This document shows positions 1 to 64,000 of a stretch of 64,000 bases of DNA, one piece after another. Origin of the DNA: Dietzia sp. NCCP-2495 (GTDB lineage: Bacteria > Actinomycetota > Actinomycetes > Mycobacteriales > Mycobacteriaceae); contig NZ_BRVN01000009.1 of the NCBI RefSeq assembly GCF_026011735.1, positions 62,001-126,000 of the forward strand, read 5' to 3'. A model generated the notes under the pieces. That model was not told the origin of the DNA and did not search any database. It saw only the letters and a program-made list of their open reading frames with translations. A program made the translations under genes and the position numbers. How positions within the stretch are numbered: the first letter of the stretch is position 1; the number at the start of each line of letters is the position of its first letter.

Positions 1-1
1 C

Positions 2-973
2 GACGTCCAGCGTGGTGGCCCCTCCACGGGACTTCCCACCAAGACCGAGCAGTCCGACCTGCTGCAGGCCCTGTTCGGCCGCAACGGCGAGTCTCCCGTC
101 GCGGTGGTCGCGCCGCAGTCGCCGGCCGACTGCTTCGACGCCGCCCGCGAAGCCGCCCGCATCGCGGTCACCTACCGCACCCCGGTCATCCTGCTCTCGG
201 ACGGCGCGATCGCCAACGGCTCCGAACCGTGGCTGCTGCCAGAGGTCGCCGACCTGCCGGCGATCGACAAGAACTTCGCCGTCGCCCCCGCCGAGGGGGA
301 CGAGGCCACCGAGTACCTGCCCTACGCCCGCGATCCACAGACCCTCGCCCGCGACTGGGCGGTGCCCGGAACCCCGGGCCTGGAGCACCGGATCGGCGGA
401 CTGGAGAAGGCCAACGGCACCGGCAACATCTCCTACACGGGCGACAACCATGCACTGATGACGCGGATCCGCGCCCTGAAGATCGCGCTCATCGAGGTCC
501 CCGACCTCGAGGTCGACGATCCGTCCGGCAAGGCCGACGTCCTGGTGATCGGCTGGGGCTCGTCATACGGTCCGATCGGTGAGGCCGTCCGTCGTGCGCG
601 GGCCAACGGTCACCGTGTGGCCCGTACCCACGTCCGGCACCTCAACCCGCTTCCCGCCAACATCGGTGACGTCCTGAGCAAATACCGCCGTGTGCTGGTG
701 CCGGAGATGAATCTCGGCCAGCTGTCGATGCTGCTCAAGGCCCGGTTCCCGGCAGAGATCCAGCCCATCACCAAGGTGCAGGGCATGGCGTTCTCCGCCG
801 AGGAGCTCCAGGAGGCCATCGAGGCGGAGTTCGCCGGCCGACTGACCCATGCCGAGCATGACAAGTACCGCGTCGCACTCGACGGCGTGGCCACCACCAC
901 CGGTGAGCCCGCGACCAGCAATCATCGCCTGGGCACCACCGCCACCGGCACCACCACCGCCAACCGCCGCTGA
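2..973 (+). CDS. korA: 2-oxoglutarate:ferredoxin oxidoreductase, alpha subunit (5'-truncated)
   Basis: Partner of the beta subunit that follows; together they oxidise 2-oxoglutarate to succinyl-CoA with ferredoxin as electron acceptor, a CoA-dependent replacement for the classical dehydrogenase in the TCA cycle. The frame is open from the window edge and begins inside the conserved block DVQRGGPSTGLPTK (bases 2-43), typical of the pyrimidine-binding domain. The C-terminal part carries the VLVIGWGSSYGPI segment (about 540-575) and the VPEMNLGQL signature (about 700-725). The N-terminal gamma-like domain lies outside the window. The last 25 residues are Thr/Ala-rich and poorly conserved. korB follows after 26 bases. 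Confidence 0.93.
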   Translation, partial: DVQRGGPSTGLPTKTEQSDLLQALFGRNGESPVAVVAPQSPADCFDAAREAARIAVTYRTPVILLSDGAIANGSEPWLLPEVADLPAIDKNFAVAPAEGDEATEYLPYARDPQTLARDWAVPGTPGLEHRIGGLEKANGTGNISYTGDNHALMTRIRALKIALIEVPDLEVDDPSGKADVLVIGWGSSYGPIGEAVRRARANGHRVARTHVRHLNPLPANIGDVLSKYRRVLVPEMNLGQLSMLLKARFPAEIQPITKVQGMAFSAEELQEAIEAEFAGRLTHAEHDKYRVALDGVATTTGEPATSNHRLGTTATGTTTANRR

Positions 974-999
974 CGTCACGAGCGAGGAGAGGATCACCC

Positions 1000-2070
1000 A
1001 TGACAAGTACAGACTCCGGACTCGTCGGCACCGAGTTGCCGCTGGACGCGTTGGCGTCCGTGCCCAAGACGGATGCTCCGCAGAAGCCCAAGGACTACAC
1101 CTCCGACCAGGAGGTGCGCTGGTGCCCCGGCTGTGGCGACTACGTCATCCTGGCCACCATCCGCGCCCTGCTGCCCAAGCTCGGGCTCAAGCGGGAGAAC
1201 ATCACCTTCATCTCCGGCATCGGCTGCTCGAGCCGTTTCCCGTACTACCTCGAGACGTACGGGATGCACTCGATCCACGGTCGTGCCCCTGCCATCGCGA
1301 CCGGCCTGGCCACCGCACGCCCCGACCAGTCGGTCTGGGTCGTCACCGGTGACGGTGACGCGATGTCCATCGGCGGCAACCACCTGATCCACACGCTGCG
1401 CCGCAACGTCAACCTCAACATCCTGCTGTTCAACAACCGCATCTACGGACTGACCAAGGGCCAGTACTCCCCCACCTCCGAAACGGGCAAGGTCACCAAG
1501 TCCAGCCCCATGGGCTCACTCGACCACCCCTTCAATACCCTGTCCCTGGCACTCGGCGCACAAGGCACCTTCGTCGCCCGCGCCCTGGACTCCGACCGAA
1601 AAGGCCTGACCGAAGTCCTCCAAGCCGCCGCGCTCCACCGGGGCACGAGCTTCGTGGAGATCATGCAGGACTGCCCCATCTTCAACGACGGCTCCTTCGA
1701 CCTGCTGCGCAAGGAGAACGCCGCCGACCACCTCATCCACGTGCGTCACGGTGAGAAGATCATCTTCGGCGACGAGGGCCAGCACTGCGTCATCCGGTCC
1801 GGCTTCTCCCTCACCGTCGCCGCCACCGCTGACGTAGACGACGCCGACATCATCGTCCACGACGCCCACACCGACGACCCCGCCTACGCCCACGCCCTGG
1901 CAAACCTGTCCAGCCAGGACCTCGAGTACACGGTCATGGGCGTCATCCGCCAGGTCCACCGCCCCACCTACGACGACCAGGCCCGCGCCCAGGTCACCAA
2001 CGCCAAGGAAACCACCCCCGGAGACCTCCAAACCCTCCTCGACGGCACCAACACCTGGACCGTCGCCTGA
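1000..2070 (+). CDS. korB: 2-oxoglutarate:ferredoxin oxidoreductase, beta subunit
   Basis: Thiamine-diphosphate and [4Fe-4S] subunit of the KGOR complex. VRWCPGCGDYVI near residue 44 is the cluster-binding CxxC region of the family; GIGCSSRFPYY, HSIHGRAPAIATG and the ThDP-binding VTGDGDAMSIGGNH follow, then NILLFNNRIYGLTKGQYSPT. Length of 356 residues is normal. ATG at 1000 is preceded by a good ribosome binding site (GAGGAGAGG, 984-992). It forms a two-gene operon with korA and ends just before a strong hairpin at 2110-2143. Confidence 0.96.
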   Translation: MTSTDSGLVGTELPLDALASVPKTDAPQKPKDYTSDQEVRWCPGCGDYVILATIRALLPKLGLKRENITFISGIGCSSRFPYYLETYGMHSIHGRAPAIATGLATARPDQSVWVVTGDGDAMSIGGNHLIHTLRRNVNLNILLFNNRIYGLTKGQYSPTSETGKVTKSSPMGSLDHPFNTLSLALGAQGTFVARALDSDRKGLTEVLQAAALHRGTSFVEIMQDCPIFNDGSFDLLRKENAADHLIHVRHGEKIIFGDEGQHCVIRSGFSLTVAATADVDDADIIVHDAHTDDPAYAHALANLSSQDLEYTVMGVIRQVHRPTYDDQARAQVTNAKETTPGDLQTLLDGTNTWTVA

Positions 2071-2109
2071 CACAACACACGCCGACCTCAAACCGGCCAG
2101 CACACGCGA

Positions 2110-2143
2110 GGGCCGCCGCACAGGAATTCCTGCGCGGCGGCCC
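2110..2143. terminator. Hairpin terminator between korB and the NRDE gene
   Basis: A 17-base stem (GGGCCGCCGCACAGGAA against TTCCTGCGCGGCGGCCC, one mismatch) lies between two converging genes and can serve both. The + strand continues CTTGTCAC, so there is no long U tract. Confidence 0.8.
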
Positions 2144-2146
2144 TTG

Positions 2147-3010
2147 TCACAGAGTCCGGGCGACCGTTCCCGAGATGCGGCCGCGCGCGTCCCACGTCCG
2201 CTCGACCACGTCGGTCGTGCCGTGCTCGTCGATCCGGATCGCGGTGGTCGACCGCGTGCCGTACCACGAGCCGATGCGGACGAACCTCGAGGACAGCTGC
2301 CACTCCTGCCAAAACGGGACGCCAGTTCTCGGAAGATGCGTCAGCGGGGCCCTGCGGCGATCGGCGAGCTGGTCGAGCAACCTGCCCGACCAGCCCGGAC
2401 CCTCCAGGGCATTAGTCCCGAGGAGAGAGCGGACCTCGCGGGCGGCACCCACGACCTTCGGCCACGGTGTGTCCAGCGCGGCGTTGGACAACGCGTGCAC
2501 ACCGGTTCCCAGCCGGAGCGGCCCGCGGGTCGATCTGTTGGACGCCCACCACATCTCGTCGAGGTCACCGGCCAGGAGATTGACGGCGCCGTACTGGTCG
2601 AGCTGATCGACGATATGGCCAGCGAACCCGGTGACCGGGACCGGCCCGGTCAGGGCATCGACGGGCAGTTCCCCCCGTGACCTGGGCGGCTGCGGCGGGT
2701 CCGGGAGGACCTCGCGCACGTTGGTGACGGCGGCGAACCGTGCGCCCGACCCCAGCGCGAGCCAGGTCCCGCCGGCGGTGACGTCTCGTCCGGCGACGAT
2801 GCCGCCGACTCCGTCGCCGGTGATCCCGCCGCCTGAGTTCCCGTTTCCGACGGTCCTGTTACCTGCGTACCCGTCGCCGTTCGACCCGGTACCAGCTCGG
2901 TGCCACTCATGCATCTGCTCGGTCGGGCGATCGAGGACCTCGTCGCGGTTGGCCACGACGATGAGTGGATAGCGGGGATGGACCCGACGAGCCACGACGA
3001 GCATGCACAT
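2147..3010 (-). CDS. NRDE (TANGO2-type) family protein
   Basis: The N-terminus MCMLVVARRVHPRYPLIVV is followed by ANRDEVLDRPTE, the Asn-Arg-Asp-Glu signature that names the family (Cys2 is also conserved). Eukaryotic TANGO2 has been linked to haem/lipid handling and Golgi organisation; the bacterial function is not settled, so none is assigned. The Gly/Asn-rich stretch at residues 40-72 is an expanded loop. It converges on korB. A TAGATT box lies 6 bases before the ATG at 3010, so the mRNA is probably leaderless; a second ATG is two codons further in. Confidence 0.85.
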   Translation of the reverse strand: MCMLVVARRVHPRYPLIVVANRDEVLDRPTEQMHEWHRAGTGSNGDGYAGNRTVGNGNSGGGITGDGVGGIVAGRDVTAGGTWLALGSGARFAAVTNVREVLPDPPQPPRSRGELPVDALTGPVPVTGFAGHIVDQLDQYGAVNLLAGDLDEMWWASNRSTRGPLRLGTGVHALSNAALDTPWPKVVGAAREVRSLLGTNALEGPGWSGRLLDQLADRRRAPLTHLPRTGVPFWQEWQLSSRFVRIGSWYGTRSTTAIRIDEHGTTDVVERTWDARGRISGTVARTL

Positions 3011-3016
3011 GCCATC

Positions 3017-3022
3017 AATCTA
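3017..3022 (-). promoter_or_regulatory. -10 box of NRDE gene, leaderless
   Basis: TAGATT on the minus strand, 6 bases from the ATG at 3010, with no ribosome binding site between. Confidence 0.5.
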
Positions 3023-3067
3023 CTGACCGACCCGAATGGCTTCGGGACGCGCCGACGGGCTGCGCGG

Positions 3068-3655
3068 TCAGACCGGCCAGCAGTCCTCCGGGATCCCGGC
3101 GGGCGCGGCCCCGAGGTTCTCGGCCAACCGCGCACGAGCGCGGGCCGTCCCCAGGCGCAGCAGCGGTCCCCCGCCCTTGGACCCCACAAAGGTCGACTTG
3201 ATGCCGACCCGGACCAATGCGGACCGCAACGCATCGCGACGGGGAGCGTGGTGCTCGGTCCCCGCGTCGATCCCCAGCTCGATGACCCCACCCGGTGCGA
3301 TCTGTCCGGCGGTCAGGAACCACACGCGGAGCGCGCCGGCGCTGGGGGTCCAGTTCTCGGGCACCGCGGAGACCGCCCCGCGCCGCCACCGACGGACCAC
3401 CGGCGCGAGCTCCGCGGACCTGGCCGTGGACACCGTGCACCTGCCCGCCGGATCGGCCTCTGACCTGACCGGATCCAGCCCGGCCTCCGACAGCAGGGTC
3501 TCGAACACGTCCGCGCGCCAGGCGGCATCCAGCGCGACCGACACCTGGCCGGCCGCGGCCGTCAGGGTGGACTGACCGCGTGCTGCCAGGGCGCCCTCGA
3601 GATCGGCGGGTTCCGGAACATGGTCGTCCGCGGAGAAGAACGACATCTGCGTCAC
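3068..3655 (-). CDS. Conserved actinobacterial hypothetical protein (Rv3647c-type position)
   Basis: 195 residues, no recognisable catalytic motif. The middle holds WFLTAGQIAPGGVIELGID and the C-terminus ends EDCWPV. It is predicted soluble, with no signal or membrane segment. It lies beside cspA, as Rv3647c does in M. tuberculosis, so I take it as that conserved hypothetical on position and length; I cannot check sequence identity. The GTG start at 3655 has a TAGTCT box 6 bases upstream, which fits a leaderless transcript. Function unknown. Confidence 0.7.
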   Translation of the reverse strand: MTQMSFFSADDHVPEPADLEGALAARGQSTLTAAAGQVSVALDAAWRADVFETLLSEAGLDPVRSEADPAGRCTVSTARSAELAPVVRRWRRGAVSAVPENWTPSAGALRVWFLTAGQIAPGGVIELGIDAGTEHHAPRRDALRSALVRVGIKSTFVGSKGGGPLLRLGTARARARLAENLGAAPAGIPEDCWPV

Positions 3656-3661
3656 GACTCG

Positions 3662-3667
3662 AGACTA
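3662..3667 (-). promoter_or_regulatory. -10 box of the Rv3647c-like gene, leaderless
   Basis: TAGTCT on the minus strand, 6 bases from the GTG at 3655. Confidence 0.5.
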
Positions 3668-3685
3668 CGGCCGCCCTCCGACATG

Positions 3686-3727
3686 CCGCGAGGCCCCCAC
3701 CGTCGGATGACGGTAGGGGCCTCGCGG
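3686..3727 (-). terminator. Strong hairpin downstream of cspA
   Basis: A 19-base stem around a GGAT loop (CCGCGAGGCCCCCACCGTC against GACGGTAGGGGCCTCGCGG, one mismatch) lies 16 bases past the cspA stop. It separates cspA from the next leftward gene. Confidence 0.85.
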
Positions 3728-3743
3728 ACGAAGTCCTACTGGG

Positions 3744-3947
3744 TCATAGAGCGCGGACCGACTGCGCCTGGGGGCCCTTCTGGCCCTCTCCCACCTCGAA
3801 CTCGACGCGCTGGTTCTCCTCGAGCGACTTGAAGCCGCTGCCCTCGATGGACGAGTAGTGAACGAAGAGGTCGGCGGAACCGTCCTCGGGTGCGATGAAC
3901 CCGTAGCCCTTCTCCGCGTTGAACCACTTGACGGTGCCCTGTGCCAT
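3744..3947 (-). CDS. cspA: Cold-shock protein, CspA family
   Basis: A 67-residue OB-fold RNA/DNA chaperone. It has both nucleic-acid-binding signatures, [15 protein letters not shown] (RNP1, residues 4-18) and DLFVHYSSI (RNP2, 26-34). The start is ATG at 3947 because the protein is then the standard length; the frame stays open upstream but is not Csp-like there. The RBS is AAAGGAAC. The long leader before the gene fits cold-regulated csp mRNAs. It has its own hairpin terminator and diverges from the helicase gene. Confidence 0.95.
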
Positions 3948-4253
3948 GTTCTCTGTGTTCCTTTTTCCGTGCTGCCAGGTGCGACTCGCGGGTTGACCAC
4001 GCGCGTCGGGCCGGCGGCTCGCCGCGGTGGATTCCGCGGAGGGCGCCGACGACCGCGTCCAGTAGATCACGGAAGCAGCCGCCGGAGAACTGATCTCCGC
4101 AGGTCTGTCAGATGAAGGTGGAGTTACTCTCGGCGAACGGTCCGGCACGGTGAGGTACGCGGTGACGTAGTCGTCGACATGACGGTCTGCTTCCCGGCCC
4201 GTCACCACGGGTCCCGCAGGCAGATCCGCGGCTGTCACCACTACGGTCAAGGG
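3948..4253. promoter_or_regulatory. Divergent region between cspA and the helicase
   Basis: 306 bases without a convincing gene. They hold the csp 5' leader and a TACGGT box next to the helicase start. The frame upstream of the helicase GTG stays open to an ATG at 4179, but its translation is rich in His/Arg/Cys and does not look like protein. No clear csp promoter could be picked by eye. Confidence 0.5.
4242..4247 (+). promoter_or_regulatory. -10 box of helicase gene, leaderless
   Basis: TACGGT, 6 bases before the GTG at 4254. Confidence 0.45.
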
Positions 4254-6590
4254 GTGACGACGTACGGACGCGAACTGCTCGACCACCTGCTCTCCGAGCT
4301 CCCGGCCGGCCCGTCCCCGCTCACGCACGCCGAGGACCTGCCCGCCCGTCAGGCCCGCCACAGCGACTGGCCACAGTGGGCGCACTCCGGACTGGTCGCC
4401 GAATGGAAGAAGCGCGGCGTCGACCGACCCTGGGTCCACCAGGTCGCCACCGCCGAGCACGCTCACGCTGGCCGCGACGTGGTGGTGGCCACCGGCACCG
4501 CATCGGGGAAGTCGCTGGGCTATCAGCTGCCGGCCCTGAGTGCACTGGCCGCTGACGAGAACGCCTGCGTGCTGTACCTGTCCCCCACCAAGGCGCTCGG
4601 GCAGGACCAGCTCTCCTCGGTGATCTCGCTGGTCGACGCGGTCCCGGACCTGGCCCACGTCGCCCCTGCCTCCTACGACGGGGACACGCCCACCGACGCC
4701 CGCCCGTGGATACGGGAGAACTCGCGGTGGATCGTCACCAACCCGGACATGCTCCACTTGTCACTGCTGGGACGTGCCCGCCAGTGGACACGCATCCTGC
4801 GGGGGCTGCGCTTCGTCGTCGTCGACGAGTGTCACTCCTACCGCGGCGTGTTCGGCTCGAACGTCGCGCTCGTCCTCCGTCGGTTGGACCGGTTGGCCCG
4901 CGCGATGGGCGCCGACCCCACCTTCGTCCTGGCCTCCGCCACCACCTCCGCCGCCGCGGCCGCGGCGAGCACCCTCACCGGGCGCGGTTGCGTCGAGGTC
5001 ACCGACGACGGCTCGCCTCAGGGCGGCCGCACCGTCGCACTGTGGGAGCCACCGCTCATGGAGGGGTTGACCGGCGAGAACGGCGCCCCGGTGCGCCGGC
5101 CGGCGCCCGTGGAATCGTCGGCGCTCATGGCGCAGCTCGTCGCCGAGGGCGCGCGGACACTCACCTTCGTACGTTCCCGGGCCGGCGCCGAGGCCACCGC
5201 CCTGCGCGCCCGGGAGAAGCTCGCCACCGAGCGCGGCGCGCGGGGCCGCGAGCTCGCCGGGCGGATCGCCGCCTACCGCGCGGGATACCTCGCCGACGAC
5301 CGGCGCAGACTCGAACGGGACCTCGCGGAAGGTGCGCTGGTGGGCGTGGCGTCGACCTCGGCGCTCGAACTGGGCGTGGACATCTCCGGGCTCGACGCCG
5401 TGGTCAGCGCCGGCTTCCCCGGCACCATCGCGTCGTTCTGGCAGCAGGCCGGGCGGGCGGGGCGTCGAGGTCAGGGGGCGCTCGTGATGCTCGTGGCGCG
5501 CGACGACCCGCTCGACACGTACCTCGTCCACCACCCCGAGGCCCTTCTCGGTCGGCCCGTCGAGGCGACCGTCACCGACCCGCGCAACCCCGTGCTGCTC
5601 GCCGGACAGCTGCGGTGCGCGGTGGCCGAGCGGCCCATGTCGCATGCCGAGGCCGCGGAGTGGGGCGCCACCGAGGTGCTCGAGGATCTCGCCTCGCGCC
5701 GGCTGGTCCGCCGTCGCCCTGCGGGCTGGTACCCGGCCGCCGACGACCATGCGCCGCACGCGGAGGTCGACATCCGCGGCACGGGCGGCGCCGAGGTGAT
5801 GATCGTCGACACCACCGACGGCCGCATGCTCGGCACGATCGACTCCGTGCGGGCACGCTCGCAGGTCCACCCCGGGGCGCTGTACCTGCACCAGGGGCAG
5901 TCATTTGTGGTGGACGAACTGGACCTCGACGACGGTCTGGCGCTGTGCCGCCCCGAGGAGCCGGAGTGGACCACGTCGGCGCGCGAGCAGGTGTCGATCG
6001 ACCTCATCGAGACCCTCGAGTCCGTCGAGGCGGGTCCGGTGACCCTGTCCTTCGCCGACGTCGAGGTGACGACCCTGGTGACCGGCTACCAGCGGCGGCT
6101 GCGCGGCGGCGAGATCCTCGACGTGACCCCCCTCGACCTGCCGGAGACCACCCTGGCCACGCGCGCGGTGATCTACACCGTCACCCCGCAACTGCTCCGG
6201 GTCGCCGGCCTCGAGGAGGCGGACTGGCCGGGCGCGCTGCACGCCGCCGAACACGCAGCGATCGGCCTGCTGCCCCTGGTGGCCACGTGCGACCGCTGGG
6301 ACATCGGGGGCGTCTCGACCGCTCTGCACGCCGACACTGGTCTGCCGACCGTGTTCGTCTACGACGGCTACGCGGGAGGCGCCGGGTTCGCCGAGCGTGG
6401 ATACCGGCGAGCGAAGGCCTGGCTGCGGGCGACACTGGACGCGATCCGCTCGTGCGAATGCGAGTCCGGCTGCCCGTCGTGCATCCAGTCCCCCAAATGC
6501 GGAAACGGCAACGACCCGCTGTCCAAGCCGGGGGCGATCGCCCTTCTCATGGAGGTGGTGGGTCAGCTCTCGACGGCGGCCGGTCCGTAG
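4254..6590 (+). CDS. DEAD/DEAH-box helicase with DUF1998 C-terminus (MrfA/SftH-like)
   Basis: Superfamily 2 helicase of 778 residues. Walker A GTASGKS (about 81-87), Walker B DECH (about 193), SAT motif (SATTS), [12 protein letters not shown], and [14 protein letters not shown] (motif VI). The C-terminal DUF1998 region contains the four-cysteine cluster [16 protein letters not shown] (about 733-750), seen in Bacillus subtilis MrfA (YprA), which acts with MrfB in repair of mitomycin-type DNA damage. No MrfB-like exonuclease is adjacent. GTG at 4254 is preferred over the upstream ATG because the length then matches Rv3649 and a -10 box sits 6 bases before it. The 3' end overlaps the converging pilus operon by 44 bases. 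Confidence 0.9.
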
Positions 6591-6951
6591 GCCCCGCGCG
6601 GGCCACAGACGACGCCGAACGGGCCCCGAGCACGCCGAGCCGGACCGTCACGTCGGTGCGCGTCACCACGTCCTGACCATCGATCGTGCACACCGCCAGG
6701 TCCGCGCCGTTCGCGCCGGCGATCCGCCCTGCCTCCGTGCACGCGTCCCGGCCCTCGCGCAGCGCATGTGCTCCGGCGAGCGCCGAGAGGTCCGCCGCGG
6801 ACCGGGCGGTGTGCGATGCCAGCACCGCCCGGCCCAACAGCAACACCAACACGGTCACCGCGAGAACCGCGGCCACGGTGAACGCGGTGGTCACGGTCAT
6901 GGCGCCGGTGTCGTCGTCGTGCCTCACCCCACCTCGCCCTGCGCGGCTCAC
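6547..6951 (-). CDS. Rv3654c-type TadE-like protein
   Basis: Last gene of the pilus operon. A single N-terminal membrane helix (about residues 19-43, TVTTAFTVAAVLAVTVLVLL) is preceded by DDDTGAM and followed by HTARSAADLSALAGAHAL, the pseudopilin-like layout of the helicase/secretion-neighbourhood TadE-like family. Two cysteines follow (DACTEAG, LAVCTID). GTG at 6951 overlaps the upstream stop (GTGA). The tail overlaps the helicase gene on the other strand, so the last 14 residues share DNA with the helicase C-terminus. Confidence 0.8.
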   Translation of the reverse strand: MSRAGRGGVRHDDDTGAMTVTTAFTVAAVLAVTVLVLLLGRAVLASHTARSAADLSALAGAHALREGRDACTEAGRIAGANGADLAVCTIDGQDVVTRTDVTVRLGVLGARSASSVARAGPTDRPPSRADPPPP

Positions 6952-7289
6952 GGGTGAGCTCCTGCCTCGGCACGGGCAACGGCCCGGGCCGTGAGTTCCA
7001 GTCCGGGTAGCCCCCGAGCCGGCGCGCTCACCACGGCGGTGACGGTCTCACCGGTGGCCTCGACGGTGACCTCCGCGCCCGGCGCCGCCTCCAGCCCCGC
7101 GGCGCGCCCCCGGCCCGGATCGGACATCGCGGCCACCCGTGCGGCCTCGCGCGCGGCATCGACCACCTGCACCTGGCCCGCTGCGGCGGCGACCCCGGCG
7201 GCCGCGATCGCCAGCACCACGATCAGGGAGGCGATCCCCAACGCGGTTTCGACCGTCACCGATCCGGAATCGCCGCTGCGCGTCATCAC
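6948..7289 (-). CDS. TadE family minor pilin (Rv3655c-type)
   Basis: 113 residues. DSGSVTVETALGIAS near the start is the conserved G/S-x-x-x-x-E pseudopilin motif, followed by one hydrophobic helix (residues 15-37) and a small Ala/Val-rich extracellular domain. Predicted minor pilin or assembly factor of the Flp pilus. It overlaps the flp-like gene upstream (ATGATGA) and the TadE-like gene downstream, so translation is coupled. Confidence 0.85.
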   Translation of the reverse strand: MMTRSGDSGSVTVETALGIASLIVVLAIAAAGVAAAAGQVQVVDAAREAARVAAMSDPGRGRAAGLEAAPGAEVTVEATGETVTAVVSAPARGLPGLELTARAVARAEAGAHP

Positions 7290-7696
7290 ACCGAAGTGGA
7301 GAGGGCGCGTTCGATGATCCCGCTGAGCGCGTCCGGGATCGAGTCGCCGCTGACCACGGTGTAGAGCACTGCCCCGAAGGCCGCAGCGGCGATCGTGCCC
7401 ACGGCATATTCAACCGTCGACATTCCAGCATCCGCCCCTACTGACCTGCTAAAACGCTCTCTGAGCAACGACCAGATCCGGGTTGCCGAGGTGGCGATAC
7501 CCTCTCTCGCCAGGACAACCGCGGCCCAGATCAGGGAGGTCAGGGACCACGTACCGGCTGGGGCGATCTCGCCAGAAGTGGGCTCGGTCTCGGCCTCGGT
7601 GTCGTTGTCCGCCGGGATCTCGGTCAGGGTGTCTGTCTCGGTGTCCGCCGGGATCTCGATCTCGGTCGGGCTCTGGATCGCGGTGTCGGTGATCAT
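7286..7696 (-). CDS. Flp-type major pilin with DUF4244 and a long N-terminal extension
   Basis: The C-terminal 48 residues are a classical Flp pilin: DAG-MSTVEYAVGTIAAAA with Glu at +5 after the predicted prepilin cleavage Gly, then one helix. Homologues such as Rv3656c are small, but this protein has roughly 90 residues before the cleavage motif: an acidic Thr/Glu/Asp stretch with repeated TEIPAD units (residues 10-45) and a hydrophobic patch TWSLTSLIWAAVVLA. The RBS GGAGAAC suits the ATG at 7696, so the extension is probably translated. An alternative is a shorter protein from an internal start. 69 bases separate it from tadC. Confidence 0.75.
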   Translation of the reverse strand: MITDTAIQSPTEIEIPADTETDTLTEIPADNDTEAETEPTSGEIAPAGTWSLTSLIWAAVVLAREGIATSATRIWSLLRERFSRSVGADAGMSTVEYAVGTIAAAAFGAVLYTVVSGDSIPDALSGIIERALSTSV

Positions 7697-7765
7697 CGGT
7701 GTTCTCCTTTTTCGTTGACCGGGTCGGTGTCTCCGACCCGGAGTTCGTGGGGCCCGTAGGCGGGT

Positions 7766-8470
7766 TCATGGCGCCAGGCCGGCGCCGGATCCCGGCAGCA
7801 TCCCGTCGGCCAGTCCCATCACCACGGGGAGCACCCCGAGGCAGACGAAGGCCGGGAGGAAGCACAGACCGAGCGGACCGGCGACCATCACCGCGGCTCG
7901 CTCCGCGCGGGCCGTGGCCGCGGCATCCGCCTCCGAGCGCATCCGGTCAGCGGCATGGTGAAGTGCCGAGCGCACCGACCCTCCGCCCTGGCAGGCCCGC
8001 ACAAGCACCGCCGAGACCGGGGCGAGGGGGCCGGACCCGGGCACGTCGCGCCAGGCATCGTCTGGTGTGGCCCCCAGACGCATCCGCGCCGACACCGACC
8101 GCAGCGGGTCCGCGAGGTCGGGGTGGGACGACTCCAGCGCGTCGGCCACGGCGGCGAGAGCATCTGCGGCGGGAAGCCCCGCGGTCAGAGCCGCTGCGAG
8201 AAGGTCCACCAGTTGTGCGAGAGTTCCCGGATCCGGCGCGGCACCCGAGCCGTGCATCAGGCGGATCAACGCATGCCGGATCCCCGCCGGGAGCCACGAG
8301 GCCGCCCGGATGGCGGAGGCCGCCGTCGTCAGAAGGGTCGAACCTCGTGAGTGTGTCCCGGTGGACGGTGGTCGCGACGATTCGGCCATCGTGGTCAGTC
8401 GGTGCGATGCGACCGGTGTCCACGGCGCAACGACCACGGCCGCGGCGAGGAGCAGGAGTGCGAGCGCCAT
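7766..8470 (-). CDS. TadC-like type II/IV secretion F-domain membrane protein
   Basis: Inner-membrane platform protein of the Tad pilus (Rv3657c-type). An N-terminal membrane helix (MALALLLLAAAVVVAPW) is followed by the GspF domain (LVDLLAAALTAGLPAADALA, then LRSVSARMRLGATPDDAW) and two C-terminal hydrophobic segments (VAGPLGLCFLPAFVCLGVLP). Length 234 is typical. The start directly abuts the tadB stop. Confidence 0.85.
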   Translation of the reverse strand: MALALLLLAAAVVVAPWTPVASHRLTTMAESSRPPSTGTHSRGSTLLTTAASAIRAASWLPAGIRHALIRLMHGSGAAPDPGTLAQLVDLLAAALTAGLPAADALAAVADALESSHPDLADPLRSVSARMRLGATPDDAWRDVPGSGPLAPVSAVLVRACQGGGSVRSALHHAADRMRSEADAAATARAERAAVMVAGPLGLCFLPAFVCLGVLPVVMGLADGMLPGSGAGLAP

Positions 8471-9412
8471 CTAGAGTGCACCTCCCGCGATCCGGTCCGT
8501 CCACAGCAGCCCGACCGTCAGGAACACCGCTCCTGCCAGGCACAGGACGCCGCCGAGAGTCCCGGTGAGCAGGACGCCGAGAGGATCCGCACCGAACCCG
8601 GAACCCAGCAGGACCCCGAAGCCGGGGAGGGCGGTGAGGATCACGGCGGTGGCGCGGGGACCGGCGAGGGTGGCGTCGACGCGCTGGGCGCGCTCGCGCC
8701 TGGACGCCACGTCGGCGCGCAGGCCGTCGACCGCGTCGGCGAGGACCACCCCGTGCCTGGTCGACAGCATCCAGGCCCCGGCGAGCTCGCCGGCAACCCG
8801 GCCCACCACGGGAGGAACTGCATCGGCGGCCGTCCCTGCGACGGTCCCAGCGCCTTCCCGGGCTGCGGCCGCGCGAGAGGCCGCGCGAGAAGTCCCGCGA
8901 TAGGGTCCGACCACGGGAGTGGCGCGCGCAGCCGTGCCGAGAACCGAGCTGACATCACCACCCAGACGCGCGTGCGACGAGGCCATGTCCAGGGTGCTCA
9001 TCACCGCCGGATCAGCAGCCGCTGCACCCTCTGCGGCGCGTTCAAGCGCGAGTGCGGGCCCCGCGCCGGCCCGCAGCACGGAGGCAGCGTCGTCCAGCGC
9101 CCGTTCCCATGCGCCGATCGCCGCGAGGGTGCGTCGACGTGCGCCGGCTCGGACCCGGAGCTCCATGACCGCTCCCGACACCAGTGCCGTGGCACAGGCG
9201 TGTAGCGGGCCCGCGGCGAGCCCGGCCGCTACTCCGAGTCCCAGGGGCAGCGCCACCCGCACGGGAAGCCTGGAGACCACGCCGCGTATCCGGGCCGACC
9301 ACGCCCCCGCCCTGTGCGAGTTGCCGCCGTCGAGGTAACGGAGCCGCTGCGATGCGACGGACGTCGGCCATGTGAGCAGTGCGATCGCGGCCAGGAGCAG
9401 TCCGGTGCTCAT
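8471..9412 (-). CDS. TadB-like type II/IV secretion F-domain membrane protein
   Basis: Second platform protein (Rv3658c-type), 313 residues. Two N-terminal helices (TGLLLAAIALLTWP; VALPLGLGVAAGLAAG) precede the GspF domain (ALDDAASVLRAGAGPALALE, SSHARLGGDVSSVLGTA), and two helices close the protein. It overlaps the tadA stop by four bases (ATGA). It should bind the TadA ATPase and transmit its movement to pilin. Confidence 0.85.
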   Translation of the reverse strand: MSTGLLLAAIALLTWPTSVASQRLRYLDGGNSHRAGAWSARIRGVVSRLPVRVALPLGLGVAAGLAAGPLHACATALVSGAVMELRVRAGARRRTLAAIGAWERALDDAASVLRAGAGPALALERAAEGAAAADPAVMSTLDMASSHARLGGDVSSVLGTAARATPVVGPYRGTSRAASRAAAAREGAGTVAGTAADAVPPVVGRVAGELAGAWMLSTRHGVVLADAVDGLRADVASRRERAQRVDATLAGPRATAVILTALPGFGVLLGSGFGADPLGVLLTGTLGGVLCLAGAVFLTVGLLWTDRIAGGAL

Positions 9413-10635
9413 CGCGTCTGCTCCGCCACCCGGTCGCGGAGCAGCGCCGCCAGGGCGGCGCGCCCGGGCGTGACGCCGCCGTCCGCACGCCAGGCCGGAT
9501 CCACCTCGATCCCGTCGGTGCCGCGGCGCACCACCCCGATGGAGTCGACGCCACGGCTGCCGTCGGGGCGACGACGCATGCCCACCACCACCCGCAGTGA
9601 TGCCGCGACCTGCGCCGACAGTGCCGTCCGCTCGAGTCCTCCGAGCGCACCGAGCGCCTCGAGCCGGGCGGGCAGCTCGGTGGGTGAGTTGGCGTGGACC
9701 GTGCCCGCGCTCCCATCATGTCCGGTGTTCAACGCGGCGAGCAGGTCGGCGACCTCGCCGCCGCGGACTTCCCCCACGGCGATCCGGTCCGGCCGCATCC
9801 GCAGCGCCTGCCGCACGAGCTCGGACATGGTCACCTCACCGGCGCCCTCGACGTTCCCGTGCCGCACCACCAGGCGCACGACGTGCGGATGCGCGGGTCG
9901 CAGCTCCGGCGAATCCTCCACGCACAGCAGCCGCTCGCCGTGAGGTATGAGGCCGAGCAGCGCCGCGAGCAGCGTGGTCTTGCCCGAGCCGGTGCCGCCC
10001 ACCACCAGGTATCCCACCCGGGCCGCCACCAGGTCTCGAAGGAGGGCTTCGGACTCCGCGGGCACCGTGCCGGAGCTGACGAGGTGATCGAAGGTCGCCT
10101 GCGCCGGCCTCGACACGCGTAGAGAGAGACAGGTCCCGTCCACGGACACCGGCGGCAGTACTGCATGGAGCCGCCACGAGATGCCGTCACGGGAGCGCAC
10201 CACGCCGTCGGCCCACGGCCGCGCATCGTCGAGCCGCTGCCCGGCGCGCCCGGCCAGGCGCACCGCCAGAGCGCGGAGTTCGGCCTCGCTCGGCACCACG
10301 ACACTCGTCTCCTCGAGCCCCCGACCACGATCCACCAGAGCCGGCCCGGGTCCGTCGACCACGACATCGGTCACTCCGGGACTCGCCAGCAGGGCCTCGA
10401 GCGGCCCGGCCCCCGCGAGGTGTTCGCGCACGACCCGCGCGGTCCGCAGCAGGTCGAGGTGACCGTGCAGGACCCCGGACTCCGCACGCACCGCGCGCAC
10501 CACCTCGTCAGGTTCGGGTTCCACGCCGAGCCCGGCGAGTCGGTCCCGCACGCGGTCGACGAGCCCTGTCAGGTCCGACGGGAGGGCGGAATGAGCGGAA
10601 TGGGCTGAAAGGGCGCCACCATCCGCCTCAGGCAT
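9409..10635 (-). CDS. tadA: TadA/CpaF family pilus assembly ATPase
   Basis: Cytoplasmic secretion ATPase of the Tad system (Rv3659c-type), 408 residues. Walker A VGGTGSGKTTLLAALL, Walker B/His box RPDRIAVGEVRGGEVADLL and NTGHDGSAGTVHANSPTEL are all present and in order. ATG at 10635 is chosen because it overlaps the upstream stop by eight bases and removes about 99 residues of Arg/Trp-rich non-homologous translation. It powers assembly by the TadB/TadC platform. Confidence 0.92.
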   Translation of the reverse strand: MPEADGGALSAHSAHSALPSDLTGLVDRVRDRLAGLGVEPEPDEVVRAVRAESGVLHGHLDLLRTARVVREHLAGAGPLEALLASPGVTDVVVDGPGPALVDRGRGLEETSVVVPSEAELRALAVRLAGRAGQRLDDARPWADGVVRSRDGISWRLHAVLPPVSVDGTCLSLRVSRPAQATFDHLVSSGTVPAESEALLRDLVAARVGYLVVGGTGSGKTTLLAALLGLIPHGERLLCVEDSPELRPAHPHVVRLVVRHGNVEGAGEVTMSELVRQALRMRPDRIAVGEVRGGEVADLLAALNTGHDGSAGTVHANSPTELPARLEALGALGGLERTALSAQVAASLRVVVGMRRRPDGSRGVDSIGVVRRGTDGIEVDPAWRADGGVTPGRAALAALLRDRVAEQTR

Positions 10636-11743
10636 ACTCACCGGCGAGCACCTCCCGCAGCACCGCATCGGCCACGGACGCGAGCCCTCGAACCCGCCCA
10701 CCCCGACCCCGGCCGAGCGCCTCCACCAGGCCACCCGAGCCGACCGCCCGCCGCACTCCCGCCAGCTCGGGCAGGACGTACCACCGCTCAGCTCCGACGA
10801 ATCGGGCCACGTCAGCGGCGTGGAGCGGGTCACCTCGCCCGGTGCGCACGACCAGCACCGCGCCGGAGACCTCGCGCACCACCCTGTCGGCCGCCACCGC
10901 GCCGGGGAGGTCCGCCCTGGTGACGACGACAACCTCGCCCTCTCCGATCACAAGCCCCGCGCCAGCGGGGTCGCCGGCATCGACCACCACCAGTCCCCCG
11001 GCTCCCCGGTGTGAGCGCGCCGCTCCGGACCCGCCGTCCCTGGAACCGCCATCCCCGGCCCCGGGAGAGCCCGTCTCGGCAGGGGTCCTCGATCTCGCCA
11101 GGACCCCGAGCTCCGGCAGCGGCCTCGGCACCGCCGCCCAGAGCGCGTCCGGATCCGGCCCGCCGAGTTCGGCGCGCACATCCTCGACCCGCAGACCGGG
11201 CTCGCCCTCGATGCCCAGGACCAGGTCGACCCCGGTCCCACGCGGGTCCGTCTCCATGAGCAGGGTACGCCGTGACCGGGCCGCCCGGACCGCCAACGCC
11301 GCGGCGAGTGTGCTGGCGCCACCCCCTCCGACAGCGCCCACGACGACCAGCTGACCGCCAGAGCGGGACGGGATCGGCGCCATGAGCCGCGCCACCAGGT
11401 CACCGGTCCGGGACGGGAGGGGGATTGCCTTGTCGTCGTCGACCCCGTCCCGGTCGGCCACGACGCGCACGACGCGCGCACCACCTGGGCCCCTGCCGAC
11501 GCCGGCGCCGTCGGTCACCTCCACGTCGCACGGTTCGCCGGCGGCGACCGCCTCGATCGCGAGGGCCGCGAGCACGGCGCGCACGTCGGCCTCCAGCTCC
11601 GGATCGGACACGGTGACCCGGACCGTGGTCGCCGTCGCGCCGACACCCGCCACCGGCCCCGTCGCACCGACGCCGGACCTGCCGGCACCGTACGGCGGGG
11701 ATTCGGGTCGCGCCGCTCTCACAGTCGTGTTCACGGGTCCCAC
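10628..11743 (-). CDS. CpaE/Ssd-like septum-site determining protein
   Basis: First gene of the pilus operon, 371 residues. The N-terminal third is receiver-like (VRVTVSDPELEADVRAVLAA). The C-terminal two thirds form a MinD/ParA-type fold with a degenerate P-loop (VGAVGGGGASTLAAALA, Lys missing) and LLMETDPRGTGVDLVLG. Matches Rv3660c (Ssd) in position and layout; family members act in pilus localisation and, in M. tuberculosis, septum regulation. The Gly/Ser/Arg insert at about residues 225-248 is low complexity. GTG at 11743; a second GTG three codons on is possible. Confidence 0.8.
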   Translation of the reverse strand: MGPVNTTVRAARPESPPYGAGRSGVGATGPVAGVGATATTVRVTVSDPELEADVRAVLAALAIEAVAAGEPCDVEVTDGAGVGRGPGGARVVRVVADRDGVDDDKAIPLPSRTGDLVARLMAPIPSRSGGQLVVVGAVGGGGASTLAAALAVRAARSRRTLLMETDPRGTGVDLVLGIEGEPGLRVEDVRAELGGPDPDALWAAVPRPLPELGVLARSRTPAETGSPGAGDGGSRDGGSGAARSHRGAGGLVVVDAGDPAGAGLVIGEGEVVVVTRADLPGAVAADRVVREVSGAVLVVRTGRGDPLHAADVARFVGAERWYVLPELAGVRRAVGSGGLVEALGRGRGGRVRGLASVADAVLREVLAGEYA

Positions 11744-12067
11744 CCTGGCTCACGCGATGAGCCGAAACCCTGCGGAAAGGCGTGCTGGCGGCCGACCCTG
11801 TGGACGGGGCGAACGGGGTGTGGAATACCGGCGGAGTGCGATGGGAATGTCCCGGGCGGGCGCTGGCGATGCGGGAGAACCCGGGTTACTGGCCGATAAC
11901 CCAAAACCCCCGAAATGCGAGAAACCGCGACAGGGGGATGTCGCGGCTTCTCTAAAGTCTCAGTTCTCGGGGGGATGTAACTGAGCACCTTTGGGGGGAT
12001 GCCCAATAGTTGGGCGTCATCATTATTGCTGACCTGTACCCAATGCGCAAGCAGTTATGGTTGGGAC
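11744..12067. promoter_or_regulatory. Repeat-rich control region between the pilus operon and the HAD gene
   Basis: 324 bases without a gene. GGGGGATG occurs at 11933-11940, 11970-11977 and 11994-12001. CCGCGACA-N6-TGTCGCGG (11925-11946) and GCCCAA-TAG-TTGGGC (12001-12015) are perfect inverted repeats, and GGGTTA-N8-TAACCC lies at 11883-11902. It must hold the pilus operon promoter on the minus strand; no confident -10 was found for it. Confidence 0.55.
12056..12061 (+). promoter_or_regulatory. -10 box of HAD gene, leaderless
   Basis: TATGGT, 6 bases before GTG 12068. Confidence 0.5.
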
Positions 12068-12892
12068 GTGTCCGCCCCCAGCCGTCCGGGCCCCAGGCCG
12101 CCGCACCGCCGTCGCCGGGTCGCCGCGTTCTTCGACCTCGACAAGACGATCATCGCCACGTCATCAGTGTTCGCGTTCAACAAATCGTTCCTCGACGAGG
12201 GCATGCTCTCGCGCCGATCCGTGATCGACCTGGCCTACACGCAGCTGGCGTTCAGCCTCTCGGACGCTGATGACGAGCAGATGCAGAAGGTGCGCCAGGC
12301 CATGGCCACGGCCACCAAGGGATGGGAGCCCGCAACGGTCGAGCGGATCGTCACCGAGGGGTTGACCGAGACCGTCTCCCCCACCGTCTACGCCGAGGCC
12401 CAGGAGCTTCTCGCCGAGCACCGCGCGCTCGGTCACGACCTGGTGATCGTCTCCGCCTCCGGCGAGGAGCTCATCGCCCCGATCGCCCGGATGCTCGGCG
12501 CCGACCACTACGCGGGCACCCGCATGTCCCGCGACGAGAACGGCCGCTACGCGGGTGAAATCGAGTTCTACTGCCAGGGACCCGGCAAAGCCGTGGCGAT
12601 CCGCGCGTTCGCCGAGCGCTACGGGTACGACCTCGAGTCCTGCTACGCCTACTCGGACTCCTCCACCGACCTGCCGATGCTCTCCGAGGTCGGCCACCCC
12701 ACCGCGGTCAATCCCGACCGTGTCCTGCGGCGCGAGGCGCTCGAGCGCGGCTGGCCGATCCTCACGTTCTCCAATCCGACGCCGCTGCTGCCGACCCTGG
12801 AGCGGGCCACCGGCCCGATCATCGGCGTGGGCGCGATCGCCGTGGCAGTGGTGGCATCCGCACTCGCCTTCGCCCGCGGCGTGGATCGCTGA
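12068..12892 (+). CDS. HAD-superfamily hydrolase, SerB-like (HAD-IB)
   Basis: Predicted phosphomonoesterase with a C-terminal membrane anchor. AAFFDLDKTIIATSS is motif I (DxDxT; nucleophile and acid/base Asp); IVSASGEELIAPIA is motif II; GPGKAVAIRAF is the motif III Lys; YAYSDSSTDLPMLS is motif IV. The end (GPIIGVGAIAVAVVASALAFA) is one membrane helix. Rv3661 occupies the same place next to the Tad cluster. GTG at 12068 keeps 274 residues; the open frame further upstream includes non-coding sequence. Substrate unknown. Confidence 0.88.
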   Translation: MSAPSRPGPRPPHRRRRVAAFFDLDKTIIATSSVFAFNKSFLDEGMLSRRSVIDLAYTQLAFSLSDADDEQMQKVRQAMATATKGWEPATVERIVTEGLTETVSPTVYAEAQELLAEHRALGHDLVIVSASGEELIAPIARMLGADHYAGTRMSRDENGRYAGEIEFYCQGPGKAVAIRAFAERYGYDLESCYAYSDSSTDLPMLSEVGHPTAVNPDRVLRREALERGWPILTFSNPTPLLPTLERATGPIIGVGAIAVAVVASALAFARGVDR

Positions 12893-12980
12893 GGTTTCCG
12901 CGCGGACACGCGTGTTCCCGGGCCCGTCGGGGTAACACGCCCCAACCAGTCATCGTCGGCCTCCGGGCACCCTCTTGGCG

Positions 12981-13121
12981 ATGGAAGAACCGACCTACGA
13001 GTCGCCGGAATTCTTAGAGGGATCCACCATCGCTACCGGACCCCTCGGAACGGCAATCTGCAGGCACGGTGGAACCGACGCCAGGACCGGGACGGAAGAG
13101 AAGTCACGGCCCCCCGCCTGA
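12981..13121 (+). CDS. Candidate 46-residue peptide with lasso-leader-like N-terminus
   Basis: A short frame in a 504-base stretch (12893-13396) that otherwise holds only the hairpin at 13286-13312. The N-terminal half reads EEPTYESPEFLEG: the Tyr-x-x-Pro spacing and acidic, Leu-containing context resemble leader peptides of actinobacterial lasso peptides. The tail has one Cys and an Asp and could contain a core, but no B1/B2 protease, cyclase or exporter is within the window. There is no ribosome binding site; a weak CACCCT box lies 7 bases before the ATG. It could equally be chance. Confidence 0.22.
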   Translation: MEEPTYESPEFLEGSTIATGPLGTAICRHGGTDARTGTEEKSRPPA

Positions 13122-13285
13122 TCCATCGACATCGACATTCCGGAACCCACGCGACGGATGACGCCCGAGAGGCAACCCCAGCCGTGGGTCCGCGCCAGCC
13201 GCTATCGGCGGTTGTCCCGGACCGGACACACGGCGGACCACAGGACGCTTGGTACCCGGATCTCTCGATGGAACCGCAGTGAGTT

Positions 13286-13312
13286 GGCGGGTCGACCCCA
13301 GGTCGGCCCGCC
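13286..13312 (-). terminator. Hairpin downstream of the Fic-like gene
   Basis: GGCGGGTCGACC-CCA-GGTCGGCCCGCC, a 12-base stem with one mismatch, 85 bases past the stop of the leftward gene. No U tract. Confidence 0.45.
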
Positions 13313-13396
13313 ATTCGCTTGTCCCGGGCATGCCGGGCTGTGCCGGGGCCGGCGAGTCCCGGACGAGTCCCCCGAGATGCTGGCCCTAACAGCCGG

Positions 13397-14155
13397 TCAG
13401 GTACCGGCGGCCTCCGCGATGGACGTCGCCTCCACCGCACCGGCATCGAGCGCCTTACAGCAGTAGATGATCCAGCTTGCGACGCCGTCCTCGGTGCCGG
13501 TCATGTATCCGTCCACGGCGGACCGCAGCGCCTGCGGATCCCGATAGAACGTCACCTCCGGGACCCCGAGGCAGTGCGGGTCCAGGCCCGTCGACACCGC
13601 CACCAGCCGGAAAGCCGCGCGGGCGACGATCCCGTCCGCCGATCCGAACGGCTCGAGACCGGACAACTCCCCCAGCACCACGGCTGCCAGGACGGGCGCC
13701 GGCACACGGGTCCCGCCGGTGACGAGTTCGGCCAGCCCCTGCAGCCGCTCCGCGACGCCCGCATCGGGGCGGGGACGACCGAGACTCTCGGGATCCACGT
13801 CGGGACCGGATGCCGCCAGCAGGTGCAGGTGCGCGAGTTCCTGCAGCGGGGACCGGGTCCACACGCCCACCGCCCGGTCCAGCGACTCGCCGGTGAGCTC
13901 ACCGGCGACGCGCAGCGTGGCGGACAGCACCTCGTCCGGACCCGAGTCGGAATCCAGGCGCACGGACGCCCCTTCGACACCGGCCGACGCCCGTGCCCCA
14001 CGAAGAACTGATTCCGCCGACGTGGTGGGCCATCCCCGCCGGTTGGCCGGGTGCCTGTGCACCTTGGCGAGCGCCTCACGTGCGGTTTCGGCGGCCTCGG
14101 CCACACCGGGCAGCGCCAGCAGTGGGGCGAGCGGATCGACGGCTGGGGAGTTCAC
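13397..14155 (-). CDS. Conserved actinobacterial protein with degenerate Fic-like motif (Rv3662c-type)
   Basis: 252 residues, soluble. The segment GLEPFGSADGIVARAAFRLV (about 168-187) lines up with the Fic motif HPFxxGNGR, but His is replaced by Glu and NGR by DGI, so AMP transfer is unlikely. The surrounding Ala/Leu-rich helices fit a Fic-type helical fold. It occupies the Rv3662c position beside the SerB-like gene. GTG at 14155 is preceded by TAACCT at 7 bases, suggesting a leaderless mRNA. Function unknown; the Fic link is my inference. Confidence 0.65.
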   Translation of the reverse strand: MNSPAVDPLAPLLALPGVAEAAETAREALAKVHRHPANRRGWPTTSAESVLRGARASAGVEGASVRLDSDSGPDEVLSATLRVAGELTGESLDRAVGVWTRSPLQELAHLHLLAASGPDVDPESLGRPRPDAGVAERLQGLAELVTGGTRVPAPVLAAVVLGELSGLEPFGSADGIVARAAFRLVAVSTGLDPHCLGVPEVTFYRDPQALRSAVDGYMTGTEDGVASWIIYCCKALDAGAVEATSIAEAAGT

Positions 14156-14162
14156 GAGGTCG

Positions 14163-14168
14163 AGGTTA
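14163..14168 (-). promoter_or_regulatory. -10 box of the Fic-like gene, leaderless
   Basis: TAACCT on the minus strand, 7 bases from GTG 14155. Confidence 0.5.
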
Positions 14169-14262
14169 CCGACACGTCCTCCCGTCCCGGGATCGTGGTG
14201 TGCGCGTCAACGAATCGCACGACACAGGTAAATTTCAGCCAACTCGACTGCTGTTGAGCTGG

Positions 14263-14268
14263 TGTAAT
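14263..14268 (+). promoter_or_regulatory. -10 box ahead of leader peptide and PRC-barrel gene
   Basis: TGTAAT, 7 bases before ATG 14276. An imperfect palindrome (CCAACTCGAC-TGCT-GTTGAGCTGG, 14239-14262) lies directly upstream and could be an operator. Confidence 0.45.
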
Positions 14269-14275
14269 CAGGACC

Positions 14276-14332
14276 ATGCTGCTGGCCGAGTCGGCCGGTG
14301 CCGTCCATCCCCGACCCACGGAGGCCCCGTGA
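14276..14332 (+). CDS. Putative leaderless 18-residue leader peptide
   Basis: Encodes MLLAESAGAVHPRPTEAP; its TGA overlaps the GTG of the next gene (GTGA), the usual sign of translational coupling. The ATG is 7 bases from a -10 box, so it would be the first codon of the mRNA. The downstream gene also has its own GGAGG, so coupling may not be essential. No attenuator-like run of one amino acid is present. Confidence 0.4.
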   Translation: MLLAESAGAVHPRPTEAP

Positions 14333-15189
14333 ATCTCAAGGAACAGCTCGACGCACTGCTCGACGCGACCGCCTTCGACTCCACCGGGACCAAGGTCGGT
14401 GCGGTACGACAGGTCTACGTTGACGACGCCAGCGGGAAGATCACCTTCGCCACCGTCTCGACCGGCATCTTCTCGGCCGACGCGATCGTCCCCCTCCACG
14501 GAGCCCGCCTCCTCGACCGCGAGTTGCACGTCGACCACACCCGCGCCGTGATCCGCGACTCTCCCCGCCCCGACGACACCGAGGACGGATTGTCGCCCGA
14601 GCAGGAGATCAAGCTCCTGGAGTACTACGGCATCGAGGCGCAGACCCGCCGTCGTGGTGACGCAGCGACGCCTGCCCCGACCCAGAAGTCGCCCACGTCG
14701 AAGCCCGAGAAGAAGGACGCCAAGAACGACGGCAAGAACGACGACACGGGCGGCGCCAAGAAGGGCGAGTCGACTGGTGGCACCCCCGCCGCACGTGGGA
14801 GCGCCTCCCGTGACGCGACGTCAGGCGGTGCGCCGACGGAGCGTCGTGAGACCCCGTCGACGAGCGGCACGACCGCCAGCGCGCCGAAGGACGCCGCGGG
14901 CACCACCGCACCCAGGACCGGTGCGGGCACTGCCTCACCGAAGGGTGACACGGACTCCGCCGCGCCGAAGGAAGGTGCGGGCACCACCGCGCCGAAGGAT
15001 GGTGCGGGCACCACCGCGCCGAAGGGGAAAGACGGAAAGGATTCGACGACGACGACGAGTCCGTCCACCCCCGCCGGACCCACCGATTCCCCGTCCCGCC
15101 CACCCGCAGGCACCCCGGGAAACTCAGGCGCGAGAACGCCCACCACCTCGAAGAACGGCGGGAGCACGTCTGCTTCCACGGACGACTGA
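14329..15189 (+). CDS. PRC-barrel domain protein with repetitive Ala/Lys/Thr tail
   Basis: The N-terminal 100 residues (VNLKEQLDALLDATAFDSTG, then GAVRQVYVDDASGKITFATV, then SPEQEIKLLEYYGI) form a PRC-barrel domain as in photosynthetic reaction centre H and RimM; stand-alone versions are common in actinobacteria with unknown role. The remaining 180 residues are disordered, with repeated GAGTTAPK units encoded by 27-base tandem DNA repeats. GTG at 14329 is placed by GGAGG four bases before it. The tail may bind acidic partners; that is speculation. Confidence 0.8.
   Translation: MNLKEQLDALLDATAFDSTGTKVGAVRQVYVDDASGKITFATVSTGIFSADAIVPLHGARLLDRELHVDHTRAVIRDSPRPDDTEDGLSPEQEIKLLEYYGIEAQTRRRGDAATPAPTQKSPTSKPEKKDAKNDGKNDDTGGAKKGESTGGTPAARGSASRDATSGGAPTERRETPSTSGTTASAPKDAAGTTAPRTGAGTASPKGDTDSAAPKEGAGTTAPKDGAGTTAPKGKDGKDSTTTTSPSTPAGPTDSPSRPPAGTPGNSGARTPTTSKNGGSTSASTDD
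14974..15025 (+). repeat. 27-base tandem repeat inside the PRC-barrel gene
   Basis: Two units of period 27 identical over 25 bases (14974-14998 and 15001-15025) encode GAGTTAPKD/G; diverged units precede them from about 14889. In frame, so copy number changes would only lengthen the tail. Confidence 0.7.
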
Positions 15190-15255
15190 GCGTCTCGCTC
15201 GGGGGTGAAGTACCTGTCCCCCGGTGGGGTGGGTTCCCAAACACACCGGTGAGTA

Positions 15256-15271
15256 TGTGACTACGCTCACA
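15256..15271 (+). promoter_or_regulatory. CRP/GlxR site upstream of acs
   Basis: TGTGA-CTACGC-TCACA, both half-sites perfect, 75 bases before the acs ATG. The crp-type regulator is encoded at 23022 in this window. Confidence 0.8.
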
Positions 15272-15345
15272 GCATCGGACCGGTCGGCACCTCCGTGTCG
15301 ATCCGGTCACCGTGGACCCCGTCATTCCCCGAGAGGTAGCCGCTC

Positions 15346-17316
<1,971 letters not shown>

Positions 17317-17420
17317 CGGGTACCGCGTGAACGCAGCCACGTGTCGTGGCACGATAGACGACGGTGCACCTCGCGCCTGAGAAGAAGGTGTATCCGTCGC
17401 CGGACAATGGAGGAACAACC

Positions 17421-17936
17421 GTGAGCCACGCCCAGGGAACCCACAAGCCGACCGGGGCCTCTATCCCCATGCACGACGCCGATTCGATCGGCCGTGGCGA
17501 TGCCAGCATCGGCACCCTGGTCAAGAACGCCTCGACACATGTCTCGACGCTCATGCGTGCCGAGATCGAACTGGCCAAGGCCGAGGTCACCGAGCAGGTG
17601 AAGAAGGCCGCGACCGGCTCCGGCTTCTTCGTGGCGGCGCTCCTGTTCCTGCTGATGTCGTTCTTCCCGTTCGTGTTCATGTGGGCCAAGCTCATCTCGA
17701 TGTGGTTCGGCACCAAGACGTGGGACTGGATGGGCTTCCTCGTCGTCTTCGTCGTCCTCGTGCTCCTGGCGGCGGTGTTCGCGCTGCTCGGCTACCTCAA
17801 GGTCAAGAAGATCCGGAAGCCCCAGCGGACCATCGACTCGGTGTCGGACCTCAAGCTGGCCATGCCGACCGGCGCGAGCCCGCGTCCGGGCACCGTCCGG
17901 ACCACCGAGACGCCCGTTCCGTCCTCGCAGAAGTAG
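17421..17936 (+). CDS. Phage holin family (holin-3 superfamily/DUF1469) membrane protein
   Basis: 171 residues. An amphipathic N-terminal part (IGTLVKNASTHVSTLMRAEI ELAKAEV) is followed by two membrane helices (about 77-97 and 113-137) and a basic/disordered tail. Despite the family name these are chromosomal proteins; Rv3669 sits in the same place between acs and ephE. The GTG at 17421 follows GGAGGA by six bases. There is no phage context. Confidence 0.85.
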   Translation: MSHAQGTHKPTGASIPMHDADSIGRGDASIGTLVKNASTHVSTLMRAEIELAKAEVTEQVKKAATGSGFFVAALLFLLMSFFPFVFMWAKLISMWFGTKTWDWMGFLVVFVVLVLLAAVFALLGYLKVKKIRKPQRTIDSVSDLKLAMPTGASPRPGTVRTTETPVPSSQK

Positions 17937-17968
17937 AGGACCCGGTACTCCTGGAACGGGCACGACCT

Positions 17969-18952
17969 CTGAAGACTCCCGCACGCAGGCCGCCCGACCC
18001 GTCGATCGTCAGGATCGACGGGTCGTGGCGGCATCGTGATGTCTCGGCCAACGGCATCCGACTCCACGTCGCCGAGGCGTTCCCGCGCGACACCCGGCCG
18101 GGCGACACCCGCCCGGGCGAACTCCCGCCCCTGGCGCTTCTGGTCCACGGCCTCAGTGGTATCTGGTGGACGATGCGGGCCCCGATGGTCGCCCTGGCGG
18201 ACGCCGGATTCCACGCCGTGGCCGTGGATCTACGCGGCCACGGCGACTCCGACAAACCCCCGCGGGGATACGACGCCTGGACTCTGGCCTCCGACATCAC
18301 GAATCTCATCCGTGCGCTCGGTCATTCCACAGCCGTGATCATCGGCCAGGGCGAGGGTGGATTCGTCACGTGGACCGCCGCCTACCGCCGGCCACGAGCG
18401 GTGCGGGGGCTCGTCGTCGTCGGATCTCCTCACCCACTGGCCATGCGCCGCGCGGCGCTCCGCGACGGCACCCAACGCAGCGCGATCGTCCCCCGCCTGC
18501 TCGCCGACCAGGCTCCCCGGGTCCCCGAGCGGAGACTGACGAGGGACGGTGCGGTCGCCGTCGAGGACATGCTGCGCACCCGCTCGGCGCCCGGCTGGGC
18601 GGACACCGACGCGTTCCGGGAGTCCGCCGACGTCCTGCGCGAGGCGATGCTGATCCCCAAGGTCGCGCACCTGTCACTCGAGAGCCGACGCTGGATGGTG
18701 CGCAGCCAGTTCCGGCCCGACGGCCGCGATTTCCGCCGCACCGTCGCCGGCGTGCTGGACCAGCCCGTGCTGGGCATCAGCGGCGCCGAGGACCGGTTCG
18801 TCCTGCCCGAGACCGTCCGCGCGTCGGCGCCGTGGGCGCGTGACTTCCGAACAGCGCTGGTGCCGGGCGCCGGTCACTACCCGGCGATGGAGGCGCCCGA
18901 GGAGACCTCGCGCCTCATCGTCGACTTCGCGCGAAGCGTCACCGAGGGCTGA
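17969..18952 (+). CDS. Alpha/beta hydrolase, EphE-like
   Basis: Hydrolase of the epoxide-hydrolase/haloperoxidase type (Rv3670 position). HGLSGIWW holds the oxyanion HG, VAVDLRGHGDSDKPPRGYD is typical of the fold, then VIIGQGEGGF at the nucleophile elbow, DRFVLPET and the catalytic His in GAGHYPAMEAP. The usual G-x-S/D-x-G elbow reads GQGEGG, so the nucleophile would be Glu or is missing, unlike active EphE with Asp. No ATG, GTG or TTG precedes RRPPDPSIVRIDG in frame; CTG at 17969 (or 17951) is the likeliest start. Confidence 0.75.
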   Translation: MKTPARRPPDPSIVRIDGSWRHRDVSANGIRLHVAEAFPRDTRPGDTRPGELPPLALLVHGLSGIWWTMRAPMVALADAGFHAVAVDLRGHGDSDKPPRGYDAWTLASDITNLIRALGHSTAVIIGQGEGGFVTWTAAYRRPRAVRGLVVVGSPHPLAMRRAALRDGTQRSAIVPRLLADQAPRVPERRLTRDGAVAVEDMLRTRSAPGWADTDAFRESADVLREAMLIPKVAHLSLESRRWMVRSQFRPDGRDFRRTVAGVLDQPVLGISGAEDRFVLPETVRASAPWARDFRTALVPGAGHYPAMEAPEETSRLIVDFARSVTEG

Positions 18953-19006
18953 CGCACCGGACCCGGGCCGCGGCCCGTCAGCTGGTCCCTGACCAGTCCG
19001 AGCCCG

Positions 19007-20203
19007 TCAGCCGGCACCCACGCAGCTGCCGGTCGCCACCGGCTGCCACGACTCCACCGCGGCCATGAGCTGCGGCAGCACCTGATCCACCGTCAAGGCG
19101 TAGCCGGTGTCCTCGGCGTCCATCGCGGCACCGAACACCACGCCCACGACCTCGCCGTCCGGGGTGATGAGCGGACCGCCCGAGTTCCCCTCGCGGACGG
19201 TGCCACGCAGGATGTACACCTCACGTTCGACGGTCTGCGCACGGTAGATGTCCGGACCACGCAGTGTCACGCGCTCGCGGACCCTGGCGGCATCCGGACG
19301 GTACGGGCCGTTGCCCGGGTAGCCGAGCACGATCGCGTCGTCGCCGGTCGTCGCGTACTCGTCCTTGAACGGCAGGACGGGGGCGGCGAGGTCGGCGACC
19401 CGCAGCACGGCCACGTCCACGTTCGGGTCGTAGACCACCACGTCGGCGTCGAGTTCCTGCCCGTCGGACATCACCGTCACCTGGTCGGTGCCGGCCACGA
19501 CGTGGGCGTTGGTCATCACGAGCCCGGGCGCGGCCACGAAGCCGGAGCCCTCGAGCGCCCGGCTGCACGACTCCGCCCGGCCGAGGATCTTGAGCACGGA
19601 CGGCTCGACACGGTTCACGACCTCCGACCCGGCGAGCACCGGATCGGGTGGGGCGACCTCCTGCATCGGGGTCGTCCCGAACGGCCCGAGGATGTCGGGG
19701 AACCCGGTCGTGCCGAGCGCCGCGGTGAACGCGGAGGGGACCCGCTGCAGTTGATCGGGGGCCACCTCGTCGATCTTGGCCAGCACGGTCGAGCCGCGGA
19801 CCGCCTTGCCGACGGAGGTGCCCTCCTGAGCGGCGATCGGCACGGCGACCAGCCACGCGACCAGCAGCATAGCGGCGGCCTGGAAGACGGCGCCCACCGT
19901 GGAGTCGAGGAGTCTGGCGCCGGTGCCGGCGATGTACCTCCTGGCGGCGCGACCGATCGTGACACCGGCGATCTGCCCGATGATCACCATCACCGCGATG
20001 ATCGCCAGGCCGGCTGCCAGTCTGCCGGGCGGAGAGTCGATCTCACGGACCAGGTGCGGCGCGACCAGCAGTCCCGAGGTGGCACCGATGCCCACGCCGA
20101 GCAGCGCGAAGCCCGACGCCGCCGCTCCGTTGATCCAGCCCGAGATGGCCGCGGCCGCGGCGAGGGCGAAGAGCGCGATGTCGAGCCACTGCGACCCCGT
20201 CAC
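19007..20203 (-). CDS. marP: Membrane-anchored acid-resistance serine protease MarP
   Basis: 398 residues. Four N-terminal membrane helices (about 8-28, 33-50, 63-83, 105-124) precede a chymotrypsin-like periplasmic protease with His234 (TNAHVV), Asp263 (NVDVAV) and Ser341 (GNSGGP). Cys213 and Cys394 match the redox-sensitive disulfide of M. tuberculosis MarP (Rv3671c), which cleaves the peptidoglycan hydrolase RipA under acid stress. GTG start overlaps the NUDIX stop (GTGA). Last gene of the nth-tlpA-NUDIX-marP operon. Confidence 0.95.
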   Translation of the reverse strand: MTGSQWLDIALFALAAAAAISGWINGAAASGFALLGVGIGATSGLLVAPHLVREIDSPPGRLAAGLAIIAVMVIIGQIAGVTIGRAARRYIAGTGARLLDSTVGAVFQAAAMLLVAWLVAVPIAAQEGTSVGKAVRGSTVLAKIDEVAPDQLQRVPSAFTAALGTTGFPDILGPFGTTPMQEVAPPDPVLAGSEVVNRVEPSVLKILGRAESCSRALEGSGFVAAPGLVMTNAHVVAGTDQVTVMSDGQELDADVVVYDPNVDVAVLRVADLAAPVLPFKDEYATTGDDAIVLGYPGNGPYRPDAARVRERVTLRGPDIYRAQTVEREVYILRGTVREGNSGGPLITPDGEVVGVVFGAAMDAEDTGYALTVDQVLPQLMAAVESWQPVATGSCVGAG

Positions 20204-21147
20204 CGGTACCCCCGGAGCGGATTGTCGGCCGGGAGGTCCAGGGACTCGTCGGCATCAGCGTCAGCACCTGCGCCGTCACCGTCGTCGTCACGGTCGTCGT
20301 CACGGTCGTCGTCATGCCCGGACCTCACCCCGGGCACGCCGGCGACGGTCCGGTCGGCCCGGGGATCGGAGTGCTCGCGTCGGGCCTCCTCGGCGGAGAT
20401 CCCGTGCCGCTCGCCGTTCCCGGAGGCAGCGAGGGTGGTCTCGAGGTCGCGGATGTCGGTGGTGTCCCAGTCCAGGTCCCAGCCGGCGGAGTGGAACATT
20501 GCGGCGAGGATGCCGGCGGTGAATCCCCACACCACCAGGTCTTCGTGGCGGAACGCCGGCCCAGTCCAGCCGGTCGTGTGCCGCAGCAGGAAGCGGTTGG
20601 CGGGGTCGAGCAGTTCGTCGACGTAGACGGTCATCACCCGGGACGTCTCGCCCGGGTCCACCACGTCGACCTCCCCCGGCTCGCGCCAGTACCCGACCAC
20701 CGGCGCCACCGAATAGTTGGAGACGGGGATGTACAGCTCGGGCAGAACCGCGAGGACGTCCACGCTCTCGGGGTCGAGTCCGGTCTCCTCCCATGCCTCG
20801 CGCAGGGCGGCCTCGACGGGTCCGGAGTCCGTGTCGTCGACTCCGCCGCCGGGGAACGAGACCTGCCCGGAATGGCTGCTCAGGGTGGGCGCGCGGTGCG
20901 TGAGCAGGACGCGGGCGTCCTTCGGCGGGCGCGGACCGGGCGCATCGGGCGAGCCGGAGAACAGCACGAGCACCGCGGCGTCGCGGTGCGGCCGACCGAC
21001 CTCGTTGGGACCGCGGTCCTCGGGCGGGCGCCGCTTGGGCAGGAGGCCGTCAAAGCTGCCGTCGGTGCACGCCGCGAGCAGCGAGTCCATCCAGCCGGGG
21101 TACGGCACGCCGGTCTTCTCACCCGGCCTCGGAACCGTCGCGCTCAT
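20200..21147 (-). CDS. CoA pyrophosphatase-type NUDIX hydrolase
   Basis: The NUDIX box is complete (SFPGGGVDDTDSGPVEAALR, then EAWEETGLDP) and the preceding LLTHRAPTLSSHSGQ matches the UPF0035 signature of CoA-cleaving NUDIX enzymes (NudL, Rv3672c). 315 residues, longer than usual because of a C-terminal acidic tail with DDDRDDDRDDDGDG, encoded by a 12-base tandem repeat. ATG at 21147 overlaps the TlpA-like stop. Hydrolyses CoA and related diphosphates to 4'-phosphopantetheine. Confidence 0.9.
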   Translation of the reverse strand: MSATVPRPGEKTGVPYPGWMDSLLAACTDGSFDGLLPKRRPPEDRGPNEVGRPHRDAAVLVLFSGSPDAPGPRPPKDARVLLTHRAPTLSSHSGQVSFPGGGVDDTDSGPVEAALREAWEETGLDPESVDVLAVLPELYIPVSNYSVAPVVGYWREPGEVDVVDPGETSRVMTVYVDELLDPANRFLLRHTTGWTGPAFRHEDLVVWGFTAGILAAMFHSAGWDLDWDTTDIRDLETTLAASGNGERHGISAEEARREHSDPRADRTVAGVPGVRSGHDDDRDDDRDDDGDGAGADADADESLDLPADNPLRGYR

Positions 21148-21833
21148 GCGGTCACCCCCAGGTGCTCTTCGACGGCGTCCAGCACGTCCTGTTCGCTGTA
21201 CATCGGCTGGATCAGCACCTGCGCCACCGTCCCGTCGGCCCGCACGAGCACGGTCAACGGCAGCACGGGTGGCGCGCCGAGGATCCCGGGCAGCTCCTCC
21301 TCCTGGTCGGACACGGAGATCATCTGGTCGATGCCGAGCGCGCCGAGCGTGTCGAAGCCCTTGGTCTCGGACGGGTCGGTGTGGGAGACCACGAACCGCA
21401 CGTCGTCGCCGAGCGTGGCCGCGGCGTCCCGGATCGCGGGGAGTTCGCGTCGGCACGGTTCGCACCAGTAGGCCCACATGTTGACGACCATGGGCTTGCC
21501 GGCCTGGATCTTGCCGAGTGTGGTGGTGGAACCGTCGTCCATGCAGCGCACCATCAGTCCGGCGACGGGGCCGTCGGTGGTGGCCGCGGCGCCGGCGTCG
21601 CGGCAGGCGGGGAGGTCCATCGTGGCGCGGGTCTGGTCGTCCACGACCGTGACCGGCTCGTCGGCGGGTGGACCGCCGACGGGCGGCGCGGCCTGGGGCG
21701 ACAGGACCTGGCTGCCATCCCCGGCCTGGGACGACGGCTCGCCGTCGGAGCCGCCGAGGGTGGAGAACAGGGCGACGACGACGCCGACCAGCACCACGAA
21801 CGCCACCAGCGTCCATCTCATCGACGTGCTCAT
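21144..21833 (-). CDS. TlpA/ResA-like membrane-anchored thioredoxin
   Basis: A single N-terminal helix (residues 6-24, [19 protein letters not shown]) anchors an extracytoplasmic thioredoxin domain. The active site is [12 protein letters not shown] (CxxC); cis-Pro [12 protein letters not shown] follows. Two further cysteines (PACRD, VRCMDD) precede the fold. Rv3673c holds the same position. It probably keeps exported cysteines reduced; placement beside marP, whose disulfide matters, makes a link plausible but untested. ATG at 21833 overlaps nth. Confidence 0.88.
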
Positions 21834-22624
21834 GCCGGCTCCCCCAGTCCCACCAGTTCCAGGAGGTGATCGCGTTCGGGTCCCGCCACCAGGGACGCGG
21901 CCGCGACAGGGTCGAGTGGCCCGGCCACACCCGCGGACGGGCAGTCGTCGGCGAGCACACACGCCCCGCACGCCGCGGTCCGCGCGTGGCAGACCCGGCG
22001 TCCGTGGAAGATGATGCGGTGGCTGGCGTCGGTCCACCCTGCCTTGGGCAGCATCTGCATCAGCTCACGCTCGATGCGGACCGCGTCCGTGCCCTCGGCC
22101 CACTTCCAGCGGTTGACCAACCGGATGACATGCGTGTCGACGGGCAGGCCGGGTATCCCGAACGCGTTGCCCAGGACCACGTTGGCGGTCTTCCGTCCGA
22201 TTCCCGGGAGGGTGACCAGGTCCTCCAGTCGCGGCGGCACCTCGCCGTCGTACTTCTCCACCAGGGCCGCGCCGAGTCCCTGGATGCTCCGCGCCTTGTT
22301 CCGGTAGAACCCCGTGGACCGGATGAGGGACTCCAGTTCCTCCCGGTCCGACCCCGCATAGTCGGCGGCCGTGCGGTAGCGCCTGAACAGGGCGGGAGTG
22401 ACCTCGTTGACCCGCTTGTCCGTGCACTGCGCTGACAGGATGGTGGCCACGCTCAGCTCGAGGGGGTTGGTGAAGTCGAGCTCGCAGTAGACGTGCGGGA
22501 ACGCGGTCTCAAGTGTACGGAGCATGCGACGGGCGCGGCGCGTGCGCCCGAGGTCGGTCTCCACTCCCCTGGCGGCCGCCCCTCGCCTACGTCGCTTCGG
22601 GGAAGCGGGAGCGCGGTCGGGCAT
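21830..22624 (-). CDS. nth: Endonuclease III
   Basis: Base-excision repair glycosylase/AP-lyase for oxidised pyrimidines. The helix-hairpin-helix [13 protein letters not shown] contains the catalytic Lys, [12 protein letters not shown] holds the catalytic Asp, and C-x6-C-x2-C-x5-C ([17 protein letters not shown]) binds the [4Fe-4S] cluster. 264 residues with a basic N-terminal tail (residues 8-19). ATG 22624 is 6 bases from TAATGT, so the mRNA is likely leaderless. First gene of the four-gene marP operon. Confidence 0.96.
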
Positions 22625-22630
22625 GGGTCC

Positions 22631-22636
22631 ACATTA
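22631..22636 (-). promoter_or_regulatory. -10 box of the nth-marP operon, leaderless
   Basis: TAATGT on the minus strand, 6 bases from the nth ATG at 22624. Confidence 0.55.
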
Positions 22637-22777
22637 CGGGTGTTCCCATGGTGCCGGGCGCGGGACGCTCCGTCGGGGGGACGGTGACTAGCTCGGCGGA
22701 TCCGGCACCGAACGGCCTCACGGACACCTGGCGTGGGCAATTCCCGCACCGGTTGCCCGCCGGGAGGCGTGGGCGTG

Positions 22778-22783
22778 GATAAT
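22778..22783 (+). promoter_or_regulatory. -10 box of the small membrane peptide, leaderless
   Basis: GATAAT, 7 bases before ATG 22791; TTGCCC at 22753-22758 is a possible -35 (19-base spacer). Confidence 0.5.
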
Positions 22784-22790
22784 CGTGGGT

Positions 22791-22901
22791 ATGCAGGGAA
22801 TCCTCGTTGTACTGGTCCCCGTTCTCCTCGCTGGCTTCGCCCTGCTCATGGACAGGTTCGAGGCCGCGATCCTGGCGGAGCCGGAGAAGATCGAGGCCTG
22901 A
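22791..22901 (+). CDS. 36-residue single-helix membrane peptide upstream of crp
   Basis: Too short for usual gene calling. A hydrophobic helix (QGILVVLVPVLLAGFALLM) is followed by a short acidic amphipathic tail (DRFEAAILAEPEKIEA). The frame is bounded by a good -10 box directly before the ATG and a stop 120 bases before crp. M. tuberculosis has a longer membrane protein gene, Rv3675, in the same slot. Function unknown. Confidence 0.6.
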   Translation: MQGILVVLVPVLLAGFALLMDRFEAAILAEPEKIEA

Positions 22902-22951
22902 GGGCCGCTGTTGCCGCGCGTTGACTACACCGGTAACGCTTATACGGCTAC

Positions 22952-22967
22952 AGTGGCATTCGCCACA
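22952..22967 (+). promoter_or_regulatory. CRP/GlxR-like site in the crp promoter
   Basis: AGTGG-CATTCG-CCACA keeps the GTG...CAC core of the consensus. It overlaps a TACAGT box (22949-22954); TTGACT lies at 22921. Placement over the start region suggests autorepression, which is inference. Confidence 0.45.
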
Positions 22968-23021
22968 CGCACGCCATGGCGCTGACAAGCATGTCCGCGC
23001 CCGAACGGAGGGTCACAGACT

Positions 23022-23726
23022 GTGACGATTGATCGCCGCACGGACCAGTCTGCCGACGAGGTCCTCACCCGGGCAGGTATTTTCCAGGGTGTCGAGGCCT
23101 CGGCCGTCGCCGCTCTGCGTAACGACCTGACCCGCGAGGAGTACTCGAAGGGTGACGTGATCATTCGCGAGGGCGAGCAGGGCGACAGCCTGTACATTGT
23201 CACCTCCGGCAAGGTGAAGCTCTCCCGCAAGGCGCCGGACGGTCGCGAGAACCTGCTGTCGATCCTCGGCCCGTCCGACATGTTCGGCGAGCTCTCCATC
23301 TTCGACCCGGGCCCCCGTACCTCCTCGGCCGTGTGTGTCACCGACGTGACGGTCCAGGCCATGAACCGGTCGGCCCTCAAGCGCTGGATCGCGGAGCGGC
23401 CGGAGATCTCCGATCAGCTGCTGCGCGTGCTGGCTCGTCGTCTGCGCCGTACCAACAACAACCTCGCCGACCTGATCTTCACCGACGTCCCCGGTCGTGT
23501 CGCCAAGGCACTGCTCCAGCTGGCGCAGCGCTTCGGCACGCAGGAGGGCGGCAACATCCGCGTGACGCACGACCTCACGCAAGAGGAGATCGCCCAGCTC
23601 GTCGGCGCCTCCCGCGAGACCGTGAACAAGGCTCTGGCCGAGTTCGCGCACCGCGGTTGGCTGCGCCTCGAGGGCAAGAGCGTCATCATCTCGGACACCG
23701 AGCGCCTGGCCCGCCGCGCCCGCTGA
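23022..23726 (+). CDS. crp: cAMP receptor protein-family regulator (Crp/GlxR)
   Basis: Global regulator, 234 residues. The cyclic-nucleotide domain carries [17 protein letters not shown], then [19 protein letters not shown] (phosphate-binding cassette with Glu, Arg, Ser); the C-terminal winged helix has [20 protein letters not shown], nearly the Crp recognition helix. GTG at 23022 follows GGAGGG by nine bases; the GTG lies in a small palindrome GTCACA-GAC-TGTGAC that could fold in the mRNA. Family members in Corynebacterium and Mycobacterium control carbon use, including acs. Confidence 0.96.
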
Positions 23727-23765
23727 CCCAGCCCCGGCTCCACCCCGGCTACCCCGGCCCCACCC

Positions 23766-23841
23766 CGAAATCCGCTACTCTCCCTGCGGATCCGCTACCC
23801 CTATTGACGTAGCGGATCTGGATTCCGAGTAGCGGATTTCG
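23766..23841. repeat. Palindromic tetrad repeat, family 1, copy 1
   Basis: Outer arms CGAAATCCGCTACTC and GAGTAGCGGATTTCG are perfect 15-base inverted repeats; inner arms GATCCGCTAC (23789-23798) and GTAGCGGATC (23809-23818) are also perfect. It sits 40 bases past the crp stop and 30 before the end of the converging AbiEi-like gene. Copies 2-4 are at 25173, 35781 and 45055. Confidence 0.9.
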
Positions 23842-23871
23842 TGATTTTGCGGGCGGACACGGGGCGTTAAC

Positions 23872-24939
23872 TCAGGCCGCGCGCACCGAACCGAGGCGCT
23901 CCTGCTGGCGCATCGCCGCTCTGACCTGCCGAATGACATTGCCCGGCCGGTAGATGTCCTCCCAGGTCCACCGGAGGACGACATAGCCCTCCGCTTCCAA
24001 CTGTGCCTGTCGGTGCCGTTCCGCGATCCAGTTCTTGCGGATCTCCTCCGGGCTGCCGCCGTATTTGCCGAACCCATCGGCCTCCCCGATCAATCCCCAC
24101 TTGCGCCAGTAGAAGTCAACGCGAAACCGTTGCCCGGTCCGGACACCCAACCCGACCTGCAGCTCAGGCGCCGGGAGTCCGCCCAGGACGATGATGAGTC
24201 TAAGGAGCGATTCCAGCACCGATTCGGCGAGCCCGGAGGCGAGGTCGGGGAGCTGACGAGCCCGGGCCACTCCCGTCCGGCCGCGTGCTGCTTCCGCCTC
24301 TCGCCGCAGGTCAGTCGTGGTACACAGCTGCATTCGGATCGCCGCGTCGGCGGCGCACACTCCACTGTCCAGGCCTACGGTCCGAGCGACATCGATGACC
24401 GACCGGGCAGGCGACGTCACCGGGACGCCGTCGACCTCGGTCACGACGCCGTCGAGCGGCAGGTTCGAGCAGGTGAGCGCCGTACTACGGCGGGACCCTC
24501 CGCCCGGCCGATGCCGGGTCACGGTGGGCAGCTCGAGCGGCACTCCGTGAAGCGGGAGGCCGTGCAGCGCCAACGCAGAGCCATGGGAGAACACCGTTCC
24601 CGGCTGGATCGACAGTGCCGCCGCCCGGGTGCGGGCGAGGAACTCATTTTCACGCCGCTTGTACGGGGGCACGCCGTCGCCCGAGACCGCCTCCGCCTGG
24701 GTGCCGGTGTTCTGGCCTGCGCCGCTTCTGCCGTCGGCGCCGGTGCTGGTGCTGGTGCTGGCGACCTGGCCGGTGCTGATTACCTGGCCGGTGCGCGCAT
24801 AGACACCGTGGCGGTACCTGATCAGATCCCCGGTGGAGATGAGGCGAGCGATGTCAGCGTGCGTCAGGCCTCCCCTCTCCAGATCGGCGAACGTCGAGAA
24901 CTCGGGGAATGAGGGCGCGTCAGAGTTGGATCCGGTCAT
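23872..24939 (-). CDS. AbiEi-type winged-helix plus DUF559 nuclease-fold protein
   Basis: 355 residues. The N-terminus (FADLERGGLTHADIARLIST, then GDLIRYRHGVYA) is the AbiEi antitoxin-type wHTH; the middle resembles AbiEi_3 (FSHGSALALHGLPL, VTSPARSVIDVAR); the C-terminus (GLIGEADGFGKYGGS, then AERHRQAQLEAEGYVVLRW) is DUF559, related to Vsr endonucleases. Such proteins are frequent in actinobacteria, often without a toxin; none is adjacent here. A low-complexity STGQVASTSTSTG insert lies near residue 57. It interrupts the crp-MBL neighbourhood of M. tuberculosis and is bracketed by repeats at 23766 and 25173. ATG 24939 chosen; the open frame upstream is Arg-rich non-coding. Confidence 0.8.
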   Translation of the reverse strand: MTGSNSDAPSFPEFSTFADLERGGLTHADIARLISTGDLIRYRHGVYARTGQVISTGQVASTSTSTGADGRSGAGQNTGTQAEAVSGDGVPPYKRRENEFLARTRAAALSIQPGTVFSHGSALALHGLPLHGVPLELPTVTRHRPGGGSRRSTALTCSNLPLDGVVTEVDGVPVTSPARSVIDVARTVGLDSGVCAADAAIRMQLCTTTDLRREAEAARGRTGVARARQLPDLASGLAESVLESLLRLIIVLGGLPAPELQVGLGVRTGQRFRVDFYWRKWGLIGEADGFGKYGGSPEEIRKNWIAERHRQAQLEAEGYVVLRWTWEDIYRPGNVIRQVRAAMRQQERLGSVRAA

Positions 24940-25172
24940 GGTCGGCAGTGTTCCCGATCCTGCTAACAGCTTCGGCGCAAATCGGGGTGCATTTGCCTTG
25001 GTCTGTGGAGGTGTGCGGGCCTGTGGAATTCGTCGGCGACGCTCACCGGGCGGGACTCGACGGCGCTCACGAATGGCACGCGGCACCGCGCACCGCCTGG
25101 CCTCCGCGCCGCGCACTGCCAGCGCCGCACACCGCCAGGACTCACAGGCGCCCCAGCGGCAGCCAGATCTGA

Positions 25173-25246
25173 AAAATCCGCTACCCGCAATGCGGATCCG
25201 CTACCGCTCTAGGGGTAGCGGATCCGCAGGGAGAGTAGCGGATTCC
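25173..25246. repeat. Palindromic tetrad repeat, family 1, copy 2
   Basis: Inner arms TGCGGATCCGCTACC (25191-25205) and GGTAGCGGATCCGCA (25214-25228) are a perfect 15-base inverted repeat around GCTCTAGG. Outer arms AATCCGCTACCC and GAGTAGCGGATTCC are partly matched. It lies 3' of the MBL gene and 5' of the AbiEi-like gene. Confidence 0.9.
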
Positions 25247-25261
25247 GGGGAAGCGGATTCG

Positions 25262-25281
25262 GGGAGGGAGGGAGGGAGGGA
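25262..25281 (+). repeat. (GGGA)5 tract, G-quadruplex-forming
   Basis: Five GGGA units immediately before the MBL stop codon complement (25283). On the C-rich side it would be transcribed at the MBL mRNA 3' end. Confidence 0.75.
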
Positions 25282-25282
25282 G

Positions 25283-26116
25283 TTAGGGGTCGCGGCGGTC
25301 GAGGTAGCGGAGCGCCACCTTGGTCGACTGCTCCGCGACCTTGAGCAGGAACGGCGAGACGTCGCGGTAGATGTGCTGCGTGATCGCCTCGGCGTCGGCA
25401 TCGCGGCCCAACTCTGCGCGCGCGGCGATGATCTGGTCCAGCCGATCCCGCCGGTGCTGGCCGAGGACCTGGGCGGCGCGGCCGGTGTTCTCGACGTCCG
25501 GCCCGTGACCGGGGATCCCGATGACCCCGTCGGCGCGGGCGGCGAGGCGGTCCATGCTATCCAGGTAATCGCCGAGGTCGCCGTCGGTCGAGTCGAGCAC
25601 CGTGGAATCCCGGCCCAGGATCGTGTCGCCCAACACCACACAGTCGGCCGGCGCGGTGAAGCCGGTCCCCGCGGAGCGAACCTCCAGGCTCACCGAGTCA
25701 GCAGTGTGACCCGGCGTGGCCAGCACGATGATGTCCAGACCGGCGGCGTGCACCTCGTCGTCGTCGACCAGTGGTTCGGCATCACGGCAGAAGCGCTCCT
25801 CGACGGCTCGCACGGGCGCCGGGGTGAACTCGCGCAGCAGGTCGATGCCGTCGGTGTGGTCGCCATGACGGTGCGTGACGAGGATCAGTTCGATCTCGCC
25901 CACGATGGCGGCGATGCGCTCGGCATGCGCGCGGTCGTCGGGCCCGGGGTCCACGACCACACAGGTCGTCGACCCCGGCGCCCGCAGGACGACCGTGTTG
26001 GTGCCCTCGAACGTCATCTCCGACGGGTTGTCGCAGAGGATGACCCCCGCGAGAGAGGTGACCGGGCGCAGCGTCTCGTACGCCGGGAACTCGATCGGGG
26101 ACAGACCTGCAGACAC
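25283..26116 (-). CDS. Metallo-beta-lactamase-fold hydrolase (LACTB2-like, Rv3677c-type)
   Basis: 277 residues. The zinc motif THRHGDHTDG (HxHxDH), then LATPGHTADS, VVLGDTILGRDST and GIPGHGPDV supply the second-site ligands. MTFEGTNTVVL near the N-terminus and the helical C-terminal part match LACTB2/RNase-type MBL proteins rather than beta-lactamases. Likely a hydrolase or endoribonuclease; substrate not predictable. GTG at 26116; 5 bases after the RidA stop, in the DUF4177-ridA-MBL operon. Confidence 0.85.
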   Translation of the reverse strand: MSAGLSPIEFPAYETLRPVTSLAGVILCDNPSEMTFEGTNTVVLRAPGSTTCVVVDPGPDDRAHAERIAAIVGEIELILVTHRHGDHTDGIDLLREFTPAPVRAVEERFCRDAEPLVDDDEVHAAGLDIIVLATPGHTADSVSLEVRSAGTGFTAPADCVVLGDTILGRDSTVLDSTDGDLGDYLDSMDRLAARADGVIGIPGHGPDVENTGRAAQVLGQHRRDRLDQIIAARAELGRDADAEAITQHIYRDVSPFLLKVAEQSTKVALRYLDRRDP

Positions 26117-26121
26117 GGTGA

Positions 26122-26601
26122 CTACCCCTCGACCTCGACGATCAACTCGACCTCGACCGGGGCATCGAGCGGCAGCTCCGACACCCCGACGGCCGACCGG
26201 GCGTGGACCCCGGCGTCGCCGAAGATCTCCCCCAGCACATCGGACGCGCCGTTGATCACGGCCGGCTGTCCGTTGAATCCCGGGGCCGAGGACACGAAGC
26301 CCACGACCTTGACGATCCGTACCACCGCGTCGATGCCCACGAGTCCGTCGACCGCGGCGAGCGCGTTGAGCGCACAGGCCCGCGCCAGCTCGGCGGCACG
26401 CTCCGGCGTGACCTCCGCACCGACCTTGCCCGTCGCGGCCAGCGCACCGTCGATCACGGGCAACTGGCCCGAGGTGTACACGTACGCGCCGGTCCGCACC
26501 GCAGGCGCGTAGTTGGCGACCGGCGGCACGACCGTCGGCAGCTCCAGACCCAGCTGCTCGAGCTTGCGGGACCAGTAGCCGCCCGCCTCGGTCTCGCCCA
26601 T
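26122..26601 (-). CDS. RidA family enamine/imine deaminase-like protein
   Basis: 159 residues of YjgF/YER057c/UK114 type (Rv3678c position). Fold features: TGAYVYTSGQLPV, LNALAAVDG, VVRIVKVVGFVSSAPGF and VGVSELPLDAPVEVELIVEV. The Arg of the active RidA signature (R105 in E. coli, in A-R-x-x-V) appears in HARSAVGVSELP. It may remove reactive enamines from PLP enzymes. The ATG overlaps the DUF4177 stop (TGATG). Confidence 0.88.
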   Translation of the reverse strand: MGETEAGGYWSRKLEQLGLELPTVVPPVANYAPAVRTGAYVYTSGQLPVIDGALAATGKVGAEVTPERAAELARACALNALAAVDGLVGIDAVVRIVKVVGFVSSAPGFNGQPAVINGASDVLGEIFGDAGVHARSAVGVSELPLDAPVEVELIVEVEG

Positions 26602-26771
26602 CAGAACTGACGCTTCAGATAGGCGACGTGCTGCTCGCCCGTGGGACCGGGCAGCACGGAGACCAGCTCCCAGCCGTCGGCACCCCAGGTGTCGAGGATC
26701 TGCTTGGTGGCGTGCGTGAGAAGGGGAACGGTCGAGTACTCGAACCGGGGACGGTCAGTGGCTTCGCTCAT
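26601..26771 (-). CDS. DUF4177 small protein
   Basis: 56 residues: RFEYSTVPLLTHATKQILDT, then WGADGWELVSVLPGP and a basic C-terminus. The Trp-Gly-x-x-Gly-Trp-Glu-Leu pattern is the DUF4177 signature; M. tuberculosis has the short Rv3678A here. ATG at 26771 lies 7 bases from TACAGT, so the three-gene operon mRNA is probably leaderless. Function unknown. Confidence 0.8.
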   Translation of the reverse strand: MSEATDRPRFEYSTVPLLTHATKQILDTWGADGWELVSVLPGPTGEQHVAYLKRQF

Positions 26772-26778
26772 ACCCACC

Positions 26779-26784
26779 ACTGTA
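26779..26784 (-). promoter_or_regulatory. -10 box of the DUF4177-ridA-MBL operon, leaderless
   Basis: TACAGT on the minus strand, 7 bases from ATG 26771. Confidence 0.55.
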
Positions 26785-26912
26785 GGTAAGCCGCACCGGA
26801 CCTGCGACCAGACCTCCGGCGGGACCGGGGACCGGACCTCCAGCGAGCGTCGCGACCCGAGCAGCATTCGACCGCACACAGGGAGTCCCCCGCGCGCGGC
26901 AGGTGATGACCT

Positions 26913-26918
26913 TAGGCT
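26913..26918 (+). promoter_or_regulatory. -10 box of bagAB, leaderless
   Basis: TAGGCT, 7 bases before ATG 26926. Confidence 0.5.
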
Positions 26919-26925
26919 GGAGCGT

Positions 26926-27981
26926 ATGCCGACCACTGAGAGTCCGGGCCGCCAGGTGCCCCGGCCCACCATCGCTGACGATCTGTCGACCGGCTGGTCC
27001 GCCGACGCGGCGCGTGCCGACCTGCACTACGTGTCCGGGAAGGGCGGGACCGGCAAGACGACGGTCGCTGCCGCACTCGCGCTCTCGCTGGCGTCGACCG
27101 GCAAGAAGGTGCTCCTCGTGGAGGTCGAGGAGCGGCAGGGCATCGCCCGGATCTTCGACCGCTCCCCGCTGCCGTACCGCGAGGAGCTCGTCGCCCGGGT
27201 CGACGGAGGTGGCCGGGTCTACGGCCTCGCGATCGACATCGAGGCCGCGATGCTCGACTATCTCGACACCTTCTACCACCTCGGCGTGGTGGGCAAGGTC
27301 ATGAAGTCGGTCGGCGCGATCGAGTTCGCCACGACCATCGCGCCCGGCCTCAAGGACGTGCTGCTGACGGGGAAGATCTACGAGGTCGTCTCCCGCGAGA
27401 AGTCCAAGAAGGAGGTCGTCTACGACGCCGTGGTGGTGGACGCCCCGCCGACCGGCCGGATCGGCAAGTTCCTCGACGTGACCACCGCGATGGCCGACCT
27501 CGCCGGAGGTGGTGGTCCGATCCGTCGCCAGGCCGAGGCGGTGTCCGCTCTGGTGCACTCCGAGCGCACCGTGGTGCACCTGGTGACGCTCCTGGAGGCG
27601 CTGCCGGTGCAGGAGACCATCGAGGCGATCGCCGAGCTCGAGGGCCACGGGCTGCGCCTGGGCCAGGTGATCATCAACCGCGCCGCGACCCGGTACCTCG
27701 ACGACGCCGCGCTCGAGCGCGTCGCCGAGGAGGACGTCGACGCCGAAGCCGTACTGGCGGGCCTGGAGGCCGCCGGTGTCGAGGTCGACGACGAGGGACT
27801 GCAGGGACTCCTGGTGGAGACCATCGAACACGCGCGCGTCGCACGCGGTCAGCTCAACGCCGGCCAGACGCTCACATCGGCCGGATGCCCCACGCTCGTC
27901 CTGCCCGCACTGCCCCACGGTGTCGAGGTCACCGACCTGTACGACCTCGCCTCCGCCCTCGTCGACCAGGGAGTCCGCTGA
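26926..27981 (+). CDS. bagA: ArsA/Get3-like ATPase, BagA-type
   Basis: Cytosolic P-loop ATPase. [21 protein letters not shown] is the deviant Walker A with signature Lys; [14 protein letters not shown] and [20 protein letters not shown] are switch regions. No arsenite-binding Cys pair, so an arsenic role is unlikely. Rv3679-Rv3680 (BagA-BagB) form a complex linked to glycerol and nitric oxide tolerance in M. tuberculosis; the same tandem pair sits beside whiB4 here. bagB starts two bases after the stop. Confidence 0.88.
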
Positions 27982-27982
27982 T

Positions 27983-29092
27983 ATGGCCGGCCGTCTCGAT
28001 ATCGCCGCACTGCTCACCGATTCCAAGACCCGAGTGGTGGTGTGCACCGGCGCCGGCGGAGTGGGTAAGACCACCACCGCCGCGGCCGTCGGACTCCGCG
28101 CCGCCGAACTCGGCCGCCAGACCGTGGTGCTCACCATCGACCCTGCCCGCCGGCTCGCCCAGGCCCTCGGGATCGACGAGCTGTCCAACGAGCCCTCGCC
28201 TGTCGACCTGGACCCCGAGTACACCGAGGCCGGCGGATCACTCCACGCGATGATGCTCGACATGCGCCGCACCTTCGACGAGCTGGTGACCGCCAACACC
28301 ACGCCCGAGAAGGCCGAGTCGATCCTGGGTAATCGCTTCTACAAGACGATGGTCACCTCCTTCGCCGGGACGCAGGAGTACATGGCCATGGAGAAGCTCG
28401 GGCAGCTGCTCGACGATTCGACCTGGGACCTCGTCGTCGTCGACACCCCTCCGTCCCGCAACGCACTCGACTTCCTCGACGCCCCAAGCCGACTCGGGGC
28501 GTTCCTCGACAGCCGGCTCATGCGGCTGCTGTCCGCGCCCGGACGCGGCGTCGGGCGGCTGGTGACCGGCGCGATGAGCACCGCGATGCGCGGCGTGTCC
28601 ACGGTCGTGGGGTCCTCCATGCTCGCCGACGCCTCCGAGGTGGTGGTGGCGCTGGACTCCACGTTCGGCGGGTTCACGGCCCGCGCCGCCCGCACCCAGG
28701 CCATCCTGCGCCGCAAGGGCACCGAGTTCCTGGTGGTCTCCTCCGCCGAGCGGCCCGCACTGCGGGAAGCCGCGTTCTTCGCCGAGCGACTGGCCGAGGA
28801 GAACATGCCGCTCTCGGGCGTCGTGATCAACCGGACGCACCCGCGACTGTCCGACCTCAGTGCCGAGCAGGCGGGGTCGGCCGCGGACCGGATCGCCGAC
28901 GCCCATCCCGAGGCCGGGGCGGTGCTCCGCATCCACGAGGACCGCGCGCGCACCGCACGTCAGGAGCTGCGACTGCTCGAGTCGTTCACCGACACGCACC
29001 CGGACGTGAAGATCGTCGGTGTGCCGTCGCTGCCGTTCGACATCTCCAATCTGGAGGCCCTGCGGTCGGTGGGCGACCAGCTCTGCGGCTGA
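27983..29092 (+). CDS. bagB: ArsA/Get3-like ATPase, BagB-type
   Basis: 369 residues. [21 protein letters not shown] is the deviant Walker [15 protein letters not shown] and [18 protein letters not shown] are the conserved ArsA-family switch motifs; VVINRTHP follows. A hydrophobic/Gly-rich central helix region ([18 protein letters not shown]) resembles the client-binding groove of Get3-like proteins. Co-translated with bagA; the pair probably forms a heterodimer. Confidence 0.88.
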
Positions 29093-29276
29093 GCGGGGGC
29101 CGGGCTGGGGTCGGGGTCTGGCCGGGCAGTCTGGCCGGGCTGGGTTCTGACCCGGCATGGTCGGGGTCGGGTCTGGCCCGGCCCGGGACGGGCTGACCGC
29201 CCGAGGCGTGCCGAAATGCCGGACGCGGCCCCAAGCGTCAGCTGCGGACCGCGTGTGCGGTCACAACAGGTCAGTC

Positions 29277-29333
29277 GGCCGGCGCCGGCGCCGGCGCTGG
29301 CGCCGGCACTGGCGCCGGCACTGGCGCCGACGA
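29277..29333. repeat. GGCGCC-rich tandem repeat between bagB and whiB4
   Basis: CCGGCGCCGGCG passes into repeated CTGGCGCCGGCA 12-mers. The remaining 29093-29276 is G-rich with imperfect GTCTGGCCGGGC repeats and no gene. It lies between converging genes and may act as a terminator. Confidence 0.7.
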
Positions 29334-29349
29334 CGGTGGATGCCGGTGG

Positions 29350-29727
29350 TCAGTAGACCGTGGAGTGACGCTCGATCTGCTGGGCGAAGAAGTCCGCCCA
29401 GGACCGAACCTCGGGATGCTGCTTGAGCAGGGCGCGACGCTGACGCTCGGTCATACCGCCCCACACGCCGAACTCCACGCGGTTGTCCAGCGCGTCGGCA
29501 CGGCACTGGAGCAGTACCGGGCAGTGACGGCAGATTGACGCGGCCTTGCGCTGAGCTGCTCCACGGACGAACAGCTCGTCTGGATCGATGTCCTTACACC
29601 GGGCCTGAGAGACCCATTCCTGGCGCCCCTCCCCGATGATCGTCTCCTCGGAGCCCAGTGGATTGCTTGTTCCGGGGCGGACCCCGTTGTCGGAGGAGCG
29701 GGAAGTCCCGGGAAGGGTGGCCGTCAT
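29350..29727 (-). CDS. whiB4: WhiB-family iron-sulfur regulator, WhiB4-type
   Basis: 125 residues. Cys44, Cys66, Cys69 and Cys75 (C-x21-C-x2-C-x5-C) bind the [4Fe-4S] cluster; EFGVWGGMTERQRRALLK is the turn and DNA-binding region. Placement between bagB and ponA2 matches whiB4 (Rv3681c), a redox sensor in M. tuberculosis. ATG at 29727 has AGGGG nine bases upstream. The N-terminal 35 residues are disordered. A CRP-like site lies in the divergent region upstream. Confidence 0.9.
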   Translation of the reverse strand: MTATLPGTSRSSDNGVRPGTSNPLGSEETIIGEGRQEWVSQARCKDIDPDELFVRGAAQRKAASICRHCPVLLQCRADALDNRVEFGVWGGMTERQRRALLKQHPEVRSWADFFAQQIERHSTVY

Positions 29728-29894
29728 CGATTTACCCCTGTCTGCATGGAACCGCGAGCGATCTCCTCGCACACGGCTCCGGCCTTCTGGACCCACCCGG
29801 CGCGGCAGGCCCACCGTGTCCGCCGGGTCTCCCTCGGGACCGACACTGTGATGCCGGTCTCATTTCCGGGGAAAACCCGCGCGTTCCCTCATAT

Positions 29895-29910
29895 TGTTAC
29901 CGCAGTCACA
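29895..29910. promoter_or_regulatory. CRP/GlxR-like site between whiB4 and ponA2
   Basis: TGTTA-CCGCAG-TCACA, one mismatch to TGTGA-N6-TCACA. 168 bases from the whiB4 start and 78 from ponA2. Confidence 0.55.
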
Positions 29911-29974
29911 CTACGGAAGTAAAGAGTTGGATCCGGAACCGGCCGCGACGGGTGGCCACGTGGGGGTGGTCACG

Positions 29975-29980
29975 TACCCT
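29975..29980 (+). promoter_or_regulatory. -10 box of ponA2, leaderless
   Basis: TACCCT, 7 bases before GTG 29988. Confidence 0.45.
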
Positions 29981-29987
29981 TGGGCGC

Positions 29988-32378
29988 GTGTCAGCTATGA
30001 GTTCGCTCGGGAAGCTGGTCGCGACCTGCGTCGCGGCCGGAGTGGTGACGGCCGGGGCGATGTTCCCCCTCGCGGGGGCCGCGGGACTCGCGTCGAACAA
30101 GATGGCCGACTCCCTCGCCGGGACCTCAGCCGACCTCATCAAGGGCGACCTGCCCTCGATCTCCACCGTCACCGACGTCCACGGGGAGCCGATCGCCTGG
30201 CTCTACGACCAGCAGCGGGTGCTCGTCCCGAGCAACGAGATCTCGCAGAACATGAAGCTGGCGATCATCGCGATCGAGGACCGGCGCTTCGCCGACCACA
30301 ACGGGGTGGACTGGCGCGGTACCGTGCGTGCCGCCCTCACGAACTTCACCTCAGGCGATGTCGAGCAGGGCGCTTCGACGATCGACCAGCAGCTGGTGAA
30401 GAACTACCAGTTCCTCGTCTCCGCCCAGAACGACGCGGAGCGCAGAGCAGCTGTAGAGACCACTCCCGCCCGGAAGCTCAAAGAGATCCGGATGGCGCTC
30501 ACCCTCGATGGCGAGATGGGCAAGGACGAGATCCTCTCCAAGTACCTCAACCTCATCTCGTTCGGCAACGGCGCGTTCGGGATCCAGACCGCCGCCCAGA
30601 CCTACTTCGGGGTCAACGCCGCCGATCTGACGGTCCCCCAGTCCGCGATGCTCGCGGGCATGGTGCAGTCCACCAGTAGATTCAACCCCTACACCAACCC
30701 GGAGGACACCAAGAACCGACGGGACACGGTCATCCAGACGATGGTCGACACCGGTGCGATCACTGCCTCCGAGGGAGACCAGTACAAGGCGGAGCCACTC
30801 GGCGTCCTCGACACGCCGAAGTCGCTGCCCCGCGGATGCATCACCGCCGGAAACCGCGGCTTCTTCTGTGACTACGTGCTGCAGTACCTCGACGAGAACG
30901 GACTCAGTCGCACCATGGTCGAGGAGGGCGGGTACACGATCCGCACAACTCTCGACGAGAACGTGCAGGCCAACGTCGAGCGGGCGCTCGACACCTTCGG
31001 CAATCCGAGCGCCGAGGGTGTGGCCGAGGTGATGAGCGTCGTGCGACCGGGCAAGGACTCGCACAAGGTCGTCGCCATCGCCTCGAGCCGCGACTACGGA
31101 CTCGAGCTCGGCGACAGCCAGACCGTGCAGCCGCAACCGTTCTCCATGGTCGGCGACGGCGCCGGCTCGGTGTTCAAGATCTTCACCGTCGCTGCCGCGA
31201 TGGAGAAGGGGATGGGGACCAACACCTCCCTCGCCGTCCCCAATCGGGTCCAGGTCTCGGGCCTGGGTGTCGGCGGCGCGCGCGGCTGCCCGCCCGGCAT
31301 GTACTGCGTCGAGAACGCCGGTTCCTATCCGTCCTCCCTGTCGGTCACCGACGCGCTCGCCCAGTCCCCCAACACCACGTTCGTCAACCTGATCAAGGAC
31401 GTCGGCGTGGCCCCCACAGTGGACATGGCCGTACGCCTGGGCATGCGCTCGTACGAGCGCAAGGGCACCGCCGCCGACGGTGACTCGCTCGCCAACTTCG
31501 TCAAGAAGAACAACATGGGGTCGTTCACTCTCGGCCCCACCGCGGTGAACGCGCTCGAGTTGTCCAACGTCGGCGCCACGCTCGCCTCCGGCGGGGTGTG
31601 GTGTCCCCCGAGCCCCATCGAGTCGATCACCGACCGCAGCGGCAGCCCCGTCGAACTCAACGAGCCGGAATGCGAGCAGGTCGTGGAAGAGGGCCTCGCC
31701 AACACTCTCGCCGTTGCCATGTCCAAGGACTCGGCAGCCGGTGGTACGGCGGCGGACGCCGCGGCCGGTGCGGGTTGGGGCCAACCGATGTCCGGCAAGA
31801 CGGGTACCACCGAGGCCAACCGCTCCTCCGCGTTCCTCGGGTTCACGAACACCTACGCCGCCGCCGTCTACGCCTTCAACGACGGCACCACGACCACCGA
31901 ACTGTGCACCAGCCCGCTCCGCCAGTGCTCGTACGGCAACCTTTACGGCGGTATGGAACCGGCCCAGACCTGGTACTCAGCCTTCTCCCCGATCTCCGAC
32001 GTCTTCGGCCCCGTCCAACTGCCCGCGCCTGACCCCGCCTACCAGAGCGGAACGTCCGGTAACGGGGTCCCCGACGTCGAGGGCATGAGCCAGTCGGCCG
32101 CGACGTCTCTGCTCACCAACGCCGGCTTCATCGTCGACACCCAGTTCGTGGCCGGGAGCGGACGCCCCTACGGCACGGTGCTGGGCACCATCGGCGGATC
32201 CGGGATCCCCGGGTCCCAGATCACGCTGCAGGTCGCCGACGGCTCGGGCAGCAGCGGCGGCGGTGGAGCCGGCGCAGGTGGCCGGGGCGCGACGGGCCCG
32301 GGCGCACCGGTCGGCGACGAGCCGATCGTGCTCGAGGTGCCCGGCCTAGCGCCGATCACCATCTCGCCGCCCAGATAG
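29988..32378 (+). CDS. ponA2: Class A penicillin-binding protein (PonA2/PBP1B-like)
   Basis: Bifunctional peptidoglycan synthase. Signal-anchor helix (about 6-34); glycosyltransferase domain with IEDRRFADHNGVDWRG, GASTIDQQLVKNY and SKYLNLISFGNGAFGI; transpeptidase domain with SVFK (Ser nucleophile, in GAGSVFKIFT), SPN and SGKTGTTEANRSSAF; one C-terminal PASTA domain (about 690-760), then a Gly-rich tail. ATG 29997 is an alternative three codons in. Neighbours match Rv3682. PonA2 in mycobacteria supports survival in non-replicating and stressed cells. Confidence 0.95.
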   Translation: MSAMSSLGKLVATCVAAGVVTAGAMFPLAGAAGLASNKMADSLAGTSADLIKGDLPSISTVTDVHGEPIAWLYDQQRVLVPSNEISQNMKLAIIAIEDRRFADHNGVDWRGTVRAALTNFTSGDVEQGASTIDQQLVKNYQFLVSAQNDAERRAAVETTPARKLKEIRMALTLDGEMGKDEILSKYLNLISFGNGAFGIQTAAQTYFGVNAADLTVPQSAMLAGMVQSTSRFNPYTNPEDTKNRRDTVIQTMVDTGAITASEGDQYKAEPLGVLDTPKSLPRGCITAGNRGFFCDYVLQYLDENGLSRTMVEEGGYTIRTTLDENVQANVERALDTFGNPSAEGVAEVMSVVRPGKDSHKVVAIASSRDYGLELGDSQTVQPQPFSMVGDGAGSVFKIFTVAAAMEKGMGTNTSLAVPNRVQVSGLGVGGARGCPPGMYCVENAGSYPSSLSVTDALAQSPNTTFVNLIKDVGVAPTVDMAVRLGMRSYERKGTAADGDSLANFVKKNNMGSFTLGPTAVNALELSNVGATLASGGVWCPPSPIESITDRSGSPVELNEPECEQVVEEGLANTLAVAMSKDSAAGGTAADAAAGAGWGQPMSGKTGTTEANRSSAFLGFTNTYAAAVYAFNDGTTTTELCTSPLRQCSYGNLYGGMEPAQTWYSAFSPISDVFGPVQLPAPDPAYQSGTSGNGVPDVEGMSQSAATSLLTNAGFIVDTQFVAGSGRPYGTVLGTIGGSGIPGSQITLQVADGSGSSGGGGAGAGGRGATGPGAPVGDEPIVLEVPGLAPITISPPR

Positions 32379-32394
32379 GTCGGCGCTTCGACGG

Positions 32395-32400
32395 TAAGCT
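32395..32400 (+). promoter_or_regulatory. -10 box of metallophosphoesterase gene, leaderless
   Basis: TAAGCT, 6 bases before ATG 32407. Confidence 0.55.
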
Positions 32401-32406
32401 GACCAG

Positions 32407-33399
32407 ATGCAGCGCCCGCCTCGAAAGTCCCGATTCACCGCACCCTCGTCGTCGTCGGCCGCCCGCGCGGCAGCGGTCCTCGCCGGTGTCGCCGTGGCCG
32501 GAACCGCGTACGCCAGCGGGTGGGAGCGCAACAATTTCGTCCTGCGCAGACAGACCCTCCCCATGCTGGCCCCGGGATCGCAGCCGCTGACGATCCTGCA
32601 CATCTCGGACCTGCACATGATGCCGGGACAGAAGCGGAAGCAACAGTTCGTCGCCGCGTTGGAGGAGCTCGAGCCAGATCTGGTGATCAACACCGGGGAC
32701 AACCTGTCCAGCGAAAAGGCAGTGCCGTCGGTGGTCCAGGCTCTCGGCCCTCTGCTCTCCCGGCCGGGCGCGTTCGTGTTCGGCTCGAACGACTACTACG
32801 CGCCGGTCCCGAAGAATCCCCTCCCCTACATCGGAATCGGCACGAAGAAGCACTCTTCCGTCCCGTTGCCGTGGCGAGATCTCAAGGCGGCGTTCACCGA
32901 GCGTGGCTGGGTCGACGCCACGCACCGCCGCGCGGAGATCGTCGCGGACGGACGCCGGATCCTGGTGGCCGGTGTCGACGATCCCCACATCGGTCGGGAT
33001 CACTACAACGCGATCGCCGGACCCGCCGGGCCCGCCTTCGATCTGCGGATCGGCCTCGTGCACTCCCCCGAGCCGCGCGTCCTCGACCGGTTCGACGAGG
33101 ACGGTTACGACCTCGCCTTCGCCGGTCACACGCACGGCGGTCAGCTGTGCCTGCCCACAGGCGCCATCGTCACCAACTGCGGCATCGACCGTTCACGGGT
33201 GTCGGGCCTGTCGGCATGGGGCCGGAACCTCGTGCTGCACGTGTCGGCAGGACTCGGGACCTCACCGTATGTCCCGCTCAGGACCTTCTGCCCGCCCGAG
33301 GCCACGCTGCTCGAACTGATAGCCGTGCCGGGCGGCGGGGACCACGAGGCGGAGGTGCCGGTGCCGCCGATCCACGAGCGCGTCCCGCAACCAGCCTGA
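32407..33399 (+). CDS. Membrane-anchored metallophosphoesterase (Rv3683-type)
   Basis: 330 residues. An N-terminal hydrophobic segment (ARAAAVLAGVAVAGTAYA) is followed by calcineurin-like motifs: HISDLHMM, NTGDNL, FGSNDYY (normally GNHD), and AGHTHGGQLCLP. The GNHD His is replaced by Asn, Ser-Asn-Asp being common in this YkuE-like subgroup. Probably acts at the membrane face; substrate unknown. Follows ponA2 as in M. tuberculosis. Confidence 0.88.
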   Translation: MQRPPRKSRFTAPSSSSAARAAAVLAGVAVAGTAYASGWERNNFVLRRQTLPMLAPGSQPLTILHISDLHMMPGQKRKQQFVAALEELEPDLVINTGDNLSSEKAVPSVVQALGPLLSRPGAFVFGSNDYYAPVPKNPLPYIGIGTKKHSSVPLPWRDLKAAFTERGWVDATHRRAEIVADGRRILVAGVDDPHIGRDHYNAIAGPAGPAFDLRIGLVHSPEPRVLDRFDEDGYDLAFAGHTHGGQLCLPTGAIVTNCGIDRSRVSGLSAWGRNLVLHVSAGLGTSPYVPLRTFCPPEATLLELIAVPGGGDHEAEVPVPPIHERVPQPA

Positions 33400-33450
33400 C
33401 CCGATTTCGCGATTCAGGGACGAGGGCGCTAGAGTATCCATCGTTGTCAC

Positions 33451-33524
33451 CGGGGTATGGCGCAGTTTGGTAGCGTGCTTCGTTCGGGACGAAGAGGTCG
33501 TGGGTTCAAATCCCGCTACCCCGA
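33451..33524 (+). tRNA. tRNA-Pro(CGG)
   Basis: 74 bases. Acceptor CGGGGTA pairs with TACCCCG; anticodon stem CTTCG/CGAAG holds loop TTCGGGA with anticodon CGG; GGTTCAAATCC forms the T arm. Discriminator A; CCA is not encoded. Confidence 0.95.
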
Positions 33525-33530
33525 CAATGA

Positions 33531-33570
33531 GAAGTCCCAGGTCACTTCAGTGACCTGGGACTTCTGCTTT
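33531..33570 (+). terminator. Rho-independent terminator of tRNA-Pro
   Basis: Perfect 16-base stem GAAGTCCCAGGTCACT with its complement around TC, followed by TGCTTTTTTC. The only hairpin with a clear T tract I found here. Confidence 0.95.
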
Positions 33571-33631
33571 TTCATCGTGGCGTCGGCCACCTCTCGGCAG
33601 TTTTCCGACCCACTGCCTCCCGCGTCATCCG

Positions 33632-33637
33632 TAAGGT
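33632..33637 (+). promoter_or_regulatory. -10 box of acyl-CoA oxidase-like gene, leaderless
   Basis: TAAGGT, 6 bases before ATG 33644. Confidence 0.55.
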
Positions 33638-33643
33638 CTGGGT

Positions 33644-35728
33644 ATGACCTCTGAGACCGACGCAACCACCGACTCAGCCTCGACGTCCACGGATGGCGTA
33701 TCCGCCGACGCCGCCGCGGGCGGCCTCTCCTCGCGCCACCCGAACTTCGGCCGCATCACCGCCGGGGACGCCGGCGACTCCGCGCTCGCCGCCGCCCTGC
33801 AGAAGGTTCTCGACGGGGCCTGGTCCGAGTCCCGCGCGGAGACCCGTGCGGCCTTGACCCCGGAGCTGCTCAATCCGCTCGGCCTCACCATGGAGGAGCA
33901 GCGCGACCACACGCTGGAGCAGCTGCAGCGTCTCGCCGACTCGGGGATGCCGAAGCTCGGCTTCCGCGCCGAGGACGGCGGCACCGGAGATACGGGCGCC
34001 GCGTTGACCTCGTTCGAAATGCTCGGCCACCTGGACCTGTCGGTGATGGTCAAGGCCGGCGTGCAGTGGGGACTGTTCGGTGGCGCGATCGCCAATCTCG
34101 GTGACGACGCCACCCGGCAGAAGTACCTTCCGGACGTCATGTCCCTCAAGCTGCTCGGCTGCTTCGCCATGACCGAGATCGGCCAGGGCTCGGACGTGCA
34201 GAACCTCGAGACCACCGCGACGTTCGACAACGCGACCGGCGAGTTCGTCGTCAACACCCCCACCCCGAGCGCCGAGAAGGCCTACATCGGGAACGCCGGA
34301 CGCGACGGCCGACTGGCCGCCACGTTCGCGCAGCTCATCACGATCGAGGACGGCGAGGAGCAGCATCACGGCGTGCACTGCCTGCTGGTCCCGATCCGCG
34401 ACGAGGCCGGGAACACCCTCCCGGGCGTGACGACCACGGACCACGGTCACAAGGGCGGCCTGCTCGGCGTGGACAACGGCCGGATCTGGTTCGACAATGT
34501 CCGCGTTCCCCGCGAGGCATTGCTCAACCGCTTCGGTTCGGTCGACGAGCAGGGCCGCTACTCCTCCCCCATCGAGTCGGTGGGCGCCCGGTTCTTCACC
34601 ATGCTCGGCACGCTGATCCGCGGCCGGGTGTCCGTGGGCGCCGCCTCGGGTGCCTCCGCCCGCACCGCCCTCGCGCTGGCCGTGCGCTACGCCCTCGTCC
34701 GCCGCCAGTTCGAGCATCCCGAGACCGGCCGCGGCATCCCGCTGCTGGAGTACCGCGAGCACCAGCGTCGCCTCATGCCGCGCGTCGCCCGTGCGTACGC
34801 GTACGCGTGCGCCCAGAACGCGATCGTGGCGGAGTTGGCCGAGTTCGAGAAGGACCCGGACGCCTTCGACGAGGTCCGCCGCCGCGAGATGGAGACCCAC
34901 GCGGCCGGCATCAAGGCCACGGTCACCGCCTTCGCGAACGACACCCTGACCGAGGCCCGTCTGGCGTGTGGCGGTGCGGGCTTCATGGCGGAGAACATGC
35001 TGACGGAGATGCGGAAGGACTGCGACGTCTTCTCGACCTTCGAGGGCGACAACGTGGTGCTGACCCAGCTCGTCGGCAAGGAGCTCATGGGCGCCTACGC
35101 GGCGGAGTTCGGCAACATGGACCAGCTCGAGACCGTCGGGTTCGCCATCAACACCGTCGCTGACGTGGTGCAGGAGAAGGTCCGCGCGTCGACGCTGTGG
35201 CAGAAGGTGGTCGACGCGGTGACCGACCGCGAGCACACGGACTTCCTCGATCGCGGCAACCAGCTCGAGATACTGGTCGACCGCGAGGAGCACCTGCTCG
35301 AGACGGTTGCCCGGCGCCTGCGCAAGGCGCAGGGCGAGGACGCCTCGGCCGCGTTCAAGGTGTTCAACTCCGCGCAGGACCACCTCCTGGCGGCCGGTCG
35401 CGCGCACATGGACAGCTGGGTGTTCGCCCGGTTCGCCGAAGCCGTGGACGAGTGCGAGGACCCGGAGGCCAAGAAGCTCCTCGGGACGTTGTGCGATCTC
35501 TACGTGCTCGACATCATCGACGGCGACAAGGGCTGGTTCCTCGAGCACAACCGCCTCACGACCGAGCGCACGAAGGCCGCCACGGCCGCGTACAACCGAC
35601 TGTGCACCAAGCTCGCCGGTCAGGCACGCACGCTCGTGGACGGGTTCGCGGTGCCCGAGTTCGTCTTTGCCGTGCCGATGCTCAACGGTGGCGGCGTGGA
35701 CAAGCCCGGGGAACCCGCCGGACTCTGA
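33644..35728 (+). CDS. Acyl-CoA oxidase-like acyl-CoA dehydrogenase
   Basis: Large (694 residues) flavoenzyme. GCFAMTEIGQGSDVQNLETT is the FAD/substrate signature; RYALVRRQFEHPETGRGIPL and ACGGAGFMAENMLTEMRKDC follow, then FSTFEGDNVVLTQLVGKELM, where the Glu of TFEGDN is the catalytic base of peroxisomal-type acyl-CoA oxidases. The extra C-terminal helical domain (after residue 480) is also oxidase-like. Probably catalyses the first beta-oxidation step; whether the acceptor is ETF or O2 cannot be told. No beta-oxidation partners adjacent. Confidence 0.85.
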   Translation: MTSETDATTDSASTSTDGVSADAAAGGLSSRHPNFGRITAGDAGDSALAAALQKVLDGAWSESRAETRAALTPELLNPLGLTMEEQRDHTLEQLQRLADSGMPKLGFRAEDGGTGDTGAALTSFEMLGHLDLSVMVKAGVQWGLFGGAIANLGDDATRQKYLPDVMSLKLLGCFAMTEIGQGSDVQNLETTATFDNATGEFVVNTPTPSAEKAYIGNAGRDGRLAATFAQLITIEDGEEQHHGVHCLLVPIRDEAGNTLPGVTTTDHGHKGGLLGVDNGRIWFDNVRVPREALLNRFGSVDEQGRYSSPIESVGARFFTMLGTLIRGRVSVGAASGASARTALALAVRYALVRRQFEHPETGRGIPLLEYREHQRRLMPRVARAYAYACAQNAIVAELAEFEKDPDAFDEVRRREMETHAAGIKATVTAFANDTLTEARLACGGAGFMAENMLTEMRKDCDVFSTFEGDNVVLTQLVGKELMGAYAAEFGNMDQLETVGFAINTVADVVQEKVRASTLWQKVVDAVTDREHTDFLDRGNQLEILVDREEHLLETVARRLRKAQGEDASAAFKVFNSAQDHLLAAGRAHMDSWVFARFAEAVDECEDPEAKKLLGTLCDLYVLDIIDGDKGWFLEHNRLTTERTKAATAAYNRLCTKLAGQARTLVDGFAVPEFVFAVPMLNGGGVDKPGEPAGL

Positions 35729-35780
35729 CCCTGGCTACGCCGGTCCCCGCCCAGCATCCCGAGCCACCCGCAGGCCTCAG

Positions 35781-35853
35781 GAATCCGCTACTCCCCCTCC
35801 GGATTCGCTACCCCTAGAGCGGTAGCGGATCCCCAGGGGGAGTAGCGGATTTC
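35781..35853. repeat. Palindromic tetrad repeat, family 1, copy 3
   Basis: Outer arms AATCCGCTACTCCCCCT (35782-35798) and AGGGGGAGTAGCGGATT (35835-35851) are perfect 17-base inverted repeats; inner GGATTCGCTACC (35801-35812) and GGTAGCGGATCC (35821-35832), one mismatch. Between two converging genes. Confidence 0.9.
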
Positions 35854-35876
35854 GGCGAGTCTGAGCGGACGGCGGT

Positions 35877-37469
35877 TCAGCGGGTGCGGCCGGCGAGTCG
35901 CACCGCGAGACCGGAACACACGGCCACCGCCACCAGGACGGCCGCCGCGGTCCACACGACGGCGCCCGAACCGGCGAGCAGGAGTGCGTCCAGGGCTGCG
36001 GTGGCCTGCCCCGTCGTCGTCGCCGAAGTGGCCGTGACCACCGCGGACGGCGCGCCGCCCGACACCCACACCCACCACGCCACGCCGGCGGATGCGGCCG
36101 CGAGGACCGTAGCGACGATCCGACCCGGCCAGGTCCCAAACACGGCGATCAGTGCGCGCCACAACAGGGAAGAGGCGACGACGACGAGGCCGACCACCGC
36201 CACGACCGCCGCGGCCGAGGCGACGGACCGGTCCTCCGCGGTGGCCAGCGCCCACGCGGACAGACCCGCGGTGAGCAGGCCCAGGGCCAACACCTGCTCG
36301 GCGAGCCCCGAGCCGGGCCGGCGGATCAGCTGGACCACTAGCGCCCCGAGGACCGCGGCGGCGGCCACGCCGAGGATGCCCGCCGACGTCCGGCGCTGGG
36401 TGTCCCGCGCCGCCGCGGCGGCCTCGAGCCCGACGTCACCCTGCTCGGCGGCCAGGGCGCGACCGGTCTTGGAGATGGCGTCCTGGGTGCGGCCGGCCGA
36501 GTCGGAGACGCTCGCGGCGCCATCACGCAGGGTGCCGGCGCCATCGGCGAGAGTGGCCGCGCCCGTTGCCAGTTCGCGGGAGCCGCGGGTGGCCTCGTAG
36601 ATGCCGTCACGCATCGGGGCGCCCGGCTGGGAGAGTTGGCGGGCCAGTTCGTTGGCGCCGCCCTCGAGCTGGTCGAGGTTGTTGAGCATGTCCTGGTTCA
36701 TGCCCTGGGACTCGAGCTGCCCCTTGAGGCCGACCAGGGCATCGCGGGCCTGCACGGTCTCGGGGGCATCGCCCTGCAGGCGGCCGACGGCGTCGTCGAT
36801 CGCGGTGAGGACCTGCCCCTGGATCACGGCGACGCCGCGGACCGCGCCCACCAACTCGCCGACGCCGCCCGCGAGTTCGTCGGCGCCGGTGCCGGCCTGC
36901 CCCATCCCGTTCTGGAGCTGCTCCATGCCGGTCGCGAGCTCGGCGGCCCCGTCACGGAGCTGGACGCTGCCGTCGGCGAGTTCCGACGACCCGTCACGGA
37001 GTTGGTTGGTGCCGGCGACGGTGAACGAGGAGTTCGCGGAGGCCTCGGACAGCGCCGACCGCAGTGGACTGCTCGCGGCGTCGGTGCCGGGATCGTGCTG
37101 CGGGGTCGGGCCGACGACCGCCCACAGGGCCGCCAGCGCGAGCGGCAGGACGATGAGGACCAGTCCGATCAGGCGCGACGCGATGCCCGGACCGGAGCGG
37201 GAGGTGGTGGCCGGCCCGGCGTCGGTGCGCTCGTGCTCGCGCTTGCGCTTGCCGATTTCCGCTACCGGCTCGCGCTTGCCGGATTCCACCACGGGTTCGC
37301 GCTCTCCGGCGTCCACCACGGGGAGGACATCCGTGGCCGGATCGGTGGCGGCGCCTGTGCCTGCGACCGTGGCGTCGTCTGTGCCTGCGCCCGAGGCGGG
37401 ATCTGTGCCGGCGTCCGTGGCGCGGGAGCTCGCGGACGGCGTGGTCGACGGGGTCTCCGAGGGGCTCAT
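35877..37469 (-). CDS. YhgE/Pip-like membrane protein with heptad-type repeats
   Basis: 530 residues. Disordered N-terminus (1-85) with EREPVVESGKREPVAEIGKR, one helix (about 100-120), then a long extracellular coil of seven-residue units such as LRDGSSELADGSVQLRDGAA ELATG, the repeated L-x-x-G pattern of YhgE/Pip proteins. Five hydrophobic segments close the protein. Related proteins lie near ABC-type or secretion loci and some are phage receptors; no partner is adjacent here. Leaderless start: TACGCT 6 bases before ATG 37469. Confidence 0.78.
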   Translation of the reverse strand: MSPSETPSTTPSASSRATDAGTDPASGAGTDDATVAGTGAATDPATDVLPVVDAGEREPVVESGKREPVAEIGKRKREHERTDAGPATTSRSGPGIASRLIGLVLIVLPLALAALWAVVGPTPQHDPGTDAASSPLRSALSEASANSSFTVAGTNQLRDGSSELADGSVQLRDGAAELATGMEQLQNGMGQAGTGADELAGGVGELVGAVRGVAVIQGQVLTAIDDAVGRLQGDAPETVQARDALVGLKGQLESQGMNQDMLNNLDQLEGGANELARQLSQPGAPMRDGIYEATRGSRELATGAATLADGAGTLRDGAASVSDSAGRTQDAISKTGRALAAEQGDVGLEAAAAARDTQRRTSAGILGVAAAAVLGALVVQLIRRPGSGLAEQVLALGLLTAGLSAWALATAEDRSVASAAAVVAVVGLVVVASSLLWRALIAVFGTWPGRIVATVLAAASAGVAWWVWVSGGAPSAVVTATSATTTGQATAALDALLLAGSGAVVWTAAAVLVAVAVCSGLAVRLAGRTR

Positions 37470-37475
37470 GCCGGG

Positions 37476-37481
37476 AGCGTA
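37476..37481 (-). promoter_or_regulatory. -10 box of YhgE-like gene, leaderless
   Basis: TACGCT on the minus strand, 6 bases from ATG 37469. Confidence 0.5.
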
Positions 37482-37675
37482 ACGCCTGCTGCCCAGCATC
37501 GCCGCAGGTCACCCGGCATGCCCTGAGATCGATGTCAGAGCCGCCTGTTAAACTACTGCACGACAGGTCACACTCGGACGGTTCGCCCCGGAGCCGCCCA
37601 GGTGTGACGCGCACGACCAACTCTGACGCGCCCTCGGCGTCCGAGCCCGTGTGACGTGGCCATCGGAAGGAGCTC

Positions 37676-40600
37676 ATGAGCGCCGCCCTCGCGATCGCCT
37701 CGGCCGGATCGGCAACCCTGCTCGCCTGGCCGTTGACGCGGTGGCTCGGACGTGGCGCCGGGTGGCCGCTCGCGGCCCTGTATCTCCTCGGCGCGCTCGC
37801 GTTGATGCCGCCGCTCTCCCTGGCACTGATGGATGAGCCGGTCGAGATCGAACGCATCCCCTGGGTCCCCGCCCGCGACTGGACCCTGGACCTGTTCGCC
37901 GATCCCACCGGACTGTTCTTCGCGATGCTCGCGCTGCTGATCGGCGCGATCGTGCTCATCTACTCCACCGCGTATCTGCCCGGACGCACCGGAGATCACG
38001 ACGGTGGAGCCGGTGGAACCGGTGGACCCGGTGGACCCGGCGAGCGGAAACCAGGCGAGCGGGAACCGGGTGAGCGGGGACGCGGCGACCGAGGACGCGG
38101 TCCCACCCACTACGGCTTCTACCAACTCATGACCCTGTTCACGGTGTCGATGCTGGGACTGGTCCTCACGGACTCACTGATCTTGCTCTTCGTCTGCTGG
38201 GAACTGACGTCGCTGGCGTCCTTCGCGCTCATCGCGAACTCCGGGCGCACCGCGTACGCGCCGTCCCTGCGCACGCTGATCGTGACGTTCGCCGGCGGGC
38301 TCGTCCTGCTCGCCGCAGTGGTGGCGATGTGGCTGCGGACCGGCACCACGTCGATCTCGGAGATCCGGGTGCACGAGGTGTGGGCGACGGATCCGGGCTT
38401 CACCTCGGCGATCGCGGTCTGTATCGCGGTGGCCGCCTTCACCAAGTCGGCCCAGTTCCCGTTCCACTTCTGGCTGCCCGACGCGATGGCCGCCATCACT
38501 CCGGTGAGCGCGTACCTGCACGCCGCGGCGGTGGTCAAGGCCGGCATCTTCCTGCTCATGCGGTTCTCGCCGATCTTCCACGACGTGGCCGTGTGGAACG
38601 TCCTGCTGGTGACCTTCGGGATGGGCACGGCGGTCATGGCGGCACTCTTCGCGCTCCAGAAGACCGACCTCAAGCAGCTCATGGCGTACTCGACGGTCAG
38701 CCAGCTCGGCTGGATCATCGCCACGATCGGTATCGGCACACAGGCCGCGCTCGCCGCGGCCGCACTGCACACTCTCGCGCACGCCCTGTTCAAGTCGGGC
38801 CTGTTCATGCTGGTCGGCGTGGTGGACCACGAAGCCGGATCGCGGGACATCCGGGACCTGGGTCCGATCTGGCGGCGCATGCCGTGGACTTTCGGCGCCA
38901 CGGTTCTCGGCGCGGCGGCCATGGCCGGCATCCCACCCACCCTGGGGTTCGTGTCCAAGGAGTCGATGCTCACCGCGTTCGGCGAGGTCGCGGGCGGTCA
39001 TGCCGGCGCCGCCACCGCACTGCTGGTCGCGGCCGTGATCGGCGCAATCCTCACGTTCCTCTACTGCGCCCGCATCATCACGGGCGGGTTCCTCGGCTTC
39101 TACCGCCGCGAGGACGGTGCCGCCGGATCCGCGTCCGTTGCCGATGTCCACGAGGCCCCGGTCAGGTTGTGGCTCCCGGCCGCGCTGCCCGCGGTCATCG
39201 GACTGCCGATCGCGCTGGTCGTGGGGATCCTCGACGCTCCGATGGCGGCCATCGCCAAGGCTGCAGCCGGACCGTTCGGGTGGCCGCCTCTCGAGCGAGG
39301 CTTCGCCGAGTACCGGGCCCTGCCCGCCGATGTCGACCCGGCGGAACTCGAGTACGAGCCGCACCTCGCACTGTGGCACGGCCTCAACCTCGAACTCGGG
39401 CTCACCGCGCTCATTCTGATCGTCGGCGCTCTTCTCGTCTGGCAGCGCCGCATCCTGGACCGGGCGCTCGCCCGCGACCTCTTGCCGTTCACCGGCGCGG
39501 GCCTGCTCGAGTCCCTGGTGCGCGGCACCGCTCGCGCCGGTCGACAGTTGCGCCGCCCCACCGCGTCGGACTCCCCCGCCCGACACGCCGGCGCGCTCAT
39601 CGCCACCGTCTGCTTCTACGGCGCCGGGATCGGGGCGTGGTCCGCGGTCACCGGCACCGTACTGCCGCCGCAGGTCGGAAACCTCAACCGCACGATCGAC
39701 CTGGTCCTGCTGCTCGTGGTGACCGTCTCCGTCATCGGCCTGTGCGCGGCGCGCTCCCGACTGGCGTCTGTCGTCCTTCTCTCGGCGGTCGGCATCGCAG
39801 TGACCATCCAGATCTTCGGCCTCGGCGCCCCGGACGTCGGCCTCACCCAGCTGCTGGTCGAGGCGTTGACCATCATCGTGTTCATGCTGGTCCTGAGGCG
39901 GCTGCCGAAGGATTTCATCGAACCGACGCGGGCCCGGCACACCGCCGCGATCGTGCTGGGTGTGGCCTCGGGGATCGCCGCGACGGCCGCCGTCCTCGTG
40001 TTCAGCGGCCGCCGCGAGCGGTCGCCGATCGGCACGTACCTGTTGGAGCAAGGACCGGAGATCACGGGCGGCAGCAATGTCGTCAACACGATCCTCGTGG
40101 AGTTCCGTGCGCTCGACACGTTCGGCGAGGTCTCCGTGCTCGGCGTGGCCGGCATCGCGATCCTCGCGGTGCTCGGTTCGGTCCGCAGCCGCGCCGGTGG
40201 GGACACGCCACACAATCAAGACGACGACTTCCTGCCCGGCATCGCGCGGGCGGCCGGTGAGGCCGAGTCCGCCCTCGAGGACGCCACCCGCAACACCGTG
40301 CCGCTACGCATGTTGTCCCGAGCCGTGTCACCGGTGCTCATCGTGGTCTCGCTACTCCTGTTGTGGCGCGGGCACAACGAACCCGGCGGAGGCTTCATCG
40401 CCGCGCTCGTCGCGTCGTGCGCGTTCGCCATCTACTACCTCTCGCGGGAATCGGACTCCCCGGTGAGCAAGCCCTCCACCCCCGTCGCATACATCGGCGG
40501 CGGGCTCCTGTTGGCCGGTCTCACCGGCATCGGCGGTTACGCCCTGGGCGAGTTCCTCGAGCCCGCCCAATGGCACGTGCTCGGCCAGCACATCAGCAGT

Positions 40601-40735
40601 GCCCTGTTCTTCGACCTCGGTGTCTTCTTCGGCGTGGTGGGCCTGGTCATGACCGCCTTCAACACCCTTGGTTCCAGCGGGACTGCCGCTGACGCCGTGC
40701 CCGAGACCGACCTGACCGAGGAGGCGAGCCGATGA
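37676..40735 (+). CDS. mrpA: Mrp Na+/H+ antiporter subunit A fused to subunit B
   Basis: 1019 residues. The N-terminal two thirds are a proton-pumping NuoL-like subunit (LFVCWELTSLASFALI; then KSAQFPFHFWLPDAMAAITPVSAYLH; LMAYSTVSQLGWI); the C-terminal part includes MbhE/MnhB-like sequence (WRGHNEPGGGFIAALVA, then LGVFFGVVGLVMTAFNTLG), so mrpB is fused and no separate mrpB follows. A 40-residue Gly/Arg/Glu insert (near residues 101-142) is unusual. RBS GGAAGGAGCT suits ATG 37676. First gene of a seven-gene operon for Na+ export and pH homeostasis. Confidence 0.95.
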   Translation: MSAALAIASAGSATLLAWPLTRWLGRGAGWPLAALYLLGALALMPPLSLALMDEPVEIERIPWVPARDWTLDLFADPTGLFFAMLALLIGAIVLIYSTAYLPGRTGDHDGGAGGTGGPGGPGERKPGEREPGERGRGDRGRGPTHYGFYQLMTLFTVSMLGLVLTDSLILLFVCWELTSLASFALIANSGRTAYAPSLRTLIVTFAGGLVLLAAVVAMWLRTGTTSISEIRVHEVWATDPGFTSAIAVCIAVAAFTKSAQFPFHFWLPDAMAAITPVSAYLHAAAVVKAGIFLLMRFSPIFHDVAVWNVLLVTFGMGTAVMAALFALQKTDLKQLMAYSTVSQLGWIIATIGIGTQAALAAAALHTLAHALFKSGLFMLVGVVDHEAGSRDIRDLGPIWRRMPWTFGATVLGAAAMAGIPPTLGFVSKESMLTAFGEVAGGHAGAATALLVAAVIGAILTFLYCARIITGGFLGFYRREDGAAGSASVADVHEAPVRLWLPAALPAVIGLPIALVVGILDAPMAAIAKAAAGPFGWPPLERGFAEYRALPADVDPAELEYEPHLALWHGLNLELGLTALILIVGALLVWQRRILDRALARDLLPFTGAGLLESLVRGTARAGRQLRRPTASDSPARHAGALIATVCFYGAGIGAWSAVTGTVLPPQVGNLNRTIDLVLLLVVTVSVIGLCAARSRLASVVLLSAVGIAVTIQIFGLGAPDVGLTQLLVEALTIIVFMLVLRRLPKDFIEPTRARHTAAIVLGVASGIAATAAVLVFSGRRERSPIGTYLLEQGPEITGGSNVVNTILVEFRALDTFGEVSVLGVAGIAILAVLGSVRSRAGGDTPHNQDDDFLPGIARAAGEAESALEDATRNTVPLRMLSRAVSPVLIVVSLLLLWRGHNEPGGGFIAALVASCAFAIYYLSRESDSPVSKPSTPVAYIGGGLLLAGLTGIGGYALGEFLEPAQWHVLGQHISSALFFDLGVFFGVVGLVMTAFNTLGSSGTAADAVPETDLTEEASR

Positions 40736-41115
40736 CCCTCGCGATCACGATCGGCATCCTCACCGGAGGTGGCGTCTACCTGCTGGTCCAGCGCGGCATG
40801 GTCCGCGTGGTGTTCAGCCTCGGCCTGATCAGTCATGCCGTCAACCTCCTGTTGCTCAACGCCGGGGTGAGCGCGTGGCGTAGCGAGCCGCTGACCCAGT
40901 TCAACGACCCGGCCGTCGCCGCGGACCCGTTACCGCAGGCATTCGTCCTCACCGCGATCGTCATCACGCTCGCGGTGACGGTGTTCATGCTCTCGCTGGC
41001 GGTGGTGGGGCGCGACGACGACACGCACCTCATCCCGGACACCGGAACGGACGCCTCGCCCGGCGCTGATGTGGCCATGGGTACGCACCGCGACGACAGG
41101 GAGGGCGAAGCATGA
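40732..41115 (+). CDS. mrpC: Mrp antiporter subunit C
   Basis: 127 residues, three membrane helices, NuoK-like. GGVYLLVQRGMVRVVFSLGLISHAVNLLLL (two halves: GGVYLLVQRGMVRVVFSL and GLISHAVNLLLL) and DPLPQAFVLTAIVITLAVTV are typical MnhC sequence. C-terminal tail is hydrophilic (about 92-127). ATGA overlap with mrpA and mrpD. Confidence 0.94.
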   Translation: MTLAITIGILTGGGVYLLVQRGMVRVVFSLGLISHAVNLLLLNAGVSAWRSEPLTQFNDPAVAADPLPQAFVLTAIVITLAVTVFMLSLAVVGRDDDTHLIPDTGTDASPGADVAMGTHRDDREGEA

Positions 41116-42704
41116 TCGGTCTGCTCCTCCCCCTGCTCGCCGCGATCCCGGTCATGTCCGCGGCCGTGTCAGCCGTGTCCCCGTGGCGCTCCGTCGGCCG
41201 GGTGCTCGCCCTGGCCGTCCCCCTCGCCACCGCGCTCGCGGGACTCGGCCTGCTCCTGCTCCACCGGGACGAGCCCGTGGTGGTCGCGCAGGTCGGCGGG
41301 TTCATCCCCGGCGTGTCGATCCCGATGGTCTCCGACGCGTTCACCGCGATCATGCTCATCACCACCAGCCTCGTGGCAGGGCTGGCCCTCGCCTTCTGCC
41401 TCGTGACCGGGGAGTTCGCCCGCAACCGGTACTTTGCCCCGCTCGCGTTGCTCCTGCTCGCCGGCGCGAACGGCGCGATCCTCACCGGGGACCTGTTCAA
41501 CCTCTTCGTCTTTGTCGAGGTCATGCTCCTGCCCTCGTACGCCCTCATCGCCATGACAGGAACGTGGCGCAGACTCGGCACGGGTCGACTGTTCGTGGTG
41601 GTCAACCTCCTCACCTCCACCCTTCTGCTCGCAGGTGTGGGCTTCGTCTACGCGACCGCCGGGGCGGTGAACCTCGCGGCCCTGGCCGGAGCGGCGGGTG
41701 AGGACGGCCGGGTCGCCGCAGCGCTGGGCATCGTGATCATGGCGCTGTGCATAAAGGCCGGCGCCGTACCCGTCCACGGCTGGCTGCCGCGCGCCTACCC
41801 CGGCACCTCGGCAGGCGTGATGGCACTGTTCTCCGCGCTGCACACCAAGGTCGCCCTGTACGCGATCATCCGGATCTGGTCCACGGCCTTCGACCTCGAC
41901 CCGGCCTGGGGCCGCGTCCTGCTGGTGGTCGCGCTCGTCACCACCCTGTGGGGAGCGCTTGCCTCCGCCGGCCCGCGCGACGTCCGCGAGATCCTCGCCT
42001 GGCAGATGGTCTCCGGTATCGGCGTGATCCTCGCCGCGCTCGCGGTGGCCTCGGCGCCCGGCGGGTCGATCGTCTACATGCTCCACCACATGGTCACCAT
42101 GGGGGCGCTGATCATGCTGGTCGGCGCCGCAGAGCACGTCTATGGCAGCGGCCGACTCGGCCGGTTGCGGGACCTGTGGCGCCTCGAGCGACCGCTGGCC
42201 GTGCTCCTGGTCCTCGCGATCGCCGCCCTCGTCGGACTGCCTCCCACCTCGGGACTGGTCGGCAAGCTCGAGGTCCTGTCCGCCGCCCTCGACCCCGGCA
42301 CACCGTGGGGGGTCGTCACCGTCGTCGTCGTCCTCCTGTCGTCCCTCATCGGCTTGGTCGCCATGCTGCGGTTGTGGCGCGGCACGATGTGGCGCGACGC
42401 CGCGGACGAGCCCAGTGGCGGCAGCACCGCCGACCCAGACGACGAAGACCGGAAGAACAACGAGGACGACGACACCGTCGGCCCGGACACCCACCCCGCC
42501 GAACGGTCGCGGATCCCCGCACGCCTACTCGTTCCGGGCGGAGTGCTGGTAGCCGTGTCGGTCGCCATGTTCCTCGGCTACGGCGCGATCGCCCCGGAGA
42601 TCGACCGCGCGGTCGCGGGACTGGTCGACACCGACACCTACGTGCAGACGGTGCTCGGCGGCCCCGACGCGTTCACCGAGACGACGATCGGAGGTCGGTC
42701 GTGA
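41112..42704 (+). CDS. mrpD: Mrp antiporter subunit D
   Basis: 530 residues, NuoM/NuoN-like with about 14 helices. LFNLFVFVEVMLLPSYALIA carries the conserved membrane Glu; KAGAVPVHGWLPRAYPGT and ALHTKVALYAIIR the conserved Lys/His. A charged cytoplasmic insert (DPDDEDRKNNEDDDTVGP, about 437-456) breaks the C-terminal part. Overlaps mrpE (GTGA). Confidence 0.94.
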   Translation: MIGLLLPLLAAIPVMSAAVSAVSPWRSVGRVLALAVPLATALAGLGLLLLHRDEPVVVAQVGGFIPGVSIPMVSDAFTAIMLITTSLVAGLALAFCLVTGEFARNRYFAPLALLLLAGANGAILTGDLFNLFVFVEVMLLPSYALIAMTGTWRRLGTGRLFVVVNLLTSTLLLAGVGFVYATAGAVNLAALAGAAGEDGRVAAALGIVIMALCIKAGAVPVHGWLPRAYPGTSAGVMALFSALHTKVALYAIIRIWSTAFDLDPAWGRVLLVVALVTTLWGALASAGPRDVREILAWQMVSGIGVILAALAVASAPGGSIVYMLHHMVTMGALIMLVGAAEHVYGSGRLGRLRDLWRLERPLAVLLVLAIAALVGLPPTSGLVGKLEVLSAALDPGTPWGVVTVVVVLLSSLIGLVAMLRLWRGTMWRDAADEPSGGSTADPDDEDRKNNEDDDTVGPDTHPAERSRIPARLLVPGGVLVAVSVAMFLGYGAIAPEIDRAVAGLVDTDTYVQTVLGGPDAFTETTIGGRS

Positions 42705-43033
42705 TCATGCGGATCCTGCGGGCACCCCTGCTGCTCGGGTGGCTGCTGTGGCACGTCGTGTTGTCGTCGTGGGCGTTGGCCGTCGCCACTCTGGGCCCCG
42801 GCCCCGTCGGCTCACCCGTCCTCGTGCGGTACCCGATGCGGAGTCGGACCGATCTCGAGGTGACCGTCCTGGCGTGGGCCATCACGTTCACGCCGGGCAC
42901 GCTCGTGACCGTCATCGGCGAGACGGACCTGTGGGTGCACGTCGTGCTCGGCGGACCCCGCGAGGAGATGATCGAGATGCTCGCCCAGACCGAGGACCGC
43001 ACGCTCGCCGTGCTCCGAGGAGGCACCCCATGA
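42701..43033 (+). CDS. mrpE: Mrp antiporter subunit E
   Basis: 110 residues. An N-terminal hydrophobic hairpin, then RSRTDLEVTVLAWAITFTPG TLV, the MnhE signature, and a soluble C-terminus. GTG 42701 follows GGAGG by six bases; ATG 42707 is an alternative. Shorter at the N-terminus than many MnhE proteins. Confidence 0.9.
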   Translation: MIMRILRAPLLLGWLLWHVVLSSWALAVATLGPGPVGSPVLVRYPMRSRTDLEVTVLAWAITFTPGTLVTVIGETDLWVHVVLGGPREEMIEMLAQTEDRTLAVLRGGTP

Positions 43034-43302
43034 GTCCGTTGCTCACCGTGCTGCTCGCCGTGTCGACCGTGATCGTCGCCGCCAGCATGCTGGTCGCCGC
43101 GTTCCGCGCCTTACGGGGGCCCGGCGACGCCACCCGGGCCGTGATGGCCGACCTCACCTACTTCTGTGCCGTCGCCCTGTTCGTGATGTTCGTGATCCGG
43201 TCGGGCTCGGCCGTCGCTCTGGACGTGGTGATGCTCGGCTCGCTCATCGGCGTGCTGTCGACCGTCGCCCTGGCGCGGCTGCTGTCGAGAGGCCGGAGGT
43301 GA
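43030..43302 (+). CDS. mrpF: Mrp antiporter subunit F
   Basis: 90 residues, three helices. FRALRGPGDATRAVMADLTY is the MnhF core (usual form RxxxGPTxxDRVVAxD), followed by ALDVVMLGSLIGVLSTVALARLL. Overlaps mrpE by ATGA and mrpG. Confidence 0.92.
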   Translation: MSPLLTVLLAVSTVIVAASMLVAAFRALRGPGDATRAVMADLTYFCAVALFVMFVIRSGSAVALDVVMLGSLIGVLSTVALARLLSRGRR

Positions 43303-43307
43303 CCGCC

Positions 43308-43658
43308 GTGGACTCGACGCTCCTCACGGACCTGCTCATCGGTGTCCCCGCACTCCTCGGGTCGCTGTGTTTCCTGGTGGCGGCGATGTCTATGACACGT
43401 GCCCGCGATGCGCTGACGCGCATCAACATCCTGTCCGTCGCCACCGGGCTCGGCATGATGCTGTTCATCGTGACCGCCTACGTGCACGAACTCGCAGGCG
43501 GCTTCCGCTGGATCGGGCTGATCATGGCGCTGGTCGCCCTGTCCGCGACGGTCGTCGTGACCACCGTCGCGTCGATCACCCTGGCCCGCGCCGCCTACCG
43601 TGCCGACCCGCATCTCGATCCGCGGACCGCGTACGACGACCTCGCCGACGAGGGGTGA
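43308..43658 (+). CDS. mrpG: Mrp antiporter subunit G
   Basis: About 116 residues, three helices. GSLCFLVAAMSMTRARDALT RINILSVATGLG is the MnhG core (usual GLLRFPDxxxRxHAAT). GTG 43308 is preferred because GGAGG lies eight bases before it; GTG 43299, overlapping the mrpF stop, is the alternative. Confidence 0.9.
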   Translation: MDSTLLTDLLIGVPALLGSLCFLVAAMSMTRARDALTRINILSVATGLGMMLFIVTAYVHELAGGFRWIGLIMALVALSATVVVTTVASITLARAAYRADPHLDPRTAYDDLADEG

Positions 43659-43659
43659 C

Positions 43660-45024
43660 TTGAGCGACCAGCCGAGCGGGTTCCGCGATCCCGCGCTCGC
43701 GGAACACCACGTCGACTCCCTCATCGACACCGGCGACCTCCACGCCGCCGCCGGAGCACTGAACGCGATGCCGCCGTGGCTGGTCGTGGACGTTCTCGAG
43801 CGGACCCCGGCCAGGGAGCGGGCGGTGATGTTCCGCCTCCTGTCCAAGGAAACCGCGAACGCCGCGTTCGAGGCCCTCGACCCGCCCCTGCAGTCGGAGT
43901 TGATCCACGACCTGCACGACGAGCGCGTGCGCGAGATCTTCGCCGAGCTCGACCCCGACGATCGCGCCGGACTCATCGACGAGTTGCCCGCCAGGGTCGC
44001 CACCAGGTTGATGCGGGAGCTCGATCCCGAGGAACAGGCCCTCACCGCCGAGGTCCTCGGTTATCAGGACGGATCCGTCGGGCGCCGCATGAGTCCCGAG
44101 TACCTGTCCACCCACCCCGACACCACGGCCGGGCAGACCCTCGAGCGGGTCCGGCAGCGGATCGACCAGACCGAGACGATCTACGCGCTGCCCGTCACCG
44201 ACCACGACCGGAAACTCGTCGGCATCGTCGGACTGCGGTCGGTGATGAAGGCCGACCCGGACACTCCGATCCACGACCTCATGAACGACGCGGTGTCCGC
44301 GCGGGCGACCGAGTCGGAGGAGCGGGCGGCCCGCCGATCTGCTGATGAGCGGTTGATCGTGCTACCGATCGTCGACGCCGAACACCGCCTGGTCGGCATC
44401 CTCACCTTTGACGACGCCCTGCAGATCCTCGAGGACGCCGAGTCCGAGGACTCCGCCCGCCAGGGTGGTGCTGAGCCGCTGCGCCGGCCGTACCTGTCCA
44501 CTCCGCTGCGCAGCCTCGTGCGCTCGCGCGTCGTCTGGCTGCTCGTGCTGGCCCTGGGCGCCACGCTCACCGTCCAGGTGTTGGAGGTGTTCGAGTCCAC
44601 CCTCGAGCAGGTGGTGGCGCTGTCGCTGTTCGTCCCGCTGATCATCGGCACCGGAGGCAACACCGGGAACCAGGCCGCCACCACCGTGACCCGCGCGCTC
44701 GCCCTGGGTGACGTGCGGAAGCGGGATGTCGCGCGGGTCCTCTGGCAGGAGGCCCGCACCGGGTTCACGCTCGGCGTCATCCTCGGCGGCGTCGCGTTCG
44801 CGGTGGCGAGCCTGGTCTACGGCATGGACTTCGGGCTCGTGATCGGGCTGACCATGGTGGCGCTGTGCACGATGGCCGCGTCGGTGGGCGGGATCATGCC
44901 GCTACTCGCCAGCGCCGTGCGCGCGGACCCGGCCGTGTTCTCCAACCCGTTCATCTCCACGTTTGTCGACGCGACGGGCCTGATCGTGTACTTCCTCATC
45001 GCCCGCGCGGTGTTGGGACTGTAG
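43660..45024 (+). CDS. mgtE: Magnesium transporter MgtE
   Basis: 454 residues. The N domain of helical repeats (RLMRELDPEEQALTAEVLGY), two CBS domains (about 140-265) and five membrane helices with PLIIGTGGNTGNQAATTVTR and the pore segment ending PAVFSNPFISTFVDATGLIVY. The start is TTG 43660, one base past the mrpG stop, with GAGGGG four bases upstream; no ATG or GTG fits. It appears co-transcribed with the Mrp antiporter, an arrangement I do not recognise as standard. Confidence 0.93.
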   Translation: MSDQPSGFRDPALAEHHVDSLIDTGDLHAAAGALNAMPPWLVVDVLERTPARERAVMFRLLSKETANAAFEALDPPLQSELIHDLHDERVREIFAELDPDDRAGLIDELPARVATRLMRELDPEEQALTAEVLGYQDGSVGRRMSPEYLSTHPDTTAGQTLERVRQRIDQTETIYALPVTDHDRKLVGIVGLRSVMKADPDTPIHDLMNDAVSARATESEERAARRSADERLIVLPIVDAEHRLVGILTFDDALQILEDAESEDSARQGGAEPLRRPYLSTPLRSLVRSRVVWLLVLALGATLTVQVLEVFESTLEQVVALSLFVPLIIGTGGNTGNQAATTVTRALALGDVRKRDVARVLWQEARTGFTLGVILGGVAFAVASLVYGMDFGLVIGLTMVALCTMAASVGGIMPLLASAVRADPAVFSNPFISTFVDATGLIVYFLIARAVLGL

Positions 45025-45054
45025 CGGCGAGCGCTGCATCCGCCCCCACCCCCA

Positions 45055-45126
45055 CGAAATCCGCTACTCCCCCAGTGGATCCGCTACCCCAAAGGGAGTA
45101 GCGGATCCGCGTGAGGAGTAGCGGAT
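45055..45126. repeat. Palindromic tetrad repeat, family 1, copy 4
   Basis: Outer arms CGAAATCCGCTACTCC (45055-45070) and GGAGTAGCGGAT (45115-45126); inner GGATCCGCTAC (45077-45087) and GTAGCGGATCC (45098-45108), perfect. Between the converging mgtE and katA. Confidence 0.9.
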
Positions 45127-45167
45127 CAGTCTGGAGAGCCGGATCTAGTCCGGGAGAGCCGCCTCGA

Positions 45168-46694
45168 TCAGTCGCGCAGCTTGTGGTTTCCGCGGGGTCC
45201 GGCCTCGACCTTGGCCTTGACGGCCGCACCAAGGTCGGGATCGACGGCGGTCCAGTACGCGTAGACGCGCTCGAGCAGTTCGGTCTCGGACGGGTCGATC
45301 GCGCTGACGTGGCCGGCGATGTTGCCGTGCAGGCGCTCGCGGGCGGCGTCGTCCATGACCTCGCGGTACAGAATCGTCGCCTGCACCTGGTCGGTGTCCT
45401 CCGCGTGCTTCTTGATGGGGCCGCGGTAGACGTCCGAGCCCTCGGTGTCCCAGGCGCCGAAGTCGTAGGCCTTGGCCGGGTCGGCGGTGGGGCCGTCGAT
45501 CGAGTTGGGGTGGTACTCGGGCATCGCCGGGTGGTTGAACTCGTACGCCATGGCACCCTCCTTGGAGTAGGAGTTCACCGGCGAAAGCGGCATGTTGACC
45601 GGCAGCTGCTGGTAGTTGGCGCCGATGCGGTAGCGGTGGATGTCCGGGTAGGCGAACACACGGCCGAGCAGCATCTTGTCGGGCGAGAACCCGATGCCGG
45701 GCACGATGTTGGTCGGCGCGAACGCCGCCTGCTCGATCTGAGCGTGGTGGTTCTGCGGGTTGCGGTTCAGGGTCATGGTGCCGACCTTGCGCAGCGGGTA
45801 GTCCTTCTGCGACCAGGTCTTGGTGAGGTCGAAGGGGTTGTACTTGTAGCCCTCGGCCTCGTCGACCGGCATCACCTGCAGGTACAGGTCCCACGACGGG
45901 TACTGGCCGTCGCGGATGGAGTTCCACAGGTCCTCGCGGTGGTAGTCACCGTTGGTCCCGGCGAGGGTGTCGGCCTCGTCCTGGGTGAGGAACTCGATGC
46001 CCTGGTTGGTCTTGAAGTGGAACTTGACCCAGTGGCGCACGCCCTCGGCGTTGATCATCTGGTAGGTGTGCGAGCTGAAGCCGTCCATGTGGCGCCAGGT
46101 CTTGGGGATACCGCGGTCGCCCATGAGCCAGGTGACCTGGTGGGTGGACTCGGGGCTGAGGGTCCAGAAGTCCCACTGCATGGCGTTGTTGCGCAGGCCC
46201 GAGCCGTTCTTGCGCCGCTGCGAGTGGATGAAGTCCGGGAACTTGATGGCGTCGCGGATGAAGAAGATCGGCGTGTTGTTGCCGACCATGTCGTAGTTGC
46301 CCTCTGTGGTGTAGAACTTCAGCGCGAAGCCGCGGGGGTCGCGCCAGGTGTCGGGGCTGCCCTTCTCGCCGGCGACGGTGGAGAACCGCGCGACCATGGG
46401 GGTCTTGACGCCCTTCTGGAAGAGGGCGGCGCGGGTGATGTCGGAGATGTCCTCGGTGGTCTCGAACTCGCCGAAGGCGCCGGAGCCCTTGGCGTGCGGG
46501 ATGCGCTCGGGGACGTTCTCGCGGTTGAAGTGCGCGAGCTTCTCGATGAGGTAGAAGTCGTGGATCGGCTGCGGTCCCTGGCGGCCGATCTGGGCGCTCT
46601 TCTCGTCGTCGGGAACCGGGACGCCACCGTCGGTGGTGGTGGGCGCCTTGGGCTCGATGTTGCGTACTCCGCGGTCTGCGGGATGCGTAGTCAC
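45168..46694 (-). CDS. katA: Monofunctional haem catalase
   Basis: 508 residues, small-subunit (clade 3) type. His67 in NVPERIPHAKGSGAFGEF, the catalytic Asn in the NNTPIFFIRDAIKFPDF block, and the proximal Tyr in LLGRVFAYPDIHRYRIG are present. GTG 46694 follows AGGAG by eight bases. furA lies 77 bases upstream on the same strand, so FurA-type peroxide control is likely, as with furA-katG in mycobacteria, though this is a katA not a katG. Confidence 0.96.
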   Translation of the reverse strand: MTTHPADRGVRNIEPKAPTTTDGGVPVPDDEKSAQIGRQGPQPIHDFYLIEKLAHFNRENVPERIPHAKGSGAFGEFETTEDISDITRAALFQKGVKTPMVARFSTVAGEKGSPDTWRDPRGFALKFYTTEGNYDMVGNNTPIFFIRDAIKFPDFIHSQRRKNGSGLRNNAMQWDFWTLSPESTHQVTWLMGDRGIPKTWRHMDGFSSHTYQMINAEGVRHWVKFHFKTNQGIEFLTQDEADTLAGTNGDYHREDLWNSIRDGQYPSWDLYLQVMPVDEAEGYKYNPFDLTKTWSQKDYPLRKVGTMTLNRNPQNHHAQIEQAAFAPTNIVPGIGFSPDKMLLGRVFAYPDIHRYRIGANYQQLPVNMPLSPVNSYSKEGAMAYEFNHPAMPEYHPNSIDGPTADPAKAYDFGAWDTEGSDVYRGPIKKHAEDTDQVQATILYREVMDDAARERLHGNIAGHVSAIDPSETELLERVYAYWTAVDPDLGAAVKAKVEAGPRGNHKLRD

Positions 46695-46771
46695 GTCACG
46701 TGCTCCTCATGTGCTGGGTGGGTGGGAAGTACGGTCGGGCCCCGGGTCCGGGGCGGGAGTGGTCGTTGTCC

Positions 46772-47218
46772 TTAGTCTGCGACGAGAAGGGCCTCGCTCG
46801 CCCGACATTCGGGACATACGCCCCAGTAGTTGACCTCGGCTTCATCGATGGCGAAGCCGTGGTCGTCGTCTGCAGTGAGGCACGGGGCGTGCCCGATGGC
46901 GCAGTCGATGTCCTCGATCCGGCCGCACTGGCGGCAGATGAGGTGGTGGTGGTTGTCGCCCGTCCGCCGTTCGTAGCGGGCGGGTGAGCCGGCAGGTTCG
47001 ATGCGACGCATCAGGCCGGCGGCCGTGCACACCTTCAGCGCGTCGTAGACGGCCTGGGTGGAGACGGTGCCGAGCCGCTCCCGCACCTTGGTGGCGACGG
47101 TTTCCGCCGCGATGTGGGGAGTGGTTCCGACGACGACGAGGACGGCCAGTCGCGGTGAGGTGACCCTCAATCCCGCGTCCCGAAGCGCTTGTTCGGGGCC
47201 TTCCGTTGCCGTCGTCAT
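46772..47218 (-). CDS. furA: Fur-family regulator, FurA-type
   Basis: 148 residues. Winged-helix N-terminal domain (RVTSPRLAVLVVVG, TVSTQAVYDALKVCTAAGLM), metal site HHHLICRQCGRIEDIDC, and a zinc pair Cys95/Cys98 with Cys135/Cys138. ATG 47218 is preferred over 47239 as TATGGT lies 7 bases before it. Linked to katA; predicted redox/iron repressor of its own operon. Confidence 0.9.
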   Translation of the reverse strand: MTTATEGPEQALRDAGLRVTSPRLAVLVVVGTTPHIAAETVATKVRERLGTVSTQAVYDALKVCTAAGLMRRIEPAGSPARYERRTGDNHHHLICRQCGRIEDIDCAIGHAPCLTADDDHGFAIDEAEVNYWGVCPECRASEALLVAD

Positions 47219-47225
47219 GGCACTG

Positions 47226-47256
47226 ACCATAGTCGGCAATCTGGAATTAGTCCAGA
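47226..47256 (-). promoter_or_regulatory. furA promoter with palindromic operator
   Basis: On the minus strand TGGACT (47254-47249), a 17-base spacer and TATGGT (47231-47226) form a good promoter, 7 bases before the furA ATG. TCTGGA-ATTAG-TCCAGA (47240-47256) overlaps the -35 and is a candidate FurA box. Confidence 0.55.
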
Positions 47257-47299
47257 AAACGATAGATTAAGTTCTAGGAACTCTTAGTTGGCAGCCTCT

Positions 47300-47356
47300 G
47301 CGCAGCTGGCAGCCTCGTCGCGCCACCAACTCCCGGCGCAGCTGGCAGCCTCGTCG
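47300..47356. repeat. Direct repeat between furA and the usp gene
   Basis: A 21-base sequence beginning GCGCAGCTGGCAGCC is repeated exactly at 47300-47320 and 47336-47356; a partial copy precedes at 47289. No gene in it. Confidence 0.75.
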
Positions 47357-47446
47357 GCACCGCCCGCTCCCGGTGAGCGCCTCGACACGCACCACTCCCG
47401 GGGCGGGATAAGCTGACAGAAAACGACCGTCACGCAGGAGGAAGCC

Positions 47447-48325
47447 ATGTCGGAGACCGCACCGAGCACCCCGTCGCAGCCCACCACGGGACCCGTCATC
47501 TGTGGATACGACGGCTCCCGGGACTCCCTCCGTGCAGTGGCGTGGGCGGCCTCCTGGGCCCGCGACCACGGCGCGGGCCTCGAGGTGATCTCCGCGGATC
47601 GCGCGGTCGGCCGGGTGGTCGCGTTCGACGAGACCGCGCGCGCCAATGTCGAGGGCGCGATGCGCGATCAGGTCGCCGACCTCGTGGGGGATCTCGACGT
47701 CACCTACCGCGTGATCGCCGATACCCCGGTCCGTGCCCTGGTCGAGGCCGGCCGCAGCGCGTCGGCGATCATCGTCGGCAGCCGCGGACTCACCGCGCGC
47801 GAGGACTTCGCCATGGGGTCGACGTCGGCCGGGGTGGCCGAGCACGCGCCCTGCCCCGTCATCGTCATCACGCCCCGCACCCCGGATCAGCCGGGCGACG
47901 GCCCGATCGTGCTGGCCGCCGACGGTTCTCCGGCCAACGACCCCGCGGCGGCGTTCGCGTTCGCCGAGGCCGAGCGGCTTGGCACCGGGGTCCGAGCCGT
48001 GCACTCGGTCGAGGTCCCCAAGCTGCCGGGGGCGTCCCTGTTCGACCTGGACAGACTTGCCGAGAGCGTGCTAGCCGAGGACGAGAAGGACGTCACCGAG
48101 GCCCTGTCGCCGCACGACGATCGCCATCCGGGCGTCGACCTGGAGCTCATCCTGGTCGTGGGCGAGCCCGCCGTCACCATCGCCGAGGAAGCCACCGGCG
48201 CACCGCTGCTGGTGACGGGGTCGCGCGGCCACGGCGGCGTCGCCGGCATGCTGCTGGGTTCCGTCAGCCGTCGCCTGCTGCAGACCGCGCCCTGCGCCGT
48301 CGCGGTGGTCCGGCCGACCGACTGA
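47447..48325 (+). CDS. Tandem-domain universal stress protein
   Basis: 292 residues, two UspA domains (about 16-143 and 152-289). The second has the full ATP-binding pattern TGSRGHGGVAGMLLGSVS (G-x2-G-x9-G-S); the first has VGSRGLTAREDFAMGSTS, slightly altered. RBS AGGAGGA. Mycobacterial relatives are part of hypoxia/nitric oxide responses; no such regulator site was recognised here. Confidence 0.9.
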   Translation: MSETAPSTPSQPTTGPVICGYDGSRDSLRAVAWAASWARDHGAGLEVISADRAVGRVVAFDETARANVEGAMRDQVADLVGDLDVTYRVIADTPVRALVEAGRSASAIIVGSRGLTAREDFAMGSTSAGVAEHAPCPVIVITPRTPDQPGDGPIVLAADGSPANDPAAAFAFAEAERLGTGVRAVHSVEVPKLPGASLFDLDRLAESVLAEDEKDVTEALSPHDDRHPGVDLELILVVGEPAVTIAEEATGAPLLVTGSRGHGGVAGMLLGSVSRRLLQTAPCAVAVVRPTD

Positions 48326-48485
48326 CTCGCCGCGCACGCCGCCAGCCCTCCGACGCGCGGCCCACACGCGCGACCAACACGCGCGACCCCTTCACCACCA
48401 CCGCCAACGCGCAGCCCCTGCCCCACCACCACCGCCAACGCCACGACCAACGCCACGACCAACGCCCGACCCCCACCCGCCCAGC

Positions 48486-48587
48486 GGTTGCACGACATCG
48501 GTACGCGGTGGCACGACATCTCGCGCGTTCTGGGGCCGATTCGTCGCACCGGATGTCTTGCAGCTGGGGTCCGATGTCTTGCAGCTG
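48486..48587. repeat. Palindromic tetrad repeat, family 2, copy A
   Basis: 102 bases: forward motifs GGTTGCACGACATCGG (48486) and GGTGGCACGACATC (48507), then inverse motifs GATGTCTTGCAGCTG at 48552 and 48573. Outer stem has one mismatch. Just upstream (48435-48467) CCAACGCCACGA is repeated in tandem. The 48326-48654 stretch holds no gene; both flanking genes converge on it. Confidence 0.85.
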
Positions 48588-48654
48588 TCAGGTAAGGCCG
48601 ATGCGGATCATTCGGAGCATCCCGGTCGGGGTGAGCCACTGGGGAGAATGCGGG

Positions 48655-50436
48655 TCATGTAGGGCCGATGCGGAGCATGCGGGTCAGGGTCGGCTGCCAC
48701 AGCACGCCCGGGGCGTCGCCGCGGGAGGCCAGCGTGCCCGTGAGCTCCATGGGCTCGTCCAGCGGCGCGTGTCCGACAAAGGTGCGCGCCACCTCGTGGC
48801 CGGTCTCGACATCCGTCGAGGTGACGAACACCGGTCCGACCTTCTGCGCCAGGCCGTGGTCGAGTAACTCCTGACCGGGCAGCGGGCCGACCTGCGAGCC
48901 CGCCGGCCCGAGCGTCGCGTCGCCCGCGGCGGGGCCGTAGGCCATCGCGTGGATCTGCCCGTCGCCGGTGGTGAGCTTGGGCAACGACGCCGTGCGGGCG
49001 GTGTTGGTCCATGACCGCGAGCAGGTGGCGGCGCCGGAGTCGTCGGAGTGGACGTCGACCCGGGTCATCCCACCGGTGTACGGGGCACCGGCGGGGACGG
49101 CCGGACCGTCCACCGCGAACGGCGGATACTCGAACCCGTACGTGTTGACCAGCACCAACGCGGTGGACGATGCTGCGCCGGTGCCGGTGCCGGTGCCGGT
49201 ACCAGTGCCAGTGCCGCTGTCGGTGCCGGTGCCAGTGCCGGCAGCCCCACCCGAGCCGCGGCTCACCGCGATGATCGAGTTCTCCGACGCGGCCGGTCCG
49301 TCGATCAGCACCCCGTCCGGCGCGGCCGAGTCCGGCCGGAGGGTCGTGGCGAACGCCGGTATCCGGCACACCTCGGAACCGTCGGACTGACGGAGGACGA
49401 TCAGGTCGGGATGCTCGGCGTCGTCGGTGATAGCGATCAGTCCACCACGCGGACCGAAGTAGGTGGGCGTGGTGCCCGACCCGTGGGCGAGCAGTCCCGG
49501 CTTACGACCCGGCCCCACCTCATAACCGTGTCGCCAGCGCACGGTCGGCGTCCCGTCGGCGGCCAGGTCGACCTCGTAGAGTGCCCGTGACGTGATGACG
49601 GATGCCCCGCCGGGCCGGACCGTGAGTCCGTTGGTGATCCGCTCGCCGGCGGGGAGTGCGAGGAACCGGAGCTGAGGGTCGTTGTCGTCGTCATATCCGC
49701 CGCCACCTTCCGGCCGCACGGTCCCCACCACGCCCTCGGACGTCGCGAACCACACGCGCCCGTCGAACGCGGGCATGAGCCCGGTGATGGCGTCTCCGAC
49801 CGGTACCGCCGGGGACAGGTCGGCCAGCACCTCGACGGTCATCCGCCACGGCCCGGCCGCGGTGCGCTCGTGCCCGACGGCCAGGAGGCGCCGGTTGCCG
49901 TCGGCCACCACCACCCGGTCGCGGTCGCCGAGGTACCCGTACACCCCGCCGAGCAGCGCCCCCTTGGCGAGCTGCACCTCGGCCAACACGTCAGCGGTGT
50001 CGGGGTGGAACAGTTTGACCGTCGGCGCGAGCGGCGTCGGCGGATCCAGACTCAGGTACGAGGTACACAGCGCCACCGGCATCCCGTCCGATCCGAGGAA
50101 CACGGTCGAGCAGGTGGCGCCGGTCAGCGACGAGGCGACGGCCGGGTGCAAACCGGGGCCGCGACCCGGCAGTGTGTCCGTCGACGCGGGATCGCCGTGG
50201 ACCACGGACGTCCCCGCGGGACCGAGACCCGGTGGCCACGCCGTGGGGGCGGCCGGATCAGCGGCCGTCATGGAAATTGCAGGATCAGCGGGCGCCATAG
50301 GTTCGCCCGGGTCGGCGAGCGCCACGGGCGCGGCCGGTGACGCCGCGGCCAGCAGGACCGCCCCCGCGACCGAGGTGACCATCGTGGTGACGACCGCCGT
50401 CGCCCGAGCCGCCAGAGTTCTCCGCGCCACAGTCAT
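48655..50436 (-). CDS. Secreted protein of unknown function, propeller-like
   Basis: 593 residues with a signal peptide (about 1-41, ending near VALADPG). The body has repeated beta-rich segments (VYGYLGDRDRVVVADGNRRL; ITNGLTVRPGGASVITSRAL YEVDLAADG; YFGPRGGLIAITDD) suggestive of a PQQ/YVTN-type propeller. A microsatellite encodes a Gly-Thr run near residues 400-420. Two Cys pairs are possible. It is not recognised as a named family. No partner gene is obvious; the upstream gap to the SurA-like lipoprotein is 35 bases, so they may be co-transcribed. Confidence 0.65.
   Translation of the reverse strand: MTVARRTLAARATAVVTTMVTSVAGAVLLAAASPAAPVALADPGEPMAPADPAISMTAADPAAPTAWPPGLGPAGTSVVHGDPASTDTLPGRGPGLHPAVASSLTGATCSTVFLGSDGMPVALCTSYLSLDPPTPLAPTVKLFHPDTADVLAEVQLAKGALLGGVYGYLGDRDRVVVADGNRRLLAVGHERTAAGPWRMTVEVLADLSPAVPVGDAITGLMPAFDGRVWFATSEGVVGTVRPEGGGGYDDDNDPQLRFLALPAGERITNGLTVRPGGASVITSRALYEVDLAADGTPTVRWRHGYEVGPGRKPGLLAHGSGTTPTYFGPRGGLIAITDDAEHPDLIVLRQSDGSEVCRIPAFATTLRPDSAAPDGVLIDGPAASENSIIAVSRGSGGAAGTGTGTDSGTGTGTGTGTGTGAASSTALVLVNTYGFEYPPFAVDGPAVPAGAPYTGGMTRVDVHSDDSGAATCSRSWTNTARTASLPKLTTGDGQIHAMAYGPAAGDATLGPAGSQVGPLPGQELLDHGLAQKVGPVFVTSTDVETGHEVARTFVGHAPLDEPMELTGTLASRGDAPGVLWQPTLTRMLRIGPT
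49178..49241. repeat. GGTGCC hexanucleotide tract in the secreted protein gene
   Basis: Imperfect GGTGCC/AGTGCC hexamers in frame, encoding Gly-Thr repeats. Length changes would keep the frame. Confidence 0.75.
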
Positions 50437-50471
50437 GTGGCAATCCCATCACGACTCCGGCGGCCATGGGC

Positions 50472-51332
50472 TCAGATGTGGACCGTGACGTCCGCGCCCT
50501 CACGCAGCTTCTGCGACATCGACTCCATGTTCGCCGCCTGCTTCTCGTCCCGGAGCTGCTCGGCGACCTGGTCGCGGACCTCCTCGAGCGGCGGGACCTG
50601 ACCACCGCCCTGCATACCCGCGCCCGGCTGGCCGCCAGCCGACGCCTGCTGCTCGGCGATCGTCGCGTAGGCCTCCTCGACCTGCTGATCGGTGATCTCC
50701 GGTTCCCCGAACTCGTCGACCATCAGCTTGTCGACGCGCAACTGCTTGGCGATCTGGTCCAGCACGCCCTGGCGGTCCAGCCCCTGCTCGCCCATGGCCG
50801 CGACGAACTCGTCAGGACTGACCTGGTTGGTCTCGGCAAACTCCTCCAGCTCGGCGTCGATCTCGGCATCGCTCACCTCCAGACCCCGCTTCCCGGCCTC
50901 CTGCTCGAGCAACACCGTGCCCACCAGTCCGTCGGATGCGATCTTCTTGAGCTGCTCCTCGTCGACGGGCTGCCCGGTCATCTGCGCCTGCATCGACATC
51001 TGCTGGTACTGGCCCTCGAACACCGACACGAACTCGTCGCGGGAGATCTCGGTGCCGTTCACCACGGCGACCGGGTCCGGGATGCCCGACAGGTCCGGCC
51101 CCTCGGCCTCCGCGGCCGACTTCTCACCGGGCTTCTCTCCGGACGCCCCGGGGCCCTGCGGCTCCCCGGCCGACGGATCTGAGTCCGAGCCGGGCCCGTC
51201 CTGCTCAGCGGCGGCTTGCTGCTCGGCGGCGGGCACGGCGTCGTCGTCGCCCCCACCACCGGCACCACACCCTGCCACCAGCAGCACGGCACCGACGGCG
51301 ACCGTCACCGACTTCCAGTTCCTTCGCGACAC
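50472..51332 (-). CDS. SurA N-terminal-domain lipoprotein (PrsA/SurA-like chaperone)
   Basis: 286 residues. Lipobox LLVAGC gives lipid-Cys22. A charged linker (23-85) precedes a SurA_N domain (VAVVNGTEISRDEFVSVFEG; LLEQEAGKRGLEVSDAEID; ITDQQVEEAYATIAEQQ). The parvulin isomerase domain is absent, so it should act as a foldase/chaperone for exported proteins rather than a PPIase. GTG 51332 follows GGAGAAC. Divergent from the class E sortase. Confidence 0.85.
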   Translation of the reverse strand: MSRRNWKSVTVAVGAVLLVAGCGAGGGGDDDAVPAAEQQAAAEQDGPGSDSDPSAGEPQGPGASGEKPGEKSAAEAEGPDLSGIPDPVAVVNGTEISRDEFVSVFEGQYQQMSMQAQMTGQPVDEEQLKKIASDGLVGTVLLEQEAGKRGLEVSDAEIDAELEEFAETNQVSPDEFVAAMGEQGLDRQGVLDQIAKQLRVDKLMVDEFGEPEITDQQVEEAYATIAEQQASAGGQPGAGMQGGGQVPPLEEVRDQVAEQLRDEKQAANMESMSQKLREGADVTVHI

Positions 51333-51490
51333 TCGTTCTCCTCACGTTGACGGGTGCGTTGGTCCGCCGAGGCTACACACCGCGGATAAGCGTGAGCTGT
51401 GCGCCGAGGCGCGCGAACCCCGAGGTCACAGGGCCTCGCCCGTGCTACCGTTCGCGCGTCGGACCAGCACAGGACGTGGAGGTGGCCGGG

Positions 51491-52336
51491 GTGCACGCGC
51501 GCGGGGAAGGCCACGGGGACGGTCACGCCACCAGGCCGTCGGTGGCCCAGATCTCCGGTGAAATCCTGCTGACGATCAGTGCGATCCTGGCCCTGTTCGT
51601 CGTCTACGAGCTCCACTGGACCGACCTCACCTCGGCCCGCCTCCAGGCACGCGCCGCCACCGACCTCGACGAGCGATGGGCCGGACGTCACGACCAGACC
51701 GACCCGGCCGCGGCGGCGACCCCGGCTCCGCTCCCGCCGCCGGTCCTCGGCGAGGCGTTCGCCCGCGTGCACCTTCCCGCGCTGGGTACCGATGCCCACT
51801 ACGTCGTGGTGGAGGGCACCCGCCCGGAAGACCTGCGGACCGGACCCGGTCACTACGAGGAGACGCAGCTGCCCGGCGAGCCTGGAAACATTGCACTGGC
51901 CGGGCACCGTAACGGTTCCGGCGGGGTGTTCGAGCACCTCGACCGGCTCGCCCCGTGCGACGCCGTGGTGATGGAGACCGCGACGCAGTGGCTGACGTAC
52001 CGGCTCGTGCCGGACGAGGTCGAGCCCGCCGCGCGCCGGGCGACCGCCGGTCAGTGCCTGTCGCCGGAGCAGGTCGAGCGGTTCGCCGTCGGGGACTACT
52101 CGCACGTCCGCGGGCTGCACGTCACGACGCCGGACGCCGTCGAGGTGATCGCGCCGCTGCCCGGCGTGACGGGGGCGGGCGGCGCGGAATCGACCGTCGG
52201 TCCGGGGCTCGAGCGCATGCTCACCCTGACCACCTGCCATCCGCTGTACTCCAACGCGGAGCGACTCATCGTCCACGCCGTCCTCACCGACACGACCAGC
52301 AAGTCGGCCGGACTGCCCGACGCACTCGAGGAGTAG
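51491..52336 (+). CDS. Class E sortase
   Basis: 281 residues. One N-terminal helix (about 20-38, ILLTISAILALFVVYEL). Catalytic His in IALAGHRNGSG, Cys in LTLTTCHPLYSNAERL, with Arg soon after, is the class E arrangement. It would attach LAxTG-bearing proteins to the wall; no such substrate was seen in the window. GTG 51491 follows GGAGG by eight bases. A small membrane gene follows after three bases. Confidence 0.92.
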   Translation: MHARGEGHGDGHATRPSVAQISGEILLTISAILALFVVYELHWTDLTSARLQARAATDLDERWAGRHDQTDPAAAATPAPLPPPVLGEAFARVHLPALGTDAHYVVVEGTRPEDLRTGPGHYEETQLPGEPGNIALAGHRNGSGGVFEHLDRLAPCDAVVMETATQWLTYRLVPDEVEPAARRATAGQCLSPEQVERFAVGDYSHVRGLHVTTPDAVEVIAPLPGVTGAGGAESTVGPGLERMLTLTTCHPLYSNAERLIVHAVLTDTTSKSAGLPDALEE

Positions 52337-52339
52337 GCG

Positions 52340-52492
52340 ATGTACGGCTACCTGTGGCGGGCGCTGCCCGGACCCCGACCGGTCAGGATCGTCCTGCTGG
52401 TCGCACTGCTCGTGGCGGTGGTGGTGCTGCTCATGGAGGTCGTGTTCCCGTGGGTGTCGCAGCAGATGCCGTACACCGACGTGACCATCTGA
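52340..52492 (+). CDS. 50-residue membrane protein paired with the sortase
   Basis: MYGYLWRALPGPRPVRIV, one helix (about 17-37), then VVFPWVSQQMPYTDVTI. Small proteins of the form MY-x-x-LWR-x-LPGP...FPW...VTI are common beside SrtE genes in actinobacteria, from memory. ATG 52340 lies three bases after the sortase stop. Role unknown. Confidence 0.75.
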   Translation: MYGYLWRALPGPRPVRIVLLVALLVAVVVLLMEVVFPWVSQQMPYTDVTI

Positions 52493-52553
52493 AGTCGCAT
52501 CGACGGGTCCGGCACCGTGACCGCATCGACCGGGTCGGCCGCCCGGGTGTGGC

Positions 52554-52559
52554 TAGCAT
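52554..52559 (+). promoter_or_regulatory. -10 box of MFS gene, leaderless
   Basis: TAGCAT, 7 bases before GTG 52567. Confidence 0.55.
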
Positions 52560-52566
52560 CGCCGGT

Positions 52567-54180
52567 GTGACAGGACAACCCGGCGCCGCAGCGGTGAGCA
52601 GTGCCCGCATTCTGGCCTCGCTCATGGTGCCACTGTTCATGGCCCTCATCGCGATCTCGGTGATCAACGTGGCGCTGCCGGTGATCGGCGGGTCACTGCA
52701 GGCTGATTCGAGTGGCCTGCAGTGGGTGGTGTCCGGGTACGCGCTGTCGTTCGGTCTCCTGCTCGTCCCGTCGGGGCGACTCGGCGACGCGACCGGACGC
52801 AAACGGATCTTCCTCGCCGGCATCGCCGTGTTCATCCTGGGCGCCGTGATCGCCGGTGCCGCCCAGAACATCGAGATGCTCAACGCCGCCCGCCTGCTCC
52901 AGGGCGTCGGCTCGGGCATGCTCAACCCGCAGGCGTTCGGCCTCATTCAGAAGTATTTCCGCAAGGAGGCACGGGCGCGCGCGTTCGCGACCATGGCCAC
53001 CACCGTGTCCGTGGCCACCGCGTCCGGGCCACTCGTGGGTGGACTGCTCATCGAGGCGCTGGGCAACGACCTGGGGTGGCGCGCGATGTTCCTGGTCAAC
53101 GTGCCGCTCGGCGTGCTCGCGTTGGTGCTGGGGTACCTGTGGTTGCCGGACGACCGGAGGATCCCGACCCCCACGGGCGAGGACGCCGGGCGCGACGTCG
53201 GACTGTCCCGCGCCCGCGCCGGGGCGTCGGCGCGATTGAATGACGACGACCACGACGAGGACGCCGACGACAACAACGACAACGACACGTCCACACTCGC
53301 GTCCGATCGTGCGATCGCCTCGACCGCAGCTCGCGCTCCTGCCACGCGGCCCGCCCTGTCCGCCCGCCGGCGCCTGGACCTGGACCCGGTCGGCATCCTC
53401 CTGCTTGGCGTGGCCGTGTTGACGATCATGCTGCCGTTCCTGGGCCGCGAGACCCCGACCGCACTCTGGGCCCTCGTGCCCGCCGGGCTGGCATTCCTAG
53501 GCATGTTCGCCTGGTGGGAGCGTCGGTACGCGCGTCTCGGTCGGCCGCCACTGGTCAATCCGGACATTTTCCGTGACGCGGGATTTCGCAACGGCATGAT
53601 CATCGTGTCGATCTACTTTGTGGGCGGTACATCGCTGTGGATCATCGTGCCGCTCTATCTGCAGTTCCACCTGGGCTACGCGCCGATCGACTCCGCGCTG
53701 ATCAGCCTGCCCGCGTCGCTCTGTGCCGCGATCTCCGCGCAGGTGGCGGGCCGGTTCGTGCTGCGGCTCGGGCGGCGGATGGTGATCACGGGCTTCGCCG
53801 TGACCATCTCCGCGCTCGTGGGATTCATCGTGGTGGCGGGCTTCGTCGAGACCGGCGCACTGCACTACCTGGTGTTCATGGTCCCGGCGACATGCATCGG
53901 AATCGCCCAGGGCATGACGATCTCGCCCAATCAGACGCTCACGCTGCGCGCCGTGGATCCCGCATACGGCGGCGTGGCCGGCAGCATCATCTCGCTGGGT
54001 CAGCGCATGGGCACGGCGGTGGGAACGGCGATCGTCCCCGGCGTGCTGTTCGGGATTGTCGCGACGAACGGCGACTGGCTGCTCGCGTTCCGTGCAGCGC
54101 TCGGGATCATCGCCGCTCTGGCCGCGGGGGCGCTGGCGTTCTCCGTGGTGGACCGCCGCCGCGAGCTCCGCTGCGCCTGA
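52567..54180 (+). CDS. MFS drug:H+ antiporter, DHA2 (14-helix) type
   Basis: 537 residues. GRLGDATGRKRIF is motif A, NAARLLQGVGSGMLNPQAFG is motif B, and ATASGPLVGGLLIE is the motif C-like antiporter element. A 70-residue acidic cytoplasmic loop (DDDHDEDADDNNDND near residues 224-238) splits the halves. EmrB/QacA-like exporter; substrate unknown. GTG 52567 has TAGCAT 7 bases upstream. No TetR/MarR gene adjacent. Confidence 0.9.
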   Translation: MTGQPGAAAVSSARILASLMVPLFMALIAISVINVALPVIGGSLQADSSGLQWVVSGYALSFGLLLVPSGRLGDATGRKRIFLAGIAVFILGAVIAGAAQNIEMLNAARLLQGVGSGMLNPQAFGLIQKYFRKEARARAFATMATTVSVATASGPLVGGLLIEALGNDLGWRAMFLVNVPLGVLALVLGYLWLPDDRRIPTPTGEDAGRDVGLSRARAGASARLNDDDHDEDADDNNDNDTSTLASDRAIASTAARAPATRPALSARRRLDLDPVGILLLGVAVLTIMLPFLGRETPTALWALVPAGLAFLGMFAWWERRYARLGRPPLVNPDIFRDAGFRNGMIIVSIYFVGGTSLWIIVPLYLQFHLGYAPIDSALISLPASLCAAISAQVAGRFVLRLGRRMVITGFAVTISALVGFIVVAGFVETGALHYLVFMVPATCIGIAQGMTISPNQTLTLRAVDPAYGGVAGSIISLGQRMGTAVGTAIVPGVLFGIVATNGDWLLAFRAALGIIAALAAGALAFSVVDRRRELRCA

Positions 54181-54207
54181 CCCGAGGTTGTGCGCCGTAT
54201 ACCCCGG

Positions 54208-54266
54208 TTGACCTCGAGCCCACCCGGATGACCTCGCGGAGCCCGGGTGACCTCGCGCCCACCCAT
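54208..54266 (+). repeat. Three 20-base direct repeats upstream of the CAP gene
   Basis: TGACCTCG recurs at 54209, 54229 and 54248, each followed by a GCCC-containing spacer. Spacing of about two helical turns suggests a multi-site operator. Further down, TAACGAATGTGACTAG (54341-54356) looks like promoter sequence. Confidence 0.55.
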
Positions 54267-54455
54267 CCTGCGTTGGACGACACTGTGCAGGAAAATGAGC
54301 GAGCGGCGTGGGCCCCGCGGCAGCGCGAGATCGAAATGTAACGAATGTGACTAGAGTGGCGAAAGATGCGTGAGTGAACTCGCCGCAGTATCGTGGCGGG
54401 CCGTAAGCAGACCCCGGGCGCCCGCGAGAGCCGGCACCCGATGAAAGGACCTCCC

Positions 54456-55037
54456 GTGCGCCACACGCTCCGCAACGTCGTCGTCGTCGGCACCTCCGCC
54501 CTCCTCCTGACCACCGGGGCGGGAACCGCCGCCGCCCAGGGCTCCCTGGCGCTGCCGTTCGACTTCCCGCTGGAGATCCCCGGCCTGGCCTCCCTGGCGC
54601 CCGCCACCGGGGCCGCGGCCGACACCCCCGAGCAGTCTCCGCAGGGCCAGCCGGCGTTCGCGGTCCCCGAGGAGCTGGCCAAGGAGGCCTTCAAGGGCCG
54701 GATCGTGGCCGGAATCAACGAGTCCCGGACGGCCGTCGGCGCCGAGCGGCTGGTCACCGACCCGGCCCTGTCGGACCGCGCCGCCGCCCGCGCCGAAGAA
54801 CTGGCCGCCGGCGACACCACCACCGGCGACCTCCCCGTGCCCGAGGAGTCCCCGACCAGCGACCGCACCACGCTGGACCTGCCGGCCGACGCCACGCCCA
54901 CGAGCGCGATGACCGCCCAACTCGGCGACACCGGGATGCGCGAGCGGATGCTCTACGGTGAGTTCACCCGCGTCGGCGTGGGCCTGGCGACGGCCGACGA
55001 CGGGCACGTCCACGTGGTGGTCGACTTCGAGCGCTGA
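54456..55037 (+). CDS. Secreted CAP-domain protein
   Basis: 193 residues. Signal peptide (about 1-32, cleavage near GTAAAQ). The CAP fold is recognised by GRIVAGINESRTAVGAERLV, DPALSDRAAARAEELA and FTRVGVGLATADDGHVHVVV. The His of the usual catalytic tetrad is missing, and the domain is short, so enzyme activity is doubtful. GTG 54456 follows AAAGGAC; ATG 54441 is an alternative. Confidence 0.78.
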   Translation: MRHTLRNVVVVGTSALLLTTGAGTAAAQGSLALPFDFPLEIPGLASLAPATGAAADTPEQSPQGQPAFAVPEELAKEAFKGRIVAGINESRTAVGAERLVTDPALSDRAAARAEELAAGDTTTGDLPVPEESPTSDRTTLDLPADATPTSAMTAQLGDTGMRERMLYGEFTRVGVGLATADDGHVHVVVDFER

Positions 55038-55067
55038 GGCTGCGCCCGGCCCCCCACTGGCTGGCGC

Positions 55068-55169
55068 GGTTGCAAGACATCGCCCCTCGGTAGCAAGACA
55101 CGCGGTGCGAGGATTCGGGAAATTTTCGCACCCCATGTCGGGCAGCTGAGGGGCGATGTCTTGCAGCTG
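55068..55169. repeat. Palindromic tetrad repeat, family 2, copy B
   Basis: 102 bases, same length as copy A. GCAAGACATCGCCCCTC (55072-55088) pairs perfectly with GAGGGGCGATGTCTTGC (55148-55164). Inner motifs GGTAGCAAGACAC (55089) and CATGTCGGGCAGCTG (55134) are degenerate. It begins 30 bases past the CAP stop. Confidence 0.85.
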
Positions 55170-55238
55170 CGGGTGCTACCGCTGGTGCTGGCGCTGGCCC
55201 TTCCGCAGCCTCTGCCCCTACCGCTGCCGCCGCTGCTG

Positions 55239-55368
55239 GCAGAAAACCGATCCAACCCAACGAAACCCATCTTGCTGTTCTAAACCCATGGGACCCGCGC
55301 GGTTCTGGCGAAGACAATAGGCAGCGTGGGGTTGGATAGGTTTACTCGGGGTTAGATGGGTTTTCTGC
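55239..55368. repeat. Palindromic element, family 3
   Basis: GCAGAAAACCGATCCAACCC (55239-55258) is matched by its inverse at 55349-55368 with two mismatches. Inner AAACCCATC and GGTTGGATAGGTTT copies repeat the motif in each orientation. Single copy here. The 55038-55428 stretch otherwise has no gene. Confidence 0.7.
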
Positions 55369-55428
55369 GTCTCGACGAGGCGAAATCCGCCGGGTGACTG
55401 GGACGCGGCCCGCCGGGCGGACCGGTGC

Positions 55429-56019
55429 CTACTCGCCCTCGACGCCCGCCAGAAGCGCGTCGAGGCCGGCGGCAAACCGAGGGCCGAAGTCGATCTCCGC
55501 CAGTTCCGGATCCGCAACCCGCAGGTTGTGGTGCGTCTGCTCCTCGAGCCCCAGCCCGATCACGTAGCCGGTCACCACGGCGGCCAGGCCCGGCGCGCGT
55601 TCGGCCAACCCGTGCCGCGCGCACACCTCCTCCACCGCCGCGACCACCGGGTTGACCGCCCCGGCCGCGAGCCCCAGTGCGACGATCTCCGCGCCGTCGG
55701 GCACCCCGGCCACGGCTGCGCGTAGCCCCTCGCCGATCGAGCGCAGCTCCGCCGATGCCGAGCCACCGCCGCCTGCCGAGCTACCGCCACCCGCCGAATC
55801 TCCCCCCGTCGAGCCACCACCGCCCCTCGACCGAACGGTGGCCAGCACGCGCTCGGCCACGGCGGTGAGCAGCGCCTGCTTGGAGGGGATGTGCCAGTAC
55901 AGGGCACTGGGCTGGACCCCGATCCGGGTCGCGAGCGTGCGCATCGACATCCCCGCCAGCCCGGACTCCTGCAGCAGCTCGAGGGCGGTGTCGACGACCG
56001 ACGTCTTGGATAAGGCCAC
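55429..56019 (-). CDS. bioQ: TetR-family regulator, BioQ-type
   Basis: 196 residues. HTH: VVDTALELLQESGLAGMSMR TLATRIGVQPSALYWHIPSK QALL. A Gly/Ser-rich linker (about 74-93) precedes the ligand domain. It diverges from bioB, and the region between has three TGAAC-N3-GT palindromes matching the BioQ operator known in Corynebacterium and Mycobacterium (TGAAC-N3-GTTAC). GTG 56019 has TAGGAT 8 bases before it; the open frame beyond that would include the operators. Confidence 0.85.
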   Translation of the reverse strand: MALSKTSVVDTALELLQESGLAGMSMRTLATRIGVQPSALYWHIPSKQALLTAVAERVLATVRSRGGGGSTGGDSAGGGSSAGGGGSASAELRSIGEGLRAAVAGVPDGAEIVALGLAAGAVNPVVAAVEEVCARHGLAERAPGLAAVVTGYVIGLGLEEQTHHNLRVADPELAEIDFGPRFAAGLDALLAGVEGE

Positions 56020-56027
56020 GATAGCCG

Positions 56028-56033
56028 ATCCTA
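56028..56033 (-). promoter_or_regulatory. -10 box of bioQ, leaderless
   Basis: TAGGAT on the minus strand, 8 bases from GTG 56019; operator 56055-56067 covers its upstream part. Confidence 0.5.
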
Positions 56034-56054
56034 CCGGCCCGACACCCCCACTCC

Positions 56055-56116
56055 TGAACGCTGTACAAGTGGCGCCGACCACGCTAGCTTGAACGGCGTT
56101 CAATGAACGTCGTTCA
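56055..56116. promoter_or_regulatory. BioQ operator cluster
   Basis: Three sites: TGAAC-GCT-GTACA (56055-56067), TTGAAC-GGC-GTTCAA (56089-56103, perfect palindrome) and TGAAC-GTC-GTTCA (56104-56116, perfect). The last two abut. The first covers the bioQ promoter, the others lie at the bioB 5' end, so one repressor can control both directions. Confidence 0.8.
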
Positions 56117-56126
56117 GGAGGAAGAC

Positions 56127-57362
56127 ATGGCCCCCACCCCGACCACCCCCAGCTGGCACGCCCTTGCCGACCGCGTCCTGGCCGGCGAGCAGCTCACCGC
56201 CGCCGAGGCCGCGCAGATCCTCAAGGCGCCGGACGCGGAGATCATGGAGGTCGTCGGCGCCGCCTCGCGCCTGCGCTTCCGCCACTTCGGCAACAAGGTC
56301 AAGGTCAACTACCTGGTCAACCTCAAGAGCGGCCTGTGCCCCGAGGACTGCTTCTACTGCTCGCAGCGACTCAACTCCACCGCCGGCATCCTGCGCTACA
56401 CGTGGCTGAACACCGAGGAGGCACTCACGGCGGCCAAGGCAGGTATCGCCGCCGGGGCCTCGCGCGTGTGCCTGGTCGCCAGCGGCACGGGCCCGAGCAA
56501 CCGCGAGGTCGGCAAGGTCACCGACATCATCGAGGCCATCAAGTCGGACACGCCGGGCGTCGAGGTCTGCGCGTGCCTGGGCGCGCTCAAGGACGGCCAG
56601 GCCGAGTCATTGTGCGCATCCGGCGCGGACGCCTACAACCACAACCTCAACACGGCCGAGAGCCACTACGAGGAGATCTGCACCACCCACACCTACGCCG
56701 ACCGCGAGCACACGGTCGCCCAGGCCCACGGCGCGGGCCTCTCCGCGTGCTCGGGCTTCATCGCCGGCATGGGCGAGACGCACGAGCAGCTCGCCGAGCT
56801 CGCCGTGGCGCTGCGGGACAAGGGCGTCGACTCGATCCCGGTGAACTTCCTGCTGCCCTTCGACGGCACCCCGCTCGAGGGCGTGGACACCCTCAACCCG
56901 CGCGACTGCCTGCGCATCCTGTCGATGGTGCGGTTCGTCGCCCCGGACACCGAGATCCGCGTGGCCGCCGGCCGCGAGCGCCACCTGGGCAACCTCCAGG
57001 GGATCGCCCTGTACGTGGCCAACTCGCTGTTCCTCGGCGACTACCTCACCAGCGAGGGCCAGCCCGGCGCCGCGGACCTGCAGATGATCGCCGACGCCGG
57101 CCTCGAGGTGCTGCGCATGGAGGAGAACGTCGGGGGTGGGTGCGCCGGGAGCGCCGGGTGCGGCGATCAGGGGTGCCATGGTTCCGACGACGACAACGCC
57201 GTCGCAGCATTCTCGGACCCGGAGGCGGCACCGGCCACCCGGTCCGCGCTGTCCACCGCGTCCACGCAGTCCACCGCATCCGCACAGCCCACCGGGTCCA
57301 AGCAGTCCCCGGTGGCGATCCGCACGCGTGGCGCCGGCACCTCCGAGCCCGCGAACGCCTGA
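56127..57362 (+). CDS. bioB: Biotin synthase with Cys-containing C-terminal insert
   Basis: Radical-SAM enzyme inserting sulfur into dethiobiotin. Cys71, Cys75 and Cys78 ([11 protein letters not shown]) bind the SAM cluster; [14 protein letters not shown] and [11 protein letters not shown] are canonical. At 411 residues it is about 60 longer than usual: between the core and a conserved tail ([13 protein letters not shown]) lie [17 protein letters not shown] (Cys339, 345, 350) and a Ser/Thr/Ala linker. ATG 56127 follows GGAGGAAG. The mycobacterial BioB helper BsaP is Cys-rich and no such gene follows here. Confidence 0.95.
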
Positions 57363-57363
57363 C

Positions 57364-58767
57364 ATGGCCCCGCATACGCTCGCCCCGTCCCTGGCCGGCC
57401 CGGCCGCTCCCCCCGCCTCGGCCCCGTCCAGCCGCGTCACCGAGGACCCGACCGCCCACGTCACCGAGGACCAGGCCGCCCTCATCGCCGCGGATGCCGA
57501 GCACGTCTGGCACCCCTACGGCGGGTTCCCGGCGTCAACGCAGCCGCTGCCGGTGGCCTCGGCCGAGGGGGTCCGGCTCCGCCTGGCCGACGGCCGCGAG
57601 CTCATCGACGGCATGAGCTCGTGGTGGGCGGCGATCCACGGCTACCGCCACGCGCACCTCGACTCCGCCGCGCACCGGCAGGTCGACACCATGAGCCACG
57701 TCATGTTCGGCGGTCTCACGCACGCGCCGGCGGTGGAGCTCGCGCAGCGGCTCGCGCGGATGGCCCCGGGCGAGCTGACCAAGGTGTTCCTGGCCGACTC
57801 GGGCTCGGTGTCGGTCGAGGTCGCCGCCAAGATGGCCCTGCAGTACCAGCGCTCGCTGGGCCGCACCGGTCGGACGCGGCTGGCCACGTGGCGGGGCGGC
57901 TACCACGGGGACACGCTGAGCCCGATGAGCGTGTGCGACCCCGAGGGCGGCATGCACCGCATGTGGTCCGGGGTGGTGCGTGAGCAGGTGTTCGCCCCGG
58001 TCCCGCCGGCCGACTACGACCCCGCCTACGTCACCGAGCTCGAGCGCACCATTGCCGATCATGCCGACGAGCTCGCGGGCATCATCGTGGAGCCGGTGGT
58101 CCAGGGCGCGGGCGGGATGCGCTTCCACCACCCGGGTTACCTGCGGGACCTGCGGCGGATCGCCGACGAGCACCAACTCCTGCTGATCTTCGACGAGATC
58201 GCCACCGCCTTCGGCCGCACCGGCACGCTCTTCGCCTCCGAGCACAGCGCGGGCCCCGGCCAGCCCGCCGTCGCCCCGGACATCCTCTGCGTGGGCAAGG
58301 CCCTGACCGGCGGGTACCTCACCCTGGCGGCCACGCTGACCACCGAGCACGTGGCCGAGGTGATCAGCGCCGGCGAGGCGGGCGGGCTCGCGCACGGGCC
58401 GACGTTCATGGGCAACCCGCTGGCGTGCGCGGTGGCCTGCGCGTCTCTGGACCTCATCGAGCAGGGCGACTGGCGCACGCAGGTGCCGAACATCGAGGAC
58501 GGCCTGCGCCGCGGCCTGGCACCGGCGCGGGACCTGCCGAACGTGGTGGACGTGCGGGTGCTGGGAGCGATCGGCGTGATCCAGCTGGACAGCCCTGTCG
58601 ATATGACGACGACGACGTCGGCCGTCACCTCCCGTGGCGTGTGGCTACGCCCCTTCCGAGACCTCGTCTACACCATGCCGCCTTACATCTGTAGCGACGA
58701 GGAGATAGCCACGATCTGTGCCGCTCTGCTCGCCGGGGCGGCCTCGCAAGCGAAGGGCCACGCCTGA
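57364..58767 (+). CDS. bioA: 7,8-diaminopelargonic acid synthase
   Basis: PLP aminotransferase using SAM as amino donor. [29 protein letters not shown] (in [19 protein letters not shown]), [14 protein letters not shown] with the PLP Asp, and [15 protein letters not shown] with the PLP Lys are present. 467 residues including an Ala/Pro-rich extra N-terminus of about 40. ATG 57364 is one base past the bioB stop. Confidence 0.95.
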
Positions 58768-59963
58768 TGACCGACCGTTCCCCCGCTCTCGACTGGCTGG
58801 ACGCGGCCGCTGCGGACCGCCGGGCCCGGAACCTGGACCGGAGGCTCCGGCCGCGCGTGGCCGGCGAGCGCATGATCGACCTGGCCTCCAACGACTACCT
58901 GGGGCTGGGCACCCACCCCGAGGTGATCCGGGGCGCGGTGGACGCCGCCCGCGAGTGGGGCGCCGGGGCCACCGGGTCCCGCCTGGTCACCGGCACCACG
59001 GCCGCGCACCACGCGCTGGAGTCCGAGCTCGCCGCCTTCACCGGGCACCCCGCCGCGCTGGTGTTCTCCTCCGGGTACACCGCCAATCTCGGCGCCGTGG
59101 TAGCGCTGTCGGGTCGCGGGTCGCTGATCGTCTCCGACGGGGGCTCGCACGCTTCCCTGGTGGACGCGTGCCGGCTGTCGAGGGCCCGCGTCGTCGTCGT
59201 CGAACGGGGTGACGTCGCGGCCGTGGAACGGGCGCTGGCCACGCGGTCCGAGGAGCGCGCGCTGGTGGTCACGGACTCGGTGTACAGCGCCGACGGGCAC
59301 CTCGCCCCGGTCACCGGCCTGCACGAGGCGTGCCGCCGGCACGGCGCGGTGCTGCTGGTCGACGAGGCGCACGGCCTAGGGGTGCGCGGTCGCGGCGGGC
59401 GCGGCCTCGTCGACGAGCTGGGGCTGACCCGCCACGAGGACGTGGTGGTCACCGCGACACTGTCCAAGGCGCTCGGCGCGCAGGGCGGGGTGGTTCTCAC
59501 CTCGCCGCGGGTGCGCGAGCACCTCGTCGACACCGCACGCCCCTTCATCTTTGACACCGGCCTCGCACCGGCGAGCGTGGGCGCGGCCCGCGCGGCGCTA
59601 CAGGTGTTGCGTCGGGAACCCGGGCGGGCGCGGCGCGTGCTCGAGGTGGCCGAACACCTGGCCGAGGTCACGGGCGCGGACCGGCCGACCTCGGCGGTGG
59701 TGTCGGTGATCCTGGGCGACGCGCACCGCGCCTATGCGGCCTCGCAGCGCTGCGCCGAGCTGGGGCTGCGAGTGGGATGCTTCCGCCCGCCGTCGGTCCC
59801 CGAAGGCACCGCGCGGCTGCGGCTGACCGCCCGCGCCGACCTGACCGACGCCGAGCTCGACGCCGCGAGCGAGGTGCTGACCACCGTGCTGACCGGACAC
59901 TGGTCGGACGTGGCCGGTTCCGCGCTGGCAGGGGCCGCCGCGGCCGTCGAGATGCGCACATGA
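58767..59963 (+). CDS. bioF: 8-amino-7-oxononanoate synthase
   Basis: 398 residues, alpha-oxoamine synthase. [68 protein letters not shown] and the PLP Lys in [13 protein letters not shown] are all intact. Condenses pimeloyl-ACP/CoA and alanine. Overlaps bioA by one base and bioD by four. Confidence 0.96.
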
Positions 59964-60706
59964 CCACCGCACGCCTCGGACAGGCCGTCCTCACCGGCAC
60001 CGGCACCGACGTCGGCAAGACCGTCGCCACCGCGGCACTTGCCGCGCTCGGGCGGGCCGCCGGGCTGGACGTGGGCATCTGCAAGCCCCTCCAGACCGGG
60101 CTCGGCCCCGGGGAGCCGGGGGACGCCCACGAGGCCGCCCGGCTCGCCGGGGTGACGCGCACGCTCGAGGTCCGGCGGCTGCCGGATCCGCTGGCGCCCG
60201 AGACCGCGGCGCGGGTCGCCGGCCAGCCGCAGCCGACGCTGGCCGGGCTCGTCGACCCGATCCGCGGGTGGCTCGGTGGGGCCGACACCGCGACGGCGCA
60301 GCCGAGGCTGGACCTCGTCGAGGGCGCGGGCGGACTGCTCGTACGGCTGGGCACGGACCTGACGATCCTCGACCTGGCCGCCGCCCTCGGGGCCCCGCTG
60401 GTCGTGGTCACGCGCGCCGGGCTGGGCACGCTCTCGGACACCGAGCTCACGGTCCGTGCGATCGAGGCCGCCGGCCTGCGGTGCGCGGGGATCGTGGTGG
60501 GGTCGTGGCCCGCCGAGCCGAATCTGGCCGAGCGGTGCAACCTCGAGGACCTGCCGCGACTGACCGGGGTCCCGCTGCTCGGGCGGATCCCCCACGGCGC
60601 CGGCGGGCTGGCCCCGGACGAGTTCGCCCGCCGGGCACCGGGATGGTTCTCCGCGGGCGCGACGGCGGCACTCCTCCCCGGCCACCTCCCCTCGCGACCA
60701 CGCTGA
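59960..60706 (+). CDS. bioD: Dethiobiotin synthetase
   Basis: 248 residues. The P-loop [23 protein letters not shown] and [12 protein letters not shown] are the family motifs. Carries out ATP-dependent ring closure to dethiobiotin. Start overlaps the bioF stop (ATGA). Pimelate-forming genes (bioC/bioH or bioI) are not in the window. Last gene of bioBAFD. Confidence 0.95.
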
Positions 60707-60845
60707 GGTTCTCCCTCGGGGGTCGACCAGAGCCTGTCGATCGCACTGATCGCGGACCCCCGGTTCGGGTCGCGGGGACACCACCCGGACCACCCACATC
60801 CGCCCTCCGGGCACGACCCCCACGGACACGCGGGAGGATAGGCCT

Positions 60846-60881
60846 ATGCCGATCCCCTACCTCGCCTCACACACGGACTGA
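60846..60881 (+). CDS. Putative 11-residue leader peptide (MPIPYLASHTD)
   Basis: The ATG follows a near-perfect ribosome binding site (GGGAGGA, 60832-60838) at seven bases, stronger than that of the gene 9 bases beyond its stop. Length and spacing suit a translated leader. The 60707-60845 gap upstream contains no recognisable gene. Confidence 0.4.
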   Translation: MPIPYLASHTD

Positions 60882-60889
60882 GAAGAGTC

Positions 60890-61576
60890 GTGGAGTTCCT
60901 CACCGTCCTGTTCCTCATCGGTATCACCGCCGAGGCGATGACCGGCGCGCTGGCCGCCGGTCGCGAGCGCATGGACCTGTTCGGAGTGGTGATCGTCGCC
61001 TGCGTCACCGCCATCGGCGGCGGCTCAATACGGGACGTCCTGCTCGGTCACTATCCACTCATCTGGGTGCAACACCCTTCCTACCTCGCCCTGGTCGCGC
61101 TGGCTGCGGTCCTCACCGTTGTCGTCGCCCCGATCATGCGGCACTTCAGAGTGCTTTTTCTTGGACTCGACGCACTCGGACTGGCGGTTTTCGCGATCAT
61201 CGGTGCCCGGATCGCTCTCGAGATGGGGCACGGCGTCATCATCGCCGTCGCCGCCGCGGTCATCACAGGCGTCTTCGGGGGAGTCATGCGTGACCTCCTG
61301 TGCGACCGTGTCCCGCTGGTGTTCCGCCAGGAGTTGTACGCCAGCATCGCCATCTTGGCCGCGCTCCTGTTCATGGGACTGGCGGCTGCGGGCGTCCCGG
61401 AGAACTGGGCCGCTGTGATCACCCTGGTCGTGGGGTTCGGCCTGCGGGTGGCCGCGATCCGCTTCAAGCTCGGTCTACCGGTGTTCGACTACTACCAGCA
61501 GGCCGAACGCCGCCCTCTGGGCAGTCGTCGTAGGCATCGCTGGAGCATCCGGGGCTCGTCGGACGACCTGGACTGA
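60890..61576 (+). CDS. TRIC/UPF0126 (YadS-like) membrane channel protein
   Basis: 228 residues with seven helices in two related halves. Each half contains the family's GGGxxRDxL element: AIGGGSIRDVLLG and GVFGGVMRDLLCD. Prokaryotic TRIC homologues form trimeric cation channels; E. coli YadS and YicG relatives have been tied to glycine uptake. GTG 60890 follows AGAAGAG. Its 3' end nearly touches the converging next gene. Confidence 0.9.
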   Translation: MEFLTVLFLIGITAEAMTGALAAGRERMDLFGVVIVACVTAIGGGSIRDVLLGHYPLIWVQHPSYLALVALAAVLTVVVAPIMRHFRVLFLGLDALGLAVFAIIGARIALEMGHGVIIAVAAAVITGVFGGVMRDLLCDRVPLVFRQELYASIAILAALLFMGLAAAGVPENWAAVITLVVGFGLRVAAIRFKLGLPVFDYYQQAERRPLGSRRRHRWSIRGSSDDLD

Positions 61577-61581
61577 CGAAT

Positions 61582-62196
61582 CTATCGACTCGACAGTAGA
61601 GCCACGCCTTCCCCGGACAGCTGATCCAGGTAGGTCCGGCGGCCGGCCATCGCCATGACCAGAGCGAGCACCGGGCCGGCGACCTCGGGGCCGTCGCCGG
61701 CAGAGAAGTCACTGTCGGTCGCCCGCAACGACACACCCGCGACCGTGGTCTTGCTGTTCACCGTGAAGTCGCGCGAGGAGTAGAACCGGGCGACCTCGGT
61801 GGCGGCGCCCGTGTCAGCGCGGCTCGGGAGCCCGAGAGGCTGCCGGATGTCCTCGGAGTGCACGATCACCTCGCCCAGGTACGCGGGCAGGTCCCCGGTC
61901 GGCGCGACGGTCGAGTCGATCACCGCACGGAAGCGATCCAGGGTCTCCTGCGGTGTAGCGCCGAGGTGCTCGCGCAGGCGTCGCTCGTTGTGTACGGCGG
62001 GCCGGAATCCGGCCGCGACGATGCTCCGTATCCACGCCCACCTACCGACCGACGCCGCAGCGGTGAGGTGCGCGACCACGTGCTCGACGTCCCATGCGCC
62101 GCACAGGGTCGCGTGCTTCCACTGCGCGGCCTCGAGCCCGGCCAGATCGTCGGCCAGGTCCTTGCGCGCCCGGTGCGTTGCCTGCCATATGTCCAT
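61582..62196 (-). CDS. Mycothiol-dependent maleylpyruvate isomerase-family (DinB-like) protein
   Basis: 204 residues. WQATHRARKDLADDLAGLEA, LCGAWDVEHVVAHLTAAASV and GEVIVHSEDIRQPLGLP supply the three metal/His positions of the TIGR03083-type DinB fold, which uses mycothiol, a thiol limited to actinobacteria. Substrate unknown. ATG 62196 is preferred to the earlier in-frame start because AAAGGGA lies just before it. Confidence 0.88.
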   Translation of the reverse strand: MDIWQATHRARKDLADDLAGLEAAQWKHATLCGAWDVEHVVAHLTAAASVGRWAWIRSIVAAGFRPAVHNERRLREHLGATPQETLDRFRAVIDSTVAPTGDLPAYLGEVIVHSEDIRQPLGLPSRADTGAATEVARFYSSRDFTVNSKTTVAGVSLRATDSDFSAGDGPEVAGPVLALVMAMAGRRTYLDQLSGEGVALLSSR

Positions 62197-62400
62197 GTCC
62201 CGTCCCTTTCGTTGCCTCCCCCGACTCGACCGGGCGCAAGCATTCACGAATGCGGCGGTCTGCCAGCAGTGATCACCGTATCCGCGAAGCCACAGAGTGC
62301 CGTGTCGATCTACCCTTCTGCCGAAACTCCCACAGGCTTCAACGTGGGCCCCTCGAATCGCCGTCGCCGAACTCTCCCGGCTGTACGATCGGGTAAATCA

Positions 62401-62416
62401 TGTGATCCACATCACG
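62401..62416 (+). promoter_or_regulatory. CRP/GlxR-like site upstream of the F420-type oxidoreductase
   Basis: TGTGA-TCCACA-TCACG, one mismatch at the last base; 50 bases before ATG 62466. The rest of 62197-62465 has no clear gene. Confidence 0.6.
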
Positions 62417-62465
62417 AGCGAGTCCGTTAGGGACAACCGTGAGACCCCACCGCCGGAAGGCGCCC

Positions 62466-63590
62466 ATGCCCGAAGAAGACACTGCTGCCCCGCTCATGCC
62501 CGAGCTCGCCAGTTACGGGCTCGCCGGTCACTCAGCGGCACCGGCCGACCTGCTGACAGAAGTCTCCCGCGCCGAGGATCTCGGACTCGGCTCGATCCTG
62601 CTGTCGGAACGCTTCGCGCTCAAGGACGCAGGAGTGATGGCCGGGGCGGCGGTCGCCTCATCGAGCCGCATCGGCATCGGCACGGCCGCGACCAATCACA
62701 ACACGCGTCACCCGCTAGTCACGGCCACCATGGCCACCACGCTGCACAGAATGTCGGGCGGACGCTATGCGTTGGGACTGGGCAGGGGCATCCCGCTCCT
62801 GTTCGACATCATGGGGCTGCCCCATGTCACCTCGGCGCAGCTCGCCGACGCCATCGGCATCTACCGCACCCTGTGGCGAGGCGGAGCGGTGGCCGGACAC
62901 GATGGTCCCGCCGGCACCTACCCCTACCTGGTACAAGACACCTCCTTCGACGAGGACATCCCAATCCTGCTCATGGCGATGGGGGACAACTCGCTGCGCC
63001 TGGCCGGGCAGCTGGCCGACGGGGTGGTGTTACACACCTTCATGTCGGACGCGGCTGTGGAGCGGTCGGTGCGGTTGGTCCGCGAGTCCGCAGAGAAGGC
63101 CGGCCGCGACCCCGCATCGGTGCGGATCTGGTCGGTCATGGCCACCATTGAGGAGTCGCTCGACGAGGCCGCGCGCCTGCGCAAGCTCGCCGGCCGGTTG
63201 GCCACCTACCTGACCGGGTACGGCGACGTCCTGGTTCGAGTGAACGGCTGGGACCCGGCCGGACTCGAATCGTTCCGCTCCGACGAGCGGCTGGCCGCCC
63301 ATGCGGGCGCGCTCGACGCGACTGCCGACCTCGACATCCTCCGGCATGCCCGCGATGTGCTGCCGGATGAGTGGCTGGACTGCGCCGCCGTCGGCAGCGC
63401 GAGCCACTGCGCAGACCGGATCGAGGCGCAACTGGCGCTCGGTGCCGACTCGGTGGTCCTGCACGGAGCCACTCCGGATGAGCTCGCGCCCGTGCTCGAC
63501 TTATGGCGAACCCGGCGGGACCCCAACCGCTTCACTCACCTCGATCCCAATCCGGGTCGATTCCTCTCGCGGAAGGACTCCCCGTCATGA
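62466..63590 (+). CDS. Luciferase-like F420-dependent oxidoreductase (TIGR03857-type)
   Basis: 374 residues. A TIM-barrel LLM protein: LGLGSILLSERFALKDAGVM, GIGTAATNHNTRHPLVTATM, MSGGRYALGLGRGIPLLFD, then ILLMAMGDNSLRLAGQLADG. The N-terminus and TNHNTRHP strand are typical of F420-type mycobacterial LLM enzymes. ATG 62466 follows GGAAGG by five bases. The stop overlaps the start of the phosphotransferase gene, so they are probably one unit. Confidence 0.82.
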   Translation: MPEEDTAAPLMPELASYGLAGHSAAPADLLTEVSRAEDLGLGSILLSERFALKDAGVMAGAAVASSSRIGIGTAATNHNTRHPLVTATMATTLHRMSGGRYALGLGRGIPLLFDIMGLPHVTSAQLADAIGIYRTLWRGGAVAGHDGPAGTYPYLVQDTSFDEDIPILLMAMGDNSLRLAGQLADGVVLHTFMSDAAVERSVRLVRESAEKAGRDPASVRIWSVMATIEESLDEAARLRKLAGRLATYLTGYGDVLVRVNGWDPAGLESFRSDERLAAHAGALDATADLDILRHARDVLPDEWLDCAAVGSASHCADRIEAQLALGADSVVLHGATPDELAPVLDLWRTRRDPNRFTHLDPNPGRFLSRKDSPS

Positions 63591-64000
63591 CCATCACCGA
63601 GACGCCGCAGGCGGACTCGACCCGCCCCGCCGTCGCGAGCACTCCAGAGGAGGTCACCGCGGAGTGGCTCTCGACGGCGCTCGCGACACCTGTGCACTCG
63701 GTGCGCACGGAGACCATCGGGACCGGCCAGATCGGGTGCTGCGTCCGAGCCCACGTCGAGGGCGACGGGCTCCCACGGACACTGTTCGTCAAGCTGCCGA
63801 ACCCGGACGAGGGCATGCGGCCACTGCTGCACGGCGCGTATCGCAGCGAGGTGTTGTTCTACCGCGACCTCGCGCCGACGCTGGACGTGCGGGTGCCGCA
63901 CTGCCGGTTCGCGGCCCTCGGCGAGCGGGAGGGAGAGTTCACGCTCGTGCTCGACGACGTCGCGCCTCGCGTGCAGGGCGACCAGCTGGCCGGGCTGTCC
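63587..64000 (+). CDS. Phosphotransferase-family protein, N-terminal part (cut by window edge)
   Basis: 138 codons visible. SVRTETIGTGQIGCCVRAHV, FVKLPNPDEGMRP, GAYRSEVLFYRDLAPTLDVR and LVLDDVAPRVQGDQL are the N-lobe of aminoglycoside-phosphotransferase/ecdysteroid-kinase-like enzymes with Lys in the ATP-binding strand. The catalytic HGD segment is beyond the edge. Start ATG overlaps the oxidoreductase stop (ATGA). Confidence 0.8.
   Translation, partial: MTITETPQADSTRPAVASTPEEVTAEWLSTALATPVHSVRTETIGTGQIGCCVRAHVEGDGLPRTLFVKLPNPDEGMRPLLHGAYRSEVLFYRDLAPTLDVRVPHCRFAALGEREGEFTLVLDDVAPRVQGDQLAGLS

Follow-up and report, generated by a model that had tools for sequence, protein, structure and literature searches.

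The window analysed here, a 64-kb stretch of the Dietzia sp. NCCP-2495 genome, holds a gene-plus-two-elements locus bordered on the left by a Crp-type regulator gene (23022..23726, + strand) and on the right by a metallo-beta-lactamase-fold gene (25283..26116, - strand). Between these borders lies an AbiEi-DUF559 gene (23872..24939, - strand) coding for 355 aa from the ATG at 24939 (longest open frame 414 aa, P0001), and it is bracketed by two copies of a palindromic repeat, F1, namely element 1 (23770..23837) and element 2 (25176..25243). Element 3 (35783..35850) and element 4 (45059..45126) lie further along the window; none of the four is assigned a strand. The initial annotation had described four elements with one architecture, and this was borne out, since all of them follow the rigid plan ATCCGCTAC-N11-ATCCGCTAC-N10-GTAGCGGAT-N11-GTAGCGGAT, with ATCCGCTAC twice forward and then GTAGCGGAT twice inverted. 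The 9-mers start at 23770 and 23790 (forward) and 23809 and 23829 (inverted) in element 1, at 25176, 25196, 25215 and 25235 in element 2, at 35783, 35803, 35822 and 35842 in element 3 and at 45059, 45079, 45098 and 45118 in element 4; 15 of the 16 are exact, the exception being that at 35803 with a single mismatch. The units are spaced 20/19/20 in every element. The common core is real but measures 68 bp in all four rather than the 72-76 bp first given, and the outer arms do reach 17 perfect bases, as annotated, at 35782. Allowing for one mismatch, ATCCGCTAC occurs 32 times in the window compared with 9.97 (sd 3.16) in shuffled sequence, where none of 100 shuffles reached 32. RNA folding of the eight strands gave z-scores of -8.3 to -10.5, and the only Rfam match at gathering score between 22900 and 46000 was a tRNA (33451-33524), leaving the F1 elements outside any Rfam family.

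A pattern search of the genome yielded 29 F1 copies, which excludes a family confined to the four in the window, while the reversed pattern, used as control, yielded 0. The pattern with a loop one longer had no match, and a looser motif scan recovered all four units at 20/19/20 in 26 of the 29 copies. We rejected the fixed spacing being an artefact of the pattern, as a free-gap search returned 54 forward matches with gaps of only 10 or 30 among the matches listed. At least one copy was found in 17 of 23 Dietzia genomes; elsewhere in the order, 297 genomes yielded none. A plasmid or phage origin was likewise rejected: F1 had no match in the plasmid and phage collections, and P0001 none in phages. 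The palindrome scan overlooks a number of F1 copies, and the family counts derived from it are therefore minimum values. In three genomes the origin half of the chromosome holds 15 of 19, 4 of 8 and 13 of 18 copies; we did not rely on this clustering because the species share F1 sites.

Placement relative to genes was scored against codon-based gene calls. As annotated, elements 1, 3 and 4 (from 23770, 35783 and 45059) lie between converging genes, element 1 between 23022-23726 (+) and 23872-24939 (-) and element 4 between genes for an MgtE-type transporter and a catalase, and element 2 follows the metallo-beta-lactamase gene 39 bp beyond its 3' end; it precedes the start of the AbiEi-DUF559 gene by 236 bp. 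Random placement is excluded, for the 29 copies of this genome fall into 16 convergent, 13 tandem and 0 divergent positions versus 60, 196 and 120 gaps of 80-600 bp, respectively. Divergent gaps held none of 72 copies in four Dietzia genomes, a set that omits two of the eight copies of genome G013, and a stop codon was found within 130 bp of 64 of the 66 copies outside genes. Such a distribution would be expected if F1 elements were bidirectional transcription terminators needed by converging genes, the repeat being merely a favoured terminator sequence with no dedicated protein, and the strong hairpins would suit this function, as would the other long hairpin that fills the orthologous gap of the AbiEi-DUF559 gene in five species without the gene (G002, G003, G012, G013 and G016). 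Termination needs no fixed spacer, though, and F1 lengths are rigid. The remaining 6 of the 72 copies lie inside called genes, so the claim that no element is inside a gene stands for the window but not elsewhere; a reading frame is open across the element in all six, which also speaks against terminators. Pfam gave no name to the 710-aa frame containing one F1 copy (L059).

Sequence conservation is concentrated in the 9-mers, which are 88-94% identical between 29 pairs of orthologous F1 copies, whereas the spacers are 54-68% identical. The initial annotation had held that the spacers vary and the arms co-vary, as if structure is selected. Spacer sequence does vary but spacer length is fixed, and co-variation is weak: among 109 distinct copies of the genus 62% of spacer positions pair, where arms combined from separate elements average 53% (maximum 56.5%). 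Within the 29 copies of this genome 60% pair versus 57% (maximum 64%) for swapped arms, inside the null. There is little sign of compensatory change, which comes close to one of the refutations named in the initial annotation, and because the spacers pair so weakly, selection on F1 structure is poorly supported. This weighs on the terminator explanation too, which keeps placement (0 of 29 divergent) and hairpin strength in its favour but not structure as the most conserved feature; on balance we regard it as unlikely. Copies from one genome have more similar spacers than copies from different genomes (the difference is 0.074, against a permutation maximum of 0.018), a pattern that, together with the dispersed copies and the presence of some in reading frames, would fit MITE-like non-autonomous remnants of a non-Y1 transposase, with the adjacent AbiEi-DUF559 gene being incidental. 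Remnants would not be expected to keep their 9-mers at such identity while the spacers of orthologs decay, and we consider this origin very improbable.

The product of the bracketed gene is predicted to be a DNA-binding (winged-helix), nuclease-like protein. In P0001, Pfam detected AbiEi_1 barely above its cut-off and AbiEi_4 and DUF559 below theirs; PADLOC AbiEi models matched all 10 members of the AbiEi-DUF559 alignment, and REase_MTES_1575 matched one of the 10. DUF559 we take to be a member of the PD-(D/E)XK nuclease fold. Profile comparison gave a weak similarity to the endonuclease-like 3hrl (E 0.005), and the match to the mobile intron protein 3r3p (E 0.5) was not significant. Five genomes (G000, G004, G009, G015 and G020) carry the gene bracketed by F1. 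In three others the gene was not seen at the orthologous place, yet F1 is present, with 14 copies in G005, 7 in G013 and 18 in G010, whose contig ends inside an F1 element at that place; in G018 the gene is weakly matched and F1 is absent. Relatives of the protein (E <= 1e-20) are encoded in 127 of 150 genomes of the order.

We then asked of each relative's locus whether its two flanks share a repeat, counted at 40 bits or more, a line chosen after the data had been seen. The Dietzia set comprised 30 of 47 match rows minus L198, which lacks a left flank, and the set from other genera 29 loci other than our own minus L246 and L256, whose flanks are too short. A shared repeat was found at 19 of 29 Dietzia loci, corresponding to 8 syntenic groups, versus none of 173 control genes and 11 of 1200 placements chosen at random; when the three F1 loci are left out, 16 of 26 are still positive. 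In other genera 17 of 27 loci (13 groups) were positive versus 7 of 270 mismatched pairs; 10 of 29 and 10 of 27 loci fall short of 40 bits. In Tsukamurella and Collinsella 3 of 4 loci had a flanking repeat, and Pfam gave no name to the three proteins scanned from these genera. A tandem lag was significant in 42 of 72 flank segments, at 19-21 bp in 38 of them, and an inverted match in 56 of 72; the other 16 are not clear palindromes, and the flanks of one positive locus without a clear palindrome (L241) align over 406 bp. At one locus of the order (L244) we noted F1-like CCGCTAC pairs 19 bp apart, which may be chance. Across non-syntenic loci, similarity of the proteins did not follow similarity of their repeats (rho 0.02, a value reached in 777 of 2000 permutations), which gives no sign of a general co-evolution of the two. 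Termination does not account for the gene-specific repeats that flank AbiEi-DUF559 genes on either side, and unrelated repeats flanking this gene family again and again argue against MITE-like remnants.

Other dispersed families are present as well. In the window, an F2 element (48490..48582, no strand assigned) consists of GCACGACATC twice and then GATGTCTTGC twice at a spacing of 21/41/21, and a second one (55072..55164, likewise) has motif matches at 55072, 55093 and 55155, its remaining inverted unit being degenerate. The F2 motif flanks an AbiEi-DUF559 relative in genome G003 (L200). The flanking repeat of Collinsella occurs at 18 places in one record, and that of Tsukamurella at 19 places in six records, with a further count of 5 places in three records. 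Two of the five Tsukamurella copies inspected lie between diverging genes, so the preference for gene ends seen in F1 does not hold generally.

A third alternative is that F1 elements are operators from which an AbiEi-type protein represses its own gene, using the two flanking copies and perhaps looping, with the dispersed copies acting as regulatory, decoy or roadblock sites and no copying activity needed. The copies on both sides of the gene and the four-site plan with a spacing of about two turns would agree with this, and PMC7319586 describes AbiEi and Rv2827c as autoregulating via inverted repeats. The divergent gaps, where operators would act, are nonetheless precisely those without any of the 72 copies, and the 29 scattered copies and those inside genes are left unexplained, which makes the operator reading rather unlikely. 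Of the three options originally offered (terminator, REP/BIME-like element moved by a RAYT, protein-binding hub), only part was supported: the hub appears to have most in its favour, given the rigid spacing, the free spacers and the predicted winged-helix gene between two copies, and the RAYT was not recovered.

We lean towards the view that the F1 elements are scattered sites recognised by a single dedicated chromosomal protein, the product of the AbiEi-DUF559 gene that lies between copies 1 and 2. Its winged-helix part would bind the F1 half-sites, about two helical turns apart, its nuclease-like part may cut or nick the bound elements, and repair from another F1 copy would spread and refresh them. 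Their placement past gene ends would reflect tolerance, and the hairpins may additionally help to end transcripts. The bracketing of the gene by F1 and the separate flanking repeat families of many relatives together point to an undescribed two-part system, organised like REP/RAYT but with an unrelated protein. More tentatively, such a system might be widespread in Actinomycetota, with orphan AbiEi-DUF559 proteins each having their own dispersed palindromes of tandem half-sites about 20 bp apart, which the protein would cut and repair would copy, so that gene and repeats would be inherited together. The REP/RAYT way of life would then have evolved a second time, independently, on a restriction-nuclease-like fold. 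In the open-licence literature we found no paper linking dispersed palindromes with DUF559 or with orphan AbiEi genes and none explaining the very common AbiEi-DUF559 relatives. Since many of its genes are flanked on either side by a repeat family, this protein family gains a testable partner, and the partnership is a possible source of the palindromes dispersed in actinobacteria of high GC content. Should the proteins bind or cut the repeats, each paralog would have its own target, and the family would thus be a naturally diversified set of DNA-recognition proteins.

Among known systems, Rickettsia palindromic elements (RPE) are palindromic repeats tolerated in frame within genes, which the in-frame F1 copies resemble; F1 differs in its 68 bp with four fixed half-sites and in the dedicated gene proposed for it. 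A homing gene interrupts its own target, in contrast to the intact F1 elements on both sides of the AbiEi-DUF559 gene, and the likeness to Vsr-like / EDxHD homing endonucleases and other PD-(D/E)XK nucleases consists of the weak profile similarity to 3hrl. RAYT is an IS200/IS605-like Y1 (HUH) tyrosine transposase, and a REP/REPIN unit is 20-40 bp long with a GTAG (or CGTC) tag at one end. Each inverted F1 9-mer starts with GTAG, and F1 as a whole, with its four units, has no asymmetric tag. RPE sequences are also mentioned in PMC3733652. For type IV toxin-antitoxin AbiE, PMC7319586 reports binding of AbiEi and of Rv2827c to 23-bp inverted repeats that occur in pairs; here, too, a predicted winged-helix AbiEi-type protein is found beside paired inverted repeats, but these flank both sides and are dispersed genome-wide, and the C-terminal part of the protein is nuclease-like. 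In AbiE the operon also includes an AbiEii (DUF1814) toxin gene; none was noticed beside P0001, whose neighbours are the Crp-type regulator and metallo-beta-lactamase-fold genes. Closest in organisation is REP/REPIN-RAYT, for which PMC3116915 and PMC3733652 describe short palindromes in dispersed copies, some on either side of a dedicated gene and some inside genes. F1 shares the dispersed palindromes, the gene bracketed by copies, the copies in genes and the occurrence of several gene-specific families per genus; it differs in that each arm is built from a pair of half-sites spaced by about 20 bp, the bracketed gene is of the AbiEi-DUF559 type, and a RAYT/Y1 partner was rejected, as PF01797 was detected in 0 of 23 Dietzia genomes and in 5 of 14 control genomes. 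The REP/BIME-like organisation first suggested is therefore retained and its transposase is not; if our interpretation is true, repeat/gene partnerships of the REP/RAYT kind would have arisen more than once with unrelated proteins.

All four F1 palindromes in the window (starting at 23770, 25176, 35783 and 45059) share the 68-bp core ATCCGCTAC-11 bp-ATCCGCTAC-10 bp-GTAGCGGAT-11 bp-GTAGCGGAT. The window covers positions 62001-126000 of contig C9 in the 3.69-Mb Dietzia sp. NCCP-2495 genome (G000, 64 contigs). A pattern scan of this genome, allowing for up to three mismatches over the 36 specified bases, yielded 29 copies and none of the pattern read backwards, which served as control; by a looser motif scan, 26 of the 29 have all four units at 20/19/20 spacing. 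F1 is present with at least one copy in 17 of 23 Dietzia genomes, ten of which hold 7 to 29 copies, and was found neither in 297 other genomes of the order nor in the plasmid and phage collections. An exact full-pattern scan of the named genome collection yielded 28 stretches. Dietzia accounts for 27 of them; the other is a 3230-bp contig labelled as a Gordonia MAG (L166), which holds a near-identical copy of the element on G000 contig C28 and, judged by its sequence, is probably a mislabelled Dietzia contig. The origin-proximal chromosome half holds 15 of 19 copies in G009, 4 of 8 in G013 and 13 of 18 in G020.

The first two window elements bracket the AbiEi-DUF559 gene (23872-24939, minus strand), which scores just above the cut-off of AbiEi_1 and below those of AbiEi_4 and DUF559. 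PADLOC AbiEi models match all 10 aligned relatives (REase_MTES_1575 matches one), and the family profile matches 3hrl, an "Endonuclease-Like Protein", with an E of 0.005. Element, gene and element follow each other at the orthologous place in G000, G004, G009, G015 and G020, with diverged elements in G015, while in G008 the gene adjoins the left border gene. Inspection of sequences by eye showed a single diverged element at this place in G006 and G021, a gap without gene and F1 that holds one other long hairpin in G002, G003, G012, G013 and G016, and likewise neither gene nor F1 in G007, G017, G018 and G022. In four Dietzia genomes without F1 at this place (L105, L109, L111, L112) a similar long hairpin, AAGAG..GTTCCGC..GCGGAAC..CTCTT, is seen, possibly another repeat family or a common ancestral terminator. 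Among the matches listed, the gene is found in G000, G004, G008, G009, G015 and G020 and partially in G014, seven carriers with 9 to 29 F1 copies each; F1 without the gene at the orthologous place is found, among the same matches, in G005, G010 and G013 (14, 18 and 7 copies), the G010 contig stopping inside an F1 element there. A weaker match (67%) occurs in G018, which has no F1 copy.

A partnership of the gene with F1 predicts that other family members carry private repeats in their flanks, and the test of this prediction is the result that changed our reading of F1. We compared 900 bp to the left with 900 bp to the right of each gene, using a 40-bit line chosen after the data were seen. Out of 47 match rows in 8 Dietzia genomes, 30 loci were taken, of which 29 were testable; 19 reached the line, or 16 of 26 without the three F1 loci. 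None of 173 ordinary genes did so (maximum 32.8), and 11 of 1200 random placements did, two of them overlapping a family member. The 19 positive loci form 8 syntenic groups, and the flanking repeats differ from group to group. Beyond Dietzia, the order contributed 27 testable loci, of which 17 reached 40 bits, versus 7 of 270 mismatched left/right pairs; the six of these seven pairs that were listed have scores of 416 to 1001 and seem to reflect neighbouring genes in common. The positive loci outside Dietzia form 13 groups; the species are not independent, and the group counts (8 and 13) allow for kinship in part. Among four matches in the plasmid collection, two Tsukamurella loci and one Collinsella locus reached the line and one Tsukamurella locus fell below it; with their housekeeping genes, these records appear to be chromosome fragments. 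Protein similarity did not track repeat similarity between non-syntenic loci.

The repeats often share a pitch. In 72 flank segments of 36 positive loci, scanned at lags of 14-31 bp with 30 shuffles each, a significant inverted match was found in 56 and a significant tandem lag in 42, of which 38 were lags of 19, 20 or 21 bp. Several families are also dispersed. An 864-kb sample of the own genome, consisting partly of stretches picked for holding AbiEi-DUF559 family genes or F1 copies, has at least five copies of the GCCTATCGGAT family; two of these adjoin what are presumably the two parts of one further family gene, one part on contig C32 and the other on C21. Palindromes with GCCGTCACTCCGGT arms occur at least four times in the same 864 kb (L218, L220, L233, L266). 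The Collinsella repeat occupies 18 places in its own 900-kb record and none elsewhere among 72,556 records; the clusters found in 150 kb of this record all lie between genes, to the left and right of the family gene and at two further places. One Tsukamurella repeat occupies 19 places, spread over six records of a single strain, and another five places in three records. In the window, the two F2 elements (48490-48582 and 55072-55164), both between converging genes, are arranged forward-forward-inverted-inverted like F1 with 21/41/21 spacing; at locus L200 of another Dietzia, the F2 motif flanks a relative of the AbiEi-DUF559 gene. Within a called gene of the window, positions 14858-15046 contain degenerate 27-bp tandem repeats in five copies that overlap and are in register.

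Across 109 distinct F1 copies the outer 9-mers are near-invariant and the spacers variable. Spacers pair within an element at 62%, where swapped arms average 53%; the own-genome values are 60% and 57%, indistinguishable from the null. In the inner 9-mers, most changes affect one side only. From this we take selection to act on the 9-mers and their pitch, with the hairpin following from the inversion of the units; most simply, the 9-mers are candidate protein-binding half-sites on double-stranded DNA. In 29 ortholog pairs identity is 88-94% in the 9-mers and 54-68% in the spacers, and in two of three comparisons orthologs are hardly closer than unrelated copies from the same two genomes. Spacer similarity is higher within than between genomes (difference 0.074 versus a permutation maximum of 0.018).

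By codon-based calls from a home-made gene caller, 72 F1 copies of four genomes lie 44 times between converging genes, 22 times between tandem genes, 6 times inside genes and never between diverging genes, with a stop codon within 130 bp for 64 of the 66 copies outside genes. Own-genome convergent, tandem and divergent placements number 16/13/0 versus 60/196/120 for background gaps of 80-600 bp (864 kb). Among five Tsukamurella copies inspected, two separate converging genes, one separates tandem genes and two separate diverging genes, which makes the avoidance of divergent gaps a feature of F1 that not every family shares. Many F1 places are common to several species, with both flanks matching. 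The reading frame is open across all six genic copies, which lie in a LysE-type exporter gene in G009 and G020 and in other frames in L059, L089, L094 and L070. At high GC content an open frame by itself says little; the firm case is the LysE-type gene, because the homologous protein continues on both sides of F1. By eye, this gene holds F1 also in G004, decayed remnants in G006 and G021, at most a trace in G013 and none in G002; tblastn shows the F1-encoded stretch to be missing from the proteins of G003, G007, G013, G014, G015 and G017.

AbiEi and Rv2827c bind paired 23-bp inverted repeats, according to PMC7319586. The winged-helix part of the AbiEi-DUF559 family may read the half-sites, and the nuclease-like part may cut, with repair-based copying of the elements to follow; we infer these latter steps from the nuclease-like domain at the end of the family's proteins and from the arrival of copies in new places, reading frames among them. 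We claim the proposed F1/AbiEi-DUF559 system as novel, measured against the open-licence literature. As PMC3116915 and PMC3733652 describe it, the REP/RAYT system has an organisation in common with F1/AbiEi-DUF559 but rests on a Y1 protein, in place of which we propose AbiEi-DUF559 as the partner of F1. A search of the 23 Dietzia genomes found no Y1 protein, and the F1 system thus works like REP/RAYT without being a member of it.
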